Of a stretch of 64,000 bases of DNA, positions 1 to 64,000 are shown piece by piece. Within the stretch, counting starts at the first letter, position 1. Each line of letters opens with the position of its first letter. The position numbers and the translations under genes were made by a program. The notes beneath the pieces are model-generated. The model ran no database searches, was not told the DNA's origin, and saw nothing but the letters and a program-made list of their open reading frames with translations. Where the stretch lies: contig NZ_CP065997.1 of the NCBI RefSeq assembly GCF_016127315.1, positions 3,720,001 to 3,784,000 on the forward strand. The letters are read 5' to 3'. This stretch comes from Achromobacter deleyi (GTDB taxonomy: Bacteria; Pseudomonadota; Gammaproteobacteria; Burkholderiales; Burkholderiaceae_B).

Positions 1-1090
<1,090 letters not shown>

Positions 1091-1330
1091 TCCGGCGCCG
1101 CCCCTCGCCGTCGAGGCGGGGGAGGGCCGGAATCATGCGATACTGTCTATTCGAACACCGCGAAAAACGATCCTGCGCGTGACGCCGCCGCCCGGCCGCG
1201 TCCCGCCCGGATCGCGCACACGTCACCCGGCCCGCCAGGCCAGGTCGGCCAGCGATTCCCCCGACAACCGTCGGAACGTCCCGAGTCATCGCGCCCTTGG
1301 CGCACATGGCTCGTTTCACCGGAATACGCC

Positions 1331-2485
1331 ATGCACCGACCTTTCTCTCCCACCCTTTCCCTGACCCACGCCACGATCGCCATTGTGGGCGCCGGCCTTG
1401 GCGGCCTGACGTTGGCCCGCGTCCTGCACCGCCACGGCATTGCCGCCACGGTCTACGAGGCCGATGCCTCGCCCGAGGCGCGCACGCAGGGCGGATTGCT
1501 GGATATCCACCCGCACAATGGCCAGGCCGCGCTGCGGGCCGCCGGCCTGTACGAGGCCTTCCTGCCGCTGGTGCGGCCGGGCGAGGACGCCAAGCGCGTG
1601 GTCGACCGCCACGGCTGCGTGCTGCTCGACCGGCCGGGGCAGGGCCAGGCCCGGCCGGAGGTCGACCGCGGCGAGCTGCGCCGGCTGCTGATCGATTCGC
1701 TGCCGCCGTCCGCGATCCGCTGGGGCCACAAGCTCACCGCCGTCGCGCCGCTGGCGCCGGGGCGGCACCGGCTGGCCTTCGCCAACGGCGCGGCGGTCAC
1801 GGCCGACTTGCTGGTCGGCGCCGACGGCGCCTGGTCGCGGATCCGTCCGCTGCTGTCCGGCGCCGCGCCGGCCTACGTCGGCACGACCTTCTTCGAGACC
1901 ACGCTGTTCGACGGCGACCGCCGCTATCCGGACAGCGCGCGCGCGATCGGCCACGGCACCCTGATGGCGGTCGAACCCGGCCAGGGCATCCTGGCACATC
2001 GCTACGCCGATGGCACGCTGCGCAGCTACGCGGCGCTGAACTGGCCGCTGGCGGCGGTCGACGCGCTGGCCCGCGAAGGCCAGGCGGCCATGCGTCAACG
2101 CATCGCCGCCGCATTCGTGGGGTGGGCGCCGGCGCTGCGCGCGCTGGTCGCCGACAGTGACGTGGAGATCATCGCCCGGCCCCTGCACGCGTTGCCGGTC
2201 GATCATCGATGGCCGCGCAGCGCCGGCGTCACGCTGCTGGGCGACGCGGCGCATCTGATGTCGCCGTTCGCGGGGGAGGGCGCCAACCTGGCCCTGTTCG
2301 ATGGCGCCGAACTGGGCCAGGCGCTGTGCCGCCATCCGGCCGACCTGGACGCGGCCCTGGCGGCGTACGAACAGGCGCTATTGCCGCGCAGCGCGGCGGT
2401 GGCGGCGCGAACGGCGCGGAACCACCAGCGCTTCTTCGGCCCCGACGCGCCCGGCAGCGTGGTGGCGCTGTTCGGCGCGCATTGA
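1331..2485 (+). CDS. FAD-dependent monooxygenase, TetX-like
   Basis: This is a class A flavoprotein monooxygenase of 384 aa. Seen: the N-terminal Rossmann motif GAGLGG at residues 20-25, the middle VGADGAWSR motif near 165, and the FAD-binding [18 protein letters not shown] motif near 302. The segments [12 protein letters not shown] and [13 protein letters not shown] line up by eye with the equivalent parts of the tetracycline hydroxylase TetX (388 aa). Family knowledge: these enzymes hydroxylate aromatic or polyketide substrates using NADPH and O2. The substrate here is unknown, and tetracycline inactivation is only a possibility. It is convergent with a MarR regulator. Chosen start is ATG 1331; no strong ribosome binding site is visible. 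Confidence 0.88.
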
Positions 2486-2524
2486 GGGGCGTCCCATGGA
2501 AACCGCTCCATGGCCCCCCCAATG

Positions 2525-2560
2525 AAAACCGCGCCCGGATCCTCGCGGATCGGGGCGCGG
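2525..2560 (-). terminator. Rho-independent terminator of the MarR gene
   Basis: A GC-rich stem pairs 2529-2536 with 2553-2560, extended inside by GATC pairing (2538-2541 with 2548-2551). On the minus strand it is followed by four T (2525-2528). It lies between the convergent monooxygenase and marR genes and best fits the minus-strand gene. Confidence 0.6.
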
Positions 2561-2578
2561 CGTGTCGAGACTGGCGCC

Positions 2579-3118
2579 TCAGTCGTGGGCGTTGCGGGTC
2601 TCGAGCCAGACCAGGGTGTCGTGCCTCAGGGCGCGCACGCATTGCGCCAGGAAGGCATGCACCACTTCCAGTTCGCCGGCGTCGTAGCGCCGGGCCATCA
2701 ACACCACCGCCTCGGCGACCCACTGGCGTTCCTGGGCCAGTTGCTGGCACTGCTCTTCCACCGGCCGGATCACGATCATGCGGCGATCCAGCGGATGGCG
2801 GCCCCGTTGCACATAGCCAGCCGCTTCCAGGCGGTTGATCAGGGCGGTGGCGCCGCCGGAGCTGATGCCCATCAGCTGGGCCAGTTGGCCGGTGGGCAGG
2901 GCATCGAACTCCATCACCAGTTCCAGCGCTTTCAGATCCGCCAGGGGGATACCCATTTTCTCCGCCAGGGCCGATTGGCAGGCCGCGTTGTACACGGCGA
3001 ACTGTCGGCCCAGCATCAGGGCGATATCGTCAAGCATTCCGGGCCGCAGATCGTTGTTGCGAGATTCAGGCATCACGGTCACATGCTCGTGGTGAACGAT
3101 GGATTCTTGTTGCAGCAT
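2579..3118 (-). CDS. MarR family transcriptional regulator
   Basis: A 179-aa winged-helix dimeric DNA-binding protein. The region LPTGQLAQLMGISSGGATALINRLE (about residues 75-98) is the helix-turn-helix, and HPLDRRMIVI is the wing with the family's D-R-R signature. MarR proteins usually repress a neighbouring gene and are released by small aromatic ligands. The obvious candidate target is the convergent TetX-like monooxygenase. A good ribosome binding site (GGGAG, 7 bases before the ATG) supports the start at 3118. It lies 28 bases downstream of the repeat lipoprotein on the same strand and may be partly co-transcribed with it. Confidence 0.9.
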   Translation of the reverse strand: MLQQESIVHHEHVTVMPESRNNDLRPGMLDDIALMLGRQFAVYNAACQSALAEKMGIPLADLKALELVMEFDALPTGQLAQLMGISSGGATALINRLEAAGYVQRGRHPLDRRMIVIRPVEEQCQQLAQERQWVAEAVVLMARRYDAGELEVVHAFLAQCVRALRHDTLVWLETRNAHD

Positions 3119-3146
3119 GGCGTCGCTCCCTCACGGATCCGGTTGA

Positions 3147-4739
3147 TTACTTCTTGGCCGTCAGGCCGCCGAGCAGGCCGCCCAGCAGACCGCCGTTGTT
3201 GCCGCCGGTGCTGGCGCCGCCGCTGACGCCGGCCGTCACACCGCCCAGCAAGCCGCCCAGGAGGCCGCCGTTGTTGGCCGAACCCGAGCCGCCCGCTCCC
3301 GCTCCGGCGCTGGCGCCGGCCGAGGCGTTGCCGCCGGTCAGGCCGCCGAGCAAGCCACCCAGCAGACCGCCGTTGGCGCCCGCGGTGCCGCCAGCCGTGC
3401 CGCCCGCGCCGCCGGTCACGCCGCCGAGCAGACCGCCCAGCAAGCCGCCGTTGGTCGCGCCGCCCGTGGCGCCGCCCAGGTTGCCCGTCAGGCCGCCCAG
3501 CAGGCCGGTCACCGGGGCCAGCAGGCCGCCGTTGCCGCCGGTTGCGCCGCCGGTCACGCCGCCCAGGATCCCGGTGATCGGGCTGAGCAGGCCGCCGTTG
3601 TTGCCGCCGACCGCGCCGCCCAGGCCCAGACCGCTGGTCAGGGAAGCGACCGCGCCGGTGGCATTGGCCAGGGTGGCGCCGAGCGGGTTGGGGTTGCCCG
3701 GCGTGGCGTTCAACAGGCCGCCGGCGCTGCTGACCGCGCCGCCCAGGCCTTGCAGCACGCCGTTCAGGCCGGCCACGTTGCCGCCAGGCAGTTGGGTGCC
3801 CAGGTTGCTGACCGTGCCGCCCAGCGTGTTGAGCAGGCCGGCGACCGGCGCGCCCAGCTTGGTGGTGGCGCCGACTTGCTGCGTCAGGCCGACCACCGTG
3901 CCCGCCAGGGGGCTGGCCGTCGGGTCGAGCGCCTTGCCGAGGCCGCCCAGGGTCGGCTGCAGGCCCAGCGGCAGCACGTTGTCGACGGTCTTGCCGACAT
4001 TACCCAGCGCGGGTTCGAGCAGCGGCTTGGAGGGGCCGCCCAGCACGCCGCCGGTAACGCCGCCGACCAATTGGTTGACGGGGTTCAGCAACCCGCCGGG
4101 GCCGGACAGGCCCGCGGTCAGCGCGCCCACCGCGTTGGTGGCATTGCCCAGCACCGTGGTCAACGGCTGCGGATTCTTGGGATCGGCATTGAGCAGGCCA
4201 CCGGTGCTGGCGACCGTCTTGCCCAGGCCTTCCACCAGGCCGCCGACGCCAGCGCTCAGGCCGCCGGGCAGGCCGGTGCCCTTGACCGTGGTGCCCAGGC
4301 CTTCGACCAGGCCGCCCACTTGCTTGACGGTGCCGTCGACGGGCTTTCCCAGTCCGGTGGTGGCGCCGACTTGCTGCGTCAGGCCGACGACGGTGTCGGC
4401 GACCGGCTTGATGGTGGGGTCGAGCGCCTGGCCGACACCGCCCAGCGTCGTGCCCAGATTCAGCGGCAGGGTATTGTCGACGGCCTTGCCGGTATTACCC
4501 AGCGTGGTTTGCAGCAAACCGGTGGTGACCGGGTTGTTGGGGTTATTCGGCTCGTTCGGGCCGCCAGGGCCGCCAGGGCCACCGGGGTTGCTGGGATTAT
4601 CCGTGCCAGGCAGGCTGGCGGAACTGTTGTGACCACCACCACCGCCGCCGCATGCGGCCAGCGCGCTCATCAGAGCGGCCGCCATAACGGTGGAGGTCAG
4701 AATACGTTGTACGCGCTGCGTGTCAATCTTGGCATTCAT
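3147..4739 (-). CDS. Gly/Leu-rich repetitive lipoprotein (collagen-like repeat annotation)
   Basis: A 530-aa low-complexity protein with a lipoprotein signal: basic N-terminus, hydrophobic stretch and lipobox LAAC at about residues 27-30, followed by a Gly run. The mature part has two long related N-terminal blocks (motifs VVGLTQQVGATT, LGGVGQALDPT/LGGLGKALDPT and VDNxLPL each appear twice), then many short GLLGGLLGG(V/L)TGG units, ending in TAKK. Such proteins are usually auto-annotated as collagen-like, but the Gly spacing is not a strict G-X-Y triplet. It is probably an outer-membrane or surface-exposed anchor or adhesin. It sits directly downstream of a two-partner-secretion transporter gene on the same strand. 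RBS AGGAG lies before ATG 4739. The function is inferred from composition only. Confidence 0.75.
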   Translation of the reverse strand: MNAKIDTQRVQRILTSTVMAAALMSALAACGGGGGGHNSSASLPGTDNPSNPGGPGGPGGPNEPNNPNNPVTTGLLQTTLGNTGKAVDNTLPLNLGTTLGGVGQALDPTIKPVADTVVGLTQQVGATTGLGKPVDGTVKQVGGLVEGLGTTVKGTGLPGGLSAGVGGLVEGLGKTVASTGGLLNADPKNPQPLTTVLGNATNAVGALTAGLSGPGGLLNPVNQLVGGVTGGVLGGPSKPLLEPALGNVGKTVDNVLPLGLQPTLGGLGKALDPTASPLAGTVVGLTQQVGATTKLGAPVAGLLNTLGGTVSNLGTQLPGGNVAGLNGVLQGLGGAVSSAGGLLNATPGNPNPLGATLANATGAVASLTSGLGLGGAVGGNNGGLLSPITGILGGVTGGATGGNGGLLAPVTGLLGGLTGNLGGATGGATNGGLLGGLLGGVTGGAGGTAGGTAGANGGLLGGLLGGLTGGNASAGASAGAGAGGSGSANNGGLLGGLLGGVTAGVSGGASTGGNNGGLLGGLLGGLTAKK

Positions 4740-5027
4740 GGCGAGCTCCTGTGGGGGAAGTGTCAGGCGTCGAAACTGCCCGATACATCGCTACATGCAT
4801 AAACCGTGCCAATATTTTTCAAACGCGCTTCCGATATGCGTTCAGGTCGTTTTTAGATAAATAAAAATCCTTTTAAATCAATTGCTTGAATTTAAAACAG
4901 AGGGTTTGTACCAATATTGGGAATCCCCCATTTTTACGATCACGCCTCACCTGCGAATGTTACGTCCGGGCCCGTTTGGGCCGTTACGTTACGGCCCACG
5001 TTACGTAACGTGGTGTATGGAACAGGC
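4740..5027. promoter_or_regulatory. Upstream region of the repeat lipoprotein with a GTTACGT palindrome cluster
   Basis: This non-coding stretch holds an AT-rich part (about 4800-4920) where the lipoprotein promoter probably lies. Further upstream comes a dense set of TTACGT motifs: at 4960-4965, within the inverted repeat GGGCCGT/ACGGCCC (4978-4984 and 4991-4997), and in the perfect 18-bp palindrome CCACGTTACGTAACGTGG (4996-5013). I see no credible gene here. The symmetry suggests an operator or a DNA-binding-protein cluster; this is inference. Confidence 0.5.
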
Positions 5028-5055
5028 AAAAAAAAGCGCCTGTCGAAACAGGCGC
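5028..5055 (-). terminator. Rho-independent terminator of the TpsB gene
   Basis: A perfect 8-bp stem GCGCCTGT/ACAGGCGC (5036-5043 and 5048-5055) with a CGAA loop. On the minus strand it is followed by eight T (5028-5035). It lies about 40 bases after the stop of the minus-strand transporter gene, so the lipoprotein downstream must have its own promoter. Confidence 0.88.
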
Positions 5056-5096
5056 GGGTACTTTGGCGGGATCGCGGCGCGGCCGCCGGCGGCGCG

Positions 5097-6806
5097 CTAG
5101 AACGCGTCGTAATACAACGAGTAATTGGCGTTGAAGCGCACGTCGCGGCCATTGTTTATGGTGGCCGAACCGATCGGCTTGGCCACGTTGAAATCAAACA
5201 GGTAGTACTTGTCGTCGGTAAAGCGCAGCCCCAGCGCCACTGAAGACAGGTGCCGCTGGTTCAGTTGCTGCAGGCTGGAATTGTTGTACCAGGTGCGGGC
5301 GTAGTCGATCAGCGCATACGGCTGCACGCTCGACAGGTACTGCCAGCCGGTGCCGAAGCGGCGATTAACTTCGGCGGAAACGCCGACGCCTTTATCGCCA
5401 CTCTGCTCGCCTTGCGGATAACCCATCGCATACCGCCAGCTGCCGTACGACACCTGTTCCGACGAGGGCAGGATATTGCTGGAGTACTGGGCGGCCCCGG
5501 ACAGGGTCAGGCCGAACTGCGCCGGCAGCGCGAAGGTCTGCTTGGCGTTGAGGTTGTAGCGGGTGAAGTCCAGGTCCAGGATCGGCACGGCCGAATAGCC
5601 GTAGTTGGTGGTGATCTCTTTCTTGGCCCCGGCGCCGGTGAAGCCCCGGGCCACCGCCAGCGTCACGTCGGTGGTCTTGGACTCGGACACCTGGATATAG
5701 CGCATCTCGAGGTTGGCGGCGCGCACCTGGGCGTCCTGCTGCAGCCAGCGGTCGGAATTCTTGGCTTCGTAGCGGTCCTTCGAGTTGGCCGCGTAGACCC
5801 CGAGCGTGCCGGTCAGCGAACGGGTGTTGTTCAAGAGGAACGGATAGCTGACGCCGATGCCGATGCGGTCGTTCTTGACCCGGCGGTTGAAGCCCAGGTA
5901 TTCGATCGCCTCGTCCTTGGGCCGGGCGTCGTAGTGGTAGCCGTCGACCTTGACCGCCAGGCCGTCGTTGCCCAGCGGCACGCGGACCTCGCCGGAAATG
6001 TATTTGACGTCGTCGGTGTTGAACGGCACCGCCGCGGTCAGCTTGACCTGTTCGCCCAGCGGCGTGAGGCTGTTGGTGGCCAGGTTCACCAGCGGCTGCA
6101 TGCCCGTGCCCAGGTCCGCCACTCCGCCGGTCAGGCTGACCGGCTGGCGCGAGGCCGCCAGCACCAGCTCGGTGGCGCCGTCGGCGCGCCGCGGCAGGTC
6201 GAGCGACGGCGTGAACTTCACGCCCGGCACCGTGCGCATCAGGTTCAGCACGCGTTCCAGCGTGGCCTGCTTCAGCGGTTTCTCTTCCTTCAGCGGCTCG
6301 GCCAGCGATTCCAGCCGGTCCTGGGCGTTGCCGAGATCGCCCTCGATGCGCACCGTGCCGATATAGCCTTCGACCACGGTCACCACCACCAGCCCATTGG
6401 CGAAAGTCTGGTTCTGCACCAGGGCGAACGACAGCGGATAGCCACGGTCGCGGTACAGCTGGGTGATCTTGTCGACCTGCTGCACCAGCTCGCCCAGGCT
6501 GATTTCCTTGCCGGACAGCGGCGCCAGCAGGGCGGAGACTTCCTCGAACGGCATGGCATGCACGCCGGTGACGTCGAAATGCCGGGGCACGATGCGCTGC
6601 GCCAGCCGGGCCTGCAGGGCCAATTGTTCGGGAGTGGGGGCCTGGACCACAGGCGGTGGCTGCGTGGCGCCGGGCGGCCGTTCGATCTGCGGCAGCGCAT
6701 CCACCGGATTGCCGCGCAACGGGCCGTCGGCGCGTGCCGTGCCGACGGCGGCCAGGGTGCAGATAAGGGCGAGGGAAAGCGGACCTGCGGGAAGCGTGCG
6801 TCTCAT
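5097..6806 (-). CDS. ShlB/FhaC/HecB family two-partner secretion transporter (TpsB)
   Basis: A 569-aa outer-membrane Omp85-superfamily pore that exports a large TpsA partner from the periplasm. Seen: a signal peptide of about 26 residues ending ARA-DG, a Pro/Gln-rich linker, POTRA domains (about residues 75-235, with FDVTGVHAMP and VVEGYIGTVRIEGD), and a beta-barrel ending in an aromatic residue (YYDAF). The length is typical of the family. No TpsA with a haemagglutination-activity domain is present in the window, so either the partner is elsewhere or the neighbouring repeat lipoprotein is a non-classical partner. A strong terminator follows it. The start at 6806 is supported by the signal peptide. 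Confidence 0.9.
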   Translation of the reverse strand: MRRTLPAGPLSLALICTLAAVGTARADGPLRGNPVDALPQIERPPGATQPPPVVQAPTPEQLALQARLAQRIVPRHFDVTGVHAMPFEEVSALLAPLSGKEISLGELVQQVDKITQLYRDRGYPLSFALVQNQTFANGLVVVTVVEGYIGTVRIEGDLGNAQDRLESLAEPLKEEKPLKQATLERVLNLMRTVPGVKFTPSLDLPRRADGATELVLAASRQPVSLTGGVADLGTGMQPLVNLATNSLTPLGEQVKLTAAVPFNTDDVKYISGEVRVPLGNDGLAVKVDGYHYDARPKDEAIEYLGFNRRVKNDRIGIGVSYPFLLNNTRSLTGTLGVYAANSKDRYEAKNSDRWLQQDAQVRAANLEMRYIQVSESKTTDVTLAVARGFTGAGAKKEITTNYGYSAVPILDLDFTRYNLNAKQTFALPAQFGLTLSGAAQYSSNILPSSEQVSYGSWRYAMGYPQGEQSGDKGVGVSAEVNRRFGTGWQYLSSVQPYALIDYARTWYNNSSLQQLNQRHLSSVALGLRFTDDKYYLFDFNVAKPIGSATINNGRDVRFNANYSLYYDAF

Positions 6807-7216
6807 GCCTGGTTGTCTCTCTTTTGCCGCTGGCGCCGTTTAAACAGGGCACCCGTATTAAGGGTCTGGATAAAGGCTTAAATATATGGGGCCGCTATAT
6901 AAGTAAACCGGTGGCGCGCCGCTCAGGCGGTATGTTGCCAGCGCGCCGAGGCAATGACAAATTATTTCATTGTGACTGGCCGGAAACGTGGATATAACAA
7001 CAGAGCGACATACAAGGCAATCTTTCCGCGGCCGAATTCAGGGTTTACCGGTACATTGAAAAATGACCCTGGCTAATTTCCGAGTATTCGTTACAAGTAA
7101 GCTGTCGCACTGTTGCGAATACTGGTATAAACCCTGATGTGTATTAATTGTTAATAGATAAGACTATATAAACGTATCAAAACACATCGGGTTTACCGGC
7201 TCTCGGGAGTCCACAG
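6807..7216. promoter_or_regulatory. Divergent regulatory region between tpsB and the MHYT gene
   Basis: About 410 bases without a gene, AT-rich compared with its surroundings. Visible structure: a direct repeat of GGGTTTACCGG (7041-7051 and 7189-7199), a perfect 8-bp inverted repeat AGTATTCG/CGAATACT (7083-7090 and 7116-7123), and a small palindrome ATTAATTGTTAAT near 7144-7156 just before a TATATA box (7165-7170). The last is a plausible -10 region for the rightward transcript. Confidence 0.45.
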
Positions 7217-7303
7217 ATGGACCAGGATGACCGCAACAAAATCGTCGCACGTCGGCCTGCCGCAAGCGCCTGCCGACCGCCGGCTCACAGGGGCCGTGCA
7301 TGA
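7217..7303 (+). CDS. Possible 28-aa leader peptide upstream of the MHYT gene
   Basis: A short ORF too small for routine prediction. ATG 7217 is preceded by GGGAG at 7205-7209, a good ribosome binding site with 7-base spacing. The peptide begins MDQDDRNKIVARRP and is Arg/Pro/Ala-rich. Its TGA (7301-7303) overlaps the ATG of the MHYT gene in an ATGA junction, the usual sign of translational coupling. It could be a leader that controls translation of the sensor. No homology is known to me, and chance occurrence is possible. Confidence 0.35.
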   Translation: MDQDDRNKIVARRPAASACRPPAHRGRA

Positions 7304-8130
7304 ACCCGGGCGATATCGTTCCCCTTTCCTTCAACGCCGGCCTGGTGGCGCTGTCGTTCCTGATCGCGGCGTTCGGCTCCTACGTGGCGCTGCTGGCCGC
7401 GGTGGGTATCCGCGCCGAAATGCGGGACGGCGAGATCCGCATCGGTTACATCATCATCGGCGCCCTGGCGATGGGCGGCGTCGGCATCTGGAGCATGCAC
7501 TTCATCGGCATGCAGGCACAGGACTTGCCTTTCGCAGTGGGTTACCAGATCGGTTTGACCGTGCTCAGTTTCCTGGTGGCGGCGGGTTTCTCCGGCTGGG
7601 CCTTCTGGTATGTGGGCCGCGACCGCTTCACATTTATGCGCTGCGTGGTGGGCGGCCTGGCCGCGGGCCTCGGCGTGGCGGCGATGCATTATGTGGGTAT
7701 CAGCGCCATGCGCATGCCCGCGGTATTTATCTGGAATCTGCCGATGGTTGTTTTGTCGGTATTCATCGCGGTTGTGGCCGCGTCAGCCGCGCTGTGGCTG
7801 GCTTTCAATACGCAGAATGAGTTCCAGCGCGTCGCGGCGGCCATTTTGATGGCGATCGCGGTGTGCGGCATGCATTACACGGGGGCGGCCGCCGGCACGG
7901 TGGTTTGCACCGCCCCGCGCGATTTTTCCAGCATGCAGATCGGCGGGGTGATGCTGCCGTACATCGCGTTCGCGCTGTCGTTCGTCATGCTGCTGGTGAT
8001 GCGCTGGCATTTGCAGCGGGCTTCGCGCCGTTTCCGCGCACGCCTGGCGCAACGCATCGACTCGATCATTGAATCGGCCCCCGTGGTCGATCCGGGCAGG
8101 GCGCCCGGCTCGACGCTGGGACCGGGTTGA
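7300..8130 (+). CDS. MHYT domain integral membrane sensor protein
   Basis: A 276-aa inner-membrane protein with about seven hydrophobic helices. The three diagnostic motifs are present: MHFIGM (about residue 67), MHYVGI (about 129) and MHYTGA (about 190). Family knowledge: MHYT domains are proposed to bind copper at His/Met residues and to sense O2, CO or NO. They are often fused to GGDEF/EAL domains. Here no output domain follows; only a ~40-residue basic cytoplasmic tail remains, so any signalling must go through a partner. AGGGG 6 bases before ATG 7300 supports the start. It lies just ahead of the pilus locus on the same strand. Confidence 0.9.
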   Translation: MNPGDIVPLSFNAGLVALSFLIAAFGSYVALLAAVGIRAEMRDGEIRIGYIIIGALAMGGVGIWSMHFIGMQAQDLPFAVGYQIGLTVLSFLVAAGFSGWAFWYVGRDRFTFMRCVVGGLAAGLGVAAMHYVGISAMRMPAVFIWNLPMVVLSVFIAVVAASAALWLAFNTQNEFQRVAAAILMAIAVCGMHYTGAAAGTVVCTAPRDFSSMQIGGVMLPYIAFALSFVMLLVMRWHLQRASRRFRARLAQRIDSIIESAPVVDPGRAPGSTLGPG

Positions 8131-8275
8131 GGGCCCGTCGGCAGCGACGGACCTGGCGGTACCCCGGGGACGCGAAGGTGTGGAACACGCCAGCGCGCCG
8201 GCAGCACCGGGTTTAGGGGGCCACGCCGTCCCTGCGGCATGGCTCGATCATCAAGCGAGACCCGAGGAGCTCGAC

Positions 8276-8452
8276 ATGAAAGCGAAACTTGCGCAGTTCT
8301 GGAACGATGAAGAAGGCATTACCGCCCTGGAATACGGGCTGATCGCGGGCACCATCGCGGTGGCGCTGGTGGCGGCTCTGGCGACGTTCACGGGCGCGCT
8401 CAGCGGCCTGTTCACGTCGCTGCAGGCCAAGCTCGCCAACGCATCCACGTGA
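8276..8452 (+). CDS. flp: Flp/Fap type IVb pilin subunit
   Basis: A 58-aa prepilin, the structural subunit of Tad/Flp pili. Seen: a short leader with acidic residues, then the Flp cleavage motif DEEG|ITALEYGLIAG with Glu+5 and Tyr+6 after the predicted cut, followed by one long hydrophobic helix. GAGGAG upstream of ATG 8276 is a strong ribosome binding site, as expected for an abundant subunit. It is the first gene of the tad locus and is followed by a hairpin that may limit transcription of downstream genes. It is cleaved by the peptidase encoded next. Confidence 0.95.
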   Translation: MKAKLAQFWNDEEGITALEYGLIAGTIAVALVAALATFTGALSGLFTSLQAKLANAST

Positions 8453-8479
8453 GGCCGAAGGCCCCGGTCGTCCAAGTGA

Positions 8480-8497
8480 GCCTGGCCATGGCCAGGC
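8480..8497 (+). other. Perfect 18-bp palindrome after flp
   Basis: GCCTGGCCATGGCCAGGC is fully self-complementary and sits 28 bases after the flp stop. There is no T run, so it is not a classical terminator. It could stabilise the flp transcript's 3' end or attenuate read-through, giving more pilin than assembly machinery. Confidence 0.5.
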
Positions 8498-8669
8498 GGC
8501 GTCGGACGGCCGGGTCTGCCGCCCTACGGGTGTGGAGCTGATGTTGACGACACTTCCCGCGCAGCGATTTCGGGCGGTTGCGGATTGACGGCGTTGCGCG
8601 CATCGGCTCCTGCGTACTGCGCGCCCATGTTTTGCCAGATTGAACCCGAAACCGTCAGAAGGTCCTGCC

Positions 8670-9191
8670 TTGTATCCAGGGGAAGTGCTGTGGTGGCTGT
8701 TGTTCGCATGCTGGAATCTGGTGTTGATATACACCGATCTGCGCTATCGCCGCGTACCCAACACGCTTATCGTCGCGGGGTTCGCGGGACAGGCGCTGTG
8801 GCTGCTCGCGGCGTGGCTCGCGCCAGCCTGGGGCTATCCACCGCGCTGGGCCGGCTGGCCCATGGCGTTGGCCGGATTCGCGCTGGCCTTGCCGTTCTTC
8901 CCGCTCTGGCTCAAGCGCCTGATGGGCGCGGGCGACGTCAAGGCGATCGCCGTGCTGGGGCTGCTGACAGGCTTTGCGCCGCTCGTGATGACGCTGGTGG
9001 CCGCGAGCCTGCTGGCCGGGCTGCACGCCTTGCTCTACCTGTTTCTTTCCCGAAGCTGGGCCTTGCCGCTTCGGGCTCGCCAGATCCCGTACGGAACCTA
9101 CCTGGGCGCGGCCGCGCTCAGCGTGGTGTTTATTCCCTTGAATTCGGACTGGTATTCGTGGTGTTTTTCCTGGTGTTCTACGCGATCCTGA
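8670..9191 (+). CDS. tadV: Prepilin peptidase, A24 family (TadV/CpaA)
   Basis: A polytopic inner-membrane aspartyl protease that cleaves the Flp prepilin and TadE/TadF pseudopilins. The two catalytic aspartates are visible in YTDLRYRRVPN and in MGAGDVKAIAVLG. The start is unclear: TTG 8670 has AGAAGG seven bases upstream, and TTG 8640 would add ten residues. The C-terminus is odd. After the expected end near LGAAALSVV the frame runs on into the following tadE coding sequence and ends in SWCFSWCSTRS, which reads like out-of-frame tadE. This suggests a deletion or frameshift at the tadV-tadE junction. Confidence 0.85.
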   Translation: MYPGEVLWWLLFACWNLVLIYTDLRYRRVPNTLIVAGFAGQALWLLAAWLAPAWGYPPRWAGWPMALAGFALALPFFPLWLKRLMGAGDVKAIAVLGLLTGFAPLVMTLVAASLLAGLHALLYLFLSRSWALPLRARQIPYGTYLGAAALSVVFIPLNSDWYSWCFSWCSTRS

Positions 9192-9598
9192 CGTACGCCC
9201 TGGTGTTCACCGCGCAGCATTCGGTCACCCTGGCGGCGCAGGACGGCGCCCGCAAGGTCCTGCAATGGCAGCCGGGCGCCGCCTCGCTGACCGTGCGCGC
9301 CAACGCCGGGCGCGACAGGGCGCTGGACCGCGCAGGCTGGATCACCACCATGTCGTCGGCTGCGGTGGCGGTGGCGGTGTGCGGCGCCAGCGGCACGCTC
9401 AGCAGCACCGCCGGCGGCGCCTGCAGCGGCCAGCCGCTGAGCGCCGACCAGATCGAGGTGACGGTCAGCTATCCCTACGGCGCCAACCCGCTGATCCCGA
9501 ATTTCCCGTTCCTGGCGCAGGCGCTGATGCCGCCGTCGAGCGTGCTGTCGGCCCGCGCCACGGTCCACCTGGGCAACGGCCTGGACGGGAGCAACTGA
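9119..9598 (+). CDS. tadE: TadE family pseudopilin (no usable start codon visible)
   Basis: A minor pilin-like protein needed for Tad pilus assembly. Seen: the TadE signature QRGVYSLEFGLVF, with a cleavage-type Gly and Glu+5, a hydrophobic helix, and a Cys-containing periplasmic part ending GLDGSN. In this frame no ATG, GTG or TTG occurs for about 60 codons before the signature, and the first GTG (9158) lies inside the membrane helix, which would remove the processing site. The coordinates mark the recognisable protein, not a proven start. It overlaps the end of tadV in a different frame (-1). A deletion, a frameshift, a sequencing error or an unusual start are all possible. Confidence 0.75.
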   Translation, partial: QRGVYSLEFGLVFVVFFLVFYAILTYALVFTAQHSVTLAAQDGARKVLQWQPGAASLTVRANAGRDRALDRAGWITTMSSAAVAVAVCGASGTLSSTAGGACSGQPLSADQIEVTVSYPYGANPLIPNFPFLAQALMPPSSVLSARATVHLGNGLDGSN

Positions 9599-9599
9599 C

Positions 9600-10091
9600 A
9601 TGAATGCGCGCCGCGCCCCTGGCCATCCCCACGGTCGCAAGCGCGGCCAGCGAGGCATTGCCGCGCTCGAGTTCTCGTTGATGGTGACGATGCTGCTGAT
9701 GTTCGTCTGCGCCGTCGTCGGCTACGGCGTGCTGTTCTGGATGCAGCAGCAACTGGCCGCGGCGGCCTCGGAAGGCGCGCGCGCGGCGGTCCATGCGCGT
9801 TTTTCCGGGCAGGCCGACGTGCCGACCGCGGCCTGCGGCGCGGCCATGAGCGTGTTCGGCAGCGGCTCGGCGGTGATTTGCGTCACCAGTAGCGCGCCGT
9901 GCGCCTGGAGCGGCTCGGGCGGGCAACCGGCCCAATGCAGCACGGTCACCATGACATTCAACGTGCAGGCCTGGCCGGTGCTGTCGACCTTCCAGGCGCT
10001 CATCGCCATGTTGCCCGGGACGGACAAGAACTGGATACCGACCCGGCTGTCGTCGAAAGCCATCGTGCAAATCTCCCAAGGGACACCATGA
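9600..10091 (+). CDS. TadE/TadF-like pseudopilin
   Basis: A 163-aa protein with a basic N-terminus, then RGIAALEFSLMVTMLLMF, a type IV-like processing site (Gly|Ile, Glu+5) and membrane helix. A periplasmic domain with four Cys follows. It is the second TadE-family protein of the locus and matches the TadF position in other tad operons. ATG 9600 lies two bases after the tadE stop. Its own stop overlaps the ATG of rcpC in an ATGA junction, so translation is coupled. It probably assists pilus base assembly at the inner membrane. Confidence 0.85.
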   Translation: MNARRAPGHPHGRKRGQRGIAALEFSLMVTMLLMFVCAVVGYGVLFWMQQQLAAAASEGARAAVHARFSGQADVPTAACGAAMSVFGSGSAVICVTSSAPCAWSGSGGQPAQCSTVTMTFNVQAWPVLSTFQALIAMLPGTDKNWIPTRLSSKAIVQISQGTP

Positions 10092-11047
10092 GCAGTCTGA
10101 GCAAAATCATCGCGGGTGTGTTGTTGGCGGCGGGCCTGGTGCTGGCGTTCGTGGCCTGGCGCCTTGCCTCGGCGCCGTCGGCCCCGGCGCCGGTGCCGAC
10201 CGGCCCGGTGGCGACGGCGCCGGCCACGCCGGCCGAACCGCCGGCCAAGCGCTATCCGGTGGTGGTGGCGGCGGCGCCGATACCGGCCGGCACGCGCATC
10301 GACGGCGACAAGATGCTCAAGGTGGACCAATGGCAGGTGGCGCTGTCGGGTGGCTACAGCTCGCCGGCGCCGTTGCAGGGCGCCTATGTGCGCGTGGACG
10401 TCGCGGCCGGCGATCCGCTGCTGCCCGGCATGCTGGCGCAGGGGCTGGGCCGCCAGCTCAAGCCGGGCGAGCGCGCGGTGGCGATCGCGGTGGACGAAGT
10501 GGTGGGCGGCGGCAATCGCATTGCGCCGGGCGACCTGGTGGACGTGTTCTTCATGCTGGAGAAGGGCGTCGAGGTCCAGGGCGGACAGGCCCGCTTGCTG
10601 CAATCGCAGGTGCGGGTGCTGGCGTATGGCGCGTCTTCGGTGGATGGCCCGGAGGAGAAATCGGCGCTGCCGGGACCGCCCGGACAGCCCGCCAGGACCG
10701 CCGTGCTGGCGGTGCCGGTGGAACAAGTCAATGAGTTGATGCTGGCCAGCCGCTCTGGTCGCCTGCAGCTGGCGCTGCGTCCGGTCGGCGACGACGGCAA
10801 GCCCGATACCCAGCTGTTCGCGCAGCGCGGCGCGGTGCTGCCGGCGCGGCCGGACCTGACGCCCGAGCAGCGCGAGCAATTGCTGAGCGGCCCGAACCGC
10901 GCCTACGCCGGCGAAAGCCTGGCGCAGCTGGAGAGCAGCGTGCCCACGCCCGCCGCCAAGCCGGCCCCGGTCCGCGCCACCGGCGGCGGGGGCGGCCGTA
11001 CCGTCGAAATCCTGCGAGGAGACAAATCCGAGCGCGTGCGCTATTGA
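10088..11047 (+). CDS. cpaB: Flp pilus assembly protein CpaB/RcpC
   Basis: A 319-aa periplasmic, membrane-anchored protein of the Tad outer-membrane complex. Seen: one N-terminal helix (residues ~5-27), a Pro/Ala linker, then the SAF-like domain starting VVVAAAPIPAGTRIDGDKM and the RcpC region with VDVAAGDPLL and ERAVAIAVDEV. The family thread VLAVPVEQVNELMLASRSGRLQLALRP is present near residues 205-235. It works with the secretin encoded next. The start ATG overlaps the previous stop by four bases. Confidence 0.93.
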   Translation: MSSLSKIIAGVLLAAGLVLAFVAWRLASAPSAPAPVPTGPVATAPATPAEPPAKRYPVVVAAAPIPAGTRIDGDKMLKVDQWQVALSGGYSSPAPLQGAYVRVDVAAGDPLLPGMLAQGLGRQLKPGERAVAIAVDEVVGGGNRIAPGDLVDVFFMLEKGVEVQGGQARLLQSQVRVLAYGASSVDGPEEKSALPGPPGQPARTAVLAVPVEQVNELMLASRSGRLQLALRPVGDDGKPDTQLFAQRGAVLPARPDLTPEQREQLLSGPNRAYAGESLAQLESSVPTPAAKPAPVRATGGGGGRTVEILRGDKSERVRY

Positions 11048-11114
11048 AACGTGGCTGCGCGTGGCCTGGTGCCGCCCGCGGCTGGACCTTACCTGCCAAA
11101 CCAGATCCAGCACA

Positions 11115-12497
11115 ATGAAGAGATTCCAGCGCACCACCCTGATCTGCGTCCTGTCGGCCGCAGCGGCAATGACCTACGGCGTGGCCGGCATGGCGCAGAC
11201 CGCCATCCAGTCCGACCCGGGCGCCAGCGCGCCCGCCCGCGACATCGCGGTCGCCGTGAAGGGCCAGCAGACGCTCATGCTGGACGGCGCGCCCGCCCGC
11301 ATCGCCATCGGCGATCCCGAGGTGGCCGACGTCAAGGTGCTGGCGGCCTCCGGCAAGCGGCAGGCCTCGCTGCTGCTGTACGGCAAGAAGCCGGGCACCA
11401 CGCAATTGCAGATCTGGACCGGCAACAACGCGGCGCCGCAACTGTGGACCGTGCGGGTGGCGGGCAACGTGCAGCAGGTCATGGCCGGACGCGGCATGGC
11501 CGGCGGCGCCAACGTCGACGTGGCCGGCGACCGCGCGGTGGTGTCGGGCCAGGCCGATTCGCCCCTGTCGCACCAGGCCTCGGTGGCCGCGGCCGGCGCG
11601 GTGGTGGGCGACAAGAACGTGGTGGACGTCTCGACCGCCGGCACCGGCGGCGTGGTGCAGGTCGAGGTCAAGGTGGTCGAGGTGTCGCGCTCGGTCATGA
11701 AGCAGGCCGGCATCAGCTTCGCCGGCCGCGCCGGCCCATGGGGCGGCACCAACTCGATCACGCCCGACGGCTTCCCGGCGCCGCTGGGCTTCAGCAAGAG
11801 CGCGGCCCTGGCCTCGGGCTTTTCGCTGTTCTACGACTCCAACGATTTCAGCGCGCGCCTGCGCCTGCTGCAGAACAACGGCATGGCGCGCGTGCTGGCC
11901 GAGCCGACGCTGGTGGCCCTGACCGGGCAGAGCGCCAGTTTCCTGGCCGGCGGCGAACTGCCGATTCCGGAGGCCGGCGGCCTGGGGACGACCACAGTGA
12001 CGTTCAAGCCGTTCGGCATCGGCCTGACGGTGACGCCGACGGTGCTGTCGCGCGAGCGCATCGCGCTGAAGGTGGCGCCCGAGGCCAGCGAACTGGACTA
12101 CAGCAACGCCATCGCGGTTTCCAGCGGCACGAATACCACCACGTTGATTCCGGCCCTGCGCACGCGCCGCGCCGACACCACGGTCGAGCTGGGCGATGGC
12201 GAGAGTTTCGTCATCAGCGGACTGGTGTCGCGCCAGACCAAGGCGCTGGTCAACAAGGTGCCGATGCTGGGCGACCTGCCCATCATCGGTTCGTTTTTCC
12301 GTAGTGTCGATTACACCCAGGAGGATACCGAGCTGGTGATCGTGGTGACGCCGCGCCTGGTGCGGCCCATTGCACGCGGCGTGACCTTGCCGCTGCCGGG
12401 GGCCAAGCAGGAGGCGGCGGACACCGCGTTCAACGCTTGGGGCTATTACCTGATGGGTCCCGCAGGTGGGCAGCAAATGCCGGGTTTTTCACGGTGA
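11115..12497 (+). CDS. cpaC: Tad secretin RcpA/CpaC
   Basis: The outer-membrane channel through which the Flp pilus exits. 460 aa, with a signal peptide (MKRFQRTT start, cleavage after GMAQ) and an N-terminal pilus/BON-like region (LDGAPARIAIGDPEVADVKV). The C-terminal secretin domain carries the conserved VPMLGDLPIIGSFFRS motif and the end ELVIVVTPRLVRPI. ATG 11115 is chosen because it begins a good signal peptide; an upstream in-frame start would place 18 atypical residues before it. It lies about 70 bases after rcpC. Confidence 0.94.
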   Translation: MKRFQRTTLICVLSAAAAMTYGVAGMAQTAIQSDPGASAPARDIAVAVKGQQTLMLDGAPARIAIGDPEVADVKVLAASGKRQASLLLYGKKPGTTQLQIWTGNNAAPQLWTVRVAGNVQQVMAGRGMAGGANVDVAGDRAVVSGQADSPLSHQASVAAAGAVVGDKNVVDVSTAGTGGVVQVEVKVVEVSRSVMKQAGISFAGRAGPWGGTNSITPDGFPAPLGFSKSAALASGFSLFYDSNDFSARLRLLQNNGMARVLAEPTLVALTGQSASFLAGGELPIPEAGGLGTTTVTFKPFGIGLTVTPTVLSRERIALKVAPEASELDYSNAIAVSSGTNTTTLIPALRTRRADTTVELGDGESFVISGLVSRQTKALVNKVPMLGDLPIIGSFFRSVDYTQEDTELVIVVTPRLVRPIARGVTLPLPGAKQEAADTAFNAWGYYLMGPAGGQQMPGFSR

Positions 12498-12502
12498 GCG
12501 AT

Positions 12503-13834
12503 ATGAAGACACATGCCAGGGAGTGGGTTGGCTTGCAGAATAGCAACCGGTTTTTATTTTGTTCCAAGGGTGACGGCGTGGCCGCGCAGCTCGGGCAGGC
12601 GCTCGGCGACATGGGCATGCTGACCCAGGAAGTTCCGGGTGTCGAGGAACTGGGGCGGCGCCTGGCCGAAATCGAGCCGCAGGTGGTGTTCCTGGACTTC
12701 ACCCTGAGCGAGGACGAGCCGGGCAAGCTGTTCAAGTCGGCCGAGTTGGCGCGCCTGCTGGCGCGCATCGCGCCGGCGATTCCGCGCGTCGCGGTGGGGC
12801 TCCTGAGCCAGCCGGAAGGCGCCATCGCCGCGTTGCGCGCGGGCGTCAGCGATTTCGTCGACCCGACCGTGGCGCCGCAGGAAGTCAAGGACGTGGTGCA
12901 GCGGCTGCTGGACCTGCCGGCGGGCGGCGGCCGCATGGACGGCTCGCGCCGCAGCGTGCTGCTGCTGGGCGCGCGTCCCGGCGTGGGCACCAGCACGCTG
13001 GCCGTGCACCTGGCCGGCATGGTGCAGGACCGCCTCAAGCAGCAGCATGGCTCGCGCGCCGCGGCCACGGGCGCCAAGGGCGCCAAGCCGGCCGCCGACA
13101 ATGGCAGCCAGCTGCCCCTGAACAGCCGGGTGGCGCTGATGGACCTGGGTTGGCCGGTGGGCGACTGCCAGCTGTACCTGAACATCGGCGGCGATTTCGA
13201 TTTCGCCGAGGCGGCGCGCAACCTGCGGCGGCTGGATTCGACCTTGCTCAGCTCGGCCATGTCGCACACGGCCAATGGCCTGAGCGTGCTGGCGCTGCCG
13301 CGCGACCTGGACCAGATGCGCGATGTCTCGCAATCCGACTCGCTGCTGGTGTTCGAGCGCATGCGCCAGCACTTCGGCGTGGTGGTGGCCGATTCCGGCG
13401 GTTTCTCCAACCCCGAGTTCGTGGCGGGCCTGGCGCGCGCCTCGGAACAGAACTGGATCGTCACCGACCAGAGCGTGGGCGCGCTGGTGTCGCTGGCCGG
13501 CCTGCTGCAGGAACTGGAGCAGCTGCACGTGGACCGCCGCAGCCTGGGCCTGGTCGTCAACCGCTACGACGAGCGCTACGGCATGACGGCCCAGCAAATC
13601 GCCGAGCGCTTCCAGCTGGAGCTGATCGGCACGCTGCCGGACCGCACGCTGGCGCTCATGGTGTGCACCAACCAGGGCCACCTGCTGCATGAGGAAGCCG
13701 AGCGCGATGTCTACGTGCGCGCGGTGCAGGCGCTGGCCGAGAAGCTGAGCGCGGAAGAGAACACCCCGGGCGGCCGGGCAAGCTGGCTGGCCACGTGGCT
13801 GCCCGGCGTGCACCGCCGCATGGTGGTCGAGTAA
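12503..13834 (+). CDS. cpaE: TadZ/CpaE pilus localisation ATPase
   Basis: A MinD/ParA-superfamily cytoplasmic protein that positions the Tad machine at the cell pole or patch. The N-terminal ~120 residues are an atypical receiver domain (VVFLDFTLSE, VGLLSQPEGAIAALRAGVSDFVDP). The ATPase domain begins LLLGARPGVGTSTLAVHLAG near residue 153. Both lysines of the usual deviant Walker A are absent (Arg-Pro and Thr-Ser instead), as is known for several TadZ/CpaE proteins. ATG 12503 is chosen, with GGTGAG just upstream. GTG 12494, overlapping the rcpA stop, is an alternative start. Confidence 0.92.
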   Translation: MKTHAREWVGLQNSNRFLFCSKGDGVAAQLGQALGDMGMLTQEVPGVEELGRRLAEIEPQVVFLDFTLSEDEPGKLFKSAELARLLARIAPAIPRVAVGLLSQPEGAIAALRAGVSDFVDPTVAPQEVKDVVQRLLDLPAGGGRMDGSRRSVLLLGARPGVGTSTLAVHLAGMVQDRLKQQHGSRAAATGAKGAKPAADNGSQLPLNSRVALMDLGWPVGDCQLYLNIGGDFDFAEAARNLRRLDSTLLSSAMSHTANGLSVLALPRDLDQMRDVSQSDSLLVFERMRQHFGVVVADSGGFSNPEFVAGLARASEQNWIVTDQSVGALVSLAGLLQELEQLHVDRRSLGLVVNRYDERYGMTAQQIAERFQLELIGTLPDRTLALMVCTNQGHLLHEEAERDVYVRAVQALAEKLSAEENTPGGRASWLATWLPGVHRRMVVE

Positions 13835-13855
13835 CGGACGGCGGCGGAATCCCAC

Positions 13856-15210
<1,355 letters not shown>

Positions 15211-15211
<1 letters not shown>

Positions 15212-16140
15212 TGCTGCAAGCCGGGGTGTTCGCGGGTCTGGCGCTGGTGCTGGCCTTGGCGGCGGTGCTGCTGTGGCGCCATGCCAATAGCGGCCAGCGG
15301 CGGGCCGCCAGCTCCGCCTTTCTCGAAGACCAGCTGCGGCGCGGCCGCGGCGCGCCGGTCAGCGGCAAGATGCCGTTCGCGCACGGCGCCCGCGCCTTGC
15401 GCAGCGGTTTCTCGCGCTGGGACATGCTGCTGCTGCAGGGCGGCGTGCGCCAGAGCCCGGGCTTCTACGCCAAGCTGATCCTGCCCATCGTGGCGGGCGC
15501 GCTGCTGGCCTGGGCCTTCCTGGGCTGGCTGTCGGCCCTGGTGGCGCTGGTGCTGCTGACCGTGTTCGCCTATTTCCTGCTGTGGCTGCGCGCCGACCGG
15601 CGCCAGCGCCGCCGGGTGTCGCAACTGCCGGCGTTCCTGGACAACATCGTGCGCCTGGTCACCATCGGCAACAGCATGGCGTCGGCCTTCCAGACCGCCG
15701 CGGCCACTACCGACGAGCCGCTGCGCGAGGTGGTCGAGACCGCCGCCGCCCTGAGCCGCTCGGCCAAGGAGCTGGACGCGGCGCTGGTGCAGGTTTCGCG
15801 CCAGTACGACATGAAGGAACTCTACATGGTGGCGGCGGTGGTGTCGGTGGCCCTGCGTTTCGGCGGCCGCAGCGACCAGGTGCTCGAACGCATGGCCGCG
15901 TTCATGCGCGACATCGGCCAGGCGCGCGCCGAACTGTCGGCCAGCTCGGCGGAAATCCGCCTGTCGGCCTGGATCCTGGCGCTGCTGCCGCTGGGCATCG
16001 CCGGCTTCATCATGGTGGCCAACAACGACCTGTTCATGGGCCTGTGGGTGGACCCGCTGGGCTTCAAGATGCTGATGACGGCGGTCTGCCTGCAACTGGG
16101 CGGCTCCTACATCCTGTATCGCATGGCCAAGGCCATCTGA
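15211..16140 (+). CDS. tadB: Tad inner-membrane platform protein TadB
   Basis: A 309-aa GspF-type (T2SSF domain) platform protein that couples the ATPase TadA to the pilus. There is one N-terminal helix, a basic cytoplasmic part, two helices around residues 85-125, then the T2SSF domain (LPAFLDNIVRLVTIGNSMASAF) and two C-terminal helices. Translation is coupled to tadA through a TGATG junction, and tadC follows 11 bases later. Confidence 0.93.
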
Positions 16141-16151
16141 GGACGACGCGG

Positions 16152-17146
16152 ATGCAAGCGATCGAATCCTGGAATGTCTCGACGGTGTTGGCGGTGGCGC
16201 TGATGCTGGTGGCCGCCGCCATGCTGATCCTGGGCTTGAGCATGACGCGGCGCCTGCGCGGGCAGGACCGCAGCCGGCAGGTGGTGGAGCAGGCGCTGGC
16301 GACGCGCGAGGGCCGCGTCAAGGCGGCCGCCGCGCCCGCCGCCGAGGGCGGGCAGGGCAGGCTGGCCGCGGCCACGCGCGCGGCCGACTCGTTCGGCAAG
16401 CGCCTGAGCGAAGGCCGTTTCGCCGAAGCGCTGCTGGCCGGCGAGGACCGCAAGCTGGTGGACATGGCGGGCTACGAAAACCCGGCCACGGCGCGGCTGC
16501 GCTTCATCGTCGCGCGCTTCACGCTGGCGCTGCTGCTGCCGGCGGCGGCCGTGGCGCTCGACCTGGGGCGCAGCATCGGCTCGTCGCTGGGCCTGTTCGT
16601 GGCGGCCTTCTTCGGCTTCGCTATCGGCTACATGCTGCCCAAGTGGTTCGTACGCCGGCGCCTGTCGCGCCGCCGCAAGCAGGCCGCCAATGAATTGCCG
16701 CTGCTGATCGACCTGCTGCGGCTGCTGCAGGGCGTGGGCCTGTCGATCGACCAGAGCCTGCAGGTGCTGACCAAGGAATTCGACCAAGTGCTGCCGGTGC
16801 TGGCGTACGAGCTGCGGCTGGCGTCCGAACTGTATGTGCGCGGCCGCACCCGCGAGCAGTCGCTGGCGCGGCTGGCGGCGGGCTTCGACAACGACGACCT
16901 GTCGGCCATCTGCCGCCTGATCGCCCAGGTCGACCAGCACGGCGGCGCGGTGCAGGAACCGCTGAACCGGTTCGGCGAGCGCCTGCGCGAGACGCGGCGC
17001 CTGGAACTGAAGGAAAAAGTGGGCAAGACCACCGTGAAGATGACGGCGGTGATGATCGTGACCCTGTTGCCGGCGCTGTTGATCGTGACCGGCGGGGCGG
17101 GGTTTGTGGCGGTATTGCGCGGCTTGTCGCGCATGGGGGGATGTAA
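16152..17146 (+). CDS. tadC: Tad inner-membrane platform protein TadC (stop lost by an apparent 1-base deletion)
   Basis: The second GspF-type platform protein and partner of TadB. Seen: an N-terminal helix, two helices around residues 115-165, the T2SSF domain (ELPLLIDLLRLLQGVGLSIDQSL), and C-terminal helix LLPALLIVTGGAGFVAVL near residue 310. GAGGA lies before ATG 16152. As written, the frame has no stop here and stays open to 18488, running through tadD out of frame and into the DUF3613 gene. One extra G in the G6 run 17135-17140 would give a TAA at 17144-17146, overlapping the tadD ATG in the classic TAATG junction. The end given is this expected one. Confidence 0.85.
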
Positions 17147-18033
17147 TGGCGGGCGGTATGGAAAGCGCGCGGCGCGCATGGCGTTGGACCCTGGTGGCGG
17201 CGGCGGTTGCCGGCGCCGGGACGTTGGCCGGTTGCCAGAGCAACAACGCCGAGACCGCCTGGCAGTTGATCCAGCAACAACAGCAGGAACAGGCGCTGGC
17301 GCGCCAGCGCGAGGACGAGGCGGAGAACCGCCGCAAGCCGGCCGAGCCGGAGATGATGCTGTCGATGATCGCCGAGTCGCAGCGCCAGGAACGCTATTTC
17401 GCCTCGCTGGCCTATATCGAGGCGTTCCAGCAGAAGTTCGGCAACGATCAACGCATCGCGGTGCTGCGCGCCGAGGCGCTGCGCCAGACTGGCCAGACGG
17501 CCTCGAGCGAGCAGGCCTACCGCGCCCTGATCGGCACCGCGCAGGCGGCCGACGGCTGGCACGGGCTGGGCCTGATCGCCGGCTCGCGCGGCCAGTTCGA
17601 GCAGGCCGCCGACGACTTCGCCCGCGCCGCCAAGCTGGCGCCGATGGATCCGCGCATCCTGGGCGACCTGGGCTACGCGCGGCTGCGGGCCGGCGATCCG
17701 GCCGGCGCCCGCGTGCCGCTGGGCCAGGCCGCCGAGCTGGCGCCCGAGAGCGGCAAGGTGCTGGCCAACCTGGCCCTGCTGCTGCTGGTCGAGGGCGAAC
17801 CGGTGCGGGCCCAGCACGTGATGGATCGCGCCAAGCTCGGCGACGAGGCGCGCGGCCAGGTCCTGCGCCTGGCCTCCGAAATCCGCAGCCAGAGCGCCGC
17901 GCCGCGCGGCGTGGCCCCGTCGGCCGCGGCGGCCGATCCGTCGGCGACCCGGGTGTCCCGTGGCGAAGGCATCGTCATGCCGGTCATGAGCCCCTTGATG
18001 GACAGACTGGGCAACGGCCCGATCATGCGCTAA
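17146..18033 (+). CDS. tadD: Tad locus TPR lipoprotein TadD
   Basis: A 295-aa outer-membrane-associated lipoprotein (lipobox LAGC near residue 30) with tetratricopeptide repeats. The units QTASSEQAYRALIGTAQAAD, GLGLIAGSRGQFEQAADDFARAAKLAPMDP and DLGYARLRAGDPAGARVPLGQAAELAPE are visible between residues ~115 and 215. TadD pilotins help secretin assembly. A Gln-rich stretch follows the lipidation site. ATG 17146 overlaps the TAA that tadC would use if the preceding G run had seven G. It is followed by the DUF3613 gene 14 bases later. Confidence 0.92.
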   Translation: MAGGMESARRAWRWTLVAAAVAGAGTLAGCQSNNAETAWQLIQQQQQEQALARQREDEAENRRKPAEPEMMLSMIAESQRQERYFASLAYIEAFQQKFGNDQRIAVLRAEALRQTGQTASSEQAYRALIGTAQAADGWHGLGLIAGSRGQFEQAADDFARAAKLAPMDPRILGDLGYARLRAGDPAGARVPLGQAAELAPESGKVLANLALLLLVEGEPVRAQHVMDRAKLGDEARGQVLRLASEIRSQSAAPRGVAPSAAAADPSATRVSRGEGIVMPVMSPLMDRLGNGPIMR

Positions 18034-18047
18034 CCAGGAATCCCAAC

Positions 18048-18488
18048 ATGTCTCGAACCGTACGCTTCGTTCCGTTTTCCCTGGCGCTGCTGGTGGCCGC
18101 CGCCATGCCCTGGACCAGCCAGGCGCAATCGAACGCGCCGCTGACCGGCGGCGCCATGGGCGGCGGCGTGGCCCAGGCCTCGCCCGTGCCGCCTGCCGCC
18201 GCGCCCGCGGCGCAGATGCCGGCGCGGCCGGTGGTGCAGCAGGTGCAGACCCCGATGCCGCAGCCCGCCGCGCAGCCCGCGCCGCAAGCGGCGGCCGAGG
18301 CGCCGGAGGCCTTCGGCGACATCACCCGCGGCCTGCTGGCGGCGCAGGCCGACGGCCGCCGCGCCGGCGCCGCGTTGCCGGTGCTGGGCGCCGCGTCCAC
18401 CGCTGCCTGGAACCGCTACGTCGACAGCTTCACCCGGCCGATTCCCGAGTGGTTCACCAAGCGGGTACAGACCAACAACACCAACTAG
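18048..18488 (+). CDS. DUF3613 domain protein of the tad locus
   Basis: A 146-aa secreted protein. It has a signal peptide (cut after SQAQ, about residue 26), a long Pro/Ala/Gln-rich linker, and a C-terminal DUF3613-type domain (ITRGLLAAQADGRRAGAALP through RYVDSFTRPIPEWF). AGGA 8 bases before ATG 18048 supports the start. Family members are found in tad loci of Burkholderiales and related bacteria; their role is unknown. It is in the same frame as tadC, so the read-through frame from tadC would fuse into it. Confidence 0.85.
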   Translation: MSRTVRFVPFSLALLVAAAMPWTSQAQSNAPLTGGAMGGGVAQASPVPPAAAPAAQMPARPVVQQVQTPMPQPAAQPAPQAAAEAPEAFGDITRGLLAAQADGRRAGAALPVLGAASTAAWNRYVDSFTRPIPEWFTKRVQTNNTN

Positions 18489-18539
18489 GGTCGACAGGCC
18501 CCGGGATTGCCCGTCTCATCGAGTCAGGGAGCCGCGATC

Positions 18540-20639
18540 ATGCCAGCCACTCATCTTCGTTTTGCGTTCCTGCCGCGGCAGCGCGGCAGCATGACGGTGG
18601 CCATCGTTTTCGTGGTCATCGTCGGCGTGGTGCTGCTGGGCGTGGCCCAACTGGGGTATGCCTATTACATGAAGCGGGAAATGCAGAAGGCGGCGGACCT
18701 GGCCGCGCTGTCGGCGGTGCAGGTGCTGGGCATGGGCGCGCCGGCCGACTGCACCCGGGCCCAGGCCGCGGGGCAGACCGCGGTGCTCGCCAACGTGCCC
18801 AGCATTCTGGAGACCTTCGTCGCGGCCGACGTGTCGGTCGAGTGCAAGGTCTGGGACACCACCCGCGCCGACGCCGCGGGCATGTACGTGTTCGATCCGG
18901 GCAGCGGCCAGGTGCCGAATGCGCTGCGCATCACCATCACCAAGTCCCTCAGGAGCCTGCTGCCGGGCATTGCCGGCAGCGACACGGTCCAGGCTATCTC
19001 GGTCGCGAGCCTGACCCAGCCGGTGGCCGTCTTCACCGTCGGTTCGCGCTTGCTGCGCCTGCAGAAGGGCGGCCTGCTGTCGCAGCTGCTGGCCACCGTG
19101 GGCGCCACGCCAGCCCAGCTCGACATCCTCGACGCGGCCGGCCTGGCCACCGTCAACATCACGCCGTCGGGCCTGCTGGAGGCGCTGGGCCTGCCGGTGT
19201 CGGTGGCCACCGGCGTGGGCACGCCGTCGCAGCTGGCCGCGCTCAACAACCTGACGCTGGGCCAGCTGCTGCAGGCCACGCTGACCGTGATGAACAAGGC
19301 CGGCAACACCGCCGGCGCCAGCCTCGGGCTGCTGTCCAACGCCATCAACGTGGTGCTGAACGTGATGCCGGTGAACCTGCCGGTCAAACTGTTCGGCAAC
19401 GGCGGCATCCTCGACCTGAACGTGGTGGGCGGCGACGTCAACTCGGCGCTGCAGGCCAACATCAACGCGCTCAACGTGCTGGAGACCGCGCTGGTCATCG
19501 CCAACGGCCAGAACCTGGTCAACCTGGGCCTGAACGTGCCGCTGCTCGGCGTGCAGTCGCAGGTGCGCATCGTCGAGCCGCCCACCATCGGCGTGGGCGG
19601 GGTGGGCACGCAGGCCACCAGCGCCGGCATCCGCGTCTACCTGCGCGCCAACACCAGCAACATCCCGCTGGTGGGCCCGCTGCTGGCCAACACGCTGGGC
19701 ACCAAGATCGACCTGCCCGTCATCATCGACGTGGCGCAATCGACCGGCACCGTGTCCAAGCTGTGCCAGGCGCCGCTGACCGAGTCGCAGGCCACCATCG
19801 ACGTGACCTCGTCGGTCGCCAATATCTGCCTGGGGCGCTTTCCCGGCATGGCCTCGGCGGTCGACAACGTGCAGGCCAATTTCCTGTCCCTCACCAACAG
19901 CTGCCAGCCCAGTTCGTTCGCGGCGATCCAGCGCTACCAGATCCTGAACGTGCTGAACATTCTGCCGCTGACCAGCAGGGTCACGCTGCCGATCTTCAAC
20001 TCGACCGCGCCGGTGTCGGTCACGCTGACCGAGCCGCCGTCGCCCAATTCCACCGCCACCGTCAACGCCACCTCGATCAACCTGGGCGCGTTGGCCTCGA
20101 ACCTGGCCGACGCCGTGGTCGGCGGCATCCTGGGCGACCTGGTCGGCACTGGCACGCCGCTGACGCCGGAGCAGCGCGCCTCGCTGGCCACCAAGCTGGT
20201 GGGCGGTGGCGGCAACAATGCCGGAAAGTCCATTTCGCAGGTGGTCAACGACATGCAGTGGTCCTCGACCGCGCTCAACCAGCTGGGCCAGCGCATGTCG
20301 ACCGGGGGCCTGACCGGCGTGCTCGGCGGCACGCTGCAGCTGGTGGGCAATATCCTCAACTCGCTGCTGCTGGCGCCGCTGAGCGACCTGACCTGCGCGC
20401 TGGCGATCACGCCGGATGCCGTTCGCCAGTGCCGCGTCAACGCGGTCTCGTCGCTGGCGTTGAGCGGCGGCAACCAGGTGGGCGGCGTGCTGTCCATCGT
20501 GGTCACGTTGCTGCAGCCGCTGCTGGGCATGCTGACCACCTTGCTGCAGAACTTGCTGGACATGCTTGGCCTGAGTGTCGGCCAGACCGATGTATCGCTG
20601 CTGTCGGTGGACTGCGGCAAGCCCCGCCTGGTGTATTGA
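18540..20639 (+). CDS. TadG-like pilus assembly protein (Tad domain)
   Basis: A 699-aa protein with an N-terminal putative Tad-domain helix ([24 protein letters not shown]) followed by [21 protein letters not shown], the typical TadG start, and a long extracytoplasmic region rich in Leu, Asn and Val. AGGGAG upstream supports ATG 18540. Cys residues in the periplasmic part may form disulfides. TadG proteins are membrane-anchored minor components of the Tad machine. No von Willebrand A motif is obvious, so the C-terminal part is lineage-specific. The function is inferred from family and position. Confidence 0.87.
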
Positions 20640-20688
20640 TGATGAAGCCCTTGATTTGCGCCCCTTCGCGGCCGGCCCGGTGGTCGCC

Positions 20689-22095
20689 ATGACCCAGAAA
20701 TTCTCGCGCGAGGAGTTCGACGTCTACGTCTGGGAGGGTACGTCCGACATCGCCAGCCGGGCCGAGCGCTGCCTGGCCGGCATGGACGTGTCGCTGGTGC
20801 GCGCCGATGCCGGCACCGCCTTTCCGCCGCCGCGCGACCCGTCGCGGCCGGCGGTGGCGCTGGTGTCGGTCTCGGTCATGGGCGACAACCGCTTCAGCGG
20901 CTACGACTGGCTGTCGGTGCAGGCCATGCCCGTCATCTGGGTGGCGTCCGAGGCCCGCGGCCGCGATCCGCGTTATTACCCGCCGGAATATTCCTATACG
21001 TTGCCGCTGGCCTTCACCACCACGGACCTGCGCAAGCTGCTGTTCGAGCTGCTGGGCACGCTCGACCAGCTCAGCCGCACCGCGCCGCGCCGCGAGCAGC
21101 CGCTGATCGCCGTGTCGGAGCCGATGCGGGCGCTGCTGGCCGAAGCCGACATGTTCGCCGACTGCCGCAGCAACGTGCTGATCCACGGCGAGACCGGCGT
21201 CGGCAAGGAGCGCATCGCGCGCTTGCTGCACGACCACGCCGCCTGGTCGGACGGCCCGTTCGTCGCGGTCAACTGCGGCGCCATCCCGGAAGGGCTGTTC
21301 GAGGCGCACTTTTTTGGCCACGCCAAGGGCGCCTTCACCGGCGCCGTGGGCGCCCACAAGGGCTATTTCGAGCAGGCCAGCGGCGGCACGCTGTTCCTCG
21401 ATGAAATCGGCGACCTGCCGCTGTACCAGCAGGTCAAGCTGCTGCGCGTGCTGGAACAGAGCGCCGTGACGCGACTGGGGTCGACCGTGGAGGTGCCGGT
21501 CGATTTCCGCCTGGTGGCGGCGACCAACAAGGATCTGCGGGTGCTGGTGGGCCAGGACGAGTTCCGCGCCGACCTGTACTACCGGCTGGCGGTGATCGAG
21601 CTGCGCATTCCCAACCTGGAGCAGCGCGGCCCCGAGGAAAAGGCGGCGATCTTCCGCGCCTTGCTCGAACGGCTGGGCGCCGAGGGCGAGCCGCCCGGCT
21701 GGCTGCTGGAACGCGTGGCGCGGGCGCGATACGCCGGCAACGTGCGCGAGCTGTCCAACGTGGCCGAGCGCGTGGCCATCGTGCGGCGCCAGTTCCAGGC
21801 CTGGGACCAGACCCGCATCGAGCGCATTTTCGACCAGCTGGCCGAGCCGCTGGGCGGCCCCGCGGCCTTGGCGACGGCGGGCGCCAGCACACAGTGCGAG
21901 CCGCCGGTCTTCAGCGACGCCGAACGCGCCGAGCGCGCCCGCATCCTGGCCGCGCTGGACGTCAACGGCTGGCGTCGCCAGGACACCGCCAATACCCTGG
22001 GCATCAGCCGCAAGGTGCTGTGGGAGAAGATGCGCAAGCTGCATCTGGGCGGGGGCCAGGGCGAAACCGCCGACGGCATCGTCGAAGCGTCGTGA
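20689..22095 (+). CDS. Sigma-54-dependent transcriptional activator
   Basis: A 468-aa enhancer-binding protein. The AAA+ domain has Walker A GETGVGKE (about residue 167), the sigma-54 contact loop GAFTGA (about 214), Walker [11 protein letters not shown] and the arginine-finger region [17 protein letters not shown] Fis-type helix-turn-helix lies at the C-terminus ([20 protein letters not shown]). The N-terminal ~130 residues do not show the Asp/Lys set of a response-regulator receiver, so the input may be a degenerate receiver or a protein-protein domain. It starts 49 bases after the tadG-like stop and probably controls the tad locus, but I could not find a clear -24/-12 promoter upstream of flp. 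Confidence 0.92.
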
Positions 22096-22210
22096 GGCGC
22101 AATAGGGAATGTCCCAGGGCGCGCGACACTATCGCCGCGTGTTATTCACGCGCGTCAGCTTCAAACGGAATAAATTGCTATAGTTCCGCAACGATTTTTT
22201 TGGGGAAGGC

Positions 22211-22915
22211 ATGAACGTCCACTTTATCCGTGCCGCCGCTCGCATGGCGCTGTTGGGTACGGCCCTGTCCGGTCTGGCCGCGTGCGCCATCGCGCAACCC
22301 GAGCCCCCGCGCCCGACGGTGCAGCAGGTCGAGGACAAGCAAGCCGCCTCCACTCCGGTCACCCCGCCCGCGCCGGCGCCCGCCGCGCGCCCGTCCTCGA
22401 CGGTGGCCGAGCTGCAGGCACTGATCCAGAACCGCCAGGTTTCCGAGCTGCGTACGACCTACAACGGCACCTACGGCGCCAGCCTGCTGTTCAAGCCGGA
22501 CGACCTGACCTACTACGTGGCCCTGTTCCAGCAGAAGGATTTCTGGCGCGTGCTCAAGACCAAGTCGGACAAGCAGGCCGAAGCCACCTACCGCGCGTTC
22601 GCCGCGCAATCGGTGGAACTGGCCGACGTGGACATCCAGCGCATCAAGCTGCAGGCCGAATACACCCACGCCGAGAAGCTGCTGGCCAGCCGCAACGCCG
22701 AGCTGAGCACGCTGCAGGCCGACCGCACGCTGCGCATGCAGCAGGAAGAGCAGGTCGCCGCGCGCCAGGAGCAATCGCGCCAGGAAGCCACCGCGCTGGC
22801 TGATCAGCAGAAGGACGTGCGCCAGCAACTGCGCGACCTGCAACGCCAGATCGACGCCTTGCAGGCGCAGCAGGCGCAGATCCAGTCGACGGCCGCGCCC
22901 AAGCGCGGCAAGTAA
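22211..22915 (+). CDS. DUF2968 family lipoprotein
   Basis: A 234-aa putative lipoprotein with signal peptide and lipobox LAAC (about residues 22-25), a Pro/Ala linker, the core domain STVAELQALIQNRQVSELRT through FWRVLKTKSDKQ, and a C-terminal Gln/Arg-rich coiled coil (residues ~145-225). This matches the Burkholderiales family DUF2968, whose role is unknown. It has its own promoter region (possible -10 TATAGT at 22179-22184) and a strong terminator. GGGGAAGG just before ATG 22211 acts as ribosome binding site. Confidence 0.88.
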   Translation: MNVHFIRAAARMALLGTALSGLAACAIAQPEPPRPTVQQVEDKQAASTPVTPPAPAPAARPSSTVAELQALIQNRQVSELRTTYNGTYGASLLFKPDDLTYYVALFQQKDFWRVLKTKSDKQAEATYRAFAAQSVELADVDIQRIKLQAEYTHAEKLLASRNAELSTLQADRTLRMQQEEQVAARQEQSRQEATALADQQKDVRQQLRDLQRQIDALQAQQAQIQSTAAPKRGK

Positions 22916-22928
22916 GCGCCAGGCATGG

Positions 22929-22956
22929 AAAAAACGGGCCCACGGGCCCGTTTTTG
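22929..22956. terminator. Bidirectional rho-independent terminator after the DUF2968 gene
   Basis: The stem is ACGGGCC/GGCCCGT, with A residues on the left (22929-22934) and T5 on the right (22951-22955). It follows the DUF2968 stop by about 15 bases. Confidence 0.85.
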
Positions 22957-23007
22957 TTTGACCCCGCGCTTTCTTGTATTCTGGCCGCTAGCCCCCATAT
23001 CACTCCC

Positions 23008-23466
23008 ATGGCTCTCAAAGTTTTCGACCTCCAGTGCGAGCACGGCCACATCTTCGAAGGCTGGTTCGGTTCGCACGAAGACTATGACGCGCAGCAGGCG
23101 CGTGGCCTGGTGTCGTGCCCGGTCTGCGCCTCGGCCAGCATCACCAAGCGCCTGTCGGCCCCGCGCCTGAACGTGGCGCACCTGCACGCGCCCGCCGCCC
23201 AGCCGGCGCTGCCGGCCGGCGCCTCCGACGCCGAGAAGATGTCGGCCCTGCAGGCGGTGGTCATGCGCCAGGTGCGGGCCGTGCTGCGCAACACCGAAAA
23301 CGTCGGCACCCGCTTCGCCGAGGAAGCGCGCCGCATCCACGAGGGCGACGCCGACGAGCGCCCCATCCGTGGCACCGCCACGCGCGAAGAGCGCCAGGCC
23401 CTGGCCGAGGACGGCATCGACGTCATGGCCGTGCCCGACTTCCTCGACGACGAACGCCTGCAGTAG
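23008..23466 (+). CDS. DUF1178 family protein
   Basis: A 152-aa small soluble protein. The N-terminus MALKVFDLQCEHGHIFEGWF and SCPVCAS with a CxxC pair match DUF1178, a conserved proteobacterial family of unknown function that probably binds zinc through Cys23-type and CxxC residues. The C-terminus has the conserved GTATREERQALAEDGIDVMAVP. ATG 23008 is chosen because the family begins with this motif; the frame is open further upstream. It is convergent with efp. Confidence 0.9.
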   Translation: MALKVFDLQCEHGHIFEGWFGSHEDYDAQQARGLVSCPVCASASITKRLSAPRLNVAHLHAPAAQPALPAGASDAEKMSALQAVVMRQVRAVLRNTENVGTRFAEEARRIHEGDADERPIRGTATREERQALAEDGIDVMAVPDFLDDERLQ

Positions 23467-23477
23467 CCGCGTTCGCC

Positions 23478-23518
23478 GAAAAAAAAGCGCCAGACCCCGA
23501 AGGGCTGGCGCTTTTTCG
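23478..23518. terminator. Bidirectional terminator between the DUF1178 gene and efp
   Basis: The stem AGCGCCAG/CTGGCGCT is flanked by A8 on the left and T5 on the right, so it can terminate both convergent genes. Confidence 0.88.
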
Positions 23519-23532
23519 TACCTGCTGCCGGA

Positions 23533-24093
23533 TCAGTTGTTGACGCGGCTGCGGTATTCGTTGGTACGCGTGTCGATTTCGATCTTGTCGCCGATGGCGC
23601 AGAACAGCGGCACGTTCAGTTCGTAGCCGGTGTTGATCTTGGCGGGCTTGGTCACCTTGCCCGACGTGTCGCCACGGACGGCCGGTTCGGTGTAGGTGAT
23701 TTCGCGCACGAGCGTCGTGGGCAGTTCCACCGAGATGGCGCGGCCGTCGTAGAAGACCACTTCCACGGGCATCGCTTCTTCCAGGTAGTTCAGGGCGTCG
23801 CCCATGCTTTCGGCTTCGATTTCGTACTGGTTGTACTCTTCGTCCATGAAGACGTACATGGGGTCGCCGAAGTAGGAGTACGTGCACTCCTTGCGATCCA
23901 GCTGGACGACTTCGAACTTTTCGTCGGCCTTGTAGACCGATTCGCTGGCCGAGGCGGTCAGGAGGTTCTTGAACTTCAGCTTGACGACGGCGGCGTTACG
24001 GCCGGACTTGTTGTATTCGGCCTTCTGGACCACGAGGGGATCCTTGCCGACCATGACCACGTTGCCGACTCGCAATTCCTGAGCGGTTTTCAT
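23533..24093 (-). CDS. efp: Elongation factor P
   Basis: A 186-aa translation factor that rescues ribosomes stalled at polyproline. It has KOW-like domain I and two OB domains; the C-terminus reads [13 protein letters not shown]. The tip loop reads [10 protein letters not shown] with arginine at position 32, the type modified by rhamnosylation rather than by beta-lysine. EarP, the enzyme for that, is encoded about 200 bases downstream on the same strand. ATG 24093 starts the standard [11 protein letters not shown] sequence. Confidence 0.98.
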
Positions 24094-24295
24094 CGATAAA
24101 ACTCCGGGGGGAAAGGGTGCACTCGCCGTGCTTGCAGAAAGCCGCCGCAAATGCGGGCGCCAGGCAACGGGGCAGGCCCGCCATCTGAGCCCGCGGGCCC
24201 TCGAAACAGGCCCGCACACTCGGCTTCATGCACACCCCGGGAGGCGTCATAGTTGAGGCGCCGACAATCCAGGGCGACTCGGAAAACTCTCTATT

Positions 24296-25408
24296 CTAGC
24301 GTTTCTTGACCAACTCTGCGCAAAAATCGGCCAGATTTTCCGCCAGATCGGGGCGGGCGGCCTGCGCCGCGTCCCAGTCGCGCGCCGCTTGCGTCCAGGC
24401 CTGCCAGGCGAGCGGCGCCAGGGCGGCGCCGATGGCGCGGGCCACGGCGCCGGCGTCGGGCAGGTTCCAGGCGCGGAGGGTGGCGGCCGCGGTTTCCGGG
24501 GCCGGATAGCGCGCCAGCCAGGCGTCCAGCTTTTCCAGGTGCACGTTCTCTTCCTGGGGGTAGATCTGCCAGACCAGCGGCCGGGCGGCCCAGGCGGCGC
24601 GCACGAAGGAGTCCTCGCCGCGCACGAAATTCAGGTCGGCGCACCACAGCACGCGGTCGAAATCGGGTTGCGCCACGAACGGCAGGCGCGCCACCACCGG
24701 ACCGCCGGGCCGCGCGCAGGCCGCCTCGAGCCCGGGAGCGACGCCTTCCGGCGCCAGCAGCAGCGCGGGGCGCGCATCGGCCGCCAGGGCCTGCGCCAGG
24801 CCATCGACCGGGGCGCTCGGGTAGCAAAACAGGGACACGGTGCGAGCACCGTGGCGCCGTTGCGACAGCAGGGGCTCGGCCACGCCCAGCCCGCGCAGGA
24901 ACGCCGCCTGCGCCTCGGGATCGGCCTGGAAAGCGTCGCGCTCGGCCGACAGGCCCGGTTCGCGCAGCAGGCCGCCGGTGGCGGGGGTGAAACCGGGAAA
25001 GAAAAAGTGCTTCACCAGCCCGTCGGGCCGCTGCGACGGCAGGCCGTGGCAGCTTTCCACCCAGGCCTCGGCGCTCAGGTATTCCAGGTTGATCCAGGCC
25101 GGATGGCGCTGGCGCATGCTGTCCAGGAAGGCCTCGGGCGGATCGCAGGCGAAGGCCTCGATCACCACGTCGCGGGCCGCCAGCGCCGGATCCGGCGTGT
25201 CGGTCCAGCGCACGATGTCGACGTCCTGCAGCCGCTGGCGCGCGGCGCCGGCGTCGATGCCGGGCTGGATGCGCGCGAAGCTGGCCAGGTCGTCCACCCA
25301 CAGGCGCACGTCCCAGCCACGGCCGTGCGCCAGCCGGCGCGCCAGGCGCCAGCAGACGCCGATGTCGCCGTAGTTGTCGACCACGCGGCAGAAGATGTCC
25401 GCTTGCAT
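24296..25408 (-). CDS. earP: EF-P arginine rhamnosyltransferase EarP
   Basis: A 370-aa GT-B glycosyltransferase that transfers rhamnose from dTDP-rhamnose to Arg32 of EF-P. The start FCRVVDNYGDIGVCWRLAR carries the catalytic Asp pair, and the C-terminal RGEDSFVRAAWAARPLVWQIYPQEE is the sugar-nucleotide-binding signature. The length is typical. ATG 25408 is chosen because it gives the conserved N-terminus; the frame continues open upstream but overlaps the DUF2863 gene. It lies 8 bases after that gene's stop, so the order of transcription is DUF2863, earP, possibly efp. Confidence 0.96.
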   Translation of the reverse strand: MQADIFCRVVDNYGDIGVCWRLARRLAHGRGWDVRLWVDDLASFARIQPGIDAGAARQRLQDVDIVRWTDTPDPALAARDVVIEAFACDPPEAFLDSMRQRHPAWINLEYLSAEAWVESCHGLPSQRPDGLVKHFFFPGFTPATGGLLREPGLSAERDAFQADPEAQAAFLRGLGVAEPLLSQRRHGARTVSLFCYPSAPVDGLAQALAADARPALLLAPEGVAPGLEAACARPGGPVVARLPFVAQPDFDRVLWCADLNFVRGEDSFVRAAWAARPLVWQIYPQEENVHLEKLDAWLARYPAPETAAATLRAWNLPDAGAVARAIGAALAPLAWQAWTQAARDWDAAQAARPDLAENLADFCAELVKKR

Positions 25409-25416
25409 CGACGCGC

Positions 25417-26619
25417 TCAGTGGAACTTGGCGGGCGCCGCCTCGGCGTCTTCGGGCAGCTCGGCGTGCACCAGTTCGCCCAGGGGATTGGGGAAGTAGGG
25501 CGCGCCGCAGTCCTCGCAGTATTCCGGCGGCAGCACGCCGGGAATGCGGCGCACGTCGCTCACGCCGTATTCCTTGAGCAGCGCCGCGATCTCGTCGACC
25601 ACGTCGGGCTGGCCCTCGTCGGCCGGCAGGTCTTCCTCGCGGCCGTACAGCGGCCAGACGCAGCCGTAGTAGACGTCGTTGCTGTTGCGCGCGGTGAAGC
25701 TGACGCGGTATTCGTCGACCCGGCTTTCGCCGCAGCCGGCCACCACGGCGCGCAATTGGGAGGCCTCGAGATTGACCGCGCCTTCGAGCCAGCTGATGGC
25801 GGCGCGCAGCGACAGCGGCCGCACGCGGCGGTCGGCCTCGCGGTTGCTGACGTAGTAGGCGTCGGGCAGCAGGGCCTCGAAACCGCAGCCCGGCAGCAGG
25901 CCGGCCAGCGTCGGCTGGGCCTGCGCGGCCCATTGCGCCAGGCAGGCGTCGCGGCTGGCCTCGGCGTCGCCGATCTGCTCCTGCCAGCGGAACACCGGCG
26001 CGAATTCGGGCACCGCCACGGCCGCCACGATGTAGCGCGTGTCGGCCAGCATGTTGGCGGTCTCGGCCTCGGCGTTGAGCGCCGGCTTGGTGGTCTCGGC
26101 GCCGAGCGCCTGCGAGCCCAGGCGCTGCAGCCATTGCCAGGTCTCGGCGAAGGTGCGCGGCATCTGGTCCACGCTCACCAGCATCGGCATCAGCGCGCTG
26201 CGGGCCTGGCTCGACAGCACGTGGCCATGCAGTTGCGCCAGCAGGGCCTGCTGGGCGCTGGCCGATACGGGGCCGGTCGGGATGGCGTAGCGGGTCCACG
26301 CCACGATGGGCGCGACGATCAGCAGGATGTCGTAGCGCACGCCGTTTTTCTCGATCTTCATCGATTCGGACAGCGTTTCGGCCTGCTCGATCAGGACTTC
26401 GTAGGCGCCCACGTCGCCCTGGGCGAGATGGTCCAGCGCGGCTTCCAGCGGGGCATCCTGGCCTGCCTTGAGCAGCTTCGGAATCGCTTCGCCAAGCTGA
26501 TTCTCCCAGTACACGTCTTCGACGCGGCTGCCCGAGCGGTTGAGCGACTGGGCAAGCGTGATCAGGCGGGTGGCGTCGCGGGTCAAGCGGGGAGCGGATT
26601 GGCTGCGGGATCGGGCCAT
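25417..26619 (-). CDS. DUF2863 family protein
   Basis: A 400-aa cytoplasmic protein of a Burkholderiales-restricted family. The C-terminus carries EYCEDCGAPYFPNPLGELVHAELP, a CxxC pair that may bind metal. The rest is helical with no known catalytic motif. It sits directly upstream of earP in an apparent operon. The function is unknown. Confidence 0.88.
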   Translation of the reverse strand: MARSRSQSAPRLTRDATRLITLAQSLNRSGSRVEDVYWENQLGEAIPKLLKAGQDAPLEAALDHLAQGDVGAYEVLIEQAETLSESMKIEKNGVRYDILLIVAPIVAWTRYAIPTGPVSASAQQALLAQLHGHVLSSQARSALMPMLVSVDQMPRTFAETWQWLQRLGSQALGAETTKPALNAEAETANMLADTRYIVAAVAVPEFAPVFRWQEQIGDAEASRDACLAQWAAQAQPTLAGLLPGCGFEALLPDAYYVSNREADRRVRPLSLRAAISWLEGAVNLEASQLRAVVAGCGESRVDEYRVSFTARNSNDVYYGCVWPLYGREEDLPADEGQPDVVDEIAALLKEYGVSDVRRIPGVLPPEYCEDCGAPYFPNPLGELVHAELPEDAEAAPAKFH

Positions 26620-26691
26620 AACTTCGGAGGACGTCCAGTAAGTGTGTAACGACGTAGTTTAACGCCCGCCAGGGTCAGGGGCGGCGACGTG

Positions 26692-26734
26692 CGCCACCGC
26701 ACCGGCCGGCCCGCCGCCACCGCACCGGCCGGCC
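26692..26734. repeat. Two 20-bp direct repeats
   Basis: CGCCACCGCACCGGCCGGCC occurs at 26692-26711 and again at 26715-26734, a 23-base period. The repeats lie upstream of the dioxygenase gene. They may be a slippage product or a small operator. Confidence 0.7.
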
Positions 26735-26854
26735 GATGGCCTCCCGCCATATTGGTGCTGATCTGGCAACAGATCATCCCTTTTGCAGGGGTTTATTGCA
26801 GATTCGAAACGACAGAAAATACCTGCATCAACCTTGTTTTCTGGAGGCACCGCC

Positions 26855-27628
26855 ATGCGCTGGCCTACGCTTTTCGTTTCCCACGGTTCTCCCATGCTGG
26901 CCGTCGAACCCGGCCTGACGGGCCCGGCCCTGGCCGCCTGGAGCCAGGCCCAGGGCCGCAAGCCGCGCGCCATTCTCGTGGTCTCGCCGCACTGGATGGG
27001 CCACGGCCTGGCCCTGTCCACCCGCGACCAGCAGGTGGCCTGGCATGACTTCGGCGGCTTTCCGCCCGAGCTCTATACGCTGCAATACGCCGCGCCCGGT
27101 TCGCCCGAATTGGCGGCGCGCACGCAGGCCCTGCTGGCCGAGGCCGGCATCGCCGCCGACCGCGATCCGCGCCGGCCGCTGGACCATGGCGCCTGGGTGC
27201 CGCTGCGCTACCTCTATCCCGAGGTCGACGTGCCCGTGGTGCAGCTGTCGCTGGACATGGGCCGCGACGCCGCCGGCCAGCTCGAACTGGGCCGCGCGCT
27301 GGCGCCGCTGCGCGACGAGGACGTCCTGATCATCGGCTCGGGGTCGCTGACGCACAACCTGCGCGACGTGCGCATGCCGCAGAACGCGCCGGCCACGCCC
27401 TACGTGCCGGCGTTCCAGGACTGGTATGCCCGCCATCTGGCCGCGCACGACGTGCCGGCGCTGCTCGACTGGCAGGCCCGCGCGCCCGGCGCGCGCCAGG
27501 CCCATCCGCACGATGACCACCTGATGCCGCTGTACGTGGCGCTGGGCGCGGGCGGCGAACAGGCCACGCGCCTGAACGACGAGGTCTCGTACGGCGCGTT
27601 GGCGATGGATGCGTATGCGTTCAACTGA
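26855..27628 (+). CDS. LigB-type extradiol dioxygenase (DODA/YgiD family)
   Basis: A 257-aa class III extradiol ring-cleavage dioxygenase of the DOPA-dioxygenase group. Metal-ligand and catalytic histidines are visible in SHGSPML (residue ~10), SPHWMGH (~45), LDHGAWVPLRYLYPE (~115) and SLTHNL (~168), with HPHDDHLMPLYVALGAG near 218. It binds zinc or iron. The true substrate is probably a catechol; E. coli YgiD opens L-DOPA. GGAGG 7 bases before ATG 26855 supports the start. It is monocistronic. Confidence 0.92.
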   Translation: MRWPTLFVSHGSPMLAVEPGLTGPALAAWSQAQGRKPRAILVVSPHWMGHGLALSTRDQQVAWHDFGGFPPELYTLQYAAPGSPELAARTQALLAEAGIAADRDPRRPLDHGAWVPLRYLYPEVDVPVVQLSLDMGRDAAGQLELGRALAPLRDEDVLIIGSGSLTHNLRDVRMPQNAPATPYVPAFQDWYARHLAAHDVPALLDWQARAPGARQAHPHDDHLMPLYVALGAGGEQATRLNDEVSYGALAMDAYAFN

Positions 27629-27781
27629 AGCCTGTTGACGCTGCTCACCGCCGCGAACGTTTGGTTACCCCATGCGGTCCCAAACGCCCGAGCGTCTATG
27701 CATAATGGCAGCCGCCCGCATCGCGGGCGTTTCCTTGTTCTGGACGCATGCCGGCGCCTGCCGGCCGGGAGTGTAGAGATC

Positions 27782-28744
27782 GTGAATGCGCATATCGTGA
27801 AATCCGCGTGTCTGGCCATCGCCGCCGCAACGCTGGCGGCCTCGTCCGCCTGGGCCGAGGACGTCAAGGGATCGCGCGACCATCCCGCCCTGACTCGTTT
27901 CACGGGCGCCGAGATCCGGGCCTACGAGTTCAAGGACTACGACGAGGCCGTGATGCCCGACCGGCCGATCACGCGGGAAGACGAGGCCAAGGGCCTGACG
28001 CTGGAAGGCAAGCTGACGCGCATCGCCTATCGCATCGATGGCAAGAAGTCGGCGCTGGAGGTCTACCGTAACTACCAGGGCGCGCTGCAGGCCGGCGGCT
28101 TCAAGACCCTGTTCGAATGCAAGGGCGACGAGCAGTGCGGCGGCGACTTCCAGTCGTTCGTGCTGAACAGCGGCAAGGTCAGCCAGCCGGGGCAGGGCGA
28201 CGCGGCCTTCGGCGGCAAGTACTACGCGGTGCTGGCGAAGAAAGAGGCGCCCACGGGCGACATCTATGTGTTCCTGGATGTGATGGACGACACCTCCAAC
28301 AACATCACGCCGGTGTTCCAGCAGGTGATCGAGACCAAGCCGATGCAGACCGGCCAGGTCAAGGTGCTGGACATGGCGGCGATGCAGAAATCGCTGGCCG
28401 AATCGGGCCGCGTGGCGGTCTACGGCGTCTACTTCGATACCGACAAGGCCGAGGTCAAGCCGGAATCCAAGGCCGCGCTCGACGAGATGGGCAAGCTGCT
28501 CAACGCCAACCCGAAGCTGAAGGTCTACGTGGTCGGCCACACCGACAACCAGGGCACGCTGGCCGGCAACCTGGACCTGTCGCAAAAGCGCGCCGACGCC
28601 GTGGTCAAGGCGCTGGAGGCGGGCTACAAGATCCCGGCCGCGCGCCTGTCGGCGCGGGGCGTGGCCTCGCTGGCGCCGGTGGCCGCCAACGACGCCGAAG
28701 CCGGCCGCGCCAGGAACCGCCGGGTCGAACTGGTTGCCCAATGA
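27782..28744 (+). CDS. OmpA family protein with DUF4892-like N-terminus
   Basis: A 320-aa envelope protein. It has a signal peptide (cut after SSAWA), an N-terminal domain resembling DUF4892 (GSRDHPALTRFTGAEI through YRNYQGALQAGGFKTLFEC), and a C-terminal peptidoglycan-binding OmpA domain (VYFDTDKAEVKPESKAAL, VVGHTDNQG, LSQKRADAVVKAL, ARNRRVEL). It probably anchors the outer membrane to peptidoglycan. No ATG fits; GTG 27782 is chosen, and GTG 27797 is an alternative. A terminator follows. Confidence 0.88.
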   Translation: MNAHIVKSACLAIAAATLAASSAWAEDVKGSRDHPALTRFTGAEIRAYEFKDYDEAVMPDRPITREDEAKGLTLEGKLTRIAYRIDGKKSALEVYRNYQGALQAGGFKTLFECKGDEQCGGDFQSFVLNSGKVSQPGQGDAAFGGKYYAVLAKKEAPTGDIYVFLDVMDDTSNNITPVFQQVIETKPMQTGQVKVLDMAAMQKSLAESGRVAVYGVYFDTDKAEVKPESKAALDEMGKLLNANPKLKVYVVGHTDNQGTLAGNLDLSQKRADAVVKALEAGYKIPAARLSARGVASLAPVAANDAEAGRARNRRVELVAQ

Positions 28745-28808
28745 CGCAGCGAGCCTGACGCGCCGCGATGGCATGAAAAAGGGGCCCACGCGGCGCCTTC
28801 GGCTTGCT

Positions 28809-28828
28809 GCCCCCCACGGGGGCGTTTT
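28809..28828 (+). terminator. Terminator of the OmpA-like gene
   Basis: GCCCCC/GGGGGC stem with a CAC loop (28809-28823), then GTTTT. It lies 65 bases after the stop. Confidence 0.7.
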
Positions 28829-28851
28829 CATCTTGAGGCGGCTCGGCGATG

Positions 28852-28886
28852 AAAAAAGCCCCTGGAACCTCGGTTCCAGGGGCTTT
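28852..28886. terminator. Bidirectional terminator, mainly of acnA
   Basis: A 12-bp perfect stem AGCCCCTGGAAC/GTTCCAGGGGCT with a CTCG loop. On the minus strand it is followed by T6 (28852-28857), and it lies just after the acnA stop. Confidence 0.88.
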
Positions 28887-28904
28887 GCCTTTGAGGCTCG
28901 CGCG

Positions 28905-31610
<2,706 letters not shown>

Positions 31611-31704
31611 GATGGACTCCGTGGTTTTGCCCGCGTAAAGCCGGCATTTTCAGGCGTTTCGGCGCGTTTGTCATTCCGGGCGACAGCAGCGCGATGAGCG
31701 TTAT

Positions 31705-31725
31705 GTCTTATATCTTATATAAGAC
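31705..31725. promoter_or_regulatory. Palindromic operator-like site upstream of acnA
   Basis: Arms GTCTTATA (31705-31712) and TATAAGAC (31718-31725) form a perfect 8-bp inverted repeat. Inside it TCTTATATAAGA (31713-31724) is itself a perfect palindrome, and TCTTATA occurs twice in tandem. The symmetry and AT content suit a GntR/FadR-type regulator; no such regulator is adjacent. Confidence 0.55.
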
Positions 31726-31890
31726 TTGAGGGGCGCGTCAAAGTTCCGGCCCGCGCCCCGGGGGGCGGGTCGCGCGGCGGCGCCGCCACCCCATACTGTG
31801 GAGCAGCCGTGCCGTCCCTGCAAGTCCCCTTTTTTTAACAAAAAAGTCCTACAGGCGCGTGGCGGGGGGCGGGCGACGGGCCGCCGCCGC

Positions 31891-32799
31891 TCAGGCCAGC
31901 AGGGTCGGCATTTCCGCCACCGCGAAATCCAGGAACCGGCGCAGGGCCAGCGGCGCGCCGCGGCGGGCGGGCATCACCGCGTAGATGCGGGCCGGCGCGG
32001 TCTGCCAGGCGGGCAGCATGTGGATCAGGTCGCCCTTGGCCAGGGCGCCGGCGCACAGGTAGTGGGGCAGCAGCGCCACGCCCAGGCCGGCCCGGGCCAT
32101 TTCGCGCAACGCCGCCAGGTTGCTGCTCAGGCAGCGCGGCAGGTATTGGACCGACTCGGTTTCGCCGGCCGGACCGGTGAAGTGCCAGCTCTGCGGGCTG
32201 TCCTGGGTGGCATGGGCCAGGAGCGGCAGGGCGTTCAGCTCGCGCGGATGGCGCGCCGCCGCCTGCGCCATGGCCGGCGTGCCCACCAGGATCAGCGGCA
32301 CCGGCGCGAGTTCGCGCGCCACCAGGCGGGAATCGGTCAGCGAGGCGCCCTGGGCGCGGAAGGCCAGGTCGTAGCCTTCGCCCACCAGGTCGATGATCTG
32401 GTCGCGGGTGTCCAGCAGCACCCGCACGCCGGGGTGCTTCAGGCAGAAGCGCGCCACCAGTTCGCCCAGCAGCGTCACCGCCAGCGCCGACGGCGCCGTC
32501 ATGCGCAGCAGGCCGCTGGGCGTGTCGCCCATGGCCGCCGCCAGGTCGAAGGCGCTGCGGGCCTCGCGCGCCATGGCCAGCGCGTGCACGTAGATCTGCT
32601 CGCCCATGGGGGTGAGCGACACACGCCGGGTGTTGCGCTGGAGCAACCGCAGCCCCAGGCGCGCCTCCAGTTCGGCCACGCGCCGGCTCAGCTTGGAGCG
32701 CTGCATGTTCAGCACCCGGGCCGCGGCGGAAAAGCCGCCTTTCTCCACCACCTCGCTAAAGAGCAGCAGGTCGTCGAGATGATGGAGATAGGAGTGCAT
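31891..32799 (-). CDS. LysR family transcriptional regulator
   Basis: A 302-aa regulator. An N-terminal winged HTH (LLLFSEVVEKGGFSAAARVLNMQRSKLSRRVAELE) is followed by the linker helix and a periplasmic-binding-like effector domain. It belongs to the LTTR group with NTRRVSLTP after the HTH (AaeR/DsdC-like). It is divergent from the pirin gene, and an inverted repeat in the shared promoter is a likely binding site, so pirin is its probable target. The inducer is unknown. Confidence 0.93.
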   Translation of the reverse strand: MHSYLHHLDDLLLFSEVVEKGGFSAAARVLNMQRSKLSRRVAELEARLGLRLLQRNTRRVSLTPMGEQIYVHALAMAREARSAFDLAAAMGDTPSGLLRMTAPSALAVTLLGELVARFCLKHPGVRVLLDTRDQIIDLVGEGYDLAFRAQGASLTDSRLVARELAPVPLILVGTPAMAQAAARHPRELNALPLLAHATQDSPQSWHFTGPAGETESVQYLPRCLSSNLAALREMARAGLGVALLPHYLCAGALAKGDLIHMLPAWQTAPARIYAVMPARRGAPLALRRFLDFAVAEMPTLLA

Positions 32800-32815
32800 G
32801 GGGTTTACGTGGGTG

Positions 32816-32838
32816 ATTGTCCTACTTAACAGGACAAT
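32816..32838. promoter_or_regulatory. Inverted repeat in the lysR-pirin intergenic region
   Basis: ATTGTCCT (32816-32823) and AGGACAAT (32831-32838) are perfect 8-bp arms around a 7-base spacer. They lie 17 bases upstream of the lysR start codon, between the divergent genes. The size fits a LysR recognition site. Confidence 0.6.
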
Positions 32839-32917
32839 TATTCCTGAAATTGGCCTCTACTGTGCTGGCGGCAGAACCCATAAGCTCTGCGCCACGTAAA
32901 AACCTGGTAGCACACCC

Positions 32918-33901
32918 TTGACCATCCGCCTCAGTCCTCCCGTCGCGCGGCCCTTCGAACCGGCCGGCGACGCTTGTTCCATCCGGCAATTCCGCCACAC
33001 CGATTTTCCCCTGGGCATGTCGCCGCTGGTGCTGGTCGACCATTTCGTCATGACCGGGCCGACGTTCGCGCCCCATCCCCATGCCGGCATGTCCGCCGTG
33101 ACCCTGCTGCTGGAAGACAGCCTCGGCGTCATGCGCAGCCGCGACAGCGTCCACAACGACCACGAGATCCGGGCGGGCGACCTGCACTGGACGCTGGCGG
33201 GGCGCGGCATCGTGCATACCCAGCAGCCGGTGGGCGAGGCGCGCCTGAACGGCCTGCAGCTGTTCGTCAACCTGCCGCAGCGGCTCAAGGCGCTGCCGCC
33301 GGCGACGTCGCTGCTGCGCGCCTGGGAAATGCCGGTGCTGCAGAGCGACGCCGGCCGGCTGCGGGTGGCCGCCGGCCACTACGACGGCTGGGACGCGCCG
33401 CTGGAAACGCCCGAGCCGCTGCTGATCCTGGACGGCTGGCTGCGTCCGGGCGCGTCGCGCCTGGTGCGGTTGCCGGCCGGCTGGAACGCCTGGCTGTACG
33501 CGGCGCAGGGGGAGCTGGGCGTGCGGGCGCGCCACCAGACCACGCCGCCGCGGGCAGCGCCGGACGCCGTCCCGGCCGAACCCTCGCCGGCGCCGGTGGC
33601 GGCGTTCCGGTCGCCGGGACGCACGCGGATCGCCTGCAAGCCGGTCGCCGACCCCGACTTCGCGGTCCTGCCGCCGGGCGCGGCGTTGGCCGCCTCGGCC
33701 GACAGCGAGGGCCTGCTGCAGTTGATCGCGTCCGGCGCGCCGGTCCACTTCATCCTGGTGGCCGGGCCGGCCATCGACGAGCCGGTGATCCAGCGCGGCC
33801 CGTTCGTGATGGCGGACGCGCGCGCCCTGACGCGGGCCATGGCGGCCTACGAAGCGGGCGAGTTCGGGCAGCTGCGCCAGGAAAGCGGCGTTCCCGGCTA
33901 A
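32918..33901 (+). CDS. Pirin family protein
   Basis: A 327-aa bicupin. The N-terminal cupin has the metal-binding HPHAGMSAVTLLLED and the GDLHWTLAGRGIVHTQ motif; a variable Pro/Ala linker follows, then the C-terminal cupin. Some bacterial pirins act as quercetinases or bind iron and tune metabolism. The start appears to be TTG 32918; no better in-frame start gives the typical N-terminus. It is divergent from a LysR regulator. Confidence 0.88.
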   Translation: MTIRLSPPVARPFEPAGDACSIRQFRHTDFPLGMSPLVLVDHFVMTGPTFAPHPHAGMSAVTLLLEDSLGVMRSRDSVHNDHEIRAGDLHWTLAGRGIVHTQQPVGEARLNGLQLFVNLPQRLKALPPATSLLRAWEMPVLQSDAGRLRVAAGHYDGWDAPLETPEPLLILDGWLRPGASRLVRLPAGWNAWLYAAQGELGVRARHQTTPPRAAPDAVPAEPSPAPVAAFRSPGRTRIACKPVADPDFAVLPPGAALAASADSEGLLQLIASGAPVHFILVAGPAIDEPVIQRGPFVMADARALTRAMAAYEAGEFGQLRQESGVPG

Positions 33902-33975
33902 GGCGGCGGGCCGGCGGCGGCCGGACCGACCTCGTTGCTCCGTAGCAACAGAAACAGAATTCTATATAGGGGACG

Positions 33976-33994
33976 TAATGAGAATGATTCTGTT
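33976..33994 (+). promoter_or_regulatory. Fur-box-like site upstream of the siderophore receptor
   Basis: The sequence around TAATGAGAATGATTCTGTT resembles the 19-bp Fur consensus built from GATAAT-type units. It lies about 175 bases before the TonB receptor start, which predicts repression when iron is plentiful. Confidence 0.7.
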
Positions 33995-34167
33995 TTATTT
34001 AGAATCTCTAACGCACGATCTCAATACCCCTTGGAGAACGGGCTCGACAAGGCCGGGATGACCGGCTCCGCGGCAGTTCGAGTGGCAGGCCGTTACCCGC
34101 GCGTGACCCCATCGGGATTTTTGCGATTCCCTGCTTCTCGCGAAGCGCCCGCCTACAGACTCCCGAC

Positions 34168-36366
34168 ATGAAATTACGAACCCTTGCGTGCGTGGTTGCG
34201 GCCCTGCCGTACACCGCCATTGTCCACGCCCAATCCGCCACCCCCACCAACGGCTCCGTCGTCTCGATGGACGCGATCAAGGTCGAGGCCAGCGCCGACG
34301 CCTCGGCCGGCGGGCTGGCCGAACCCTATGCCGGCGGCCAGGTGGCCCGCGGCGGCCGGGTCGGGGTGCTGGGCACGCAGGACATCATGAGCACGCCGTT
34401 CAGCATCACCAGCTACACCAACGAGCTGATCCAGGACAAGCAGGCGCGTAGCGTCGGCGATGTGCTGCAGAACGATCCGGGCGTGCGCGTGGCGCGCGGC
34501 TTCGGCAATTTCCAGGAGTCGTACTTCATCCGCGGCTTCATCCTGAGCTCCGATGACGTGGCCTACAACGGGCTCTACAGCCTGCTGCCGCGCCAGTACA
34601 TCGCCACCGAACTGTTCGAGCGCGTTGAGGTGCTGCGCGGGGCCTCGGCCTTCCTGACAGGGGCGGCGCCCAGCGGCGGCGGCATCGGCGGCGTCATCAA
34701 CCTGGTGCCCAAGCGCGCGCCGAACGAGCCGCTGACGCGCTTCACCACCAGTGTGTCGAGCGGCGGCCAGGTCTCCGTGTCGACCGACATCGCGCGCCGT
34801 TTCGGGCCGGACGACAGCACCGGCATCCGCCTGAACGTGGCCAACCGCAGCGGCGACACCGCCATCGACGACGAACACTCGCGCACCAGCCTGGTGTCGC
34901 TGGGCCTGGATTGGCGCTCGGCGGATACGCGCCTGTCGGCCGACATCGGCTGGCAGGAAAACAAGCTCAAGCGCGCCCGCCCGAACGTGTCGCTGCGCGG
35001 CGTGACCAGCGTGCCGGACGCGCCGGACGCCAGCTCCAACTACGCCCAGCCCTGGTCCTATTCGAACGAGCGCGACGTGTTCGGCACGGTGCGCGCCGAG
35101 CACGATTTCAGCGACAAGCTGACTGGCTGGGCCGCCTTCGGCATGCGCCGCAGCGACGAGGCCAACTCGCTGGGCAACGTCACCGTGACCAACGGCAGCA
35201 CCGGCGACGGCAACTTCTACCGCTTCGACAATACGCGCAAGGACAGCGTGAACACGGGCGAACTGGGCCTGCGCGCCAAGGTGCGCACCGGTCCGGTCGG
35301 CCACGAGTTCGTCGCCTCCGCGTCCTTCTTCGACCTCAAGAAGAAGAACGCGTATGTCATGGACTACCTGAACACCTTCCCGACCAACATCTACAACCCG
35401 GTCAGCTACGACCGCCCGGCCTTCAGTGCAGGGGCGCTGGTCGGCAATGACCTGGACGATCCCGCGCTGCAGGGCCGCACCCGCCTGAGCAGCTATGCGT
35501 TCGGCGACACCATGTCGTTCCTGGACGACAAGGTGCTGCTCACCCTGGGCATCCGCCACCAGCGCCTGTCGCAGCGCGACTACGCCTACAACACCGGCAA
35601 GGAACAGAGCGCCTACGACGCCAGCCGCAACTCGCCCGCCGCCGGCATCGTCTTCAAGGTGACGCCGAGCGTGTCGCTGTACGCCAACTACATCGAGGCC
35701 CTGGTGGCCGGCGATACGGCGCCGCAGACGGCCAACGGCAAGCCCGTGCCCAACGGCGGCCAGAGCCTGCAGCCCTACGTGTCCAAGCAGAAGGAAATCG
35801 GCGTCAAGTACGACGGCGGCGGCCTGGGCGCCGGCCTGGCGCTGTTCTCCACCGACAAGCCGCGCGCGGCCTACAACGCCAGCAACGAATTCACCGCTTC
35901 CGGCAAGGATCGCCACCAGGGCGTCGAGCTGACCGTGTTCGGCGAACCGGTCAAGAGCGTGCGCGTGCTGGGCGGCCTGACCTTCCTGGACGCCAAGCAA
36001 CGCTCCACCGGCAACAGCGCCATCGACGGCAACCGCGTCATCGGCGTGCCGCGCTTCCAGGCCAACCTGGGCGCGGAATGGGACATCCCCGGCGTGCAGG
36101 GCCTGGCCGTGGATGGCCGCGTGGTCTACACCGGCGCCTCCTACGCGGATGACGCCAATACCCTCAAGGTGCCCGGCTGGACCCGCTTCGACGCCGGCCT
36201 GCGCTACATGATGGACGTCGACGGCCACGTGGTGACGCTGCGCGCCCGCGTCGAGAACATCGCCAACCGCAACTACTGGTCGTCGGTGGGCGGCTACCCC
36301 GGCAACGGCTACCTGGTGCTGGGCGGCCCGCGCACCTTCTCGCTGAGCGCCAGCATGGACTTCTGA
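34168..36366 (+). CDS. TonB-dependent siderophore receptor
   Basis: A 732-aa outer-membrane receptor. It has a signal peptide (cut after IVHAQ), a TonB-box region near SMDAIKVEAS, a plug domain (DIMSTPFSITSYTNELIQDKQ, VGDVLQNDPGVRVARG, YFIRGF, FERVEVLRGASAFLTG, GGVINLVPKRA), and a 22-strand barrel ending in Phe (SLSASMDF). It has the features of the ferrichrome/FhuA-like group of siderophore receptors. No FecR/FecI pair is visible, so control is probably by Fur directly. It is convergent with the minus-strand operon and separated from it by only 3 bases. Confidence 0.94.
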   Translation: MKLRTLACVVAALPYTAIVHAQSATPTNGSVVSMDAIKVEASADASAGGLAEPYAGGQVARGGRVGVLGTQDIMSTPFSITSYTNELIQDKQARSVGDVLQNDPGVRVARGFGNFQESYFIRGFILSSDDVAYNGLYSLLPRQYIATELFERVEVLRGASAFLTGAAPSGGGIGGVINLVPKRAPNEPLTRFTTSVSSGGQVSVSTDIARRFGPDDSTGIRLNVANRSGDTAIDDEHSRTSLVSLGLDWRSADTRLSADIGWQENKLKRARPNVSLRGVTSVPDAPDASSNYAQPWSYSNERDVFGTVRAEHDFSDKLTGWAAFGMRRSDEANSLGNVTVTNGSTGDGNFYRFDNTRKDSVNTGELGLRAKVRTGPVGHEFVASASFFDLKKKNAYVMDYLNTFPTNIYNPVSYDRPAFSAGALVGNDLDDPALQGRTRLSSYAFGDTMSFLDDKVLLTLGIRHQRLSQRDYAYNTGKEQSAYDASRNSPAAGIVFKVTPSVSLYANYIEALVAGDTAPQTANGKPVPNGGQSLQPYVSKQKEIGVKYDGGGLGAGLALFSTDKPRAAYNASNEFTASGKDRHQGVELTVFGEPVKSVRVLGGLTFLDAKQRSTGNSAIDGNRVIGVPRFQANLGAEWDIPGVQGLAVDGRVVYTGASYADDANTLKVPGWTRFDAGLRYMMDVDGHVVTLRARVENIANRNYWSSVGGYPGNGYLVLGGPRTFSLSASMDF

Positions 36367-36369
36367 TCC

Positions 36370-37137
36370 CTAGGTCATCAGCCAGCCGCCCGCCACGTCC
36401 AGCACCTGCCCGGTGACGAACCGAGCCTGGTCCGAGGCGAAGAACAGGCAGGCGTCGGCCACTTCCTCGGGCGTGCCGAGGCGGCGCAGCGCGGTGACGT
36501 CGGCCACCGCGTCGTTGATCTCCTTGGGCACGCTCTTCAGCAGCGGCGTGCTGATGCGGCCGGGCGCCAGGCCGTTGACGGTGACGTCGTGCTCGCCCAG
36601 TTCCGCGGCCCAGTGGCGCGTCAGGCCCAGCAGCGCGGCCTTGGTGGCGGCGTAGTGCGCGGCGACGATGTCGCAATAGGCCTTGCCGGCCACCGACGAC
36701 ATGTTGATCACGCGCCCCTGGCGCTGGCGCACCATGTGCGGCGTGGCCAGGTGGGTCATGTAGAACACGCTGTTCAGGTTGACCGCCACCACCTTGTCCC
36801 ACTCGCCCGGCGTCATCTCCCACACCTTCAGCGCGCGGCCGTCGGTCTTGGGCGAGATGCCGACGTTGTTGACCAGGATGGTGGCCGGGCCCAGGTCGCG
36901 GGTGATGCGGTCGTAGGCGGCCTGGCACTGGTCGAAGTGCGAGACGTCGGCGTGCACGAAGGTCACGGCGTGGCCGCGCTTTTTCAGTTCCTTTTCGTAG
37001 GCCTGTCCGCCCTGCGAATTGAAGTCGATCAGCCCGACCTTGCCGCCTTCGGCCAGGAAGCCCTCGACGATGGCCGAGCCGATGCCGCCGACGGCGCCGG
37101 TGACGATGATGACCTGATCCTGGAAGCGCGCGCTCAT
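36370..37137 (-). CDS. SDR family oxidoreductase (acetoacetyl-CoA reductase-like)
   Basis: A 255-aa NAD(P)-dependent short-chain dehydrogenase. Cofactor motif TGAVGGIG at residues ~14-21, NNVG near 91, catalytic Ser in NMSSVAG and Y-x-x-x-K in HYAATKAAL. It resembles PhaB/FabG-type 3-ketoacyl reductases. It is the last gene of the operon that starts at livK, and its ATG overlaps the previous stop in an ATGA junction. It probably reduces or oxidises an intermediate of the transported substrate. Confidence 0.9.
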   Translation of the reverse strand: MSARFQDQVIIVTGAVGGIGSAIVEGFLAEGGKVGLIDFNSQGGQAYEKELKKRGHAVTFVHADVSHFDQCQAAYDRITRDLGPATILVNNVGISPKTDGRALKVWEMTPGEWDKVVAVNLNSVFYMTHLATPHMVRQRQGRVINMSSVAGKAYCDIVAAHYAATKAALLGLTRHWAAELGEHDVTVNGLAPGRISTPLLKSVPKEINDAVADVTALRRLGTPEEVADACLFFASDQARFVTGQVLDVAGGWLMT

Positions 37138-38129
37138 GCCCGCACCTTCAACATGATCTTGCCGATGTGCCGGCTGCTTTCCATCAGCGCGTGGGCCTGG
37201 GCCGCCTGTTCCAGCGGGAACACCGCGTGGATCAGCGGCCGGCAGCTTCCCTGTTCCATCAACGGCAGCACCTTGTCGGCCAGCGACCGGGCAATGGCGC
37301 CCTTGTCCTCGTCGGAGCGCGGCCGCAGGGTGGAGCCGGTGAACGACAGCCGCTTTGTCATGATGGGCAGGGCGTCGATCTCGGCCTTGCTGCCTTCCAG
37401 GAAGGCGATCTGCACCAGCCGGCCGTTGACCGCCAGCAGGCGGATGTTCTTGTTGATGTAGGCGCCGCCGACCATGTCGAGGATCACGTCCACGCCCTGG
37501 CCGCCGGTGGCCTGGCGGACCGCCGCTTCGAAGTCGGTGTCGCGGTAGATCAGCGCGTGCTGCGCGCCGGCCTTCAGGCAGGCCTCGGCCTTCTCCTGGT
37601 TGCCCACCGTGGTCCAGACCTCGGCGCCGAAGGCGCGCGCCAGCTGGATGGCGGTCAGGCCGATGCCGCTGGAGCCGCCGTGCACCAGGAACTTCTCGCC
37701 GGCCACGAGGCGGGCGCGCTCGAACACGTTGGTCCAGACGGTGAAATAGTTCTCCGGGATGGCGGCGGCCGACAGCAGGTCCAGGCCGCGCGGCACCGGC
37801 AGGCAATGGCGTTCGTCGGCCAGGCTGTACTGGGCGTAGCCGCCGCCCGGCGTCAGGGCGCAGACCGGGTCGCCGACGCGCCACTGCGTGACGTCGGGAC
37901 CGACGGCGGTGACGGTGCCCGCGACCTCCAGCCCGAGGTAGGGCGAGGCGCCGGGCGGAGGCGGGTACGAGCCCGAGCGTTGCAGCACGTCGGGTCGGTT
38001 GACGCCGGCGTAGGCGACCTCGATCAACACCTGGCGGCCGCTGGGGGCGGCCATGTCGCGTTCGGCCAGGCGCAGGCAATCGGGCGCGCCGCCCGTGCCG
38101 TGGTCGATGAATGTGCAGCGTAAAGACAT
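37134..38129 (-). CDS. NAD(P)H-quinone oxidoreductase, PIG3/QOR family
   Basis: A 331-aa zinc-free medium-chain dehydrogenase. GroES-like N-terminus with AGVNRPDVLQRSGSYPPPPGASPYLGLEVAGTV, nucleotide-binding VHGGSSGIGLTAIQLARAFGA near residue 155, and SDEDKGAIARSL near the C-terminus, as in human PIG3 and bacterial QOR. It lies 18 bases after livF and is coupled to the SDR downstream. Its substrate in this pathway is unknown. Confidence 0.92.
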   Translation of the reverse strand: MSLRCTFIDHGTGGAPDCLRLAERDMAAPSGRQVLIEVAYAGVNRPDVLQRSGSYPPPPGASPYLGLEVAGTVTAVGPDVTQWRVGDPVCALTPGGGYAQYSLADERHCLPVPRGLDLLSAAAIPENYFTVWTNVFERARLVAGEKFLVHGGSSGIGLTAIQLARAFGAEVWTTVGNQEKAEACLKAGAQHALIYRDTDFEAAVRQATGGQGVDVILDMVGGAYINKNIRLLAVNGRLVQIAFLEGSKAEIDALPIMTKRLSFTGSTLRPRSDEDKGAIARSLADKVLPLMEQGSCRPLIHAVFPLEQAAQAHALMESSRHIGKIMLKVRA

Positions 38130-38147
38130 GAATGCGGTCCTTCGGGT

Positions 38148-38852
38148 TCAGTGGCCCAGATAGGCCTTCTTGACATGGGGATCGGCCAGCAGTTCGGCGC
38201 CGGTGCCCGTGCGCACGATGGCGCCGTTCTCCAGCACGTAGCCGCGGTCGGCCAGGCGCAGGGTGCGGAACACGTTCTGCTCCACCAGCAGCACCGTGAC
38301 GCCGTGGGACGTGACGTCGCGGATGATGTCGAACATCTGCTGCACCAGCAGCGGCGACAGGCCCAGCGACGGTTCGTCGAACACCAGCAGCTTGGGGTCG
38401 GCCATCATGCCGCGCGCGATCGCCACCATCTGCTGCTCGCCGCCGGACAGCGAGCCGGCGTACTGCGCCAGGCGCTCGCGCACCCGCGGGAAGATCTGCA
38501 GCACTTCCTCCAGCTTGCGCTGCACGATCGGGCGGGCGGCGCGCTTGTACGAACCCATCAGCAGGTTGTCGCGCACCGTGAAGTGGGGGAACAACTGGCG
38601 GCCCTCGGGAATCATGGTGATCCCGGCGTCGACGATGTCGTAGGGCGTGCGGTTGGTCAGGTCGCGGCCCTCGAATTCGACCCGGCCGGCGGTGGCGGCG
38701 ACCACGCCGCACAGCGTCTTCAGGGTGGTGGTCTTGCCGGCGCCGTTGGCGCCGATCAGCGTCACGATCTCGCCGGCCCGCACCTCGAAGTTCAGGCCGT
38801 TGAGCACCTGGCTCTTGCCGTAGCCCGACGAAAGATCCGAAACCTTAAGCAT
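38148..38852 (-). CDS. livF: Branched-chain-type ABC transporter ATP-binding protein LivF
   Basis: A 234-aa ATPase. Walker A GANGAGKTT, signature SGGEQQMVAIARGMM, Walker B LLVFDEPSLGLSP, and the LivF ending GAELLADPHVKKAYLGH. It pairs with the LivG half of the upstream fusion. Its start overlaps that gene's end by 8 bases. Confidence 0.95.
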   Translation of the reverse strand: MLKVSDLSSGYGKSQVLNGLNFEVRAGEIVTLIGANGAGKTTTLKTLCGVVAATAGRVEFEGRDLTNRTPYDIVDAGITMIPEGRQLFPHFTVRDNLLMGSYKRAARPIVQRKLEEVLQIFPRVRERLAQYAGSLSGGEQQMVAIARGMMADPKLLVFDEPSLGLSPLLVQQMFDIIRDVTSHGVTVLLVEQNVFRTLRLADRGYVLENGAIVRTGTGAELLADPHVKKAYLGH

Positions 38853-40626
38853 CCTGGTACTCCTTGCCCAAATAGGCCTCGATGACGGCGGGGTTCTCGA
38901 CCACGTCCTTCGGCGCGCCGCTCACCAGCACCGCGCCTTCGTTCAGCACGATGATGCGGTCGGACAGCGCCATGGTGGCCTGCATCATGTGCTCGATCAG
39001 CAGCACCGACACGCCCGAGTCGCGGATGCGGCGGATCATCTTGATCGACTTCTCGATGTCGGTGGGATTCAGCCCCGCCATGACCTCGTCCAGCAACAGG
39101 ATGCGCGGCCGGATGGCCAGGGCGCGCGCGATCTCCAGCCGCTTCATGCCGCCCACCGTCAGGCTGCGGGCCTCGGTGTTCAGGTACTTGAGCAGGTCGG
39201 TTTCCTCGGCGACCTTCAGCGCGATCTGCTCGGCCTCGTCGCGGTCGGCGGTGCGGATGAAGGCGCCCAGCATGATGTTTTCCAGGACCGTCAGGCCGGT
39301 GAAGGGCTTGGCGATCTGGAAGGTGCGGCCCAGGCCCTGGTGCGCGAACTCGTCCGGCGTGCTGCACGAGACCCAGTTGCCGCGCGCGTCCAGCATCGAC
39401 ACCGCGCCCTTGTCCGGCGACAGAAAGCCCGACAGCAGGTTGAACACGGTGGTCTTGCCGGCGCCGTTGGGGCCGATCATGCCCAGGATCTCGTACTGGT
39501 TCAGCGTCAGCGAGACATCGTTGGTGGCGCGCAGGCCGCCGAAGCTCTTGAACAGGTTCTCGGCCTTGAGCACCGGCTGCTCGCGCCGCGCCGCGTCGGT
39601 CGAGCGGGCGGCCTCGACCCGCTGGCGCCGGGCGCGCGGCGTGCCCAGGTACGGCAGCCGCGCCAGGGCGCGCTCGATCGCCGGGCCGAAGGCGCCGGCC
39701 AGGCCGCGCGGGATGGTCAGCACCACCGCCACCAGGATCAGGCCGTAGATCAGCCCGTGCATGCCGTTGCCCACGCTCGACAGCCAGCCGCGCGCCAGCT
39801 CGGCGATCGGCAGCACCAGGAAGGTGCCGGCGATGGGGCCGGCCACCGTGCCCAGGCCGCCGATCAGCGCGAACATCGCCACCTGGATCGACAGTTCCAG
39901 CGAGAAGGCCGAGCTGGGATCGACGAAGGTCAGGTAGGTGATGTGGAAGGTGCCGATCACGCTGGTCAGCATGGCCGACACCACCGCGGCGATGATCTTG
40001 ACGCGCACCGTGTGGATGCCCACCGCCAGCGCCGCGTCCTCGCGTTCGCGGATGGCGATCAGGTAATGGCCGATGCGCGACTTGCGGATGGTCCACGAGA
40101 CCCAGGTCACCAGCAGGAACAGGCCGAAGGCGATGATCACGTAGTTGATCTTCTCGCGGAACACGATCCAGGCCCAGCCGATGTTCAGCGGCAGGCTGAT
40201 GCCGCTGGAGCCGCCGGTCCAGCTTTCCTCGTGGATCACCAGCAGCCGCACCACTTCCAGGATGGCGATGGTGGCCAGCGCGAAGAACGGACCGCGCAGC
40301 CGCAGCGTGGGGTAGCTGATGATGATGGCCACGACGGCCGAGATGAGCGCGCCCGCCAGCATGCCGAACCACGGCGAGATGCCGAAGTTCTGCGTCAGCA
40401 GGGTGGCGGTGTAGCCGCCGATGCCGTAGAACACCGCGTGGCCCAGCGACAGCTGGCCGGCGTAGCCGCCGACGATGTTCCAGGCCACCGACAGCGCGGA
40501 AAAGACGAACAGCAGGACGAACAGGTTGGTCCAGAAGGGCGTGCCCGTGACGACGGGCACGATGAACATGACGATCAGCAGGATCAGGCTGACGTAGGCT
40601 TTGGGGCTTCGAAAGTCGGGAAACAC
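38845..40626 (-). CDS. LivM-LivG fusion: branched-chain-type ABC permease and ATPase in one protein
   Basis: A 593-aa fusion. Residues ~1-310 are a LivM permease with about nine membrane helices (SLGHAVFYGIGGYTATLL; the permease-ATPase coupling motif with EREDAALAVGI; GLGTVAGPIAGTFLV). After a ~40-residue Arg/Ala linker, residues ~350-593 are a LivG ATPase (Walker A GPNGAGKTT, GLGRTFQIAKPF, TVGGMKRLEIARAL, LLDEVMAGLNP, PAVIEAYLGKEY). The two halves are separate genes in most operons, though fusions are known. GTG 40626 is chosen because AAGGAG lies six bases before it; an earlier start would overlap livH. Confidence 0.93.
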   Translation of the reverse strand: MFPDFRSPKAYVSLILLIVMFIVPVVTGTPFWTNLFVLLFVFSALSVAWNIVGGYAGQLSLGHAVFYGIGGYTATLLTQNFGISPWFGMLAGALISAVVAIIISYPTLRLRGPFFALATIAILEVVRLLVIHEESWTGGSSGISLPLNIGWAWIVFREKINYVIIAFGLFLLVTWVSWTIRKSRIGHYLIAIREREDAALAVGIHTVRVKIIAAVVSAMLTSVIGTFHITYLTFVDPSSAFSLELSIQVAMFALIGGLGTVAGPIAGTFLVLPIAELARGWLSSVGNGMHGLIYGLILVAVVLTIPRGLAGAFGPAIERALARLPYLGTPRARRQRVEAARSTDAARREQPVLKAENLFKSFGGLRATNDVSLTLNQYEILGMIGPNGAGKTTVFNLLSGFLSPDKGAVSMLDARGNWVSCSTPDEFAHQGLGRTFQIAKPFTGLTVLENIMLGAFIRTADRDEAEQIALKVAEETDLLKYLNTEARSLTVGGMKRLEIARALAIRPRILLLDEVMAGLNPTDIEKSIKMIRRIRDSGVSVLLIEHMMQATMALSDRIIVLNEGAVLVSGAPKDVVENPAVIEAYLGKEYQDA

Positions 40627-40648
40627 GTCTCGCTCCTTGTGGCTCTGA

Positions 40649-41515
40649 TCACTCTGTGCCGACGCCGAACAGGCCGGTCGGACGCAGGACAAGGATCAAG
40701 AGGAAGATCCCGAAATAGACGACCTCTTTCAGGTCGGGGGCGATGTAGTAGCCGGCCAGCGTATCGACGATGCCGATGATCATGGACCCGGCCACCGCGC
40801 CGTACAGGCTGCCCAGGCCGCCCAGCACTACGATCACGAAGGCGGTCAGCACGAAATACGTGCCCACCGTCGGGAACACCGGGTACTGCGGCGCCAGCAG
40901 GCCCGCGGCGATGCCGACGAAGGCGGTGCCCAGGCCGAAGGCGATGGCATAGACGTTGTTGACGTTCACGCCCATCAGCGTGGCGGCGTAGCGGTGCTGC
41001 GCCACCGCCCGCAGCGCGCGGCCCAGGTAGGTGCGGTGCATGAACAGGTGCAGCAGCACGGCCAGGCTCAGCCCGACCACGAAGGTCACCAGCTGGCCGG
41101 TGACCATGGAGTAGTTGCCGACGTCGATGGCGCTGGTGCCCAGTTGCACCGGGGCGCGGAACACGTTGGCGCCGAAGATCACCAGCGCCAGGTTCAGCAG
41201 GATGGTGGACACGCCCACCGTGGCGAAGATCTGGATGTGCTGGTCGGCGTTGAGCAGCGGCTGGATGATGCCCTTCTGCGTCAGCGCGCCCAGCGCGAAC
41301 AGGATGACCGCCACCGGCACCAGGCCGATGTACGGATGCACGCCGAACTGCGCCGCGATCAGATAGACCAGGTACATGCCGATCATCAGGAATTCGCCGT
41401 GCGCGAAGTTGACGACGCGGACCACGCCGAAGATCAGCGTCAGCCCCAGGCTGATGATGGTGTAGGCGCCGCCCAGCAACAGGCCATTGATGACCAGTTG
41501 AATGAATATATCCAT
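40649..41515 (-). CDS. livH: Branched-chain-type ABC transporter permease LivH
   Basis: A 288-aa inner-membrane permease with about eight helices. LivH signatures are SLGLTLIFGVVRVVNFAHGEFLMIG at the N-terminus, RALRAVAQHRYAATLMGVNVNNVY (the ATPase coupling motif) and GGLGSLYGAVAGSMIIGIVDTL. It partners the LivM half of the fusion. AGAGG before ATG 41515 supports the start. A hairpin separates it from livK. Confidence 0.95.
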   Translation of the reverse strand: MDIFIQLVINGLLLGGAYTIISLGLTLIFGVVRVVNFAHGEFLMIGMYLVYLIAAQFGVHPYIGLVPVAVILFALGALTQKGIIQPLLNADQHIQIFATVGVSTILLNLALVIFGANVFRAPVQLGTSAIDVGNYSMVTGQLVTFVVGLSLAVLLHLFMHRTYLGRALRAVAQHRYAATLMGVNVNNVYAIAFGLGTAFVGIAAGLLAPQYPVFPTVGTYFVLTAFVIVVLGGLGSLYGAVAGSMIIGIVDTLAGYYIAPDLKEVVYFGIFLLILVLRPTGLFGVGTE

Positions 41516-41595
41516 GGTGCAACCTCTAAGAGCGGGGTGCGCCCCGGCGCCGTGGCGCGGCCGACGGAACCGGGGCCCGCGGGCCCCAGTGAAAC

Positions 41596-41619
41596 GCCGG
41601 ACGCCCCCGAGCGTCCGGT
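41596..41619 (-). terminator. Intercistronic hairpin between livK and livH
   Basis: CCGGACGC and GCGTCCGG form a perfect stem around a six-base loop (41597-41618). There is no T run, so it probably acts as a partial terminator or mRNA stabiliser, giving more binding protein than permease. This is common in liv operons. Confidence 0.55.
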
Positions 41620-41665
41620 TTGCTGGCTTGCCGTGCCGGGCCTGCCGGTTGGCGGCCCTGGCGTT

Positions 41666-42865
41666 CTATTTCTTGAAGACGGGCTTGCCGAGCGCGAGGT
41701 TGTCGGGCGCGATGGTGACCAGCTTGCCGTCCTGCCACTGCATCACGTAGAAGGTCGAGGCGTTGTTCTGGCCGTCCTCGCCGAAGTCGAAGGCCCAGCC
41801 GTTGGCGGTCTGGCCGGCGGGCTTCTTGTACGCCAGCACGGCCGCGCGGATCTTGTCCTTGTCGGTCGACTTGGCGTTGGCGATGGCTTCGAAGAAGGCC
41901 TTGGCGCCGACGTAGTTGGTCAAGCTGTGGCCGGACTGCGGATCGCTCTTGTAGGTGGCCTTGTAGGCTTCCAGGAACTTGTCCAGGCCCGGCGCGCCGG
42001 CCGGGTTGATGGACGATTGCGGGAAGTCCAGGTCGAACACGCCGTTCATGTCGGCGCCCACCGCCTTGGCGGTGTCGGCCAGCGAGTAGCCGCCGCCGGC
42101 GCCGATCACCACCTTGGGCTTGAAGCTGGCGGCGCGCGCCTGGCTGAAGTACAGGATGGCGTCGTTCTGGTAGGCCGTCTGCAGCACCACGTCGACCTTG
42201 GCGCCCTTCAGGCGCAGGATCAGCGACGACAGGTCGACCGTCTTGGCCGAGTAGGGCAGCACCTCGGCCACGGTGTAGCCGAGCTCCTGGGCGCGCTTTT
42301 TCTCGGTGGCGGCCACGTCGGTGCCGTAGGGGCCGTCCTCGTGGATGATGCCGATGCGCACTTCCTTGGGGTTCAGGCCCATGCCCGGCCCGATGATGTC
42401 GTGCAGGGCGTTGACCACCGACACGCCGTACAGCGCGGTGTTGGGGTTGCTGCGGAACAGGTACTTGTAGCCGCGCGTGGTGATCTTGTGGGCGGTGGCG
42501 CCCAGCTCGAAGTAGGGCACGCCGGCCAGTTCGGTCACGGGCGAGGCCGCGTACGAGATGCCCGAGGCGTAGCTGCCGAACACGCCGACCACGTTCGACG
42601 AGATCAGGCGCTTGGTCTCGGACACCGCCTGGGTCGGGTCGACCGCGTCGGCCTTGATGATCTGGATCTTCTCGCCGTTGATCCCGCCGGCGGCATTGAT
42701 TTCGTTGACGGCCAGTTCCAGGCCGCGATAGCTCTCTTGTCCCAGCAGCGCCAGGGCGCCGCTGAACGGGAAGAGGGCGCCCACCTTCATGTCGGCCGCC
42801 GCGGCGCCGCTTGCCAGGGCGCCGCACAGGCCCAGCGCGATGGCGAATTTGTTGATCTTGAACAC
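41666..42865 (-). CDS. ABC transporter substrate-binding protein, LivK-type
   Basis: A 399-aa periplasmic type I binding protein. Signal peptide cut after GAAAA, then MKVGALFPFSGALALLGQESYRGLELAVNEINAAGGING, typical of the amide/urea/branched-chain family; further motifs GSYASGISYAASPVTE and PYGTDVAATEKK. GTG start at 42865 with AAAGGAG eight bases upstream. First gene of the operon running to 36370. The palindrome ATATATGATATAT lies 64-76 bases upstream. Given its neighbours, the ligand is more likely an organic or sugar acid than leucine; this is inference. Confidence 0.93.
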   Translation of the reverse strand: MFKINKFAIALGLCGALASGAAAADMKVGALFPFSGALALLGQESYRGLELAVNEINAAGGINGEKIQIIKADAVDPTQAVSETKRLISSNVVGVFGSYASGISYAASPVTELAGVPYFELGATAHKITTRGYKYLFRSNPNTALYGVSVVNALHDIIGPGMGLNPKEVRIGIIHEDGPYGTDVAATEKKRAQELGYTVAEVLPYSAKTVDLSSLILRLKGAKVDVVLQTAYQNDAILYFSQARAASFKPKVVIGAGGGYSLADTAKAVGADMNGVFDLDFPQSSINPAGAPGLDKFLEAYKATYKSDPQSGHSLTNYVGAKAFFEAIANAKSTDKDKIRAAVLAYKKPAGQTANGWAFDFGEDGQNNASTFYVMQWQDGKLVTIAPDNLALGKPVFKK

Positions 42866-43197
42866 GGTCTACGCTCCTTTGTGGGATTGGGATGCGGACT
42901 GCTTTGTGAATCGTCCGTCTGTTTTTGAATATATGATATATGCACCGGAGGGGTGTGAGAACCTCGTCCTGGATTCTAGTGCCGGACTTGCCCGGCTGAA
43001 TCGGGGATTTCCCTCAAGCCGCATGAATAAAGCGTTTGCGGGCAGTTTTGCATTGGGGGAAGGGCCAAATTCCGCTGGGCGGGTGCTGTTTCGAGGACCC
43101 TTTTCGGGCATCGATCCTGGCAAGAAAGTTCCCCTTTACATCATATATCCTATATGATCGAAAGGCGTTTGAGCATAAGAATCCAGGAGACAAGAGC
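42866..43197. promoter_or_regulatory. Divergent promoter region with two GntR-type palindromes
   Basis: 332 bases without a gene between livK (minus) and the SDR operon (plus). It holds ATATATGATATAT (42929-42941), a 13-bp palindrome with one central base, and ATCATATA/TATATGAT (43140-43147 and 43151-43158) around TCC. The first is the exact reverse complement of the site at 47894-47906 beside the GntR gene. Each lies close to one of the two start codons, so one regulator probably controls both directions. Confidence 0.7.
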
Positions 43198-43980
43198 ATG
43201 TTCGAGGAAGTGGATTTCGCCGGAAAAAAGGTACTCATCACCGCCGGCGCCGATGGGCTGGGCCTGGAAATGGCGCAGGTGTTCCACCGCGCCGGGGCAG
43301 CAGTGCTGGTGTGCGACGTCAACCGCGAGCGGCTGGCCGCGCTGCCGGCCGAATTGCCGGGCGTGCGCGCGGTGCATGCCGACGTGTCCGACGAAACCAG
43401 CGTGGCGGCCTTGTTCGAGACGGTGCGCCAGCAGTTGGGCGGCCTGGACATCCTGGTCAACAACGCCGGCGTGGCCGGCCCCACCGGTTTCGTCGAGACG
43501 CTCTCCAAGGCCGACTGGGACCGCACCCTGGCGGTCAACATCACCGGCCAGTTCCTGTGCGCGCGCCAGGCCATCCCGCTGCTCAAGCAGTCGCCCGCCG
43601 GCGTCATGATCAACCTGTCGTCGGCCGCGGGCCACCTGGGCTTTGCCGGGCGCTCGGTCTATTCGGCGTCCAAGTGGGCGGTGATCGGCTTCACCAAGTC
43701 GCTGGCGATCGAGCTGGGCGGCCACGGCATCCGCGTCAACGCCATCCTGCCGGGCGCGGTCGAAGGGCCGCGCATCCGCGCCGTGATCGAGGCCAAGGCC
43801 AAGACGCTGGACAAGCCGGTCGACGAGATCGCCGCGCTCTACGAGAACCAGGCGGCGCTGGGCCGCATGGTCACGGCGCGCGACATCGCCAACATGGTGC
43901 TGTTCAATGCCAGCGAGGCCGCCCGCAGCGTCACGGGGCAGGCCATCGTGGTGGACGGCTTCACGCAGAAGCTCTACTGA
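43198..43980 (+). CDS. SDR family oxidoreductase
   Basis: A 260-aa short-chain dehydrogenase. The cofactor motif is TAGADGLG (family T-G-x3-G-x-G with Ala at the second position), followed by NNAGVAGP, NLSSAAGHLGF, the YSASKWAV catalytic Tyr/Lys, and a long C-terminal loop (IRAVIEAKAKTLDKPVDEIA). It probably oxidises a hydroxyl group of a sugar acid or hydroxy acid. AGGAGA precedes ATG 43198. First gene of a three-gene operon; its stop overlaps the next start (TGATG). Confidence 0.92.
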   Translation: MFEEVDFAGKKVLITAGADGLGLEMAQVFHRAGAAVLVCDVNRERLAALPAELPGVRAVHADVSDETSVAALFETVRQQLGGLDILVNNAGVAGPTGFVETLSKADWDRTLAVNITGQFLCARQAIPLLKQSPAGVMINLSSAAGHLGFAGRSVYSASKWAVIGFTKSLAIELGGHGIRVNAILPGAVEGPRIRAVIEAKAKTLDKPVDEIAALYENQAALGRMVTARDIANMVLFNASEAARSVTGQAIVVDGFTQKLY

Positions 43981-44942
43981 TGGCGGCCGACCCGCAGCGG
44001 CGCCGCGCCGCCATCGTCGGCACCGGCCTGATCGGCCAGGCCTGGGCCATCGTGTTCGCGCGCCAGGGCTGGCAGGTGCGGCTGTACGACGTCAACGCCG
44101 CCATGCTGGCCGAGGCCGGCGCGTTGATCCGGCGCCAGCTGGATGAATTGCAGGCGCATGGCCTGCTGCGCGACGCGGCGGCCGCCGCCGCCCGCATCGA
44201 GGTGGCCGCCAGCCTGCCCGAGGCGCTGGCCGGCGCCCGCTACATCCAGGAGAACTCGCCCGAGCGGCTCGATCTCAAGCGCGACCTGTTCGCGCAACTG
44301 GACGCGGCGGCCGAACCCGACGCCATCATCGGCAGTTCCACGTCCAGCATTCCCGCCAGCGAATTCACCGAAGGCCTGCCCGGCCGGGCGCGCTGCCTGG
44401 TGGCGCATCCGGTCAATCCGCCGTACCTGATCCCGGTGGTGGAGCTGTGCCCGGCGCCCTGGACCAGCGAGGCCGCCATGCGGGCGGCGCGCGACATCAT
44501 GCTGGATATCGGCCAGAAGCCGGTGACGATGCGGCGCGAGATCGAGGGCTTCATCCTCAACCGGCTGCAGGGCGCGCTGCTGCACGAGGCTTTCCGCCTG
44601 GCCGCCGCCGGCATCGCCAGCGCCGAGGACATCGACACCACCGTCAAAGACGGCCTGGGCCTGCGCTGGTCGTTCATGGGGCCGTTCGAGACCATCGACC
44701 TGAACGCGCCCGGCGGCATCGCCGACTACTGCGCGCGCTACGGCGGGCTGTACCAATCCATCGGCGCCACCCAGGGCGAAGCCGTGCCCTGGGACGGCGC
44801 CCTGGTCGAGGCCCTGGCCGCCGAGCGCCGTGGCCTGCTGCCGGCCGACGACCTGACGGCGCGCCGCTACTGGCGCGACGAACAACTGATGCGCCTCATG
44901 CGCCACAAGCAACACCAAGACAACGGAGACGAAAATGGCTAA
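43980..44942 (+). CDS. 3-hydroxyacid dehydrogenase, CRYL1/L-gulonate 3-dehydrogenase-like
   Basis: A 320-aa NAD-dependent enzyme of the 3-hydroxyacyl-CoA dehydrogenase fold. Rossmann motif GTGLIGQAWAIVFARQGWQV, SSTSSIPASEF, the catalytic His in VAHPVNPPYLIPVVEL, and GFILNRLQGALLHEAFRL. By eye it is close to lambda-crystallin (L-gulonate 3-dehydrogenase) and to carnitine 3-dehydrogenase, both of which make 3-keto acids. The next gene encodes a beta-keto acid cleavage enzyme, so the two probably act in sequence. Its end overlaps that gene by 8 bases. Confidence 0.9.
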   Translation: MAADPQRRRAAIVGTGLIGQAWAIVFARQGWQVRLYDVNAAMLAEAGALIRRQLDELQAHGLLRDAAAAAARIEVAASLPEALAGARYIQENSPERLDLKRDLFAQLDAAAEPDAIIGSSTSSIPASEFTEGLPGRARCLVAHPVNPPYLIPVVELCPAPWTSEAAMRAARDIMLDIGQKPVTMRREIEGFILNRLQGALLHEAFRLAAAGIASAEDIDTTVKDGLGLRWSFMGPFETIDLNAPGGIADYCARYGGLYQSIGATQGEAVPWDGALVEALAAERRGLLPADDLTARRYWRDEQLMRLMRHKQHQDNGDENG

Positions 44943-45870
44943 ACCCAAGCAGAAAGTCGTGATCACCTGCGCCGTGACGGGCGCCATCCACACGCCCAGC
45001 ATGTCGCCGCACCTGCCGGTGACGGCCGACGAGATCGCCGAGGCCGCCATCGGCGCGGCCCGCGCCGGCGCCGCCGTGCTGCACCTGCATGCGCGCGACC
45101 CGGAAACCGGCAAGCCGTCGCAGGACCCGGCGCTGTTCGAGCCGTTCCTCAGGCGCATCAAGGCCGAGACCGACGCCATCATCAACATCACCACCGGCGG
45201 CAGCCCGCACATGACGGTGCAGGAGCGCATGCGGCCGGCCACCACCTTCAAGCCGGAGCTGGCGTCGCTGAACATGGGGTCGATGAACTTCGGCCTGTTC
45301 CCGATGCTGGGCCGCTTCCAGGACTTCAAGCACGACTGGGAGCGCGAGCACCTGGAGAACAGCCGTTCGCTGATCTTCCGCAACACCTACCAGGACATCG
45401 AGTCGATCCTGGAGCTGGGCAACGCCAACGGCACCCGCTTCGAGTTCGAGTGCTACGACATCAGCCACCTGTACAACCTGGCGCACTTCGTCGACCGCGG
45501 CCTGGTGAAGTCGCCGCCATTCATCCAGTCGGTGTTCGGCATCCTGGGCGGCATCGGCCCGCACCCCGAAGACCTGATGCACATGAAGCGCACCGCAGAC
45601 CGCCTGTTCGGCAATGAGTACGAATGGTCGATCCTGGGCGCCGGCCGCAACCAGATGCCGCTGGCCACTATCGGCGCCGCCATGGGCTCGAACGTGCGGG
45701 TGGGACTGGAGGATTCGCTGTGGATCGGGCCGGGCCAGCTGGCCGAGTCAAACCGCTCGCAGGTCGAGCGCATCCGCACCATCCTGGAAGCGCTCAACCT
45801 GGAAGTGGCCACGCCGGCCGAGACCCGCGCCAAACTGGGCCTGAAGGGCGGCGACAACGTGGCGTTCTGA
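44935..45870 (+). CDS. Beta-keto acid cleavage enzyme (BKACE, DUF849)
   Basis: A 311-aa zinc-dependent TIM-barrel enzyme. The metal site HLHAR at about residues 48-52 and the N-terminal CAVTGAIHTPSMSPHLPVT are diagnostic; NITTGGS, SLNMGSMNFG and FGNEYEWSILGAGRNQMPL are also present. Family knowledge: BKACE condenses a beta-keto acid with acetyl-CoA, giving acetoacetate and a shorter acyl-CoA; known substrates include 3-keto-5-aminohexanoate and dehydrocarnitine. Specificity cannot be read here. It likely takes the 3-keto product of the preceding dehydrogenase. Confidence 0.93.
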   Translation: MAKPKQKVVITCAVTGAIHTPSMSPHLPVTADEIAEAAIGAARAGAAVLHLHARDPETGKPSQDPALFEPFLRRIKAETDAIINITTGGSPHMTVQERMRPATTFKPELASLNMGSMNFGLFPMLGRFQDFKHDWEREHLENSRSLIFRNTYQDIESILELGNANGTRFEFECYDISHLYNLAHFVDRGLVKSPPFIQSVFGILGGIGPHPEDLMHMKRTADRLFGNEYEWSILGAGRNQMPLATIGAAMGSNVRVGLEDSLWIGPGQLAESNRSQVERIRTILEALNLEVATPAETRAKLGLKGGDNVAF

Positions 45871-46008
45871 AGCCAATCCGGGCGAGGGCGTGCGCGCCGC
45901 CGCCGGGCCGATGCCCCCGCTGATGGGGCGGCGCGCGGCCCGCCGGATGCGGGGCGTGGCGCTCCCGGGCGCCGCCCGCGGGACGTCGCCCGCGCGAGCG
46001 GCGGAGCG

Positions 46009-47076
46009 TCAGGCGTGGCGGCGCAAGGCGTCGACGAGGGTATTGATGTCCAGCGGACGATCGAAATTGGCGGCATGGCGCGCGGCCAGCGTCAGCTCGG
46101 CGGCCCGCGCCAGTTCGGCGTCCGACGGCGCGGCCGCGCCCAGCGCACTCAGCGTGGTGGGCAGGCCGACCTGTTCGTACCACTGCGTCAGGGTGGCCAG
46201 CATGCCGTCCTGGCGCGCCTCCAGGTCCAGCTGCACCAGCAGGCCGACGGCCACCTGCAGGCCGTGCGGCGCGTTGGCCAGGCCGTTGATTTTCGGCAGG
46301 CCGCGCGTCAGGGCGTGGGCGATCGACAGGCCGCCGCTCTCGAAACCCAGGCCGCTCATCAGGATCATGGCTTCCACCACCCGTTCGAACGCGGGCGTGG
46401 GCTGGCCGCTGCCGGCCGCCGCCAGCGCGTCGGCGCCGTCGGCCAGCAGCGTGCGCAGGCAGCCGTCGGCGATCAGTTGCGCGGTCAGCGGCGGGACGCC
46501 GTCGTACATGTTGCGCCCGCCGTTGCGGGCGCATTGCTCGGCCTCGAATTTCTTCGAGATGGCATCGCCCAGGCCGGCGCGGAAGAACGCCGCGGGCGCG
46601 GTGGCGATGACGGCGGTGTCCACCAGCACGATGGTCGGGTTGAACAGCATGTGTTCGACCGCCAGGAGGTTGTGATGGGCGTCGTACAGCACATAGTTCT
46701 TGCTGGTGGGCGCGTCGTTGGAGGCCACCGTGGGCACGGTGACGAGATGGCAGTGCTCGGCCTTGGCGACCGCCTTGCCGGCGTCCAGCGCCTTGCCGCC
46801 GCCCACCGCGATCACCATGTCGGTGGCGGCGGCCGCGGCCTGCGCGCGCAGCGCCGCGATCGAGTCGGGCGTGATGTCGCCTTCGACCGGCAGGGCGGTC
46901 AGCGCCACGCCGTGGGCGCCGCACAATGCCTCGATTCTCGGGCCCAGCACGCCCTGCACGTAGCGGTCGATGACCAGGGCGGCGCGGCGGCCGAACAGGG
47001 CGGCGTATCCGCCCAGCGCGTCGAGCGCGCCGGCTCCCTGGATGTAGCGGCCGGGAGCGCCGAAAATCTTCAGCAT
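46009..47076 (-). CDS. Iron-containing alcohol dehydrogenase, glycerol dehydrogenase (GldA)-like
   Basis: A 355-aa group III metal-dependent dehydrogenase. NAD-binding VIAVGGGKALDAGKAVA, TVPTVASNDAPTS, and metal ligands in GLGDAISKKFEA (Asp), SIAHALTRG (His) and ANAPHGLQVAVG (His). The overall pattern follows glycerol dehydrogenases that interconvert glycerol and dihydroxyacetone, but related proteins use other small diols or hydroxy ketones. It lies 9 bases after the GntR gene on the same strand, so the two form one transcript. Confidence 0.9.
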   Translation of the reverse strand: MLKIFGAPGRYIQGAGALDALGGYAALFGRRAALVIDRYVQGVLGPRIEALCGAHGVALTALPVEGDITPDSIAALRAQAAAAATDMVIAVGGGKALDAGKAVAKAEHCHLVTVPTVASNDAPTSKNYVLYDAHHNLLAVEHMLFNPTIVLVDTAVIATAPAAFFRAGLGDAISKKFEAEQCARNGGRNMYDGVPPLTAQLIADGCLRTLLADGADALAAAGSGQPTPAFERVVEAMILMSGLGFESGGLSIAHALTRGLPKINGLANAPHGLQVAVGLLVQLDLEARQDGMLATLTQWYEQVGLPTTLSALGAAAPSDAELARAAELTLAARHAANFDRPLDINTLVDALRRHA

Positions 47077-47085
47077 CGAATCTTC

Positions 47086-47790
47086 CTATTTGCGAGGCCC
47101 GGGCGGGCGGTAGTCGAGTTCTTTTTCGCGTTCGACCAGCCAGTCGATCATGATCTTGCCGCCCCACACCAGGTCGGCCTGGATCGCCTTGGTGGCGGCT
47201 TCCGGGTCGCGCGCCTCCAGCGCGGCCAGCACCGCTTCGTGGCGGTGTTCGTCCTGGGAGTAGTCGAGCCCGGCCGTCTTGATGTGGAACACCTTGAGGA
47301 TCGGGCCGGTGATGACCCAGAACGATTCCACGGTGTTGCGCAGGATGGGCTTGTTGCTGGCTTCCAGGATGCCGAAGTGGAACTTGCGGTTCAGGTAGCT
47401 GGCGCGCTTGGGGTCGGTCGAGGTGCAGGAGATGAAGTCCTTCTGCAGCGCGATCAGGTTGTCCAGCTGCTTGCGCGTGATGTTCCTGGCGGCCTCGGCC
47501 GCGCCCATGCCTTCCAGGTGGAAGCGGATCTGCTGGATCTCGCGCAGCTTTTCCGAATTGACATAGGGCACGTAGACCGCGGTGGCGGCCTGCATTTCCA
47601 GGCCCTGTTCGCTGATGAGGCGGAAGATGGCCTCGCGCACGGGCGTGATCGAGACGCCCATTTCCTGGGCCAGCTCGCCAATGATGAGGCGTTCTCCGGG
47701 TTCGTACTGCCCGTTGATCAGGGCGTTACGGATCTCGTTGTAGACCTTGACGGAGAGGTTCTCTTTTTTTACCGGTTTAAGGCTGGGCAT
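47086..47790 (-). CDS. GntR family regulator, FCD (FadR) subfamily
   Basis: A 234-aa regulator. N-terminal winged HTH (LSVKVYNEIRNALINGQYEPGERLIIGELAQEMGVSITPVREAIFRL) and a helical FCD domain whose His residues (RKFHFGILEAS, EHRHEAVLAAL) usually bind a metal and a carboxylate ligand. ATG 47790 gives the standard start; ATG 47877 would add 29 atypical residues. It is divergent from the transketolase operon with an AT-rich palindrome between them, and the same palindrome stands before livK. It is therefore the probable master regulator of this region. Confidence 0.93.
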   Translation of the reverse strand: MPSLKPVKKENLSVKVYNEIRNALINGQYEPGERLIIGELAQEMGVSITPVREAIFRLISEQGLEMQAATAVYVPYVNSEKLREIQQIRFHLEGMGAAEAARNITRKQLDNLIALQKDFISCTSTDPKRASYLNRKFHFGILEASNKPILRNTVESFWVITGPILKVFHIKTAGLDYSQDEHRHEAVLAALEARDPEAATKAIQADLVWGGKIMIDWLVEREKELDYRPPGPRK

Positions 47791-47893
47791 GACGGTCGAG
47801 GCTTGCGGGTTCGATGGAATGGACGGAAGCCGTGAAACGGCGCCCGGCTGAATTCTATCCCGCCCTGGCCAATTCAAGCGCGATGGGTATATT

Positions 47894-47906
47894 ATATATC
47901 ATATAT
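47894..47906. promoter_or_regulatory. Probable GntR operator
   Basis: ATATATCATATAT is a palindrome around one central base, identical (reverse complement) to the site at 42929-42941. It lies between the divergent gntR and transketolase genes, 22 bases before the chosen transketolase start, so it could repress that operon and autoregulate gntR. Confidence 0.68.
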
Positions 47907-47928
47907 TCTAATGAGCGAAGGAGACGCC

Positions 47929-48786
47929 ATGCGCCAGGACCGGGGAGACCCAAGCGAAGACGAGGTCCGGATGCTGCGGGAAAAGGCCCGCCACATCCGG
48001 CTGGAAACCATCAGGCTGATCGAGATCGCCAAGGTCGGGCACTACAGCTCGGTCTTCTCGTGTGCCGAGATCTTTGCCGCGCTGTATTACGACGTGATGC
48101 GGCTGCGCCCGGGCGAGCCGGCCTGGCCGGATCGCGACCGCTTCCTGATGGGCAAGGGCCACGCCGCGGTGGGGCTGTTCCCGGTGCTGGCCGACCACGG
48201 CTTCATCCCGCATGCGTTGCTGGACGGCTACACCCGCCTGGGCAGCCCGCTGGGCGACCATCCCGACATGACCAAGGTGCCGGGCGTCGATTTCAGCTCC
48301 GGCTCCATCGGCCACGCGCTGTCCAACGGCGCCGGCATGGCGCTGGGCGGCCGCATGAGCCAGCGCGACTTCAACGTGTTCGTGATGCTGGGCGACGGCG
48401 AGATGCAGGAAGGCCAGGTGTGGGAGGCGGCGCTGTTCGCCGCGCACCACAAGCTGTCGCGCCTGGTCGCCATCATCGACCGCAACGGCTACCAGCTCGA
48501 CGGCAAGGTCGATGACGTGATCGGCGTGGAATCGCTGCGCGACAAGTGGCAGGCCTTTGGCTGGGAGGTGCACGAGGTCGACGGCCACGATCTGGTGGCG
48601 CTGACCGCGCTGCTGCGCCGCCTGCGCGCCGACGAGGCGCGCGCGCGGCCCGCCTGCGTCATCGCCAGGACCATCAAGGGCAAGGGCGTCTCCTATATGG
48701 AAACCGAACCCGGCTGGCATCTGGGCTACCTGGCGCCGCAGGACGCGCAGGCCGCCATCGACGAAATCATGACCCGCGAGATCTGA
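47929..48786 (+). CDS. Transketolase, N-terminal (ThDP-binding) subunit
   Basis: A 285-aa alpha subunit of a two-gene transketolase. Motifs: RLIEIAKVGHYSSVFSCAEIFAALYYDVMR, KGHAAVGLFPVL, the ThDP-binding LGDGEMQEGQVWEA through IIDRNGYQ (G-D-G...N), and IARTIKGKGVSYME. Two ATGs are possible: GAAGGAG lies six bases before ATG 47929 while none precedes ATG 47911, so 47929 is preferred. The C-terminal subunit follows immediately. Split transketolases often act in specialised pathways on short keto sugars rather than in the pentose phosphate cycle. Confidence 0.93.
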   Translation: MRQDRGDPSEDEVRMLREKARHIRLETIRLIEIAKVGHYSSVFSCAEIFAALYYDVMRLRPGEPAWPDRDRFLMGKGHAAVGLFPVLADHGFIPHALLDGYTRLGSPLGDHPDMTKVPGVDFSSGSIGHALSNGAGMALGGRMSQRDFNVFVMLGDGEMQEGQVWEAALFAAHHKLSRLVAIIDRNGYQLDGKVDDVIGVESLRDKWQAFGWEVHEVDGHDLVALTALLRRLRADEARARPACVIARTIKGKGVSYMETEPGWHLGYLAPQDAQAAIDEIMTREI

Positions 48787-49773
48787 ATGGCACAGGCACA
48801 GACGCTTTCCCCCGATTCCTGGCAGTACCGCGCGCTGAACGCGGTGAACCCCGGGTTGTCGTATCTTTCCGACGCGCTGGTCGAACTGGCGCAGGCCGGG
48901 CACCCGGTGATGGCCGGCTCGGCCGACCTGCAGTATTCCAACGGCCTGAACCGCTTTGCCTCGGCCTATCCCGACCGCTACGTGCAGTTCGGCATCTCCG
49001 AGCAGAACATGGTGTCGGCCGCGGCCGGCCTGGCCACCACCGGCGCCATGCCGTTCGTGGCGACCTTCGCCTCGTTCCTGGGCCTGTTGTGCTGCGAACA
49101 GATCCGCATGGACGTGGCCTACACCAGGCTGCCGGTGCGGCTGATCGGCCATCACACCGGCATCAGCCTGGGTTTCTACGGCACCTCGCACCACGCCACC
49201 GAGGACATTTCGACCATGCGCGCCATCGCCGGCCTGACCGTGGTGTCGCCGGCCGACGGCCCGCAACTGGCCGCCGCCATCAAGGCCTCGGTGGACTGGC
49301 CCGAGCCGATCTACTTCCGCATTGGCCGCGGCCGCGATCCGCAGGTCTATGAGGACGGCACGCCGTTCACGTTCGGCCGCGCCATCGTCCATTCGCGCGG
49401 CAGCGACCTGAACATCATCGCCTGCGGCATCACGCTGCACGCGGCGCTGCAAGCCGCCGCCCGGCTGCGCGAGGACGGCCTGTCGGTGGGCGTGATCGAC
49501 ATGCCCACCATCAAGCCGCTGGACCGCGAGGCGGTGCTGGCGGCCGCCGGGCAGGCGCGCGTCCTGCTGACGGTGGAAGAGCACAATGTGATGGGCGGCC
49601 TGGGCTCGGCGGTGGCCGAGGTGCTGGCCGATGCCGGCAGCGGCACGCGGCTGCGGCGCCATGGCATCTACGACGAATACAGCCTGATCGCCCCGCCCAC
49701 CACGCTGTACGCGCACTACCAGCTCGACGGCGCCGGCATCGAGGCGGTGGCGCGCGAACTCATCGCGCGATAG
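48787..49773 (+). CDS. Transketolase, C-terminal subunit
   Basis: A 328-aa beta subunit. Pyrimidine-binding domain with the catalytic Glu in QFGISEQNMVSAAAGLATTGAMPFVATFASFL, the HHTGISLGFYGTSHHATEDISTMRAI stretch, and the transketolase C-terminal domain (TVEEHNVMGGLGSAVAEVLAD). It is adjacent to the alpha subunit without a gap, and together they form the active heterotetramer. With the neighbouring dehydrogenases it probably moves a two-carbon unit from a keto intermediate. Confidence 0.94.
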   Translation: MAQAQTLSPDSWQYRALNAVNPGLSYLSDALVELAQAGHPVMAGSADLQYSNGLNRFASAYPDRYVQFGISEQNMVSAAAGLATTGAMPFVATFASFLGLLCCEQIRMDVAYTRLPVRLIGHHTGISLGFYGTSHHATEDISTMRAIAGLTVVSPADGPQLAAAIKASVDWPEPIYFRIGRGRDPQVYEDGTPFTFGRAIVHSRGSDLNIIACGITLHAALQAAARLREDGLSVGVIDMPTIKPLDREAVLAAAGQARVLLTVEEHNVMGGLGSAVAEVLADAGSGTRLRRHGIYDEYSLIAPPTTLYAHYQLDGAGIEAVARELIAR

Positions 49774-49829
49774 GGCGTGCCAGCATTCACGGGCGCCGGA
49801 CGCCGGCGCCACGAAACGGAGACAGAGCA

Positions 49830-50639
49830 ATGAAGGAAATCAGCGGCAACACCCGCCTGTTCGGCATCCTTGCCGACCCGATCTACCACGTCAAGACCCC
49901 GCAGCGCATGAACGAGCATTTCGCCCGCATCGGCTTCGACGGCGTCTGCGTGCCGTTCCATGCGCGGCCGGACAACCTGGCCGAGGTGGTGGCCGGACTG
50001 CGCCGGCTGGAGAACCTGGGCGGCCTGATCGTCACCATGCCGCACAAGGCGGCGATCCTGGCGCTGGCCGACGACGCCACGCCGGTGGCGCGCAAGATCG
50101 GCGCCGCCAACGTGGTGCGGCGCGAGGCCGACGGCCGCCTGGTGGCGCACATGCTGGACGGCGAGGGCTTCGTGCGCGGCCTGCGCACGCACGGCGTGGC
50201 GCCCGAGGGCAAGAGCGCCTATCTGGCCGGCGCCGGCGGCGCGGCCAACGCCATCGGCTTCGCGCTGGTGCAGGCGGGCGTGTCGCGCTTGACCATCGCC
50301 AACCGCACGCCGGCCAAGGCCGAGGACCTGAAGGCGCGCATCCTGTCGCTGCATCCCGGGGCCGACATCGCGGTCGGCACGGCCGATCCGTCGGGCCATG
50401 ACCTGGTGGTCAACGGCACCTCGCTCGGCATGAAGCCGGACGACGCGCTGCCGCTGGACGCGGCGCGGCTGACGTCCGACCAGCTGGTGTGCGAAGTCAT
50501 CATGCAGCCGGCCGACACGCCGTTGCTGGTGGCGGCGCGGGCGCGCGGCTGCAAGGTGCACTACGGCGCGCCGATGCTGGCCGGGCAGATCGAGCTGATG
50601 GCGGAAATGATGGGCGTGGCGCCGGCCGCGCAACGCTGA
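49830..50639 (+). CDS. Shikimate dehydrogenase-like protein (AroE superfamily paralog)
   Basis: A 269-aa NAD(P)-dependent dehydrogenase of the AroE/YdiB fold. Catalytic Lys in VTMPHKAAIL, AANVVRREADG, catalytic Asp in LDGEGFVRGL, cofactor motif LAGAGGAANAIGFAL, and NGTSLGM. The substrate-binding start differs from true AroE (GILADPIYHVKTP lacks the usual SxS pair), so it probably acts on another cyclic or polyhydroxy acid, such as quinate or a related compound. It lies 56 bases after the transketolase subunit on the same strand. Confidence 0.9.
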   Translation: MKEISGNTRLFGILADPIYHVKTPQRMNEHFARIGFDGVCVPFHARPDNLAEVVAGLRRLENLGGLIVTMPHKAAILALADDATPVARKIGAANVVRREADGRLVAHMLDGEGFVRGLRTHGVAPEGKSAYLAGAGGAANAIGFALVQAGVSRLTIANRTPAKAEDLKARILSLHPGADIAVGTADPSGHDLVVNGTSLGMKPDDALPLDAARLTSDQLVCEVIMQPADTPLLVAARARGCKVHYGAPMLAGQIELMAEMMGVAPAAQR

Positions 50640-50657
50640 GGCGCGACGGACGAGACG

Positions 50658-52256
50658 ATGGGCGACTACGACTTCATTATCGCGGGCGGCGGCACCGCCG
50701 GCTGCATCCTGGCCAACCGCCTGACGGCCGACGGCCTCCACCGGGTGCTGATGCTGGAGGCCGGGCACGAGGCGCGCAGCATGTGGATCTCGATCCCGGC
50801 GGGCTTTTCCAAGCTGCTGGTGAACCCGGACTACAACTGGCGCTTCGCCACCGAGCCGGAGGACAACGTCTACGGCCGCACCATCGCCGTGCCGCGCGGC
50901 AAGGGCCTGGGCGGCTCGACGCTGATCAACGGCATGATCTACGTGCGCGGCCGGCCGCAGGACTACGACGGCTGGGAGGCCGCCGGCGCCACCGGCTGGG
51001 GCGGCGGCACCGCCGAGCGCGTGTTCCGCAAGATCGAGTGCTTTGAGCCCGGCGGCGAGACCCGCGGCAAGTCCGGGCCGATGCACCTGGAGGAAGTGGC
51101 CGAGCGCTTTCCGGTGTCCGACGCCTTCCTGCGCGCGGCCCAGGAAGACGGCCTGCCGCTCAACCCGGACTACAACGCCGGCCGTCAGGACGGGGTCGGC
51201 TATTACCAGGTGGTGCAGCGCCGCGGCCGCCGCTGGAGCGTGGTGGACGGCTACCTGAAGCCCGCCGCCGGCCGCAAGAACCTGACGGTGGAGTGCGGCG
51301 CGCACGTGACGCGGCTGCTGTTCGAAGGCAAGCGCTGCGTCGGCGTGGCCTACCGCAAGAACGGCCAGGAATTCACCGTGCGGGCGCGGCGCGAGACGCT
51401 GCTGTGCCTGGGCGCGGTGCAGTCGCCGCAGCTGCTGGAGCTGTCGGGCGTGGGCCACCCCGCGCTGCTGCAATCGTTCGGCATTGCGCTGGTGCACGCG
51501 CAGCCGCAGGTGGGCGAGAACTACATCGACCACTTCGCCACGCGCATGAACTGGCGGGTCCGGAACACCGTGACGCTCAACGAGATGTCGCGCGGCTGGC
51601 GCCTGGCGCGGCAGGTGGCGCGCTACTACACCCGCCACAAGGGCATCCTGACGCTGGGCACGGGCCTGGTGCATGGCTTCGTCAAGAGCGCGCCGGACCT
51701 GCCGGCGGCCGACGTGCAGTATTTCTTCGTGCACGCCAGTTACGCCAACGCGGCCGAGCGCATCCTCGACCGCGCGCCGGGCATGACCATCGGCGTGGCG
51801 CAGCTGCGGCCGGAGTCGGTGGGCTCGATCCACCTGAAATCGGCCGACCCGCTGGCCGCGCCGTCGATCCGGCCGAACTTCCTGTCGGCGCAGGTCGACC
51901 GCGACAGCCTGGTGGGCGGCATGCGGGTGGCGCGGCGCATCGTGCAGCGGCCGGCCCTGCAACACTATGTGGAAAGCGAGTTGAGCCCGGGGGCGGCGGT
52001 GGACAGCGACGAGCAATGGCTGGACTTCGCGCGCCGCAACGGCCAGACCATCTACCACCCGATCGGCACCTGCCGCATGGGCACGGATGCCGGCGCCGTC
52101 ACCGACCCGCGCCTGCGCGTCCATGGCATCGCCGGCCTGCGGGTGGTGGACGCCTCGGTGATGCCGAAGATGGTATCGGGCAACACCCAGGCGGCGGTGA
52201 TGATGGTGGCCGAGCGCGGCGCCGAGATGATCCTGGAGGATGCCGCCGCCGCGTGA
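50658..52256 (+). CDS. GMC family FAD oxidoreductase (choline dehydrogenase-like)
   Basis: A 532-aa glucose-methanol-choline oxidoreductase. FAD motif FIIAGGGTAGCILANRL at the N-terminus, GMC signature 1 PRGKGLGGSTLINGMIYVRG, signature 2 GAVQSPQLLELSGVG, and the C-terminal active-site His in YHPIGTCRMG plus SGNTQAAVMMVAE. It oxidises a primary or secondary alcohol and passes electrons to a quinone or cytochrome. It ends the operon that starts with the transketolase, 18 bases after the AroE-like gene, and is convergent with the next cluster. Confidence 0.93.
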   Translation: MGDYDFIIAGGGTAGCILANRLTADGLHRVLMLEAGHEARSMWISIPAGFSKLLVNPDYNWRFATEPEDNVYGRTIAVPRGKGLGGSTLINGMIYVRGRPQDYDGWEAAGATGWGGGTAERVFRKIECFEPGGETRGKSGPMHLEEVAERFPVSDAFLRAAQEDGLPLNPDYNAGRQDGVGYYQVVQRRGRRWSVVDGYLKPAAGRKNLTVECGAHVTRLLFEGKRCVGVAYRKNGQEFTVRARRETLLCLGAVQSPQLLELSGVGHPALLQSFGIALVHAQPQVGENYIDHFATRMNWRVRNTVTLNEMSRGWRLARQVARYYTRHKGILTLGTGLVHGFVKSAPDLPAADVQYFFVHASYANAAERILDRAPGMTIGVAQLRPESVGSIHLKSADPLAAPSIRPNFLSAQVDRDSLVGGMRVARRIVQRPALQHYVESELSPGAAVDSDEQWLDFARRNGQTIYHPIGTCRMGTDAGAVTDPRLRVHGIAGLRVVDASVMPKMVSGNTQAAVMMVAERGAEMILEDAAAA

Positions 52257-52338
52257 ACGGTGGCAGGGCGTCGCCATCGGCCGGACGGCGCGCGCCAGGG
52301 CGGCCATGGCACCGTGCCGCGGCCGCCCTGGCGCGCTA

Positions 52339-53442
52339 TCAACCGTGGCGGCTGCGGTGCAGGGTCAGCTTGCCGATGCGGTCCCAGTCCCAGGCGATGC
52401 CCAGGCCGGGTTCATCCGACGGGATGGCGCGGCCGTTCTCGATGCGCATGCCGTGTTCGGTCACCATGTCCAGCTGCGGGATGTATTCCAGCCAGCGGCT
52501 GTTGGGCACCGCGCAGCACAGCGCCACGTGGATTTCCATCAGGAAGTGCGGGCACACCGGCACGTTGTAGGCCTCGGCCATGTGCGCCACCTTGAGCCAC
52601 GGCGTGATGCCGCCGATGCGGCCCACGTCCACCTGCACGACGGAGCAGGCCTCGCTTTGCAGATAGTCCTTGAACTGCGACAGGCTGTAGAGCGATTCGC
52701 CCACGGCGATGGGCAGGGTGGTGGACTGGCTCAGCCGGCGATGGGCCTGCACGTCGTCGGCGTGGATCGGTTCCTCGAACCAGGCCAGGTCCAGCGGCTC
52801 GAAGCAGCGCGCGCGGCGGATCGCCTCGGGCAGCGAGAACCCCTGGTTGGCGTCGGTCATGATGTCCCAGCCGGCGCCGACGGCGGCGCGCACCGCCGCC
52901 AGCCGCGCCACATCCTCGGCCACGTGCGGCCTGCCGACCTTGATCTTGGCGCCGCCGAAGCCGCCTTCGCGCGCCTTCAGCGCCTCGTCCACCAGCTGCG
53001 ACGGTTCAAGATGCAGCCAGCCGCCTTCGGTGGTGTACAGCGGGATGTCGGGCCTGGCGCCGCCGGCCAGCCGGTGCAGCGGCAGCCGGGCGCGGCGCGC
53101 GCGCAGGTCCCACAGCGCGGTGTCGATGGCGGCCAGCGCGATCGAGGTCAGCGCGCCCACGGTGGTGGCGTGGACGCGGTACATCAGGTCGCGCCAGAGC
53201 CGTTCGATGTCGTCGGCCTCGCGCCCCAGTAGTAGCGGCGCCAGGTGGTCGTCCAGCAGCCGGATCACCGACGAGCCGCCGGTGCCGATGGTGTAGCTGT
53301 AGCCGGTGCCGATGACGCCATCGGCGTCGGTGATGCGCACGATCGGGGTTTCCTGGCGCTCGAAGCTTTGCACGGCGTCGGTGCGCCTGACCTTGGGTTG
53401 CAGATCGACCTGCAGGATGTCGACGGAAACGATGCGGGCCAT
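52339..53442 (-). CDS. Mandelate racemase/muconate lactonising enzyme family dehydratase
   Basis: A 367-aa enolase-superfamily enzyme. N-terminal capping domain, then the barrel with catalytic Lys pair AKIKVG, metal ligands DANQGFS, FEEPI and VGESLYS, and catalytic His in PVCPHFLMEIH. This set matches the mandelate racemase subgroup that dehydrates sugar acids. It is the last gene of the minus-strand transport and dehydratase operon, 18 bases after the binding protein. The exact acid is unknown; its length is shorter than typical L-fuconate dehydratase. Confidence 0.9.
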   Translation of the reverse strand: MARIVSVDILQVDLQPKVRRTDAVQSFERQETPIVRITDADGVIGTGYSYTIGTGGSSVIRLLDDHLAPLLLGREADDIERLWRDLMYRVHATTVGALTSIALAAIDTALWDLRARRARLPLHRLAGGARPDIPLYTTEGGWLHLEPSQLVDEALKAREGGFGGAKIKVGRPHVAEDVARLAAVRAAVGAGWDIMTDANQGFSLPEAIRRARCFEPLDLAWFEEPIHADDVQAHRRLSQSTTLPIAVGESLYSLSQFKDYLQSEACSVVQVDVGRIGGITPWLKVAHMAEAYNVPVCPHFLMEIHVALCCAVPNSRWLEYIPQLDMVTEHGMRIENGRAIPSDEPGLGIAWDWDRIGKLTLHRSRHG

Positions 53443-53460
53443 GGGGTCTCCTGTGCGGGG

Positions 53461-54279
53461 TCAGCCGCCGGTCTTGGTGACTTCCTGCGGCAGGTCGACG
53501 CCGTGGAATTGCTTGTAGATGGTGTTCAGTTCGCCGTTCTTGAGGTTGGCGCGCACCCAGCCGTCCAGCTTGTCCTTGAGCGCCGGCTCGTTCTTGCGCA
53601 GGCCGATGGCCAGCATGTTCAGGCGCATCACGAACTTCGATTCCATCTGCTTGGCGGGCGCCTTTTCATTGATGGTGCGCAGCAGGGCGGGCGCGGTGGC
53701 GAAGATGTCGGCCTGGCCGCTGACGACCGCGGTGATCGAGGTGGCGTCGTCGTCGAAGCGGATGATCTGCGCGTCCTTGGGCGCGATCTTGGTCAGCTCG
53801 GTGTCGTTGGTGGTGCCGCGGGTGGCGATGACCTTCTTGTTGGACAGGTCGGCCGCGCTGGTCAGCTTCATGCCCTTGGGCGCGCCGACCACCGCCAGGA
53901 TGGCGGCGTAGGGCGTGGAGAAGTCGATGACCTTCTGGCGCTCGGGCGTGACCGACATGCTGGAGATGACGATGTCGGCCTTGCCGGTCTGCAGGAACGG
54001 CACGCGGTTGGCGCCCGTGGTGGGCACGATCTCCAGCTCCACGCCCAGGCCCTTGGCCAGCAGGCGCGCGGTCTCGACATCGGAGCCGGTGGGGTTGAGC
54101 GCGGCGTCCTTCATGCCATAGGGCGGCACGCCCAGGTCGATGGCCACGCGCAGTTTCCCGGCCTTCATGATGTCGTCGAGCTGGTCGGCGTGGGCGGCGC
54201 CAGACAGGGCCAGGCCGCCGATCAGGGCCAGGCCGGTGAAAGCGGCGCGCAGCCGCGGCGGGAATACGGACTTGTTCAT
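53461..54279 (-). CDS. Polar-amino-acid-type ABC transporter substrate-binding protein
   Basis: A 272-aa periplasmic type II binding protein (family 3). Signal peptide cut after GAAHA; LRVAIDLGVPPYGMKD, DVETARLLAKGLGVELEIVPT, ISSMSVTPERQKVIDFSTPYA are typical. GGAG nine bases before ATG 54279 favours this start over ATG 54306. It works with the two permeases and ATPase upstream. Its place between dehydratase genes suggests an acidic sugar or related ligand rather than a protein amino acid. Confidence 0.92.
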   Translation of the reverse strand: MNKSVFPPRLRAAFTGLALIGGLALSGAAHADQLDDIMKAGKLRVAIDLGVPPYGMKDAALNPTGSDVETARLLAKGLGVELEIVPTTGANRVPFLQTGKADIVISSMSVTPERQKVIDFSTPYAAILAVVGAPKGMKLTSAADLSNKKVIATRGTTNDTELTKIAPKDAQIIRFDDDATSITAVVSGQADIFATAPALLRTINEKAPAKQMESKFVMRLNMLAIGLRKNEPALKDKLDGWVRANLKNGELNTIYKQFHGVDLPQEVTKTGG

Positions 54280-54331
54280 GCGGGTTGTCTCCATTGTCGT
54301 TGTCATCGGGCAGGGGGCGGGGCCGGCGGCC

Positions 54332-55063
54332 CTACAGTCCGCTGCCCAGGAACTGCCGCAGTTCCGGCGTGGCGGGGGCCGACAGCATGCTGGCCGGCCC
54401 CTGCTCCCAGACCTGTCCCTGGTGCATGAAGATGACCTTGTCGGCCACTTCGCGCGCGAACGCCATCTCGTGCGTGACCAGGATCATGGTCATGCCCTCG
54501 GCGGCGAGGTTCTCCATTACCTTGAGCACCTCGCCGGTCAGTTCCGGGTCGAGCGCCGAGGTCACTTCGTCGAACAGCATCACCTTGGGCTGCATCGCCA
54601 GCGAACGGGCGATGGCCACGCGCTGCTGCTGCCCGCCCGACAGTTGCTCGGGATAGGCCTCGGCCTTGTCGGCCAGGCCGACGTGCGCCAGCGCCTGCAT
54701 GGCCTGTTCGCGCGCCTGGGCTGGCTTGACGCCCTTGACCGAGCGCGGCGCCAGCGTGATGTTCTGCAGCGCCGTCATGTGCGGGAACAGGTTGTAGCTC
54801 TGGAACACGATGCCCACGTCCTTGCGCAGCGCGCGCAGGTCCAGGCCGTCGCTGTCGTGCAGCGCGTGGCCGCAGACGCGGATGGTGCCGGCGTCGGTGG
54901 TCTCGAGCCGGTCCATGCAGCGCAGCGCGGTGCTCTTGCCCGAGCCGCTCTTGCCGATGATGGCCGCGACCTCGCCGCGATTGACGGAAAACGACACGCC
55001 GCGCAGCACGTGGGTGCCGCCGAAGCGCTTGTGGACCTGGTCCAGTTCAACGACGGGATGCAT
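54332..55063 (-). CDS. Polar-amino-acid-type ABC transporter ATP-binding protein
   Basis: A 243-aa GlnQ-type ATPase. Walker A GKSGSGKST, LFPHMTALQNITLAP, signature LSGGQQQRVAIARSL, Walker B VMLFDEVTSALDPEL, His switch LVTHEMAFAREVAD. It overlaps the upstream permease gene by 17 bases. Confidence 0.95.
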   Translation of the reverse strand: MHPVVELDQVHKRFGGTHVLRGVSFSVNRGEVAAIIGKSGSGKSTALRCMDRLETTDAGTIRVCGHALHDSDGLDLRALRKDVGIVFQSYNLFPHMTALQNITLAPRSVKGVKPAQAREQAMQALAHVGLADKAEAYPEQLSGGQQQRVAIARSLAMQPKVMLFDEVTSALDPELTGEVLKVMENLAAEGMTMILVTHEMAFAREVADKVIFMHQGQVWEQGPASMLSAPATPELRQFLGSGL

Positions 55064-55706
55064 TGAGTCTCCTTTCCAAGGAACGGCTCCAGCGCGACAG
55101 CGGGTAGCACATGAGGAAGTACAGGACGGCGGCGCAGCCGAAATAGACGAAGGGCTGGAAGGTCGAGTTGTTGAGGATCTTGGCGTTGTAGGCCAGCTCC
55201 GGATAGCCGATCACCAGCGAGGCGATCGAGGTGTTCTTGATGATCTGCACCAGGAAGCCGACGGTGGGCGGGGTGGCGATGCGCAGCGCCTGCGGCAGCA
55301 CCACCTTGGCCATGCGCTGCAGCCGCGACAGGCCCAGGCATTCGGCCGCTTCCCACTGGTTCTTCGGCACCGCCTGGATGCAGCCGCGCCAGATCTCGCC
55401 CAGGAAGGCGCTGGAATAGATCGTCATGGCCAGGCCGGCCGCGGCCAGCGCCGACAGCTCGCCCAGGCCGAACAGGCTGGGGCCGAAGAAGCACAGGCCC
55501 ATCAGCACCAGCAGCGGCGTGCCCTGGATCACCTGGATGTAGCCGGCGGCGGCCGCGCGCAGGGCGCGGCGCGGCGAGACGCGGGCCAGCGCCAGCAGCA
55601 GGCCGGCCAGGCCGCCGCCGGCAAAGGTCCAGGCCGACAGCTTGACGGTGCCCCAGGCGCCTTCCACCAGGTACCAGGCGTGTTGTTCGGGAATGAAGAA
55701 AGCCAT
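55047..55706 (-). CDS. Polar-amino-acid-type ABC transporter permease
   Basis: A 219-aa HisM/GlnP-type permease with about five helices. AAGYIQVIQGTPLLVLMGLCFFG, EIWRGCIQAVPKNQWEAAECLGLSRLQRMAKVVLPQALRI is the conserved coupling EAA loop, and IKNTSIASLVIGYPEL follows. It pairs with the second permease 10 bases upstream. Confidence 0.94.
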   Translation of the reverse strand: MAFFIPEQHAWYLVEGAWGTVKLSAWTFAGGGLAGLLLALARVSPRRALRAAAAGYIQVIQGTPLLVLMGLCFFGPSLFGLGELSALAAAGLAMTIYSSAFLGEIWRGCIQAVPKNQWEAAECLGLSRLQRMAKVVLPQALRIATPPTVGFLVQIIKNTSIASLVIGYPELAYNAKILNNSTFQPFVYFGCAAVLYFLMCYPLSRWSRSLERRLNASRR

Positions 55707-55716
55707 GGCGCGTCCC

Positions 55717-56400
55717 CTACAGCGGCGTGCCGAGCTTGCGCCGGCGCGGGAACACGACCTGGGCCAGCAGCCAGAAGCCCAGCCGCATCAGCCACGACAG
55801 CGCCAGGTACACGCCCCACAGCACGATGAAGACCTCGAAGTTGCGGTAGGTGTCCGACTGGATGCGGTTGGCCACGCCCAGCAGTTCCTCGGCGCCCACC
55901 GCCGACATGATGCTGGAGGCCAGCATCAGCAGCACGAACTGGCTGGTCAGCGACGGATAGACGCGTTCGACCGCGGGACGCAGCACCACGTGCCAGAACA
56001 CCTGCAGCCGCGACAGCGCCAGGCATTCGCCGGCCTCGAGCTGGTCCTTGGGGATGGATTCGATGCCGGCGCGCACGATCTCGCAGGTGTAGGCGCCGAT
56101 GTTGATCACCAGCGCCAGCACCGCGCCCGCCATGATCGGCATGGTGAGGCCGGCGCTGGACAGGCCGAAGATGAGGAAATAGGCCTGGATCAGCAGCGGC
56201 GTGTTGCGGATCAGCTCCACATAGCCGCCGGCCAGGGCGCGCAGCCAGCCCAGGCGGCTGTTGCGCGCCAGCGCGCACAGCGTGCCGAGGATGAAGCCCA
56301 GCACGGTGGCGCAGAACGACAGCTTGACCGTGACCCACGCGCCCTGCGCGAGCAGGGGCCACTGTTCAAGCACCGAGGCGAAATCAAACGTGTAGTTCAC
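55717..56400 (-). CDS. Polar-amino-acid-type ABC transporter permease
   Basis: A 227-aa permease of the same family. VTVKLSFCATVLGFILGTLCAL start, YVELIRNTPLLIQAYFLIFGL, EIVRAGIESIPKDQLEAGECLALSRLQVFWHVVLRPAV coupling loop, and LASSIMSAVGAEELLG. It is the first transporter gene, 22 bases after the UxaA large subunit. Confidence 0.94.
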   Translation of the reverse strand: MNYTFDFASVLEQWPLLAQGAWVTVKLSFCATVLGFILGTLCALARNSRLGWLRALAGGYVELIRNTPLLIQAYFLIFGLSSAGLTMPIMAGAVLALVINIGAYTCEIVRAGIESIPKDQLEAGECLALSRLQVFWHVVLRPAVERVYPSLTSQFVLLMLASSIMSAVGAEELLGVANRIQSDTYRNFEVFIVLWGVYLALSWLMRLGFWLLAQVVFPRRRKLGTPL

Positions 56401-56422
56401 CGTCTCGCTCCCTGGGGCCGCG

Positions 56423-57655
56423 TCAGGCCGCGCGGCTCAATGGCAGGCAGGACGGGCCGATCGGCTCGAACGCCTTGTAGGTGAGGATGAATTCGCGGTG
56501 GCCCAGGTCCTCGGACTTGCTGGGCGCGCCGTTGGCGACCGCGCGGACCTGGGCGTGGATCTCCTCGGCCACCTCCTGCAGCGAGCCGCGGCCCTCCAGG
56601 ATGCGGCCGGCGTCCACGTCCATGTCCTCGCCCAGGGCGCGGTAGGTGTCGGGGTTGGCGCAGACCTTGATCACCGGCGAGACCGCCGAGCCCACCACCG
56701 AGCCGCGCCCGGTGGTGAACAGGATCACGTGCGCGCCGCAGGCGATCAGTTCGACGATCTCGGCGTTGTCGCTGATGTTGGGAAAGCCGAAGCGCGGTTC
56801 GCCGTCGGGCACCACGTCCAGCAGGTAGAGGCCGCCGAACGGCGGCACGTCGCCCGGCTTGATGATGCCGTCGATGGGCGAGGCGCCGCTCTTGGCGTAG
56901 GCGCCGAGCGATTTTTCCTCGATGGTCGAGAGGCCGCCGTCGGCGTTGCCGGGCGCGAAGCTGCCGTGGCCCATGATGCTGTAGTAGCGCGCCGCCTTGT
57001 TGACGCAGGCCACGATCTCCTCGCCCAGCTCGGGCGTGGCGGCGCGGCGCCGCATGTGGAATTCGCAGCCGACCAGTTCGCCGGTCTCTTCGAAGATACA
57101 GGTGGCGTCCTGCGCGATCAGCATGTCGAAGGCGCGGCCCACCGCCGGGTTGGCGGTGATGCCGCTGGTGCCGTCGGAGCCGCCGCAGATGGTGCCGATC
57201 ACCAGCTCGTCGATGCCCATCGGCACGCGTTGCTGTCGCGCCAGGGCCTGCGCGGTGTCGCGCACCCAGGCGCGGCCCTCGGCCACGGTGCTGCGGGTGC
57301 CGCCGCGCTGCTGGATGGTGAGGGTCTGGACCGGACGGCCGGAGTCGGCGATGGCCGCTTCCAGCTTGCGCTTGTTCATGCTTTCACAGCCCAGCGACAC
57401 CAGCAGCGCGGCGCCGACGTTGGGATGGGTGGCGATGGCCGTCATCATGCGTTCGGCATAGGCGTTGGGGTAGCAGCCGGGAAAACCCACCAGGTGCACC
57501 TGCACGTCGCCGGCCAGGTCGCGGAAATCCAGCGCGATCTCGCGCGCCACGTGATGGGCGCATTCGACCAGGTAGGCGACGACGACCACGTTGCGGATGC
57601 CTTTGCGGCCGTCGGCGCGCGGATAGCCCTGCAGGGGCTGGGACAGATCGGTCAT
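56423..57655 (-). CDS. UxaA family dehydratase, large (C-terminal) subunit
   Basis: A 410-aa subunit like the C-terminal part of altronate dehydratase or SuyB of sulfolactate lyase. GYPRADGRKGIRNVVVVAYLVECAHHV, LVSLGCESMNKRKLE, TICGGSDGTSGITANPAVGRAFD, FEETGELVGCE and FTTGRGSVVGSAVSPVIKVCANP match the family, which uses an iron-sulfur or metal centre to dehydrate hydroxy acids. The small subunit is encoded 10 bases upstream. Substrate candidates are galactonate-, altronate- or fuconate-like acids. Confidence 0.92.
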   Translation of the reverse strand: MTDLSQPLQGYPRADGRKGIRNVVVVAYLVECAHHVAREIALDFRDLAGDVQVHLVGFPGCYPNAYAERMMTAIATHPNVGAALLVSLGCESMNKRKLEAAIADSGRPVQTLTIQQRGGTRSTVAEGRAWVRDTAQALARQQRVPMGIDELVIGTICGGSDGTSGITANPAVGRAFDMLIAQDATCIFEETGELVGCEFHMRRRAATPELGEEIVACVNKAARYYSIMGHGSFAPGNADGGLSTIEEKSLGAYAKSGASPIDGIIKPGDVPPFGGLYLLDVVPDGEPRFGFPNISDNAEIVELIACGAHVILFTTGRGSVVGSAVSPVIKVCANPDTYRALGEDMDVDAGRILEGRGSLQEVAEEIHAQVRAVANGAPSKSEDLGHREFILTYKAFEPIGPSCLPLSRAA

Positions 57656-57665
57656 GGCGGAAACC

Positions 57666-57992
57666 TCAGTGCCGGTCGGTGAAGGCGCGGCCTTCTTCCA
57701 ACGTGTAGGTGGGGGTGTAGTCGCTGTCGAGGTTGTGGGTGTGGATGTGGTCCCCGGCCGCGACGGCGGCGGTCAGGCTGCCGATGATGGCGCCGTACTT
57801 CAGGATCTTTTCGCCGGCCGGCATGGCGCGGCGCGCCAGCTTGTGGCCCAGGCCCAGCGGCGCGGCGATGACGGCGCTGCCGTCCTCGAGCTGCACGCGG
57901 GCGCCGGCGGGCAGGGCGTGGCGCACGATCAGGCAGTTGTCTTCGGGGGAGATCAGCAATAGCTGAGGGTCCAGGGTGGCTTGTCTCGTCAT
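57666..57992 (-). CDS. UxaA family dehydratase, small (SAF) subunit
   Basis: A 108-aa SAF-domain protein equal to the N-terminal part of altronate dehydratase. LLISPEDNCLIVRHALPAGARV, LGHKLARRAMPAGEKILKYGAIIG and GDHIHTHNLDSDY are typical; the HIHTHN segment contributes to the active site. ATG 57992 is chosen, with GAGAG about ten bases upstream; ATG 58028 would add 12 residues. First gene of the minus-strand operon that ends at 52339. Confidence 0.92.
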   Translation of the reverse strand: MTRQATLDPQLLLISPEDNCLIVRHALPAGARVQLEDGSAVIAAPLGLGHKLARRAMPAGEKILKYGAIIGSLTAAVAAGDHIHTHNLDSDYTPTYTLEEGRAFTDRH

Positions 57993-58058
57993 GTTTTTTA
58001 GCTCTCGTTGTTTTGTATATAAAAGCAATTTTCATATCTATGGTCAACACAGGTTTGC

Positions 58059-58078
58059 CCTGATTTCTGAAAATCAGG
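58059..58078. promoter_or_regulatory. Inverted repeat in the divergent uxaA-SDR promoter
   Basis: CCTGATTT (58059-58066) and AAATCAGG (58071-58078) are perfect arms around CTGA. The core TTTCTGAAA is similar to known IclR-type sites. An IclR regulator is encoded at 59935, so this is its likely operator, serving both directions. Confidence 0.6.
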
Positions 58079-58180
58079 ATGAAATTCGGGTAATTACTGA
58101 GCATGGACGCCGACATTCCCGTTGCCTGATCTTGGAATTCCCGTATATTTCGTTTTATGAGTGAAAAGTTAATTTCATAA

Positions 58181-59014
<834 letters not shown>

Positions 59015-59051
59015 GCCGCCGGCCCGCTTTCTTTTCCTTCAAGGACTCCGC

Positions 59052-59906
59052 ATGAAACTCGTACGCTACGGCCAACCCGGCCAGGAAAAACCCGGCCTGA
59101 TCGACGCCCAGGGCGCGCTGCGCGACCTGTCGGGCGTGGTCGCCGACATCGACACCGCCGCCATCGCCCCGGCGACGCTGGCCAGATTGGCCAAGCTCGA
59201 CCCGGCCAGCCTGCCGCGCGTGGACGGCGCGGTGCGCTACGGCTGCCCGGTCAACGGCGTGGGCAAGATCGTCTGCGTCGGCCTGAACTACGCCGACCAC
59301 GCCGCCGAGTCGGGCCTGCCGGTGCCTGCCGAGCCGGTGCTGTTCCTCAAGCCCAGCTCGTCGCTCAGCGGCCCGGACGATCCGGTGATCATCCCGCGCG
59401 GCTCGGTCAAGACCGACTGGGAAGTGGAGCTGGGCGTGGTCATCGGCAAGAAGGCCTCGTACGTGGAAGAGAGCGAGGCCATGGACTACGTGGCCGGCTA
59501 CACCGTGGTCAACGACGTGTCCGAGCGCGAGTACCAGATCGAGCGCGGCGGCCAGTGGGACAAGGGCAAGGGCTGCGACACCTTCGCGCCGGTCGGCCCG
59601 TGGCTGGTGACGCGCGACGAGATCGCCGACCCGCAGAACCTCGACATGTGGCTGGAAGTGAACGGCCACCGCTTCCAGAACGGCAGCACCCGCACCATGG
59701 TGTTCGGCGTCAAGACGCTGGTCAGCTACATCAGCCGCTTCATGTCGCTGATGCCCGGCGATATCATCAGCACCGGCACGCCGCCCGGCGTGGGCCTGGG
59801 CCAGAAGCCGCCGGTCTACCTGAAGGCGGGCGACGAGATGCGCCTGGGCATCGCCGGGCTGGGCGAGCAGCGCCAGGCCCTGCGGGCCTGGACCCGGGCC
59901 GAATAA
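59052..59906 (+). CDS. Fumarylacetoacetate hydrolase family protein (2,4-diketo-3-deoxy-L-fuconate hydrolase-like)
   Basis: A 284-aa FAH-fold hydrolase. KIVCVGLNYADHAAESGLPVP, metal-binding TDWEVELGVVIGKKA (Glu pair), GYTVVNDVSEREYQ, KGCDTFAPVGPWLVTRDEI and SLMPGDIISTGTPPGVG. Family members cleave the C-C bond of 2,4-diketo acids. With the preceding SDR this gives the two final steps of the non-phosphorylating L-fuconate route, forming pyruvate and lactate. AAGGA eight bases before ATG 59052 supports the start. Confidence 0.9.
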   Translation: MKLVRYGQPGQEKPGLIDAQGALRDLSGVVADIDTAAIAPATLARLAKLDPASLPRVDGAVRYGCPVNGVGKIVCVGLNYADHAAESGLPVPAEPVLFLKPSSSLSGPDDPVIIPRGSVKTDWEVELGVVIGKKASYVEESEAMDYVAGYTVVNDVSEREYQIERGGQWDKGKGCDTFAPVGPWLVTRDEIADPQNLDMWLEVNGHRFQNGSTRTMVFGVKTLVSYISRFMSLMPGDIISTGTPPGVGLGQKPPVYLKAGDEMRLGIAGLGEQRQALRAWTRAE

Positions 59907-59934
59907 AATCGGGTTTCAATCCAACGCCGACGCC

Positions 59935-60783
59935 ATGACCGCTTCCAAGATTTCCTCTCCCGATCCCGCCACGCCCGAGGCCGACGCCGCGGACTCGCCA
60001 GGCGCGCAACGCTACGCCGCGCCCGCCCTGGAAAAGGGGCTGGACATCCTGGAGGCGCTGGCGGCCAGCCCGGCCGGCTACACGCTGGCCGAGCTGGCGC
60101 AGAAGATCGGCCGCAGCGTCAGCGAGATCTTCCGCATGGCGGTCACGCTGCAGCGGCGCGGCTTCGTGCAGGTCGACGACAACGACCGCTACACGCTGAC
60201 GCTGAAGATGTTCGAGCTGGCGCACCGCCAGCAGCCGCTCAAATCGCTGGTGAGCGTGGCGCTGCCGCTGCTGCGCGAACTGGCCAACCGCGCGCGCCAG
60301 TCCTGCCACCTGGCGGTCTACCAGGCGGGCCGGGTGGTGGTGATCGCCCAGGTCGACAGCCCCGAGCGCTGGTCGTTCGGCCTGAAGGTGGGCGTGATGA
60401 TGGGCCTGACCGACACGTCCTCGGGCCACGTGCTGCTGGCCTTTCGCGACGAGGTCGAGCGTACCCGCATGCTGGCCGCCCACATCAAGGTGGAAGGCGA
60501 GCTGGAGTCGGATCCGGGTGAACTGTTCCCGATCCTGGCGGACGTGCGCAAGAACGGCTGCGCCTGCATGGCCAGCCGCCAGATCCGCGGCATCACCAAC
60601 GTGGCGTATCCGGTGATGGGCGTGGGCAACCACGTCATCGCCGCCATCAACGTGCCGCACATCGAGCGCATCGACCGCAAGGAATCGCCCAGCATCGCAC
60701 AGGTGCAGGAGATCGTCGGCAACGTCGCCCAGCGGCTGTCGACCCTGATGGGCTACAGCGGCTACCTGCCGGAACAGGCGTAG
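59935..60783 (+). CDS. IclR family transcriptional regulator
   Basis: A 282-aa regulator. N-terminal winged HTH (ALEKGLDILEALAASPAGYTLAELAQKIGRSVSEIFRMAVTL) and an IclR effector domain (SCHLAVYQAGRVVVIAQVDSPE through GCACMASRQIRGITNVAYPVMG). The third gene of the plus-strand operon, 28 bases after the hydrolase. It probably controls the whole 52339-60783 cluster through the palindrome in the divergent promoter, with a sugar-acid intermediate as ligand. Confidence 0.93.
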   Translation: MTASKISSPDPATPEADAADSPGAQRYAAPALEKGLDILEALAASPAGYTLAELAQKIGRSVSEIFRMAVTLQRRGFVQVDDNDRYTLTLKMFELAHRQQPLKSLVSVALPLLRELANRARQSCHLAVYQAGRVVVIAQVDSPERWSFGLKVGVMMGLTDTSSGHVLLAFRDEVERTRMLAAHIKVEGELESDPGELFPILADVRKNGCACMASRQIRGITNVAYPVMGVGNHVIAAINVPHIERIDRKESPSIAQVQEIVGNVAQRLSTLMGYSGYLPEQA

Positions 60784-60831
60784 GAGCGGCAACGGCGTGA
60801 GCGGCGCGGCGCACGCCGTCTTCGCCGACGC

Positions 60832-61755
60832 CTACAGCGCCCGCACGGGCACGCACAACTCGCACACGAAGCGCCCGCTGGCCGGATCCTGGTCGGCGGG
60901 GCGGAAGCGCTCGAACAACGGCCGCTCGTCGCATTGCAGGCCGCTGCCCGGCAGCCATTCGCGGCACAGCGTCATCCAGGCGTCGGCGATCCGCGCGGGC
61001 GGCGCATTGAACACGGCGGCGGCGTAGCGGCCGCCGGGCAAGGTCGTGACCAGCGCCTGGCCGCCTGCCAGGAAGCCGTCCGGCACGGCGATGCAGGCGT
61101 CGTAGCGGCACTTGGCCGGCGCGGTGATGGCCGGATCGTCGTGGCCGACGCCGAAGCACTCGGCGTTGTCCAGGCCGTGCGACAGCATCCAGGGCTTGAC
61201 CACGCCGCGCCAGAACTCGCCGATGGCAGGGCCGTAGGGGCCGATCTTGCGCAGGTAGGCGACGCGGGTCGCGGGCAGGTCGATGAGTCTGACTTCCATG
61301 GTGGGCTCGCAGAAGAAAACGGAGCCGTCATGGTCGCGGGATTGCCCGTCCGGCGCCTGACCGGGCTTGCGCTCGGCCTGATCAGGATTGCTGTCCGCGC
61401 CGCGCCGGCGCAGGCGGCGTTCCTGGATGTCGGCCAGGCGGCGGGCGTCGGCGCCGGCGCGCCAGGCCGTGGGGGTGCAGCCGAACTTCTGCTTGAAGGC
61501 GCGCGCGAACGCTTCGCCGGAGCCGAAGCCGGTGGCCAGGGCGATGTCGAGCACGGCGTCGGCCGGACGGCAGCACAGCAGGAAGGCGCCGTACTCCAGG
61601 CGCCGGCGGCGCGCGTAGTCGCCTAGCGTCTCGCCCATCCAGGCGGCGAACACGCGGTGGAAATGGAAACGCGAGAAGTTGGCCACGTCCGCCAGCTGCG
61701 CCAGGTCCAGCGGCGTATCCAGGTGGCGGTCGATGTGGTCCAGCACCCGGTTCAT
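60832..61755 (-). CDS. AraC family regulator with GyrI-like effector domain
   Basis: A 307-aa regulator. The N-terminal AraC DNA-binding domain has two HTHs (LAQLADVANFSRFHFHRVF; VLDIALATGFGSGEAFARAFKQKFGCTPTAWR), followed by an Arg/Gln-rich linker. The C-terminal GyrI-like domain (EVRLIDLPATRVAYLRKIGPYG through LPGGRYAAAVF) resembles multidrug-binding Rob/BmrR sensors. ATG 61755 starts close to the typical N-terminus; TTG 61827 could add 24 residues. The target is unknown; it is transcribed alone. Confidence 0.88.
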   Translation of the reverse strand: MNRVLDHIDRHLDTPLDLAQLADVANFSRFHFHRVFAAWMGETLGDYARRRRLEYGAFLLCCRPADAVLDIALATGFGSGEAFARAFKQKFGCTPTAWRAGADARRLADIQERRLRRRGADSNPDQAERKPGQAPDGQSRDHDGSVFFCEPTMEVRLIDLPATRVAYLRKIGPYGPAIGEFWRGVVKPWMLSHGLDNAECFGVGHDDPAITAPAKCRYDACIAVPDGFLAGGQALVTTLPGGRYAAAVFNAPPARIADAWMTLCREWLPGSGLQCDERPLFERFRPADQDPASGRFVCELCVPVRAL

Positions 61756-61946
61756 GCGGCGCGCGTATTCGGCGCGGTGCAGCGGGGCGGCGGTATCGGG
61801 CGGGAGGTCGGAAGCGGGTGGGTTCAAGGCCGGGGCGCGACGAACGGAACGGTGACCGGCCGATGCGGCCGGGCGCCCGGGGGGCGGGCGCCTGGCGGCA
61901 CTATAGAAGATCGCGCCGCCGGCTGCACGGCGTGGCGCGGCCGCGC

Positions 61947-63449
61947 TCAAGCGGCCTGGATCGGGATCACCGCATGCACCGAACGGCCGCGCGCATCGAT
62001 CGCCACCGTCACCGGCATGTCGCGCACCTCGAATTCGTAGATGGCCTCCATGCCCAGGTCCTCGAAGGCGACCACGCGCGCCGCGCGCACGGCCTGCGAC
62101 ACCAGGTAGGCGGCGCCGCCCACCGCGCTCAGGTAGGCGCCGCCGTGCGCCTGGATCGCCTGCACCGCCAGCGGCCCGCGCTCGGCCTTGCCGATGGTCA
62201 CCAGCAGGCCGCTGTCGGCCAGCAGTCGCGGCATGAACTTGTCCATGCGGGCCGCGGTGGTGGGGCCGGCCGGGCCGACCGCTTCGCCGGCCACCGGATC
62301 GACCGGGCCGACGTAGTACAGCGCGCGCCCTTGCAGCGGCACCGGCAGCGGTTCGCCCCGCGCCAGCAATTCGTCCATGCGCTTGTGCGCGGCGTCGCGT
62401 CCGGTCAGTAGCCTGCCGGACAGCAGCAGCGTTTCGCCCACCTTCCACGATGCCACCTCGGCGCGCGTCAGGGCGTCCAGGTCGACGCGCCGGCCGCCGC
62501 TGGCGGGCAGGGCGTCCGGAATGCCGTCCCACGTCGCGGGGTCCGGTTGCGGCCATTGCGCCGGCCCGCTGTCGGGCATGGTGAACGTCACGAATCGGGT
62601 GGCGGCGCAGTTGGGCAGCAGCGCCACCGGCAGCAGCGCCGCGTGCGAGGCGGCGGTCGCGACCTTGACGTCGAGCACGGTGGTGTCGCCGCCCAGGCCC
62701 TGGGCGCCGATGCGCAGCGCGTTGACGCGCTGGTGGACCTCGATCCGCAAGCGCTCGACCGGATCACGCGCGCCGCGCGCCAGCAGCTCGGGCATGTCGA
62801 TCGGCGTGAACAGGGCGCGCTTGGCCAAGGCCATGGCCTGTTCCGGCGAACCGCCCACGCCCAGCCCCAGCACGCCCGGCGGGCACCAGCCGGCGCCCAT
62901 GCCGGGCAGTTGCGCCACCACCCAGTCGGCGACCGAGTCGCTGGGGTTGAGCATGGCATAGCGCGCCTTCACGTCGCCGCCGCCGCCCTTGGCGACCACG
63001 GTCAATTCCAGCCCGTCGCCCTCCACCAGTTCCACGTGCAGCATCGCCGGCGTGTTGTCGCGGGTGTTGCGGCGCAGGCCCAGCGGGTCGCGCACCATCG
63101 AGGCCCGCAGCGGATTGGCGGCACAGCCATAGGCGCGCGCCACGGCGCGGTCGGCCAGCGCCTGCAGGCTGGGCGTGGGGCCGGGACCGTCGGCGCGGAT
63201 GCGCGCGTCCATGCCGAGCCGGGCATACACGTGCGCCACGCCGGTGTCCTGGCAGACCGGGCGCCGCGCCCGCGCGCTCATCTTGCTGTTGACCAGCAAT
63301 TGCAGCAACGCATGGCGCGCGGCCGGGGCGGTCTCGCGCTCATGGGCGGCCTTCAGCGCCCGCACGAAATCGGGCGGATGCGTGTGGCTGACCGCCTGCA
63401 GGGCCTGGGCGATGCTGGTTTCGATATCGGAAGCGAGCAGGACGCGCAT
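61947..63449 (-). CDS. Class I fumarate hydratase family protein
   Basis: A 500-aa [4Fe-4S] hydro-lyase with the TtdA-like alpha and TtdB-like beta parts in one chain. Cluster cysteines are in RRPVCQDTG (residue ~65), GWCPPGVLGLGVGGSPEQAM and LLPNCAATRF; the beta part has GPTTAARMDKFMPRLL and FEVRDMPVTVAID. These enzymes hydrate fumarate or related acids (mesaconate, tartrate). It ends a few bases after a Bug-type binding protein on the same strand, so a role in a specialised dicarboxylate pathway is as likely as the TCA cycle. Confidence 0.92.
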   Translation of the reverse strand: MRVLLASDIETSIAQALQAVSHTHPPDFVRALKAAHERETAPAARHALLQLLVNSKMSARARRPVCQDTGVAHVYARLGMDARIRADGPGPTPSLQALADRAVARAYGCAANPLRASMVRDPLGLRRNTRDNTPAMLHVELVEGDGLELTVVAKGGGGDVKARYAMLNPSDSVADWVVAQLPGMGAGWCPPGVLGLGVGGSPEQAMALAKRALFTPIDMPELLARGARDPVERLRIEVHQRVNALRIGAQGLGGDTTVLDVKVATAASHAALLPVALLPNCAATRFVTFTMPDSGPAQWPQPDPATWDGIPDALPASGGRRVDLDALTRAEVASWKVGETLLLSGRLLTGRDAAHKRMDELLARGEPLPVPLQGRALYYVGPVDPVAGEAVGPAGPTTAARMDKFMPRLLADSGLLVTIGKAERGPLAVQAIQAHGGAYLSAVGGAAYLVSQAVRAARVVAFEDLGMEAIYEFEVRDMPVTVAIDARGRSVHAVIPIQAA

Positions 63450-63461
63450 GGGATGCCGGGC

Positions 63462-64000
63462 CTATTGCAGCGTGATGCCGGCCTGCTTGATGACGCCGGC
63501 CCAGCGCTTGCCTTCGTCGGCGGTGAACTGCTGGAAAGCGGCGGGCGCGTACTGGCCTTCGGGCAGCAACTGGATGCCCTGTTCCACCATCTTGCTGGTG
63601 AAGTCATTGTCGGCCAGCGCCTTCTGCCAGGCGCGGTACAGGGTCTGCACCACCGCGTCCGGCGTGCCCTTGGGCGCGTACAGACCGTACCAGGTGGATA
63701 CCTGGAAGCCCGGCAGGGCCTGTTCGCCCATCGGCGCCACATCGGGGAACTGCGCCATGGCGGTGGCGGAAGTCAGCCCCAGCGCGCGCACTTTGCCGCC
63801 GCGGGTCTGCGGCAGCGCGGTGTTGGTCTGGTCGAACATGGCATCGACCTGGTTGCCCATCAGGTCGTTCAGCGCCGGCCCGGCGCCCTTGTAGGCGATG
63901 GGCGTGATCTCCATGCCGGCCTGGCTGGCGAACATGGCGGCCACCAGGTGCGAAGTCGAGCCGACCCCGGCGTTACTGAAGTTGAGCTTGCCCGGATGCT
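63462..64000 (-). CDS. Bug family (TctC-type) solute-binding protein, 5' truncated by window edge
   Basis: The C-terminal ~179 residues of a tripartite tricarboxylate-type binding protein. Seen: GVGSTSHLVAAMFASQAGMEITPIAYKGAGPALNDLMGNQVDAMFDQ, GGKVRALGLTSATAMAQFPDVAPMGEQ, FQVSTWYGLYAPKGTPDAVVQTL, and the C-terminal FTADEGKRWAGVIKQAGITLQ. These match the Bordetella uptake gene family, which binds carboxylates in the periplasm. The gene begins beyond 64000. It lies 12 bases before the fumarase gene, suggesting co-transcription and a dicarboxylate ligand. Confidence 0.92.
   Translation of the reverse strand, partial: HPGKLNFSNAGVGSTSHLVAAMFASQAGMEITPIAYKGAGPALNDLMGNQVDAMFDQTNTALPQTRGGKVRALGLTSATAMAQFPDVAPMGEQALPGFQVSTWYGLYAPKGTPDAVVQTLYRAWQKALADNDFTSKMVEQGIQLLPEGQYAPAAFQQFTADEGKRWAGVIKQAGITLQ

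Follow-up and report, generated by a model that had tools for sequence, protein, structure and literature searches.

In the oxidation of deoxyribose and deoxyribonate (Price et al. 2019, PMC6365646), a system also described in Burkholderiales in the cited sections of that paper, a short-chain dehydrogenase (SDR) and a beta-keto acid cleavage enzyme (BKACE) act on a 2-deoxy-3-hydroxy sugar acid, as is proposed below for the block reported here. The anaerobic phloroglucinol pathway of Clostridium scatologenes, as given in the cited part of PMC10470551, similarly combines a 3-hydroxyacyl-CoA-dehydrogenase-like enzyme with a BKACE-family lyase acting on a beta-keto acid. Paracoccus denitrificans BKACE15 (PMC11961710; 8RIO, 8RIP and 9HNF) is close to our BKACE and shares with it Glu171, Arg254 and the Ile of the pocket; the cited portion of that source lists small neutral beta-keto acids, one of them a 5-hydroxy compound, as substrates, states that the physiological role is unknown and mentions no transketolase cluster. 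The split-gene transketolase of Carboxydothermus hydrogenoformans (cited part of PMC7661550; 6YAJ/6YAK) likewise consists of two chains and is the best solved relative of both TktN (6yak) and TktC, but keeps the Asp that is Tyr in TktC.

The block lies within a 64-kb stretch of Achromobacter deleyi DNA, analysed as a whole and referred to as the window, where it occupies ~16 kb (36370–52256). Pfam and NCBIfam profiles together with an ORF map confirmed its content and coordinates, all 15 genes sitting where the original prediction had placed them. On the minus strand, a LivK-type binding protein (41666..42865; Peripla_BP_6) is followed by a LivH permease (40649..41515), a fused LivM-LivG permease and ATPase (38845..40692) and a LivF ABC ATPase (38148..38852), the last three recognised by Pfam/NCBIfam profiles, then by a PIG3-type quinone/enone oxidoreductase, QOR (37134..38129; TIGR02824, 459.5 bits, cut-off 296.8), and, as the final gene of the LivK operon, by a short-chain dehydrogenase, SDR1 (36370..37137; Pfam adh_short_C2).

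The palindrome ATATATSATATAT, with no more than one mismatch, occurs at exactly three sites of the 6.99-Mb genome, each inside the block, preceding LivK (putative operator 1, TGAATATATGATATATGCA, 42926..42944), SDR2 (putative operator 2, ATCATATATCCTATATGAT, 43140..43158) and GntR/Tkt (putative operator 3, TATATTATATATCATATAT, 47888..47906, in the gap between GntR and TktN); a reversed-pattern control at the same tolerance returned 0 matches in the whole genome. With up to two mismatches, six matches were seen in the 64-kb window against 0.01 expected (100 shuffles), comprising the three operators, two overlapping shifts of operators and one match outside the block. The latter is located at 31708–31720 and has two mismatches. 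Operator 1 was kept in 22/22 related loci (L001–L022), operator 2 in 19 of the same 22, and operator 3 in all 20 that extend to it. The palindromes common to the operons are beyond chance, and the view that they tie the operons together is supported by this distribution and by their retention in relatives. The GntR/FCD regulator adjoining operator 3 (47086..47790, minus strand; PF00392 and PF07729) presumably binds all three sites, and the genome-wide distribution and conservation of these putative operators support the predicted GntR-centred regulon as a strictly local one.

All locus counts rest on tblastn, because our own gene caller was crude and missed or misplaced genes. A total of 26 A-type loci were tabulated, 16 of which had all 15 genes at the set identity thresholds (L002, L012, L019, L032, L112 and L117 being cut off by contig or fetched-region ends). 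Five of these 26 (L011, L021, L032, L111 and L117) lacked TktN/TktC next to AroE. QOR was absent in L018 and L111, and also in genome G098, where LivF directly adjoins SDR1. The core of the block is LivKHMGF-GntR-AroE-GMC-SDR1, to which TktN/C is an optional member; QOR is dispensable, and SDR2-(CRYL1)-BKACE is a portable unit. In genome G267, the core, including SDR1, stands under its own operators and the BKACE unit is absent there, an 81% identical BKACE unit being located elsewhere in the same genome. The hypothesis that core and BKACE became linked just once was not rejected by BKACE alone (p-AU = 0.072; 86 of 107 rows, most L05x/L06x rows having been removed together with the solved BKACE15, three long rows and two near-duplicates) and was rejected by joined SDR2, CRYL1 and BKACE (p-AU = 0.003; 46 rows, namely loci with all three genes plus the window, with two duplicates dropped), the linkage group tested having been named after the first tree had been seen. 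Core and BKACE may have been joined once and later separated in G267. Elsewhere in the A. deleyi genome, at 2.18 Mb and outside the window, a cluster with an E1-E2-E3 complex (cluster B) was identified; this type of cluster and the core co-occur in 6/6 sampled family members having either, and a fused E1 was present in 6/399 genomes, all six of which have the core. Cluster B is a likely partner of the block.

The BKACE unit is encoded on the plus strand and consists of SDR2 (43198..43980; Pfam/NCBIfam), its predicted 3-hydroxyacid dehydrogenase, a CRYL1-like 3-hydroxyacid dehydrogenase (43980..44942; PRK06129, 463.1 bits, cut-off 347), whose best solved relatives are lambda-crystallins, and BKACE itself (44935..45870; PF05853, 366.8 bits). 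The catalytic E171 and R254 (BKACE15 numbering) are kept in 107/107 rows, window included, and the pocket has Ile (102/107 rows) where the lysine-fermentation enzyme has an amine-binding Glu. The predicted step in which a 3-hydroxyacid dehydrogenase would supply a beta-keto acid for cleavage with acetyl-CoA is supported. Outside the block, SDR2 lies near BKACE in 41/57 loci and was not found within its reach in the other 16. The SDR2-BKACE unit is accompanied by an SMP-30 lactonase and an MFS carrier in L165, by an Rbs-type sugar transporter and an SMP-30 lactonase in L023, L044, L078, L079 and L162, and by MFS and glycerate kinase in L074; these are sugar-acid settings, resembling that of the published deoxyribonate operon. 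BKACEs 74–80% identical to that of the window adjoin a sugar transporter, a lactonase, an MFS carrier or glycerate kinase. The block's 15 genes include no lactonase, MFS carrier, glycerate kinase or sugar kinase; nor do they include an aldehyde dehydrogenase, a role that would then fall to GMC or to a gene outside the block. One locus, L019, does hold an aldehyde dehydrogenase. Carnitine or betaine degradation is not supported: on two carnitine 3-dehydrogenase models, the CRYL1-like protein reached 207.6 bits (cut-off 592) and 169.3 bits (cut-off 414).

The two-subunit transketolase of the original prediction is present, as TktN (47911..48786, plus strand, start codon uncertain; PF00456), the ThDP-binding half, and TktC (48787..49773, plus strand; Pfam), the pyrimidine-binding and C-terminal half, with all three domains and the catalytic Glu (human E366) in place, but its active site is altered and the gene pair is missing from the five A-type loci named above. 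Asp424 (human numbering) is Tyr in 20/20 distinct A-type TktC, and TktC keeps Ser345, His416 and Arg474, the fourth phosphate contact, Arg318, falling outside the alignment. In the human enzyme, we take Asp424 to contact the alpha-hydroxyl of the aldehyde and to correspond to Asp469 of E. coli TK. Replacement of the latter by Thr (D469T) gives, in the part of the published account used here, activity on propanal and aromatic aldehydes, both without an alpha-hydroxyl, whereas the change in TktC is Asp-to-Tyr. The Tyr would equally suit an aromatic aldehyde. Since Tkt is missing from 5/26 A-type loci, it is not essential to the whole pathway, and rather than acting after BKACE, as had been suggested, it more likely acts before it, as an optional step. 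Split-transketolase neighbourhoods in other Burkholderiales belonged to other subfamilies and provided no informative context.

Clues to the substrate were sought among the remaining enzymes and the transporter. A GldA-like vicinal-diol dehydrogenase (46009..47076, minus strand) scored 328.3 bits on PRK09423, slightly below the cut-off of 336. The AroE-like dehydrogenase (49830..50639, plus strand) stayed under the cut-off of each of the 18 families listed, its top match reaching 165.9 against 252, and does not classify as a shikimate/quinate dehydrogenase. Paired serines presumably bind the carboxylate in shikimate dehydrogenases. Both are replaced here (HVKTP versus, e.g., HSLSP in 2EGG), by Val and Thr in the window and by Val and Thr or Ala in rows at least 54% identical. 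A distant relative is 5-ketofructose reductase (7COK, 117.6 bits), and AroE relatives whose neighbouring genes, by visual inspection, resemble those for dehydroquinase and dehydroshikimate dehydratase represent a different subfamily. True shikimate chemistry is not supported, given the missing serines and the scores under every shikimate-dehydrogenase cut-off. The AroE-GMC pair was also seen in other families (L113–L115), where neighbourhoods gave no clear substrate clue. The GMC-family FAD alcohol dehydrogenase (50658..52256, plus strand), identified by profiles, has as its best solved relative 8b7s, a chloramphenicol-inactivating oxidoreductase. For LivK, the best solved relative was a probable Leu/Ile/Val-binding protein (169.5 bits), and no ligand class could be read by sequence from solved relatives. 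LivK-type carriers handle amino acids or aromatic acids more often than polyols; a profile search revealed no aromatic-ring families among the 15 genes. A polyhydroxylated substrate, as guessed originally, is supported as probable. The quinate-like variant of that guess fares worse: because the AroE-like protein lacks both serines and scores below the shikimate-dehydrogenase cut-offs, deoxyribonate oxidation is the nearest precedent.

We propose, with a probability of roughly 35%, that the block forms a single inducible regulon for the catabolism of a partly deoxygenated polyol or ketose, in which ThDP-dependent cleavage precedes the BKACE unit. From the observed shared sites, conservation, modularity, co-occurrence of core and E1-E2-E3, and active-site residues, we infer the substrate class, the order of steps, the assignment of enzymes to oxidations and the binding of GntR to the operators. 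Under control of the dedicated GntR/FCD regulator, the LivK-type transporter would take up a polyhydroxylated compound with -CHOH-CHOH-CH2-CHOH- (a partly deoxygenated polyol, ketose or related acid), which the AroE-like, GMC, GldA-like and SDR1 enzymes would oxidise to an alpha-hydroxyketone. This would be cut by a ThDP enzyme, either TktN/C, onto an aldose phosphate, or the E1-E2-E3 complex of cluster B, onto CoA, giving an aldehyde without an alpha-hydroxyl, whose oxidation would yield a 2-deoxy-3-hydroxy acid. This acid would then be oxidised at C3 by SDR2 and the CRYL1-like enzyme, perhaps one per stereoisomer, and BKACE with acetyl-CoA would convert the beta-keto acid to acetoacetate and a small hydroxyacyl-CoA, e.g. 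glycolyl- or glyceryl-CoA. Given the Tyr at Asp424 and the D469T precedent, transketolase and BKACE would need the same CH2. In a narrower and rather doubtful version, the retuned split transketolase (Asp-to-Tyr) and/or the acetoin-dehydrogenase-like complex would cut 4-deoxyketoses (from 3-deoxy-polyols, saccharinates or similar) to 2-deoxyaldehydes, completed by the two-dehydrogenase BKACE unit, and a single CH2 group would explain both transketolase and BKACE chemistry.

Alternatively, SDR2, CRYL1 and BKACE might be central to a 2-deoxyaldonate (deoxyribonate-type) pathway, with AroE, GMC, GldA and Tkt serving side reactions or salvage, a possible if somewhat doubtful reading. The same SDR-BKACE unit takes part in the P. 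simiae and Paraburkholderia pathway described in the cited sections of PMC6365646, and P. bryophila-like AraC-BKACE-MFS-SDR-SDR2 sets occur in two genomes from a single Burkholderiales family (L163, L164), although these belong to a separate BKACE clade, 58–62% identical to the window's. Moreover, the G267 core persists without the BKACE unit, and the core enzymes are therefore not mere accessories; the lack of lactonase, MFS and glycerate kinase genes in the block also speaks against this pathway. An aryl-C3 compound (arylglycerol or similar), the side chain of which would be oxidised by the AroE-like or GMC enzyme before TktN/C or E1-E2-E3 frees an aromatic aldehyde, with an aroyl-acetate as the acid split by BKACE, would suit a LivK-type transporter and a GMC enzyme whose best solved relative inactivates chloramphenicol, an arylpropanediol substrate, but is unlikely in view of the sugar-related neighbours of the 74–80% identical BKACEs and the lack of aromatic-ring families. 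D469T opens the E. coli TK site, at the place matching the TktC Tyr, to aromatic aldehydes in the account used above, and the authors of PMC11961710 read the genetic context of BKACE15 as suggesting aromatic degradation; the substrates listed in the cited portion of that paper are, however, aliphatic.

It is quite improbable that a cyclitol or quinate-like ring is converted by the AroE-like enzyme to a cyclic hydroxyketone that E1-E2-E3 opens: AroE family membership and the co-occurrence of an acetoin- or 2-oxoacid-dehydrogenase-like complex with the AroE-like gene favour it, but both shikimate-carboxylate serines are replaced, the AroE relatives beside dehydroquinase-like genes are of the other subfamily, and transketolase makes poor use of cyclic ketones as donors. 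BKACE also passes the NCBIfam 3,5-dioxohexanoate model NF053538 (563.7 bits, cut-off 430), which would make it a triacetate acetoacetate-lyase and the CRYL1-like enzyme an (S)-3-hydroxy-5-oxohexanoate dehydrogenase, and the phloroglucinol pathway in the cited part of PMC10470551 likewise combines a BKACE-family lyase with an SDR and an enzyme resembling 3-hydroxyacyl-CoA dehydrogenase. That pathway, however, requires a cyclase-family dihydrophloroglucinol hydrolase, absent from the 15 genes; its lyase has Trp where the window BKACE has Ile, and the transketolase, AroE-like, GMC and GldA genes would be without a role, making this assignment highly improbable.

Most components of the block are of known kinds, and the combination was not found in open PMC text, in keeping with the original remark that no described pathway with this gene set was known to its author. 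The block probably comprises tightly co-regulated genes for the uptake and breakdown of a partly deoxygenated sugar-like compound. If the proposed regulon is real, it would supply marker genes and a degradation pathway for such compounds, for which, to our knowledge, few pathways are known, as well as a natural transketolase variant useful in biocatalysis; the BKACE unit emerges as a portable terminal module coupled to varying upstream routes. Special transketolases also act in sugar catabolism on apulose-4-phosphate and sulfofructose, in pathways with kinases or sulfonate enzymes, unlike the block, which has neither. The 5-ketofructose reductase 7COK resembles the AroE-like protein as an AroE-family oxidoreductase named for an open-chain keto sugar, but is distant in sequence. 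The deoxyribonate system differs in that the main text of PMC6365646 leaves transketolase unmentioned and its sections cited here describe no AroE-like, GMC, GldA or Liv genes, and in that the gene order of its Burkholderiales type is associated with another BKACE clade.

Profile searches bore out every gene assigned to the block (36370–52256) in the original prediction, some starts being refined by eye. The minus strand carries SDR1, QOR, LivF, a fused LivM-LivG, LivH and LivK, followed on the plus strand by genes for SDR2, a CRYL1-like dehydrogenase and the beta-keto acid cleavage enzyme (BKACE). Next come the minus-strand genes for GldA-like and GntR/FCD proteins and then, again on the plus strand, those for the split transketolase halves TktN and TktC, an AroE-like and a GMC protein. 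The window's BKACE protein is 99% identical to its counterparts in A. dolens, A. ruhlandii, A. insuavis and one A. pulmonis strain, and by sequence the source genome is Achromobacter-like. Taken as a whole, this is a genuine, conserved and tightly regulated catabolic block.

Three AT-rich palindromes occupy the LivK|SDR2 and GntR|TktN gaps. Allowing up to one mismatch, the pattern ATATATSATATAT was found at three places in the 6,987,272-base genome, all of them the block's palindromes, and its reversed control gave no match. With up to two mismatches, six matches were present in the window versus 0.01 expected, namely the three operators, two overlapping shifts of them and one site outside the block at 31708. 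Among the named-genome loci L001–L022, the LivK-side operator was kept in 22/22, the GntR/Tkt operator in all 20 whose contig reaches that far, and the SDR2 operator in 19/22; of the three loci without it, two (L020 and L022) have SDR2 downstream of the LivK operon in the same orientation. Neither the fetched stretches of the partner cluster B nor the Castellaniella-type loci L032 and L117 gave a match with up to two mismatches. Because the operators are restricted to the block, kept in relatives and missing from these other loci, the regulon predicted from shared palindromes is real and local. GntR is the probable protein binding the three predicted operators.

Of the best 80 BKACE loci listed, 22 (L001–L022) were the block or its contig-cut remains and L032 was a variant; the remaining 57 had an SDR2 relative in reach in 41 cases, a CRYL1 relative in 21 and either in 47. 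The complete 15-gene set was present in 16 of the 26 tabulated relatives of the block (A-type loci). TktN/C were absent beside AroE in L011, L021, L032, L111 and L117, with no match at E ≤ 1e-55 anywhere in genomes G267 (carrying L111) and G352 (carrying L117), and only a distant match in G237, which is identical to L011 here. L018 lacked QOR and CRYL1. L111 was reduced to SDR1, LivKHMGF, GntR, AroE and GMC with operators retained, and L032 and L117 showed the order QOR-SDR1-AroE-GMC-SDR2-CRYL1-BKACE adjoining an E1-E2-E3 set (SDR2 of L117 detected by tblastn, E1 of L032 truncated where its contig ends). Two other families have the AroE-GMC pair as well (L113, L114, L115), with an FAD-linked oxidase between the two genes in L115.

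Cluster B (2,181,655–2,195,930 of the same genome; L131, L132), whose parts were identified by likeness to L019, comprises E3, E2, a glyoxalase-family (VOC) protein, fused E1, SDR-B1, a second Liv transporter, a second AroE-like gene, SDR-B2 and a second GntR. Block and cluster B share one locus in L019; in G267, G352 and G098 they lie side by side or almost so. Fused E1 was found in 6/399 genomes of the order sample (E ≤ 1e-150), exactly those of the 13 sampled family members with an AroE relative at ≥ 54%, three of the six being one genus, so that co-occurrence events are non-independent. Four genomes outside the family had an AroE relative at 57–63% without E1. In a class-wide sample of 369, few from the same order, fused E1 was seen in the window's genome only (E ≤ 1e-130). 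Its score fell below both pyruvate-dehydrogenase cut-offs, and the complex may be a dehydrogenase of either the acetoin or the 2-oxoacid type. L155 (G138:C12, about 3073–13581) has a paralogous fused E1 (51%) that accompanies E2 and a glyoxalase-like protein, each recognised by eye, and adjoins a histidinol-dehydrogenase-family protein, an SDR, an alcohol dehydrogenase and ABC transporter parts.

In a tree of 107 BKACE rows, the block's BKACE fell in a single clade of 26; the Castellaniella pair lay elsewhere, among units mostly with a different Liv transporter or adenosine deaminase. A single clade for all A-type loci was rejected by joined SDR2+CRYL1+BKACE (p-AU 0.003) and not by BKACE alone (p-AU 0.072). 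G267 carries both the core (LivKHMGF-GntR-AroE-GMC-SDR1) and the BKACE unit (SDR2-(CRYL1)-BKACE), at separate places; either the two were brought together on two occasions, or a single joining was followed by separation in the G267 line. An adenosine deaminase gene near the unit in L024, L025, L034 and L157 hints at a deoxynucleoside link. The window's genome holds two more BKACE-SDR-LivK sets with a LivK-like binding protein, at 2246039–2249238 (L138) and 2333333–2336292 (L139).

Transketolase Asp424 (human numbering), which we take to be E. coli Asp469, contacts the alpha-hydroxyl of the aldehyde. This position was Tyr in 20/20 distinct A-type TktC (24 rows with duplicates) and in 0/12 other split transketolases of the sample; Ser345, His416, Arg474 and catalytic Glu366 were retained, and Arg318 fell outside the alignment. 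Changing Asp469 to Thr conferred activity on propanal and aromatic aldehydes in the literature passages available, which do not mention Tyr there. In nine loci of other Burkholderiales (L141–L146, L148–L150), a split transketolase-like pair has Leu/Ala/Ala for Ser345/His416/Asp424 (9/9), and in view of these replacements is perhaps not a sugar-phosphate transketolase.

The natural aldehyde product of the TktN/C cut would thus lack an alpha-hydroxyl. BKACE requires an alpha-CH2 in its beta-keto acid substrate; a single CH2 would serve both chemistries, which is why we place the transketolase cut before BKACE. Degradation of an aryl-C3 compound must be weighed against this, since an aromatic aldehyde product would fit Tyr424 equally well. 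We give the mechanism with an early cut and BKACE last, coherent as it is, a probability of about one in three. The window's BKACE retains both residues named for BKACE15 of Paracoccus denitrificans, with Ile at the amine-binding position; the available passages on BKACE15 describe acceptance of small neutral beta-keto acids (PMC11961710).

Adjoining the block, 52339–60783 encodes an enolase-superfamily dehydratase, an amino-acid-type ABC transporter, a galactarate-dehydratase-like protein, an SDR, a 2,4-didehydro-3-deoxy-rhamnonate-hydrolase-like protein and a PcaR/KdgR-like regulator, all family scores being below curated cut-offs where shown. It looks like a separate sugar-acid route. Its first two genes adjoin the block in 5/26 A-type loci, and an 84% relative of its dehydratase adjoins cluster B in G098.

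In keeping with the original view that no described pathway has this gene set, no published match to the combination was found in open PMC text. The end-piece of the block is already known. Among loci with BKACE 74–80% identical, five had Rbs-type sugar transporters and SMP-30 lactonases alongside, and twenty had MFS carriers, with an SMP-30 lactonase too in L165 and a glycerate kinase in one, from Arthrobacter. These loci resemble the deoxyribonate operons published for P. simiae and Paraburkholderia bryophila, as far as the available passages of Price et al. 2019 (PMC6365646) describe them, whereas loci with the P. bryophila-type gene set form their own BKACE clade, 58–62% identical to the window's BKACE.
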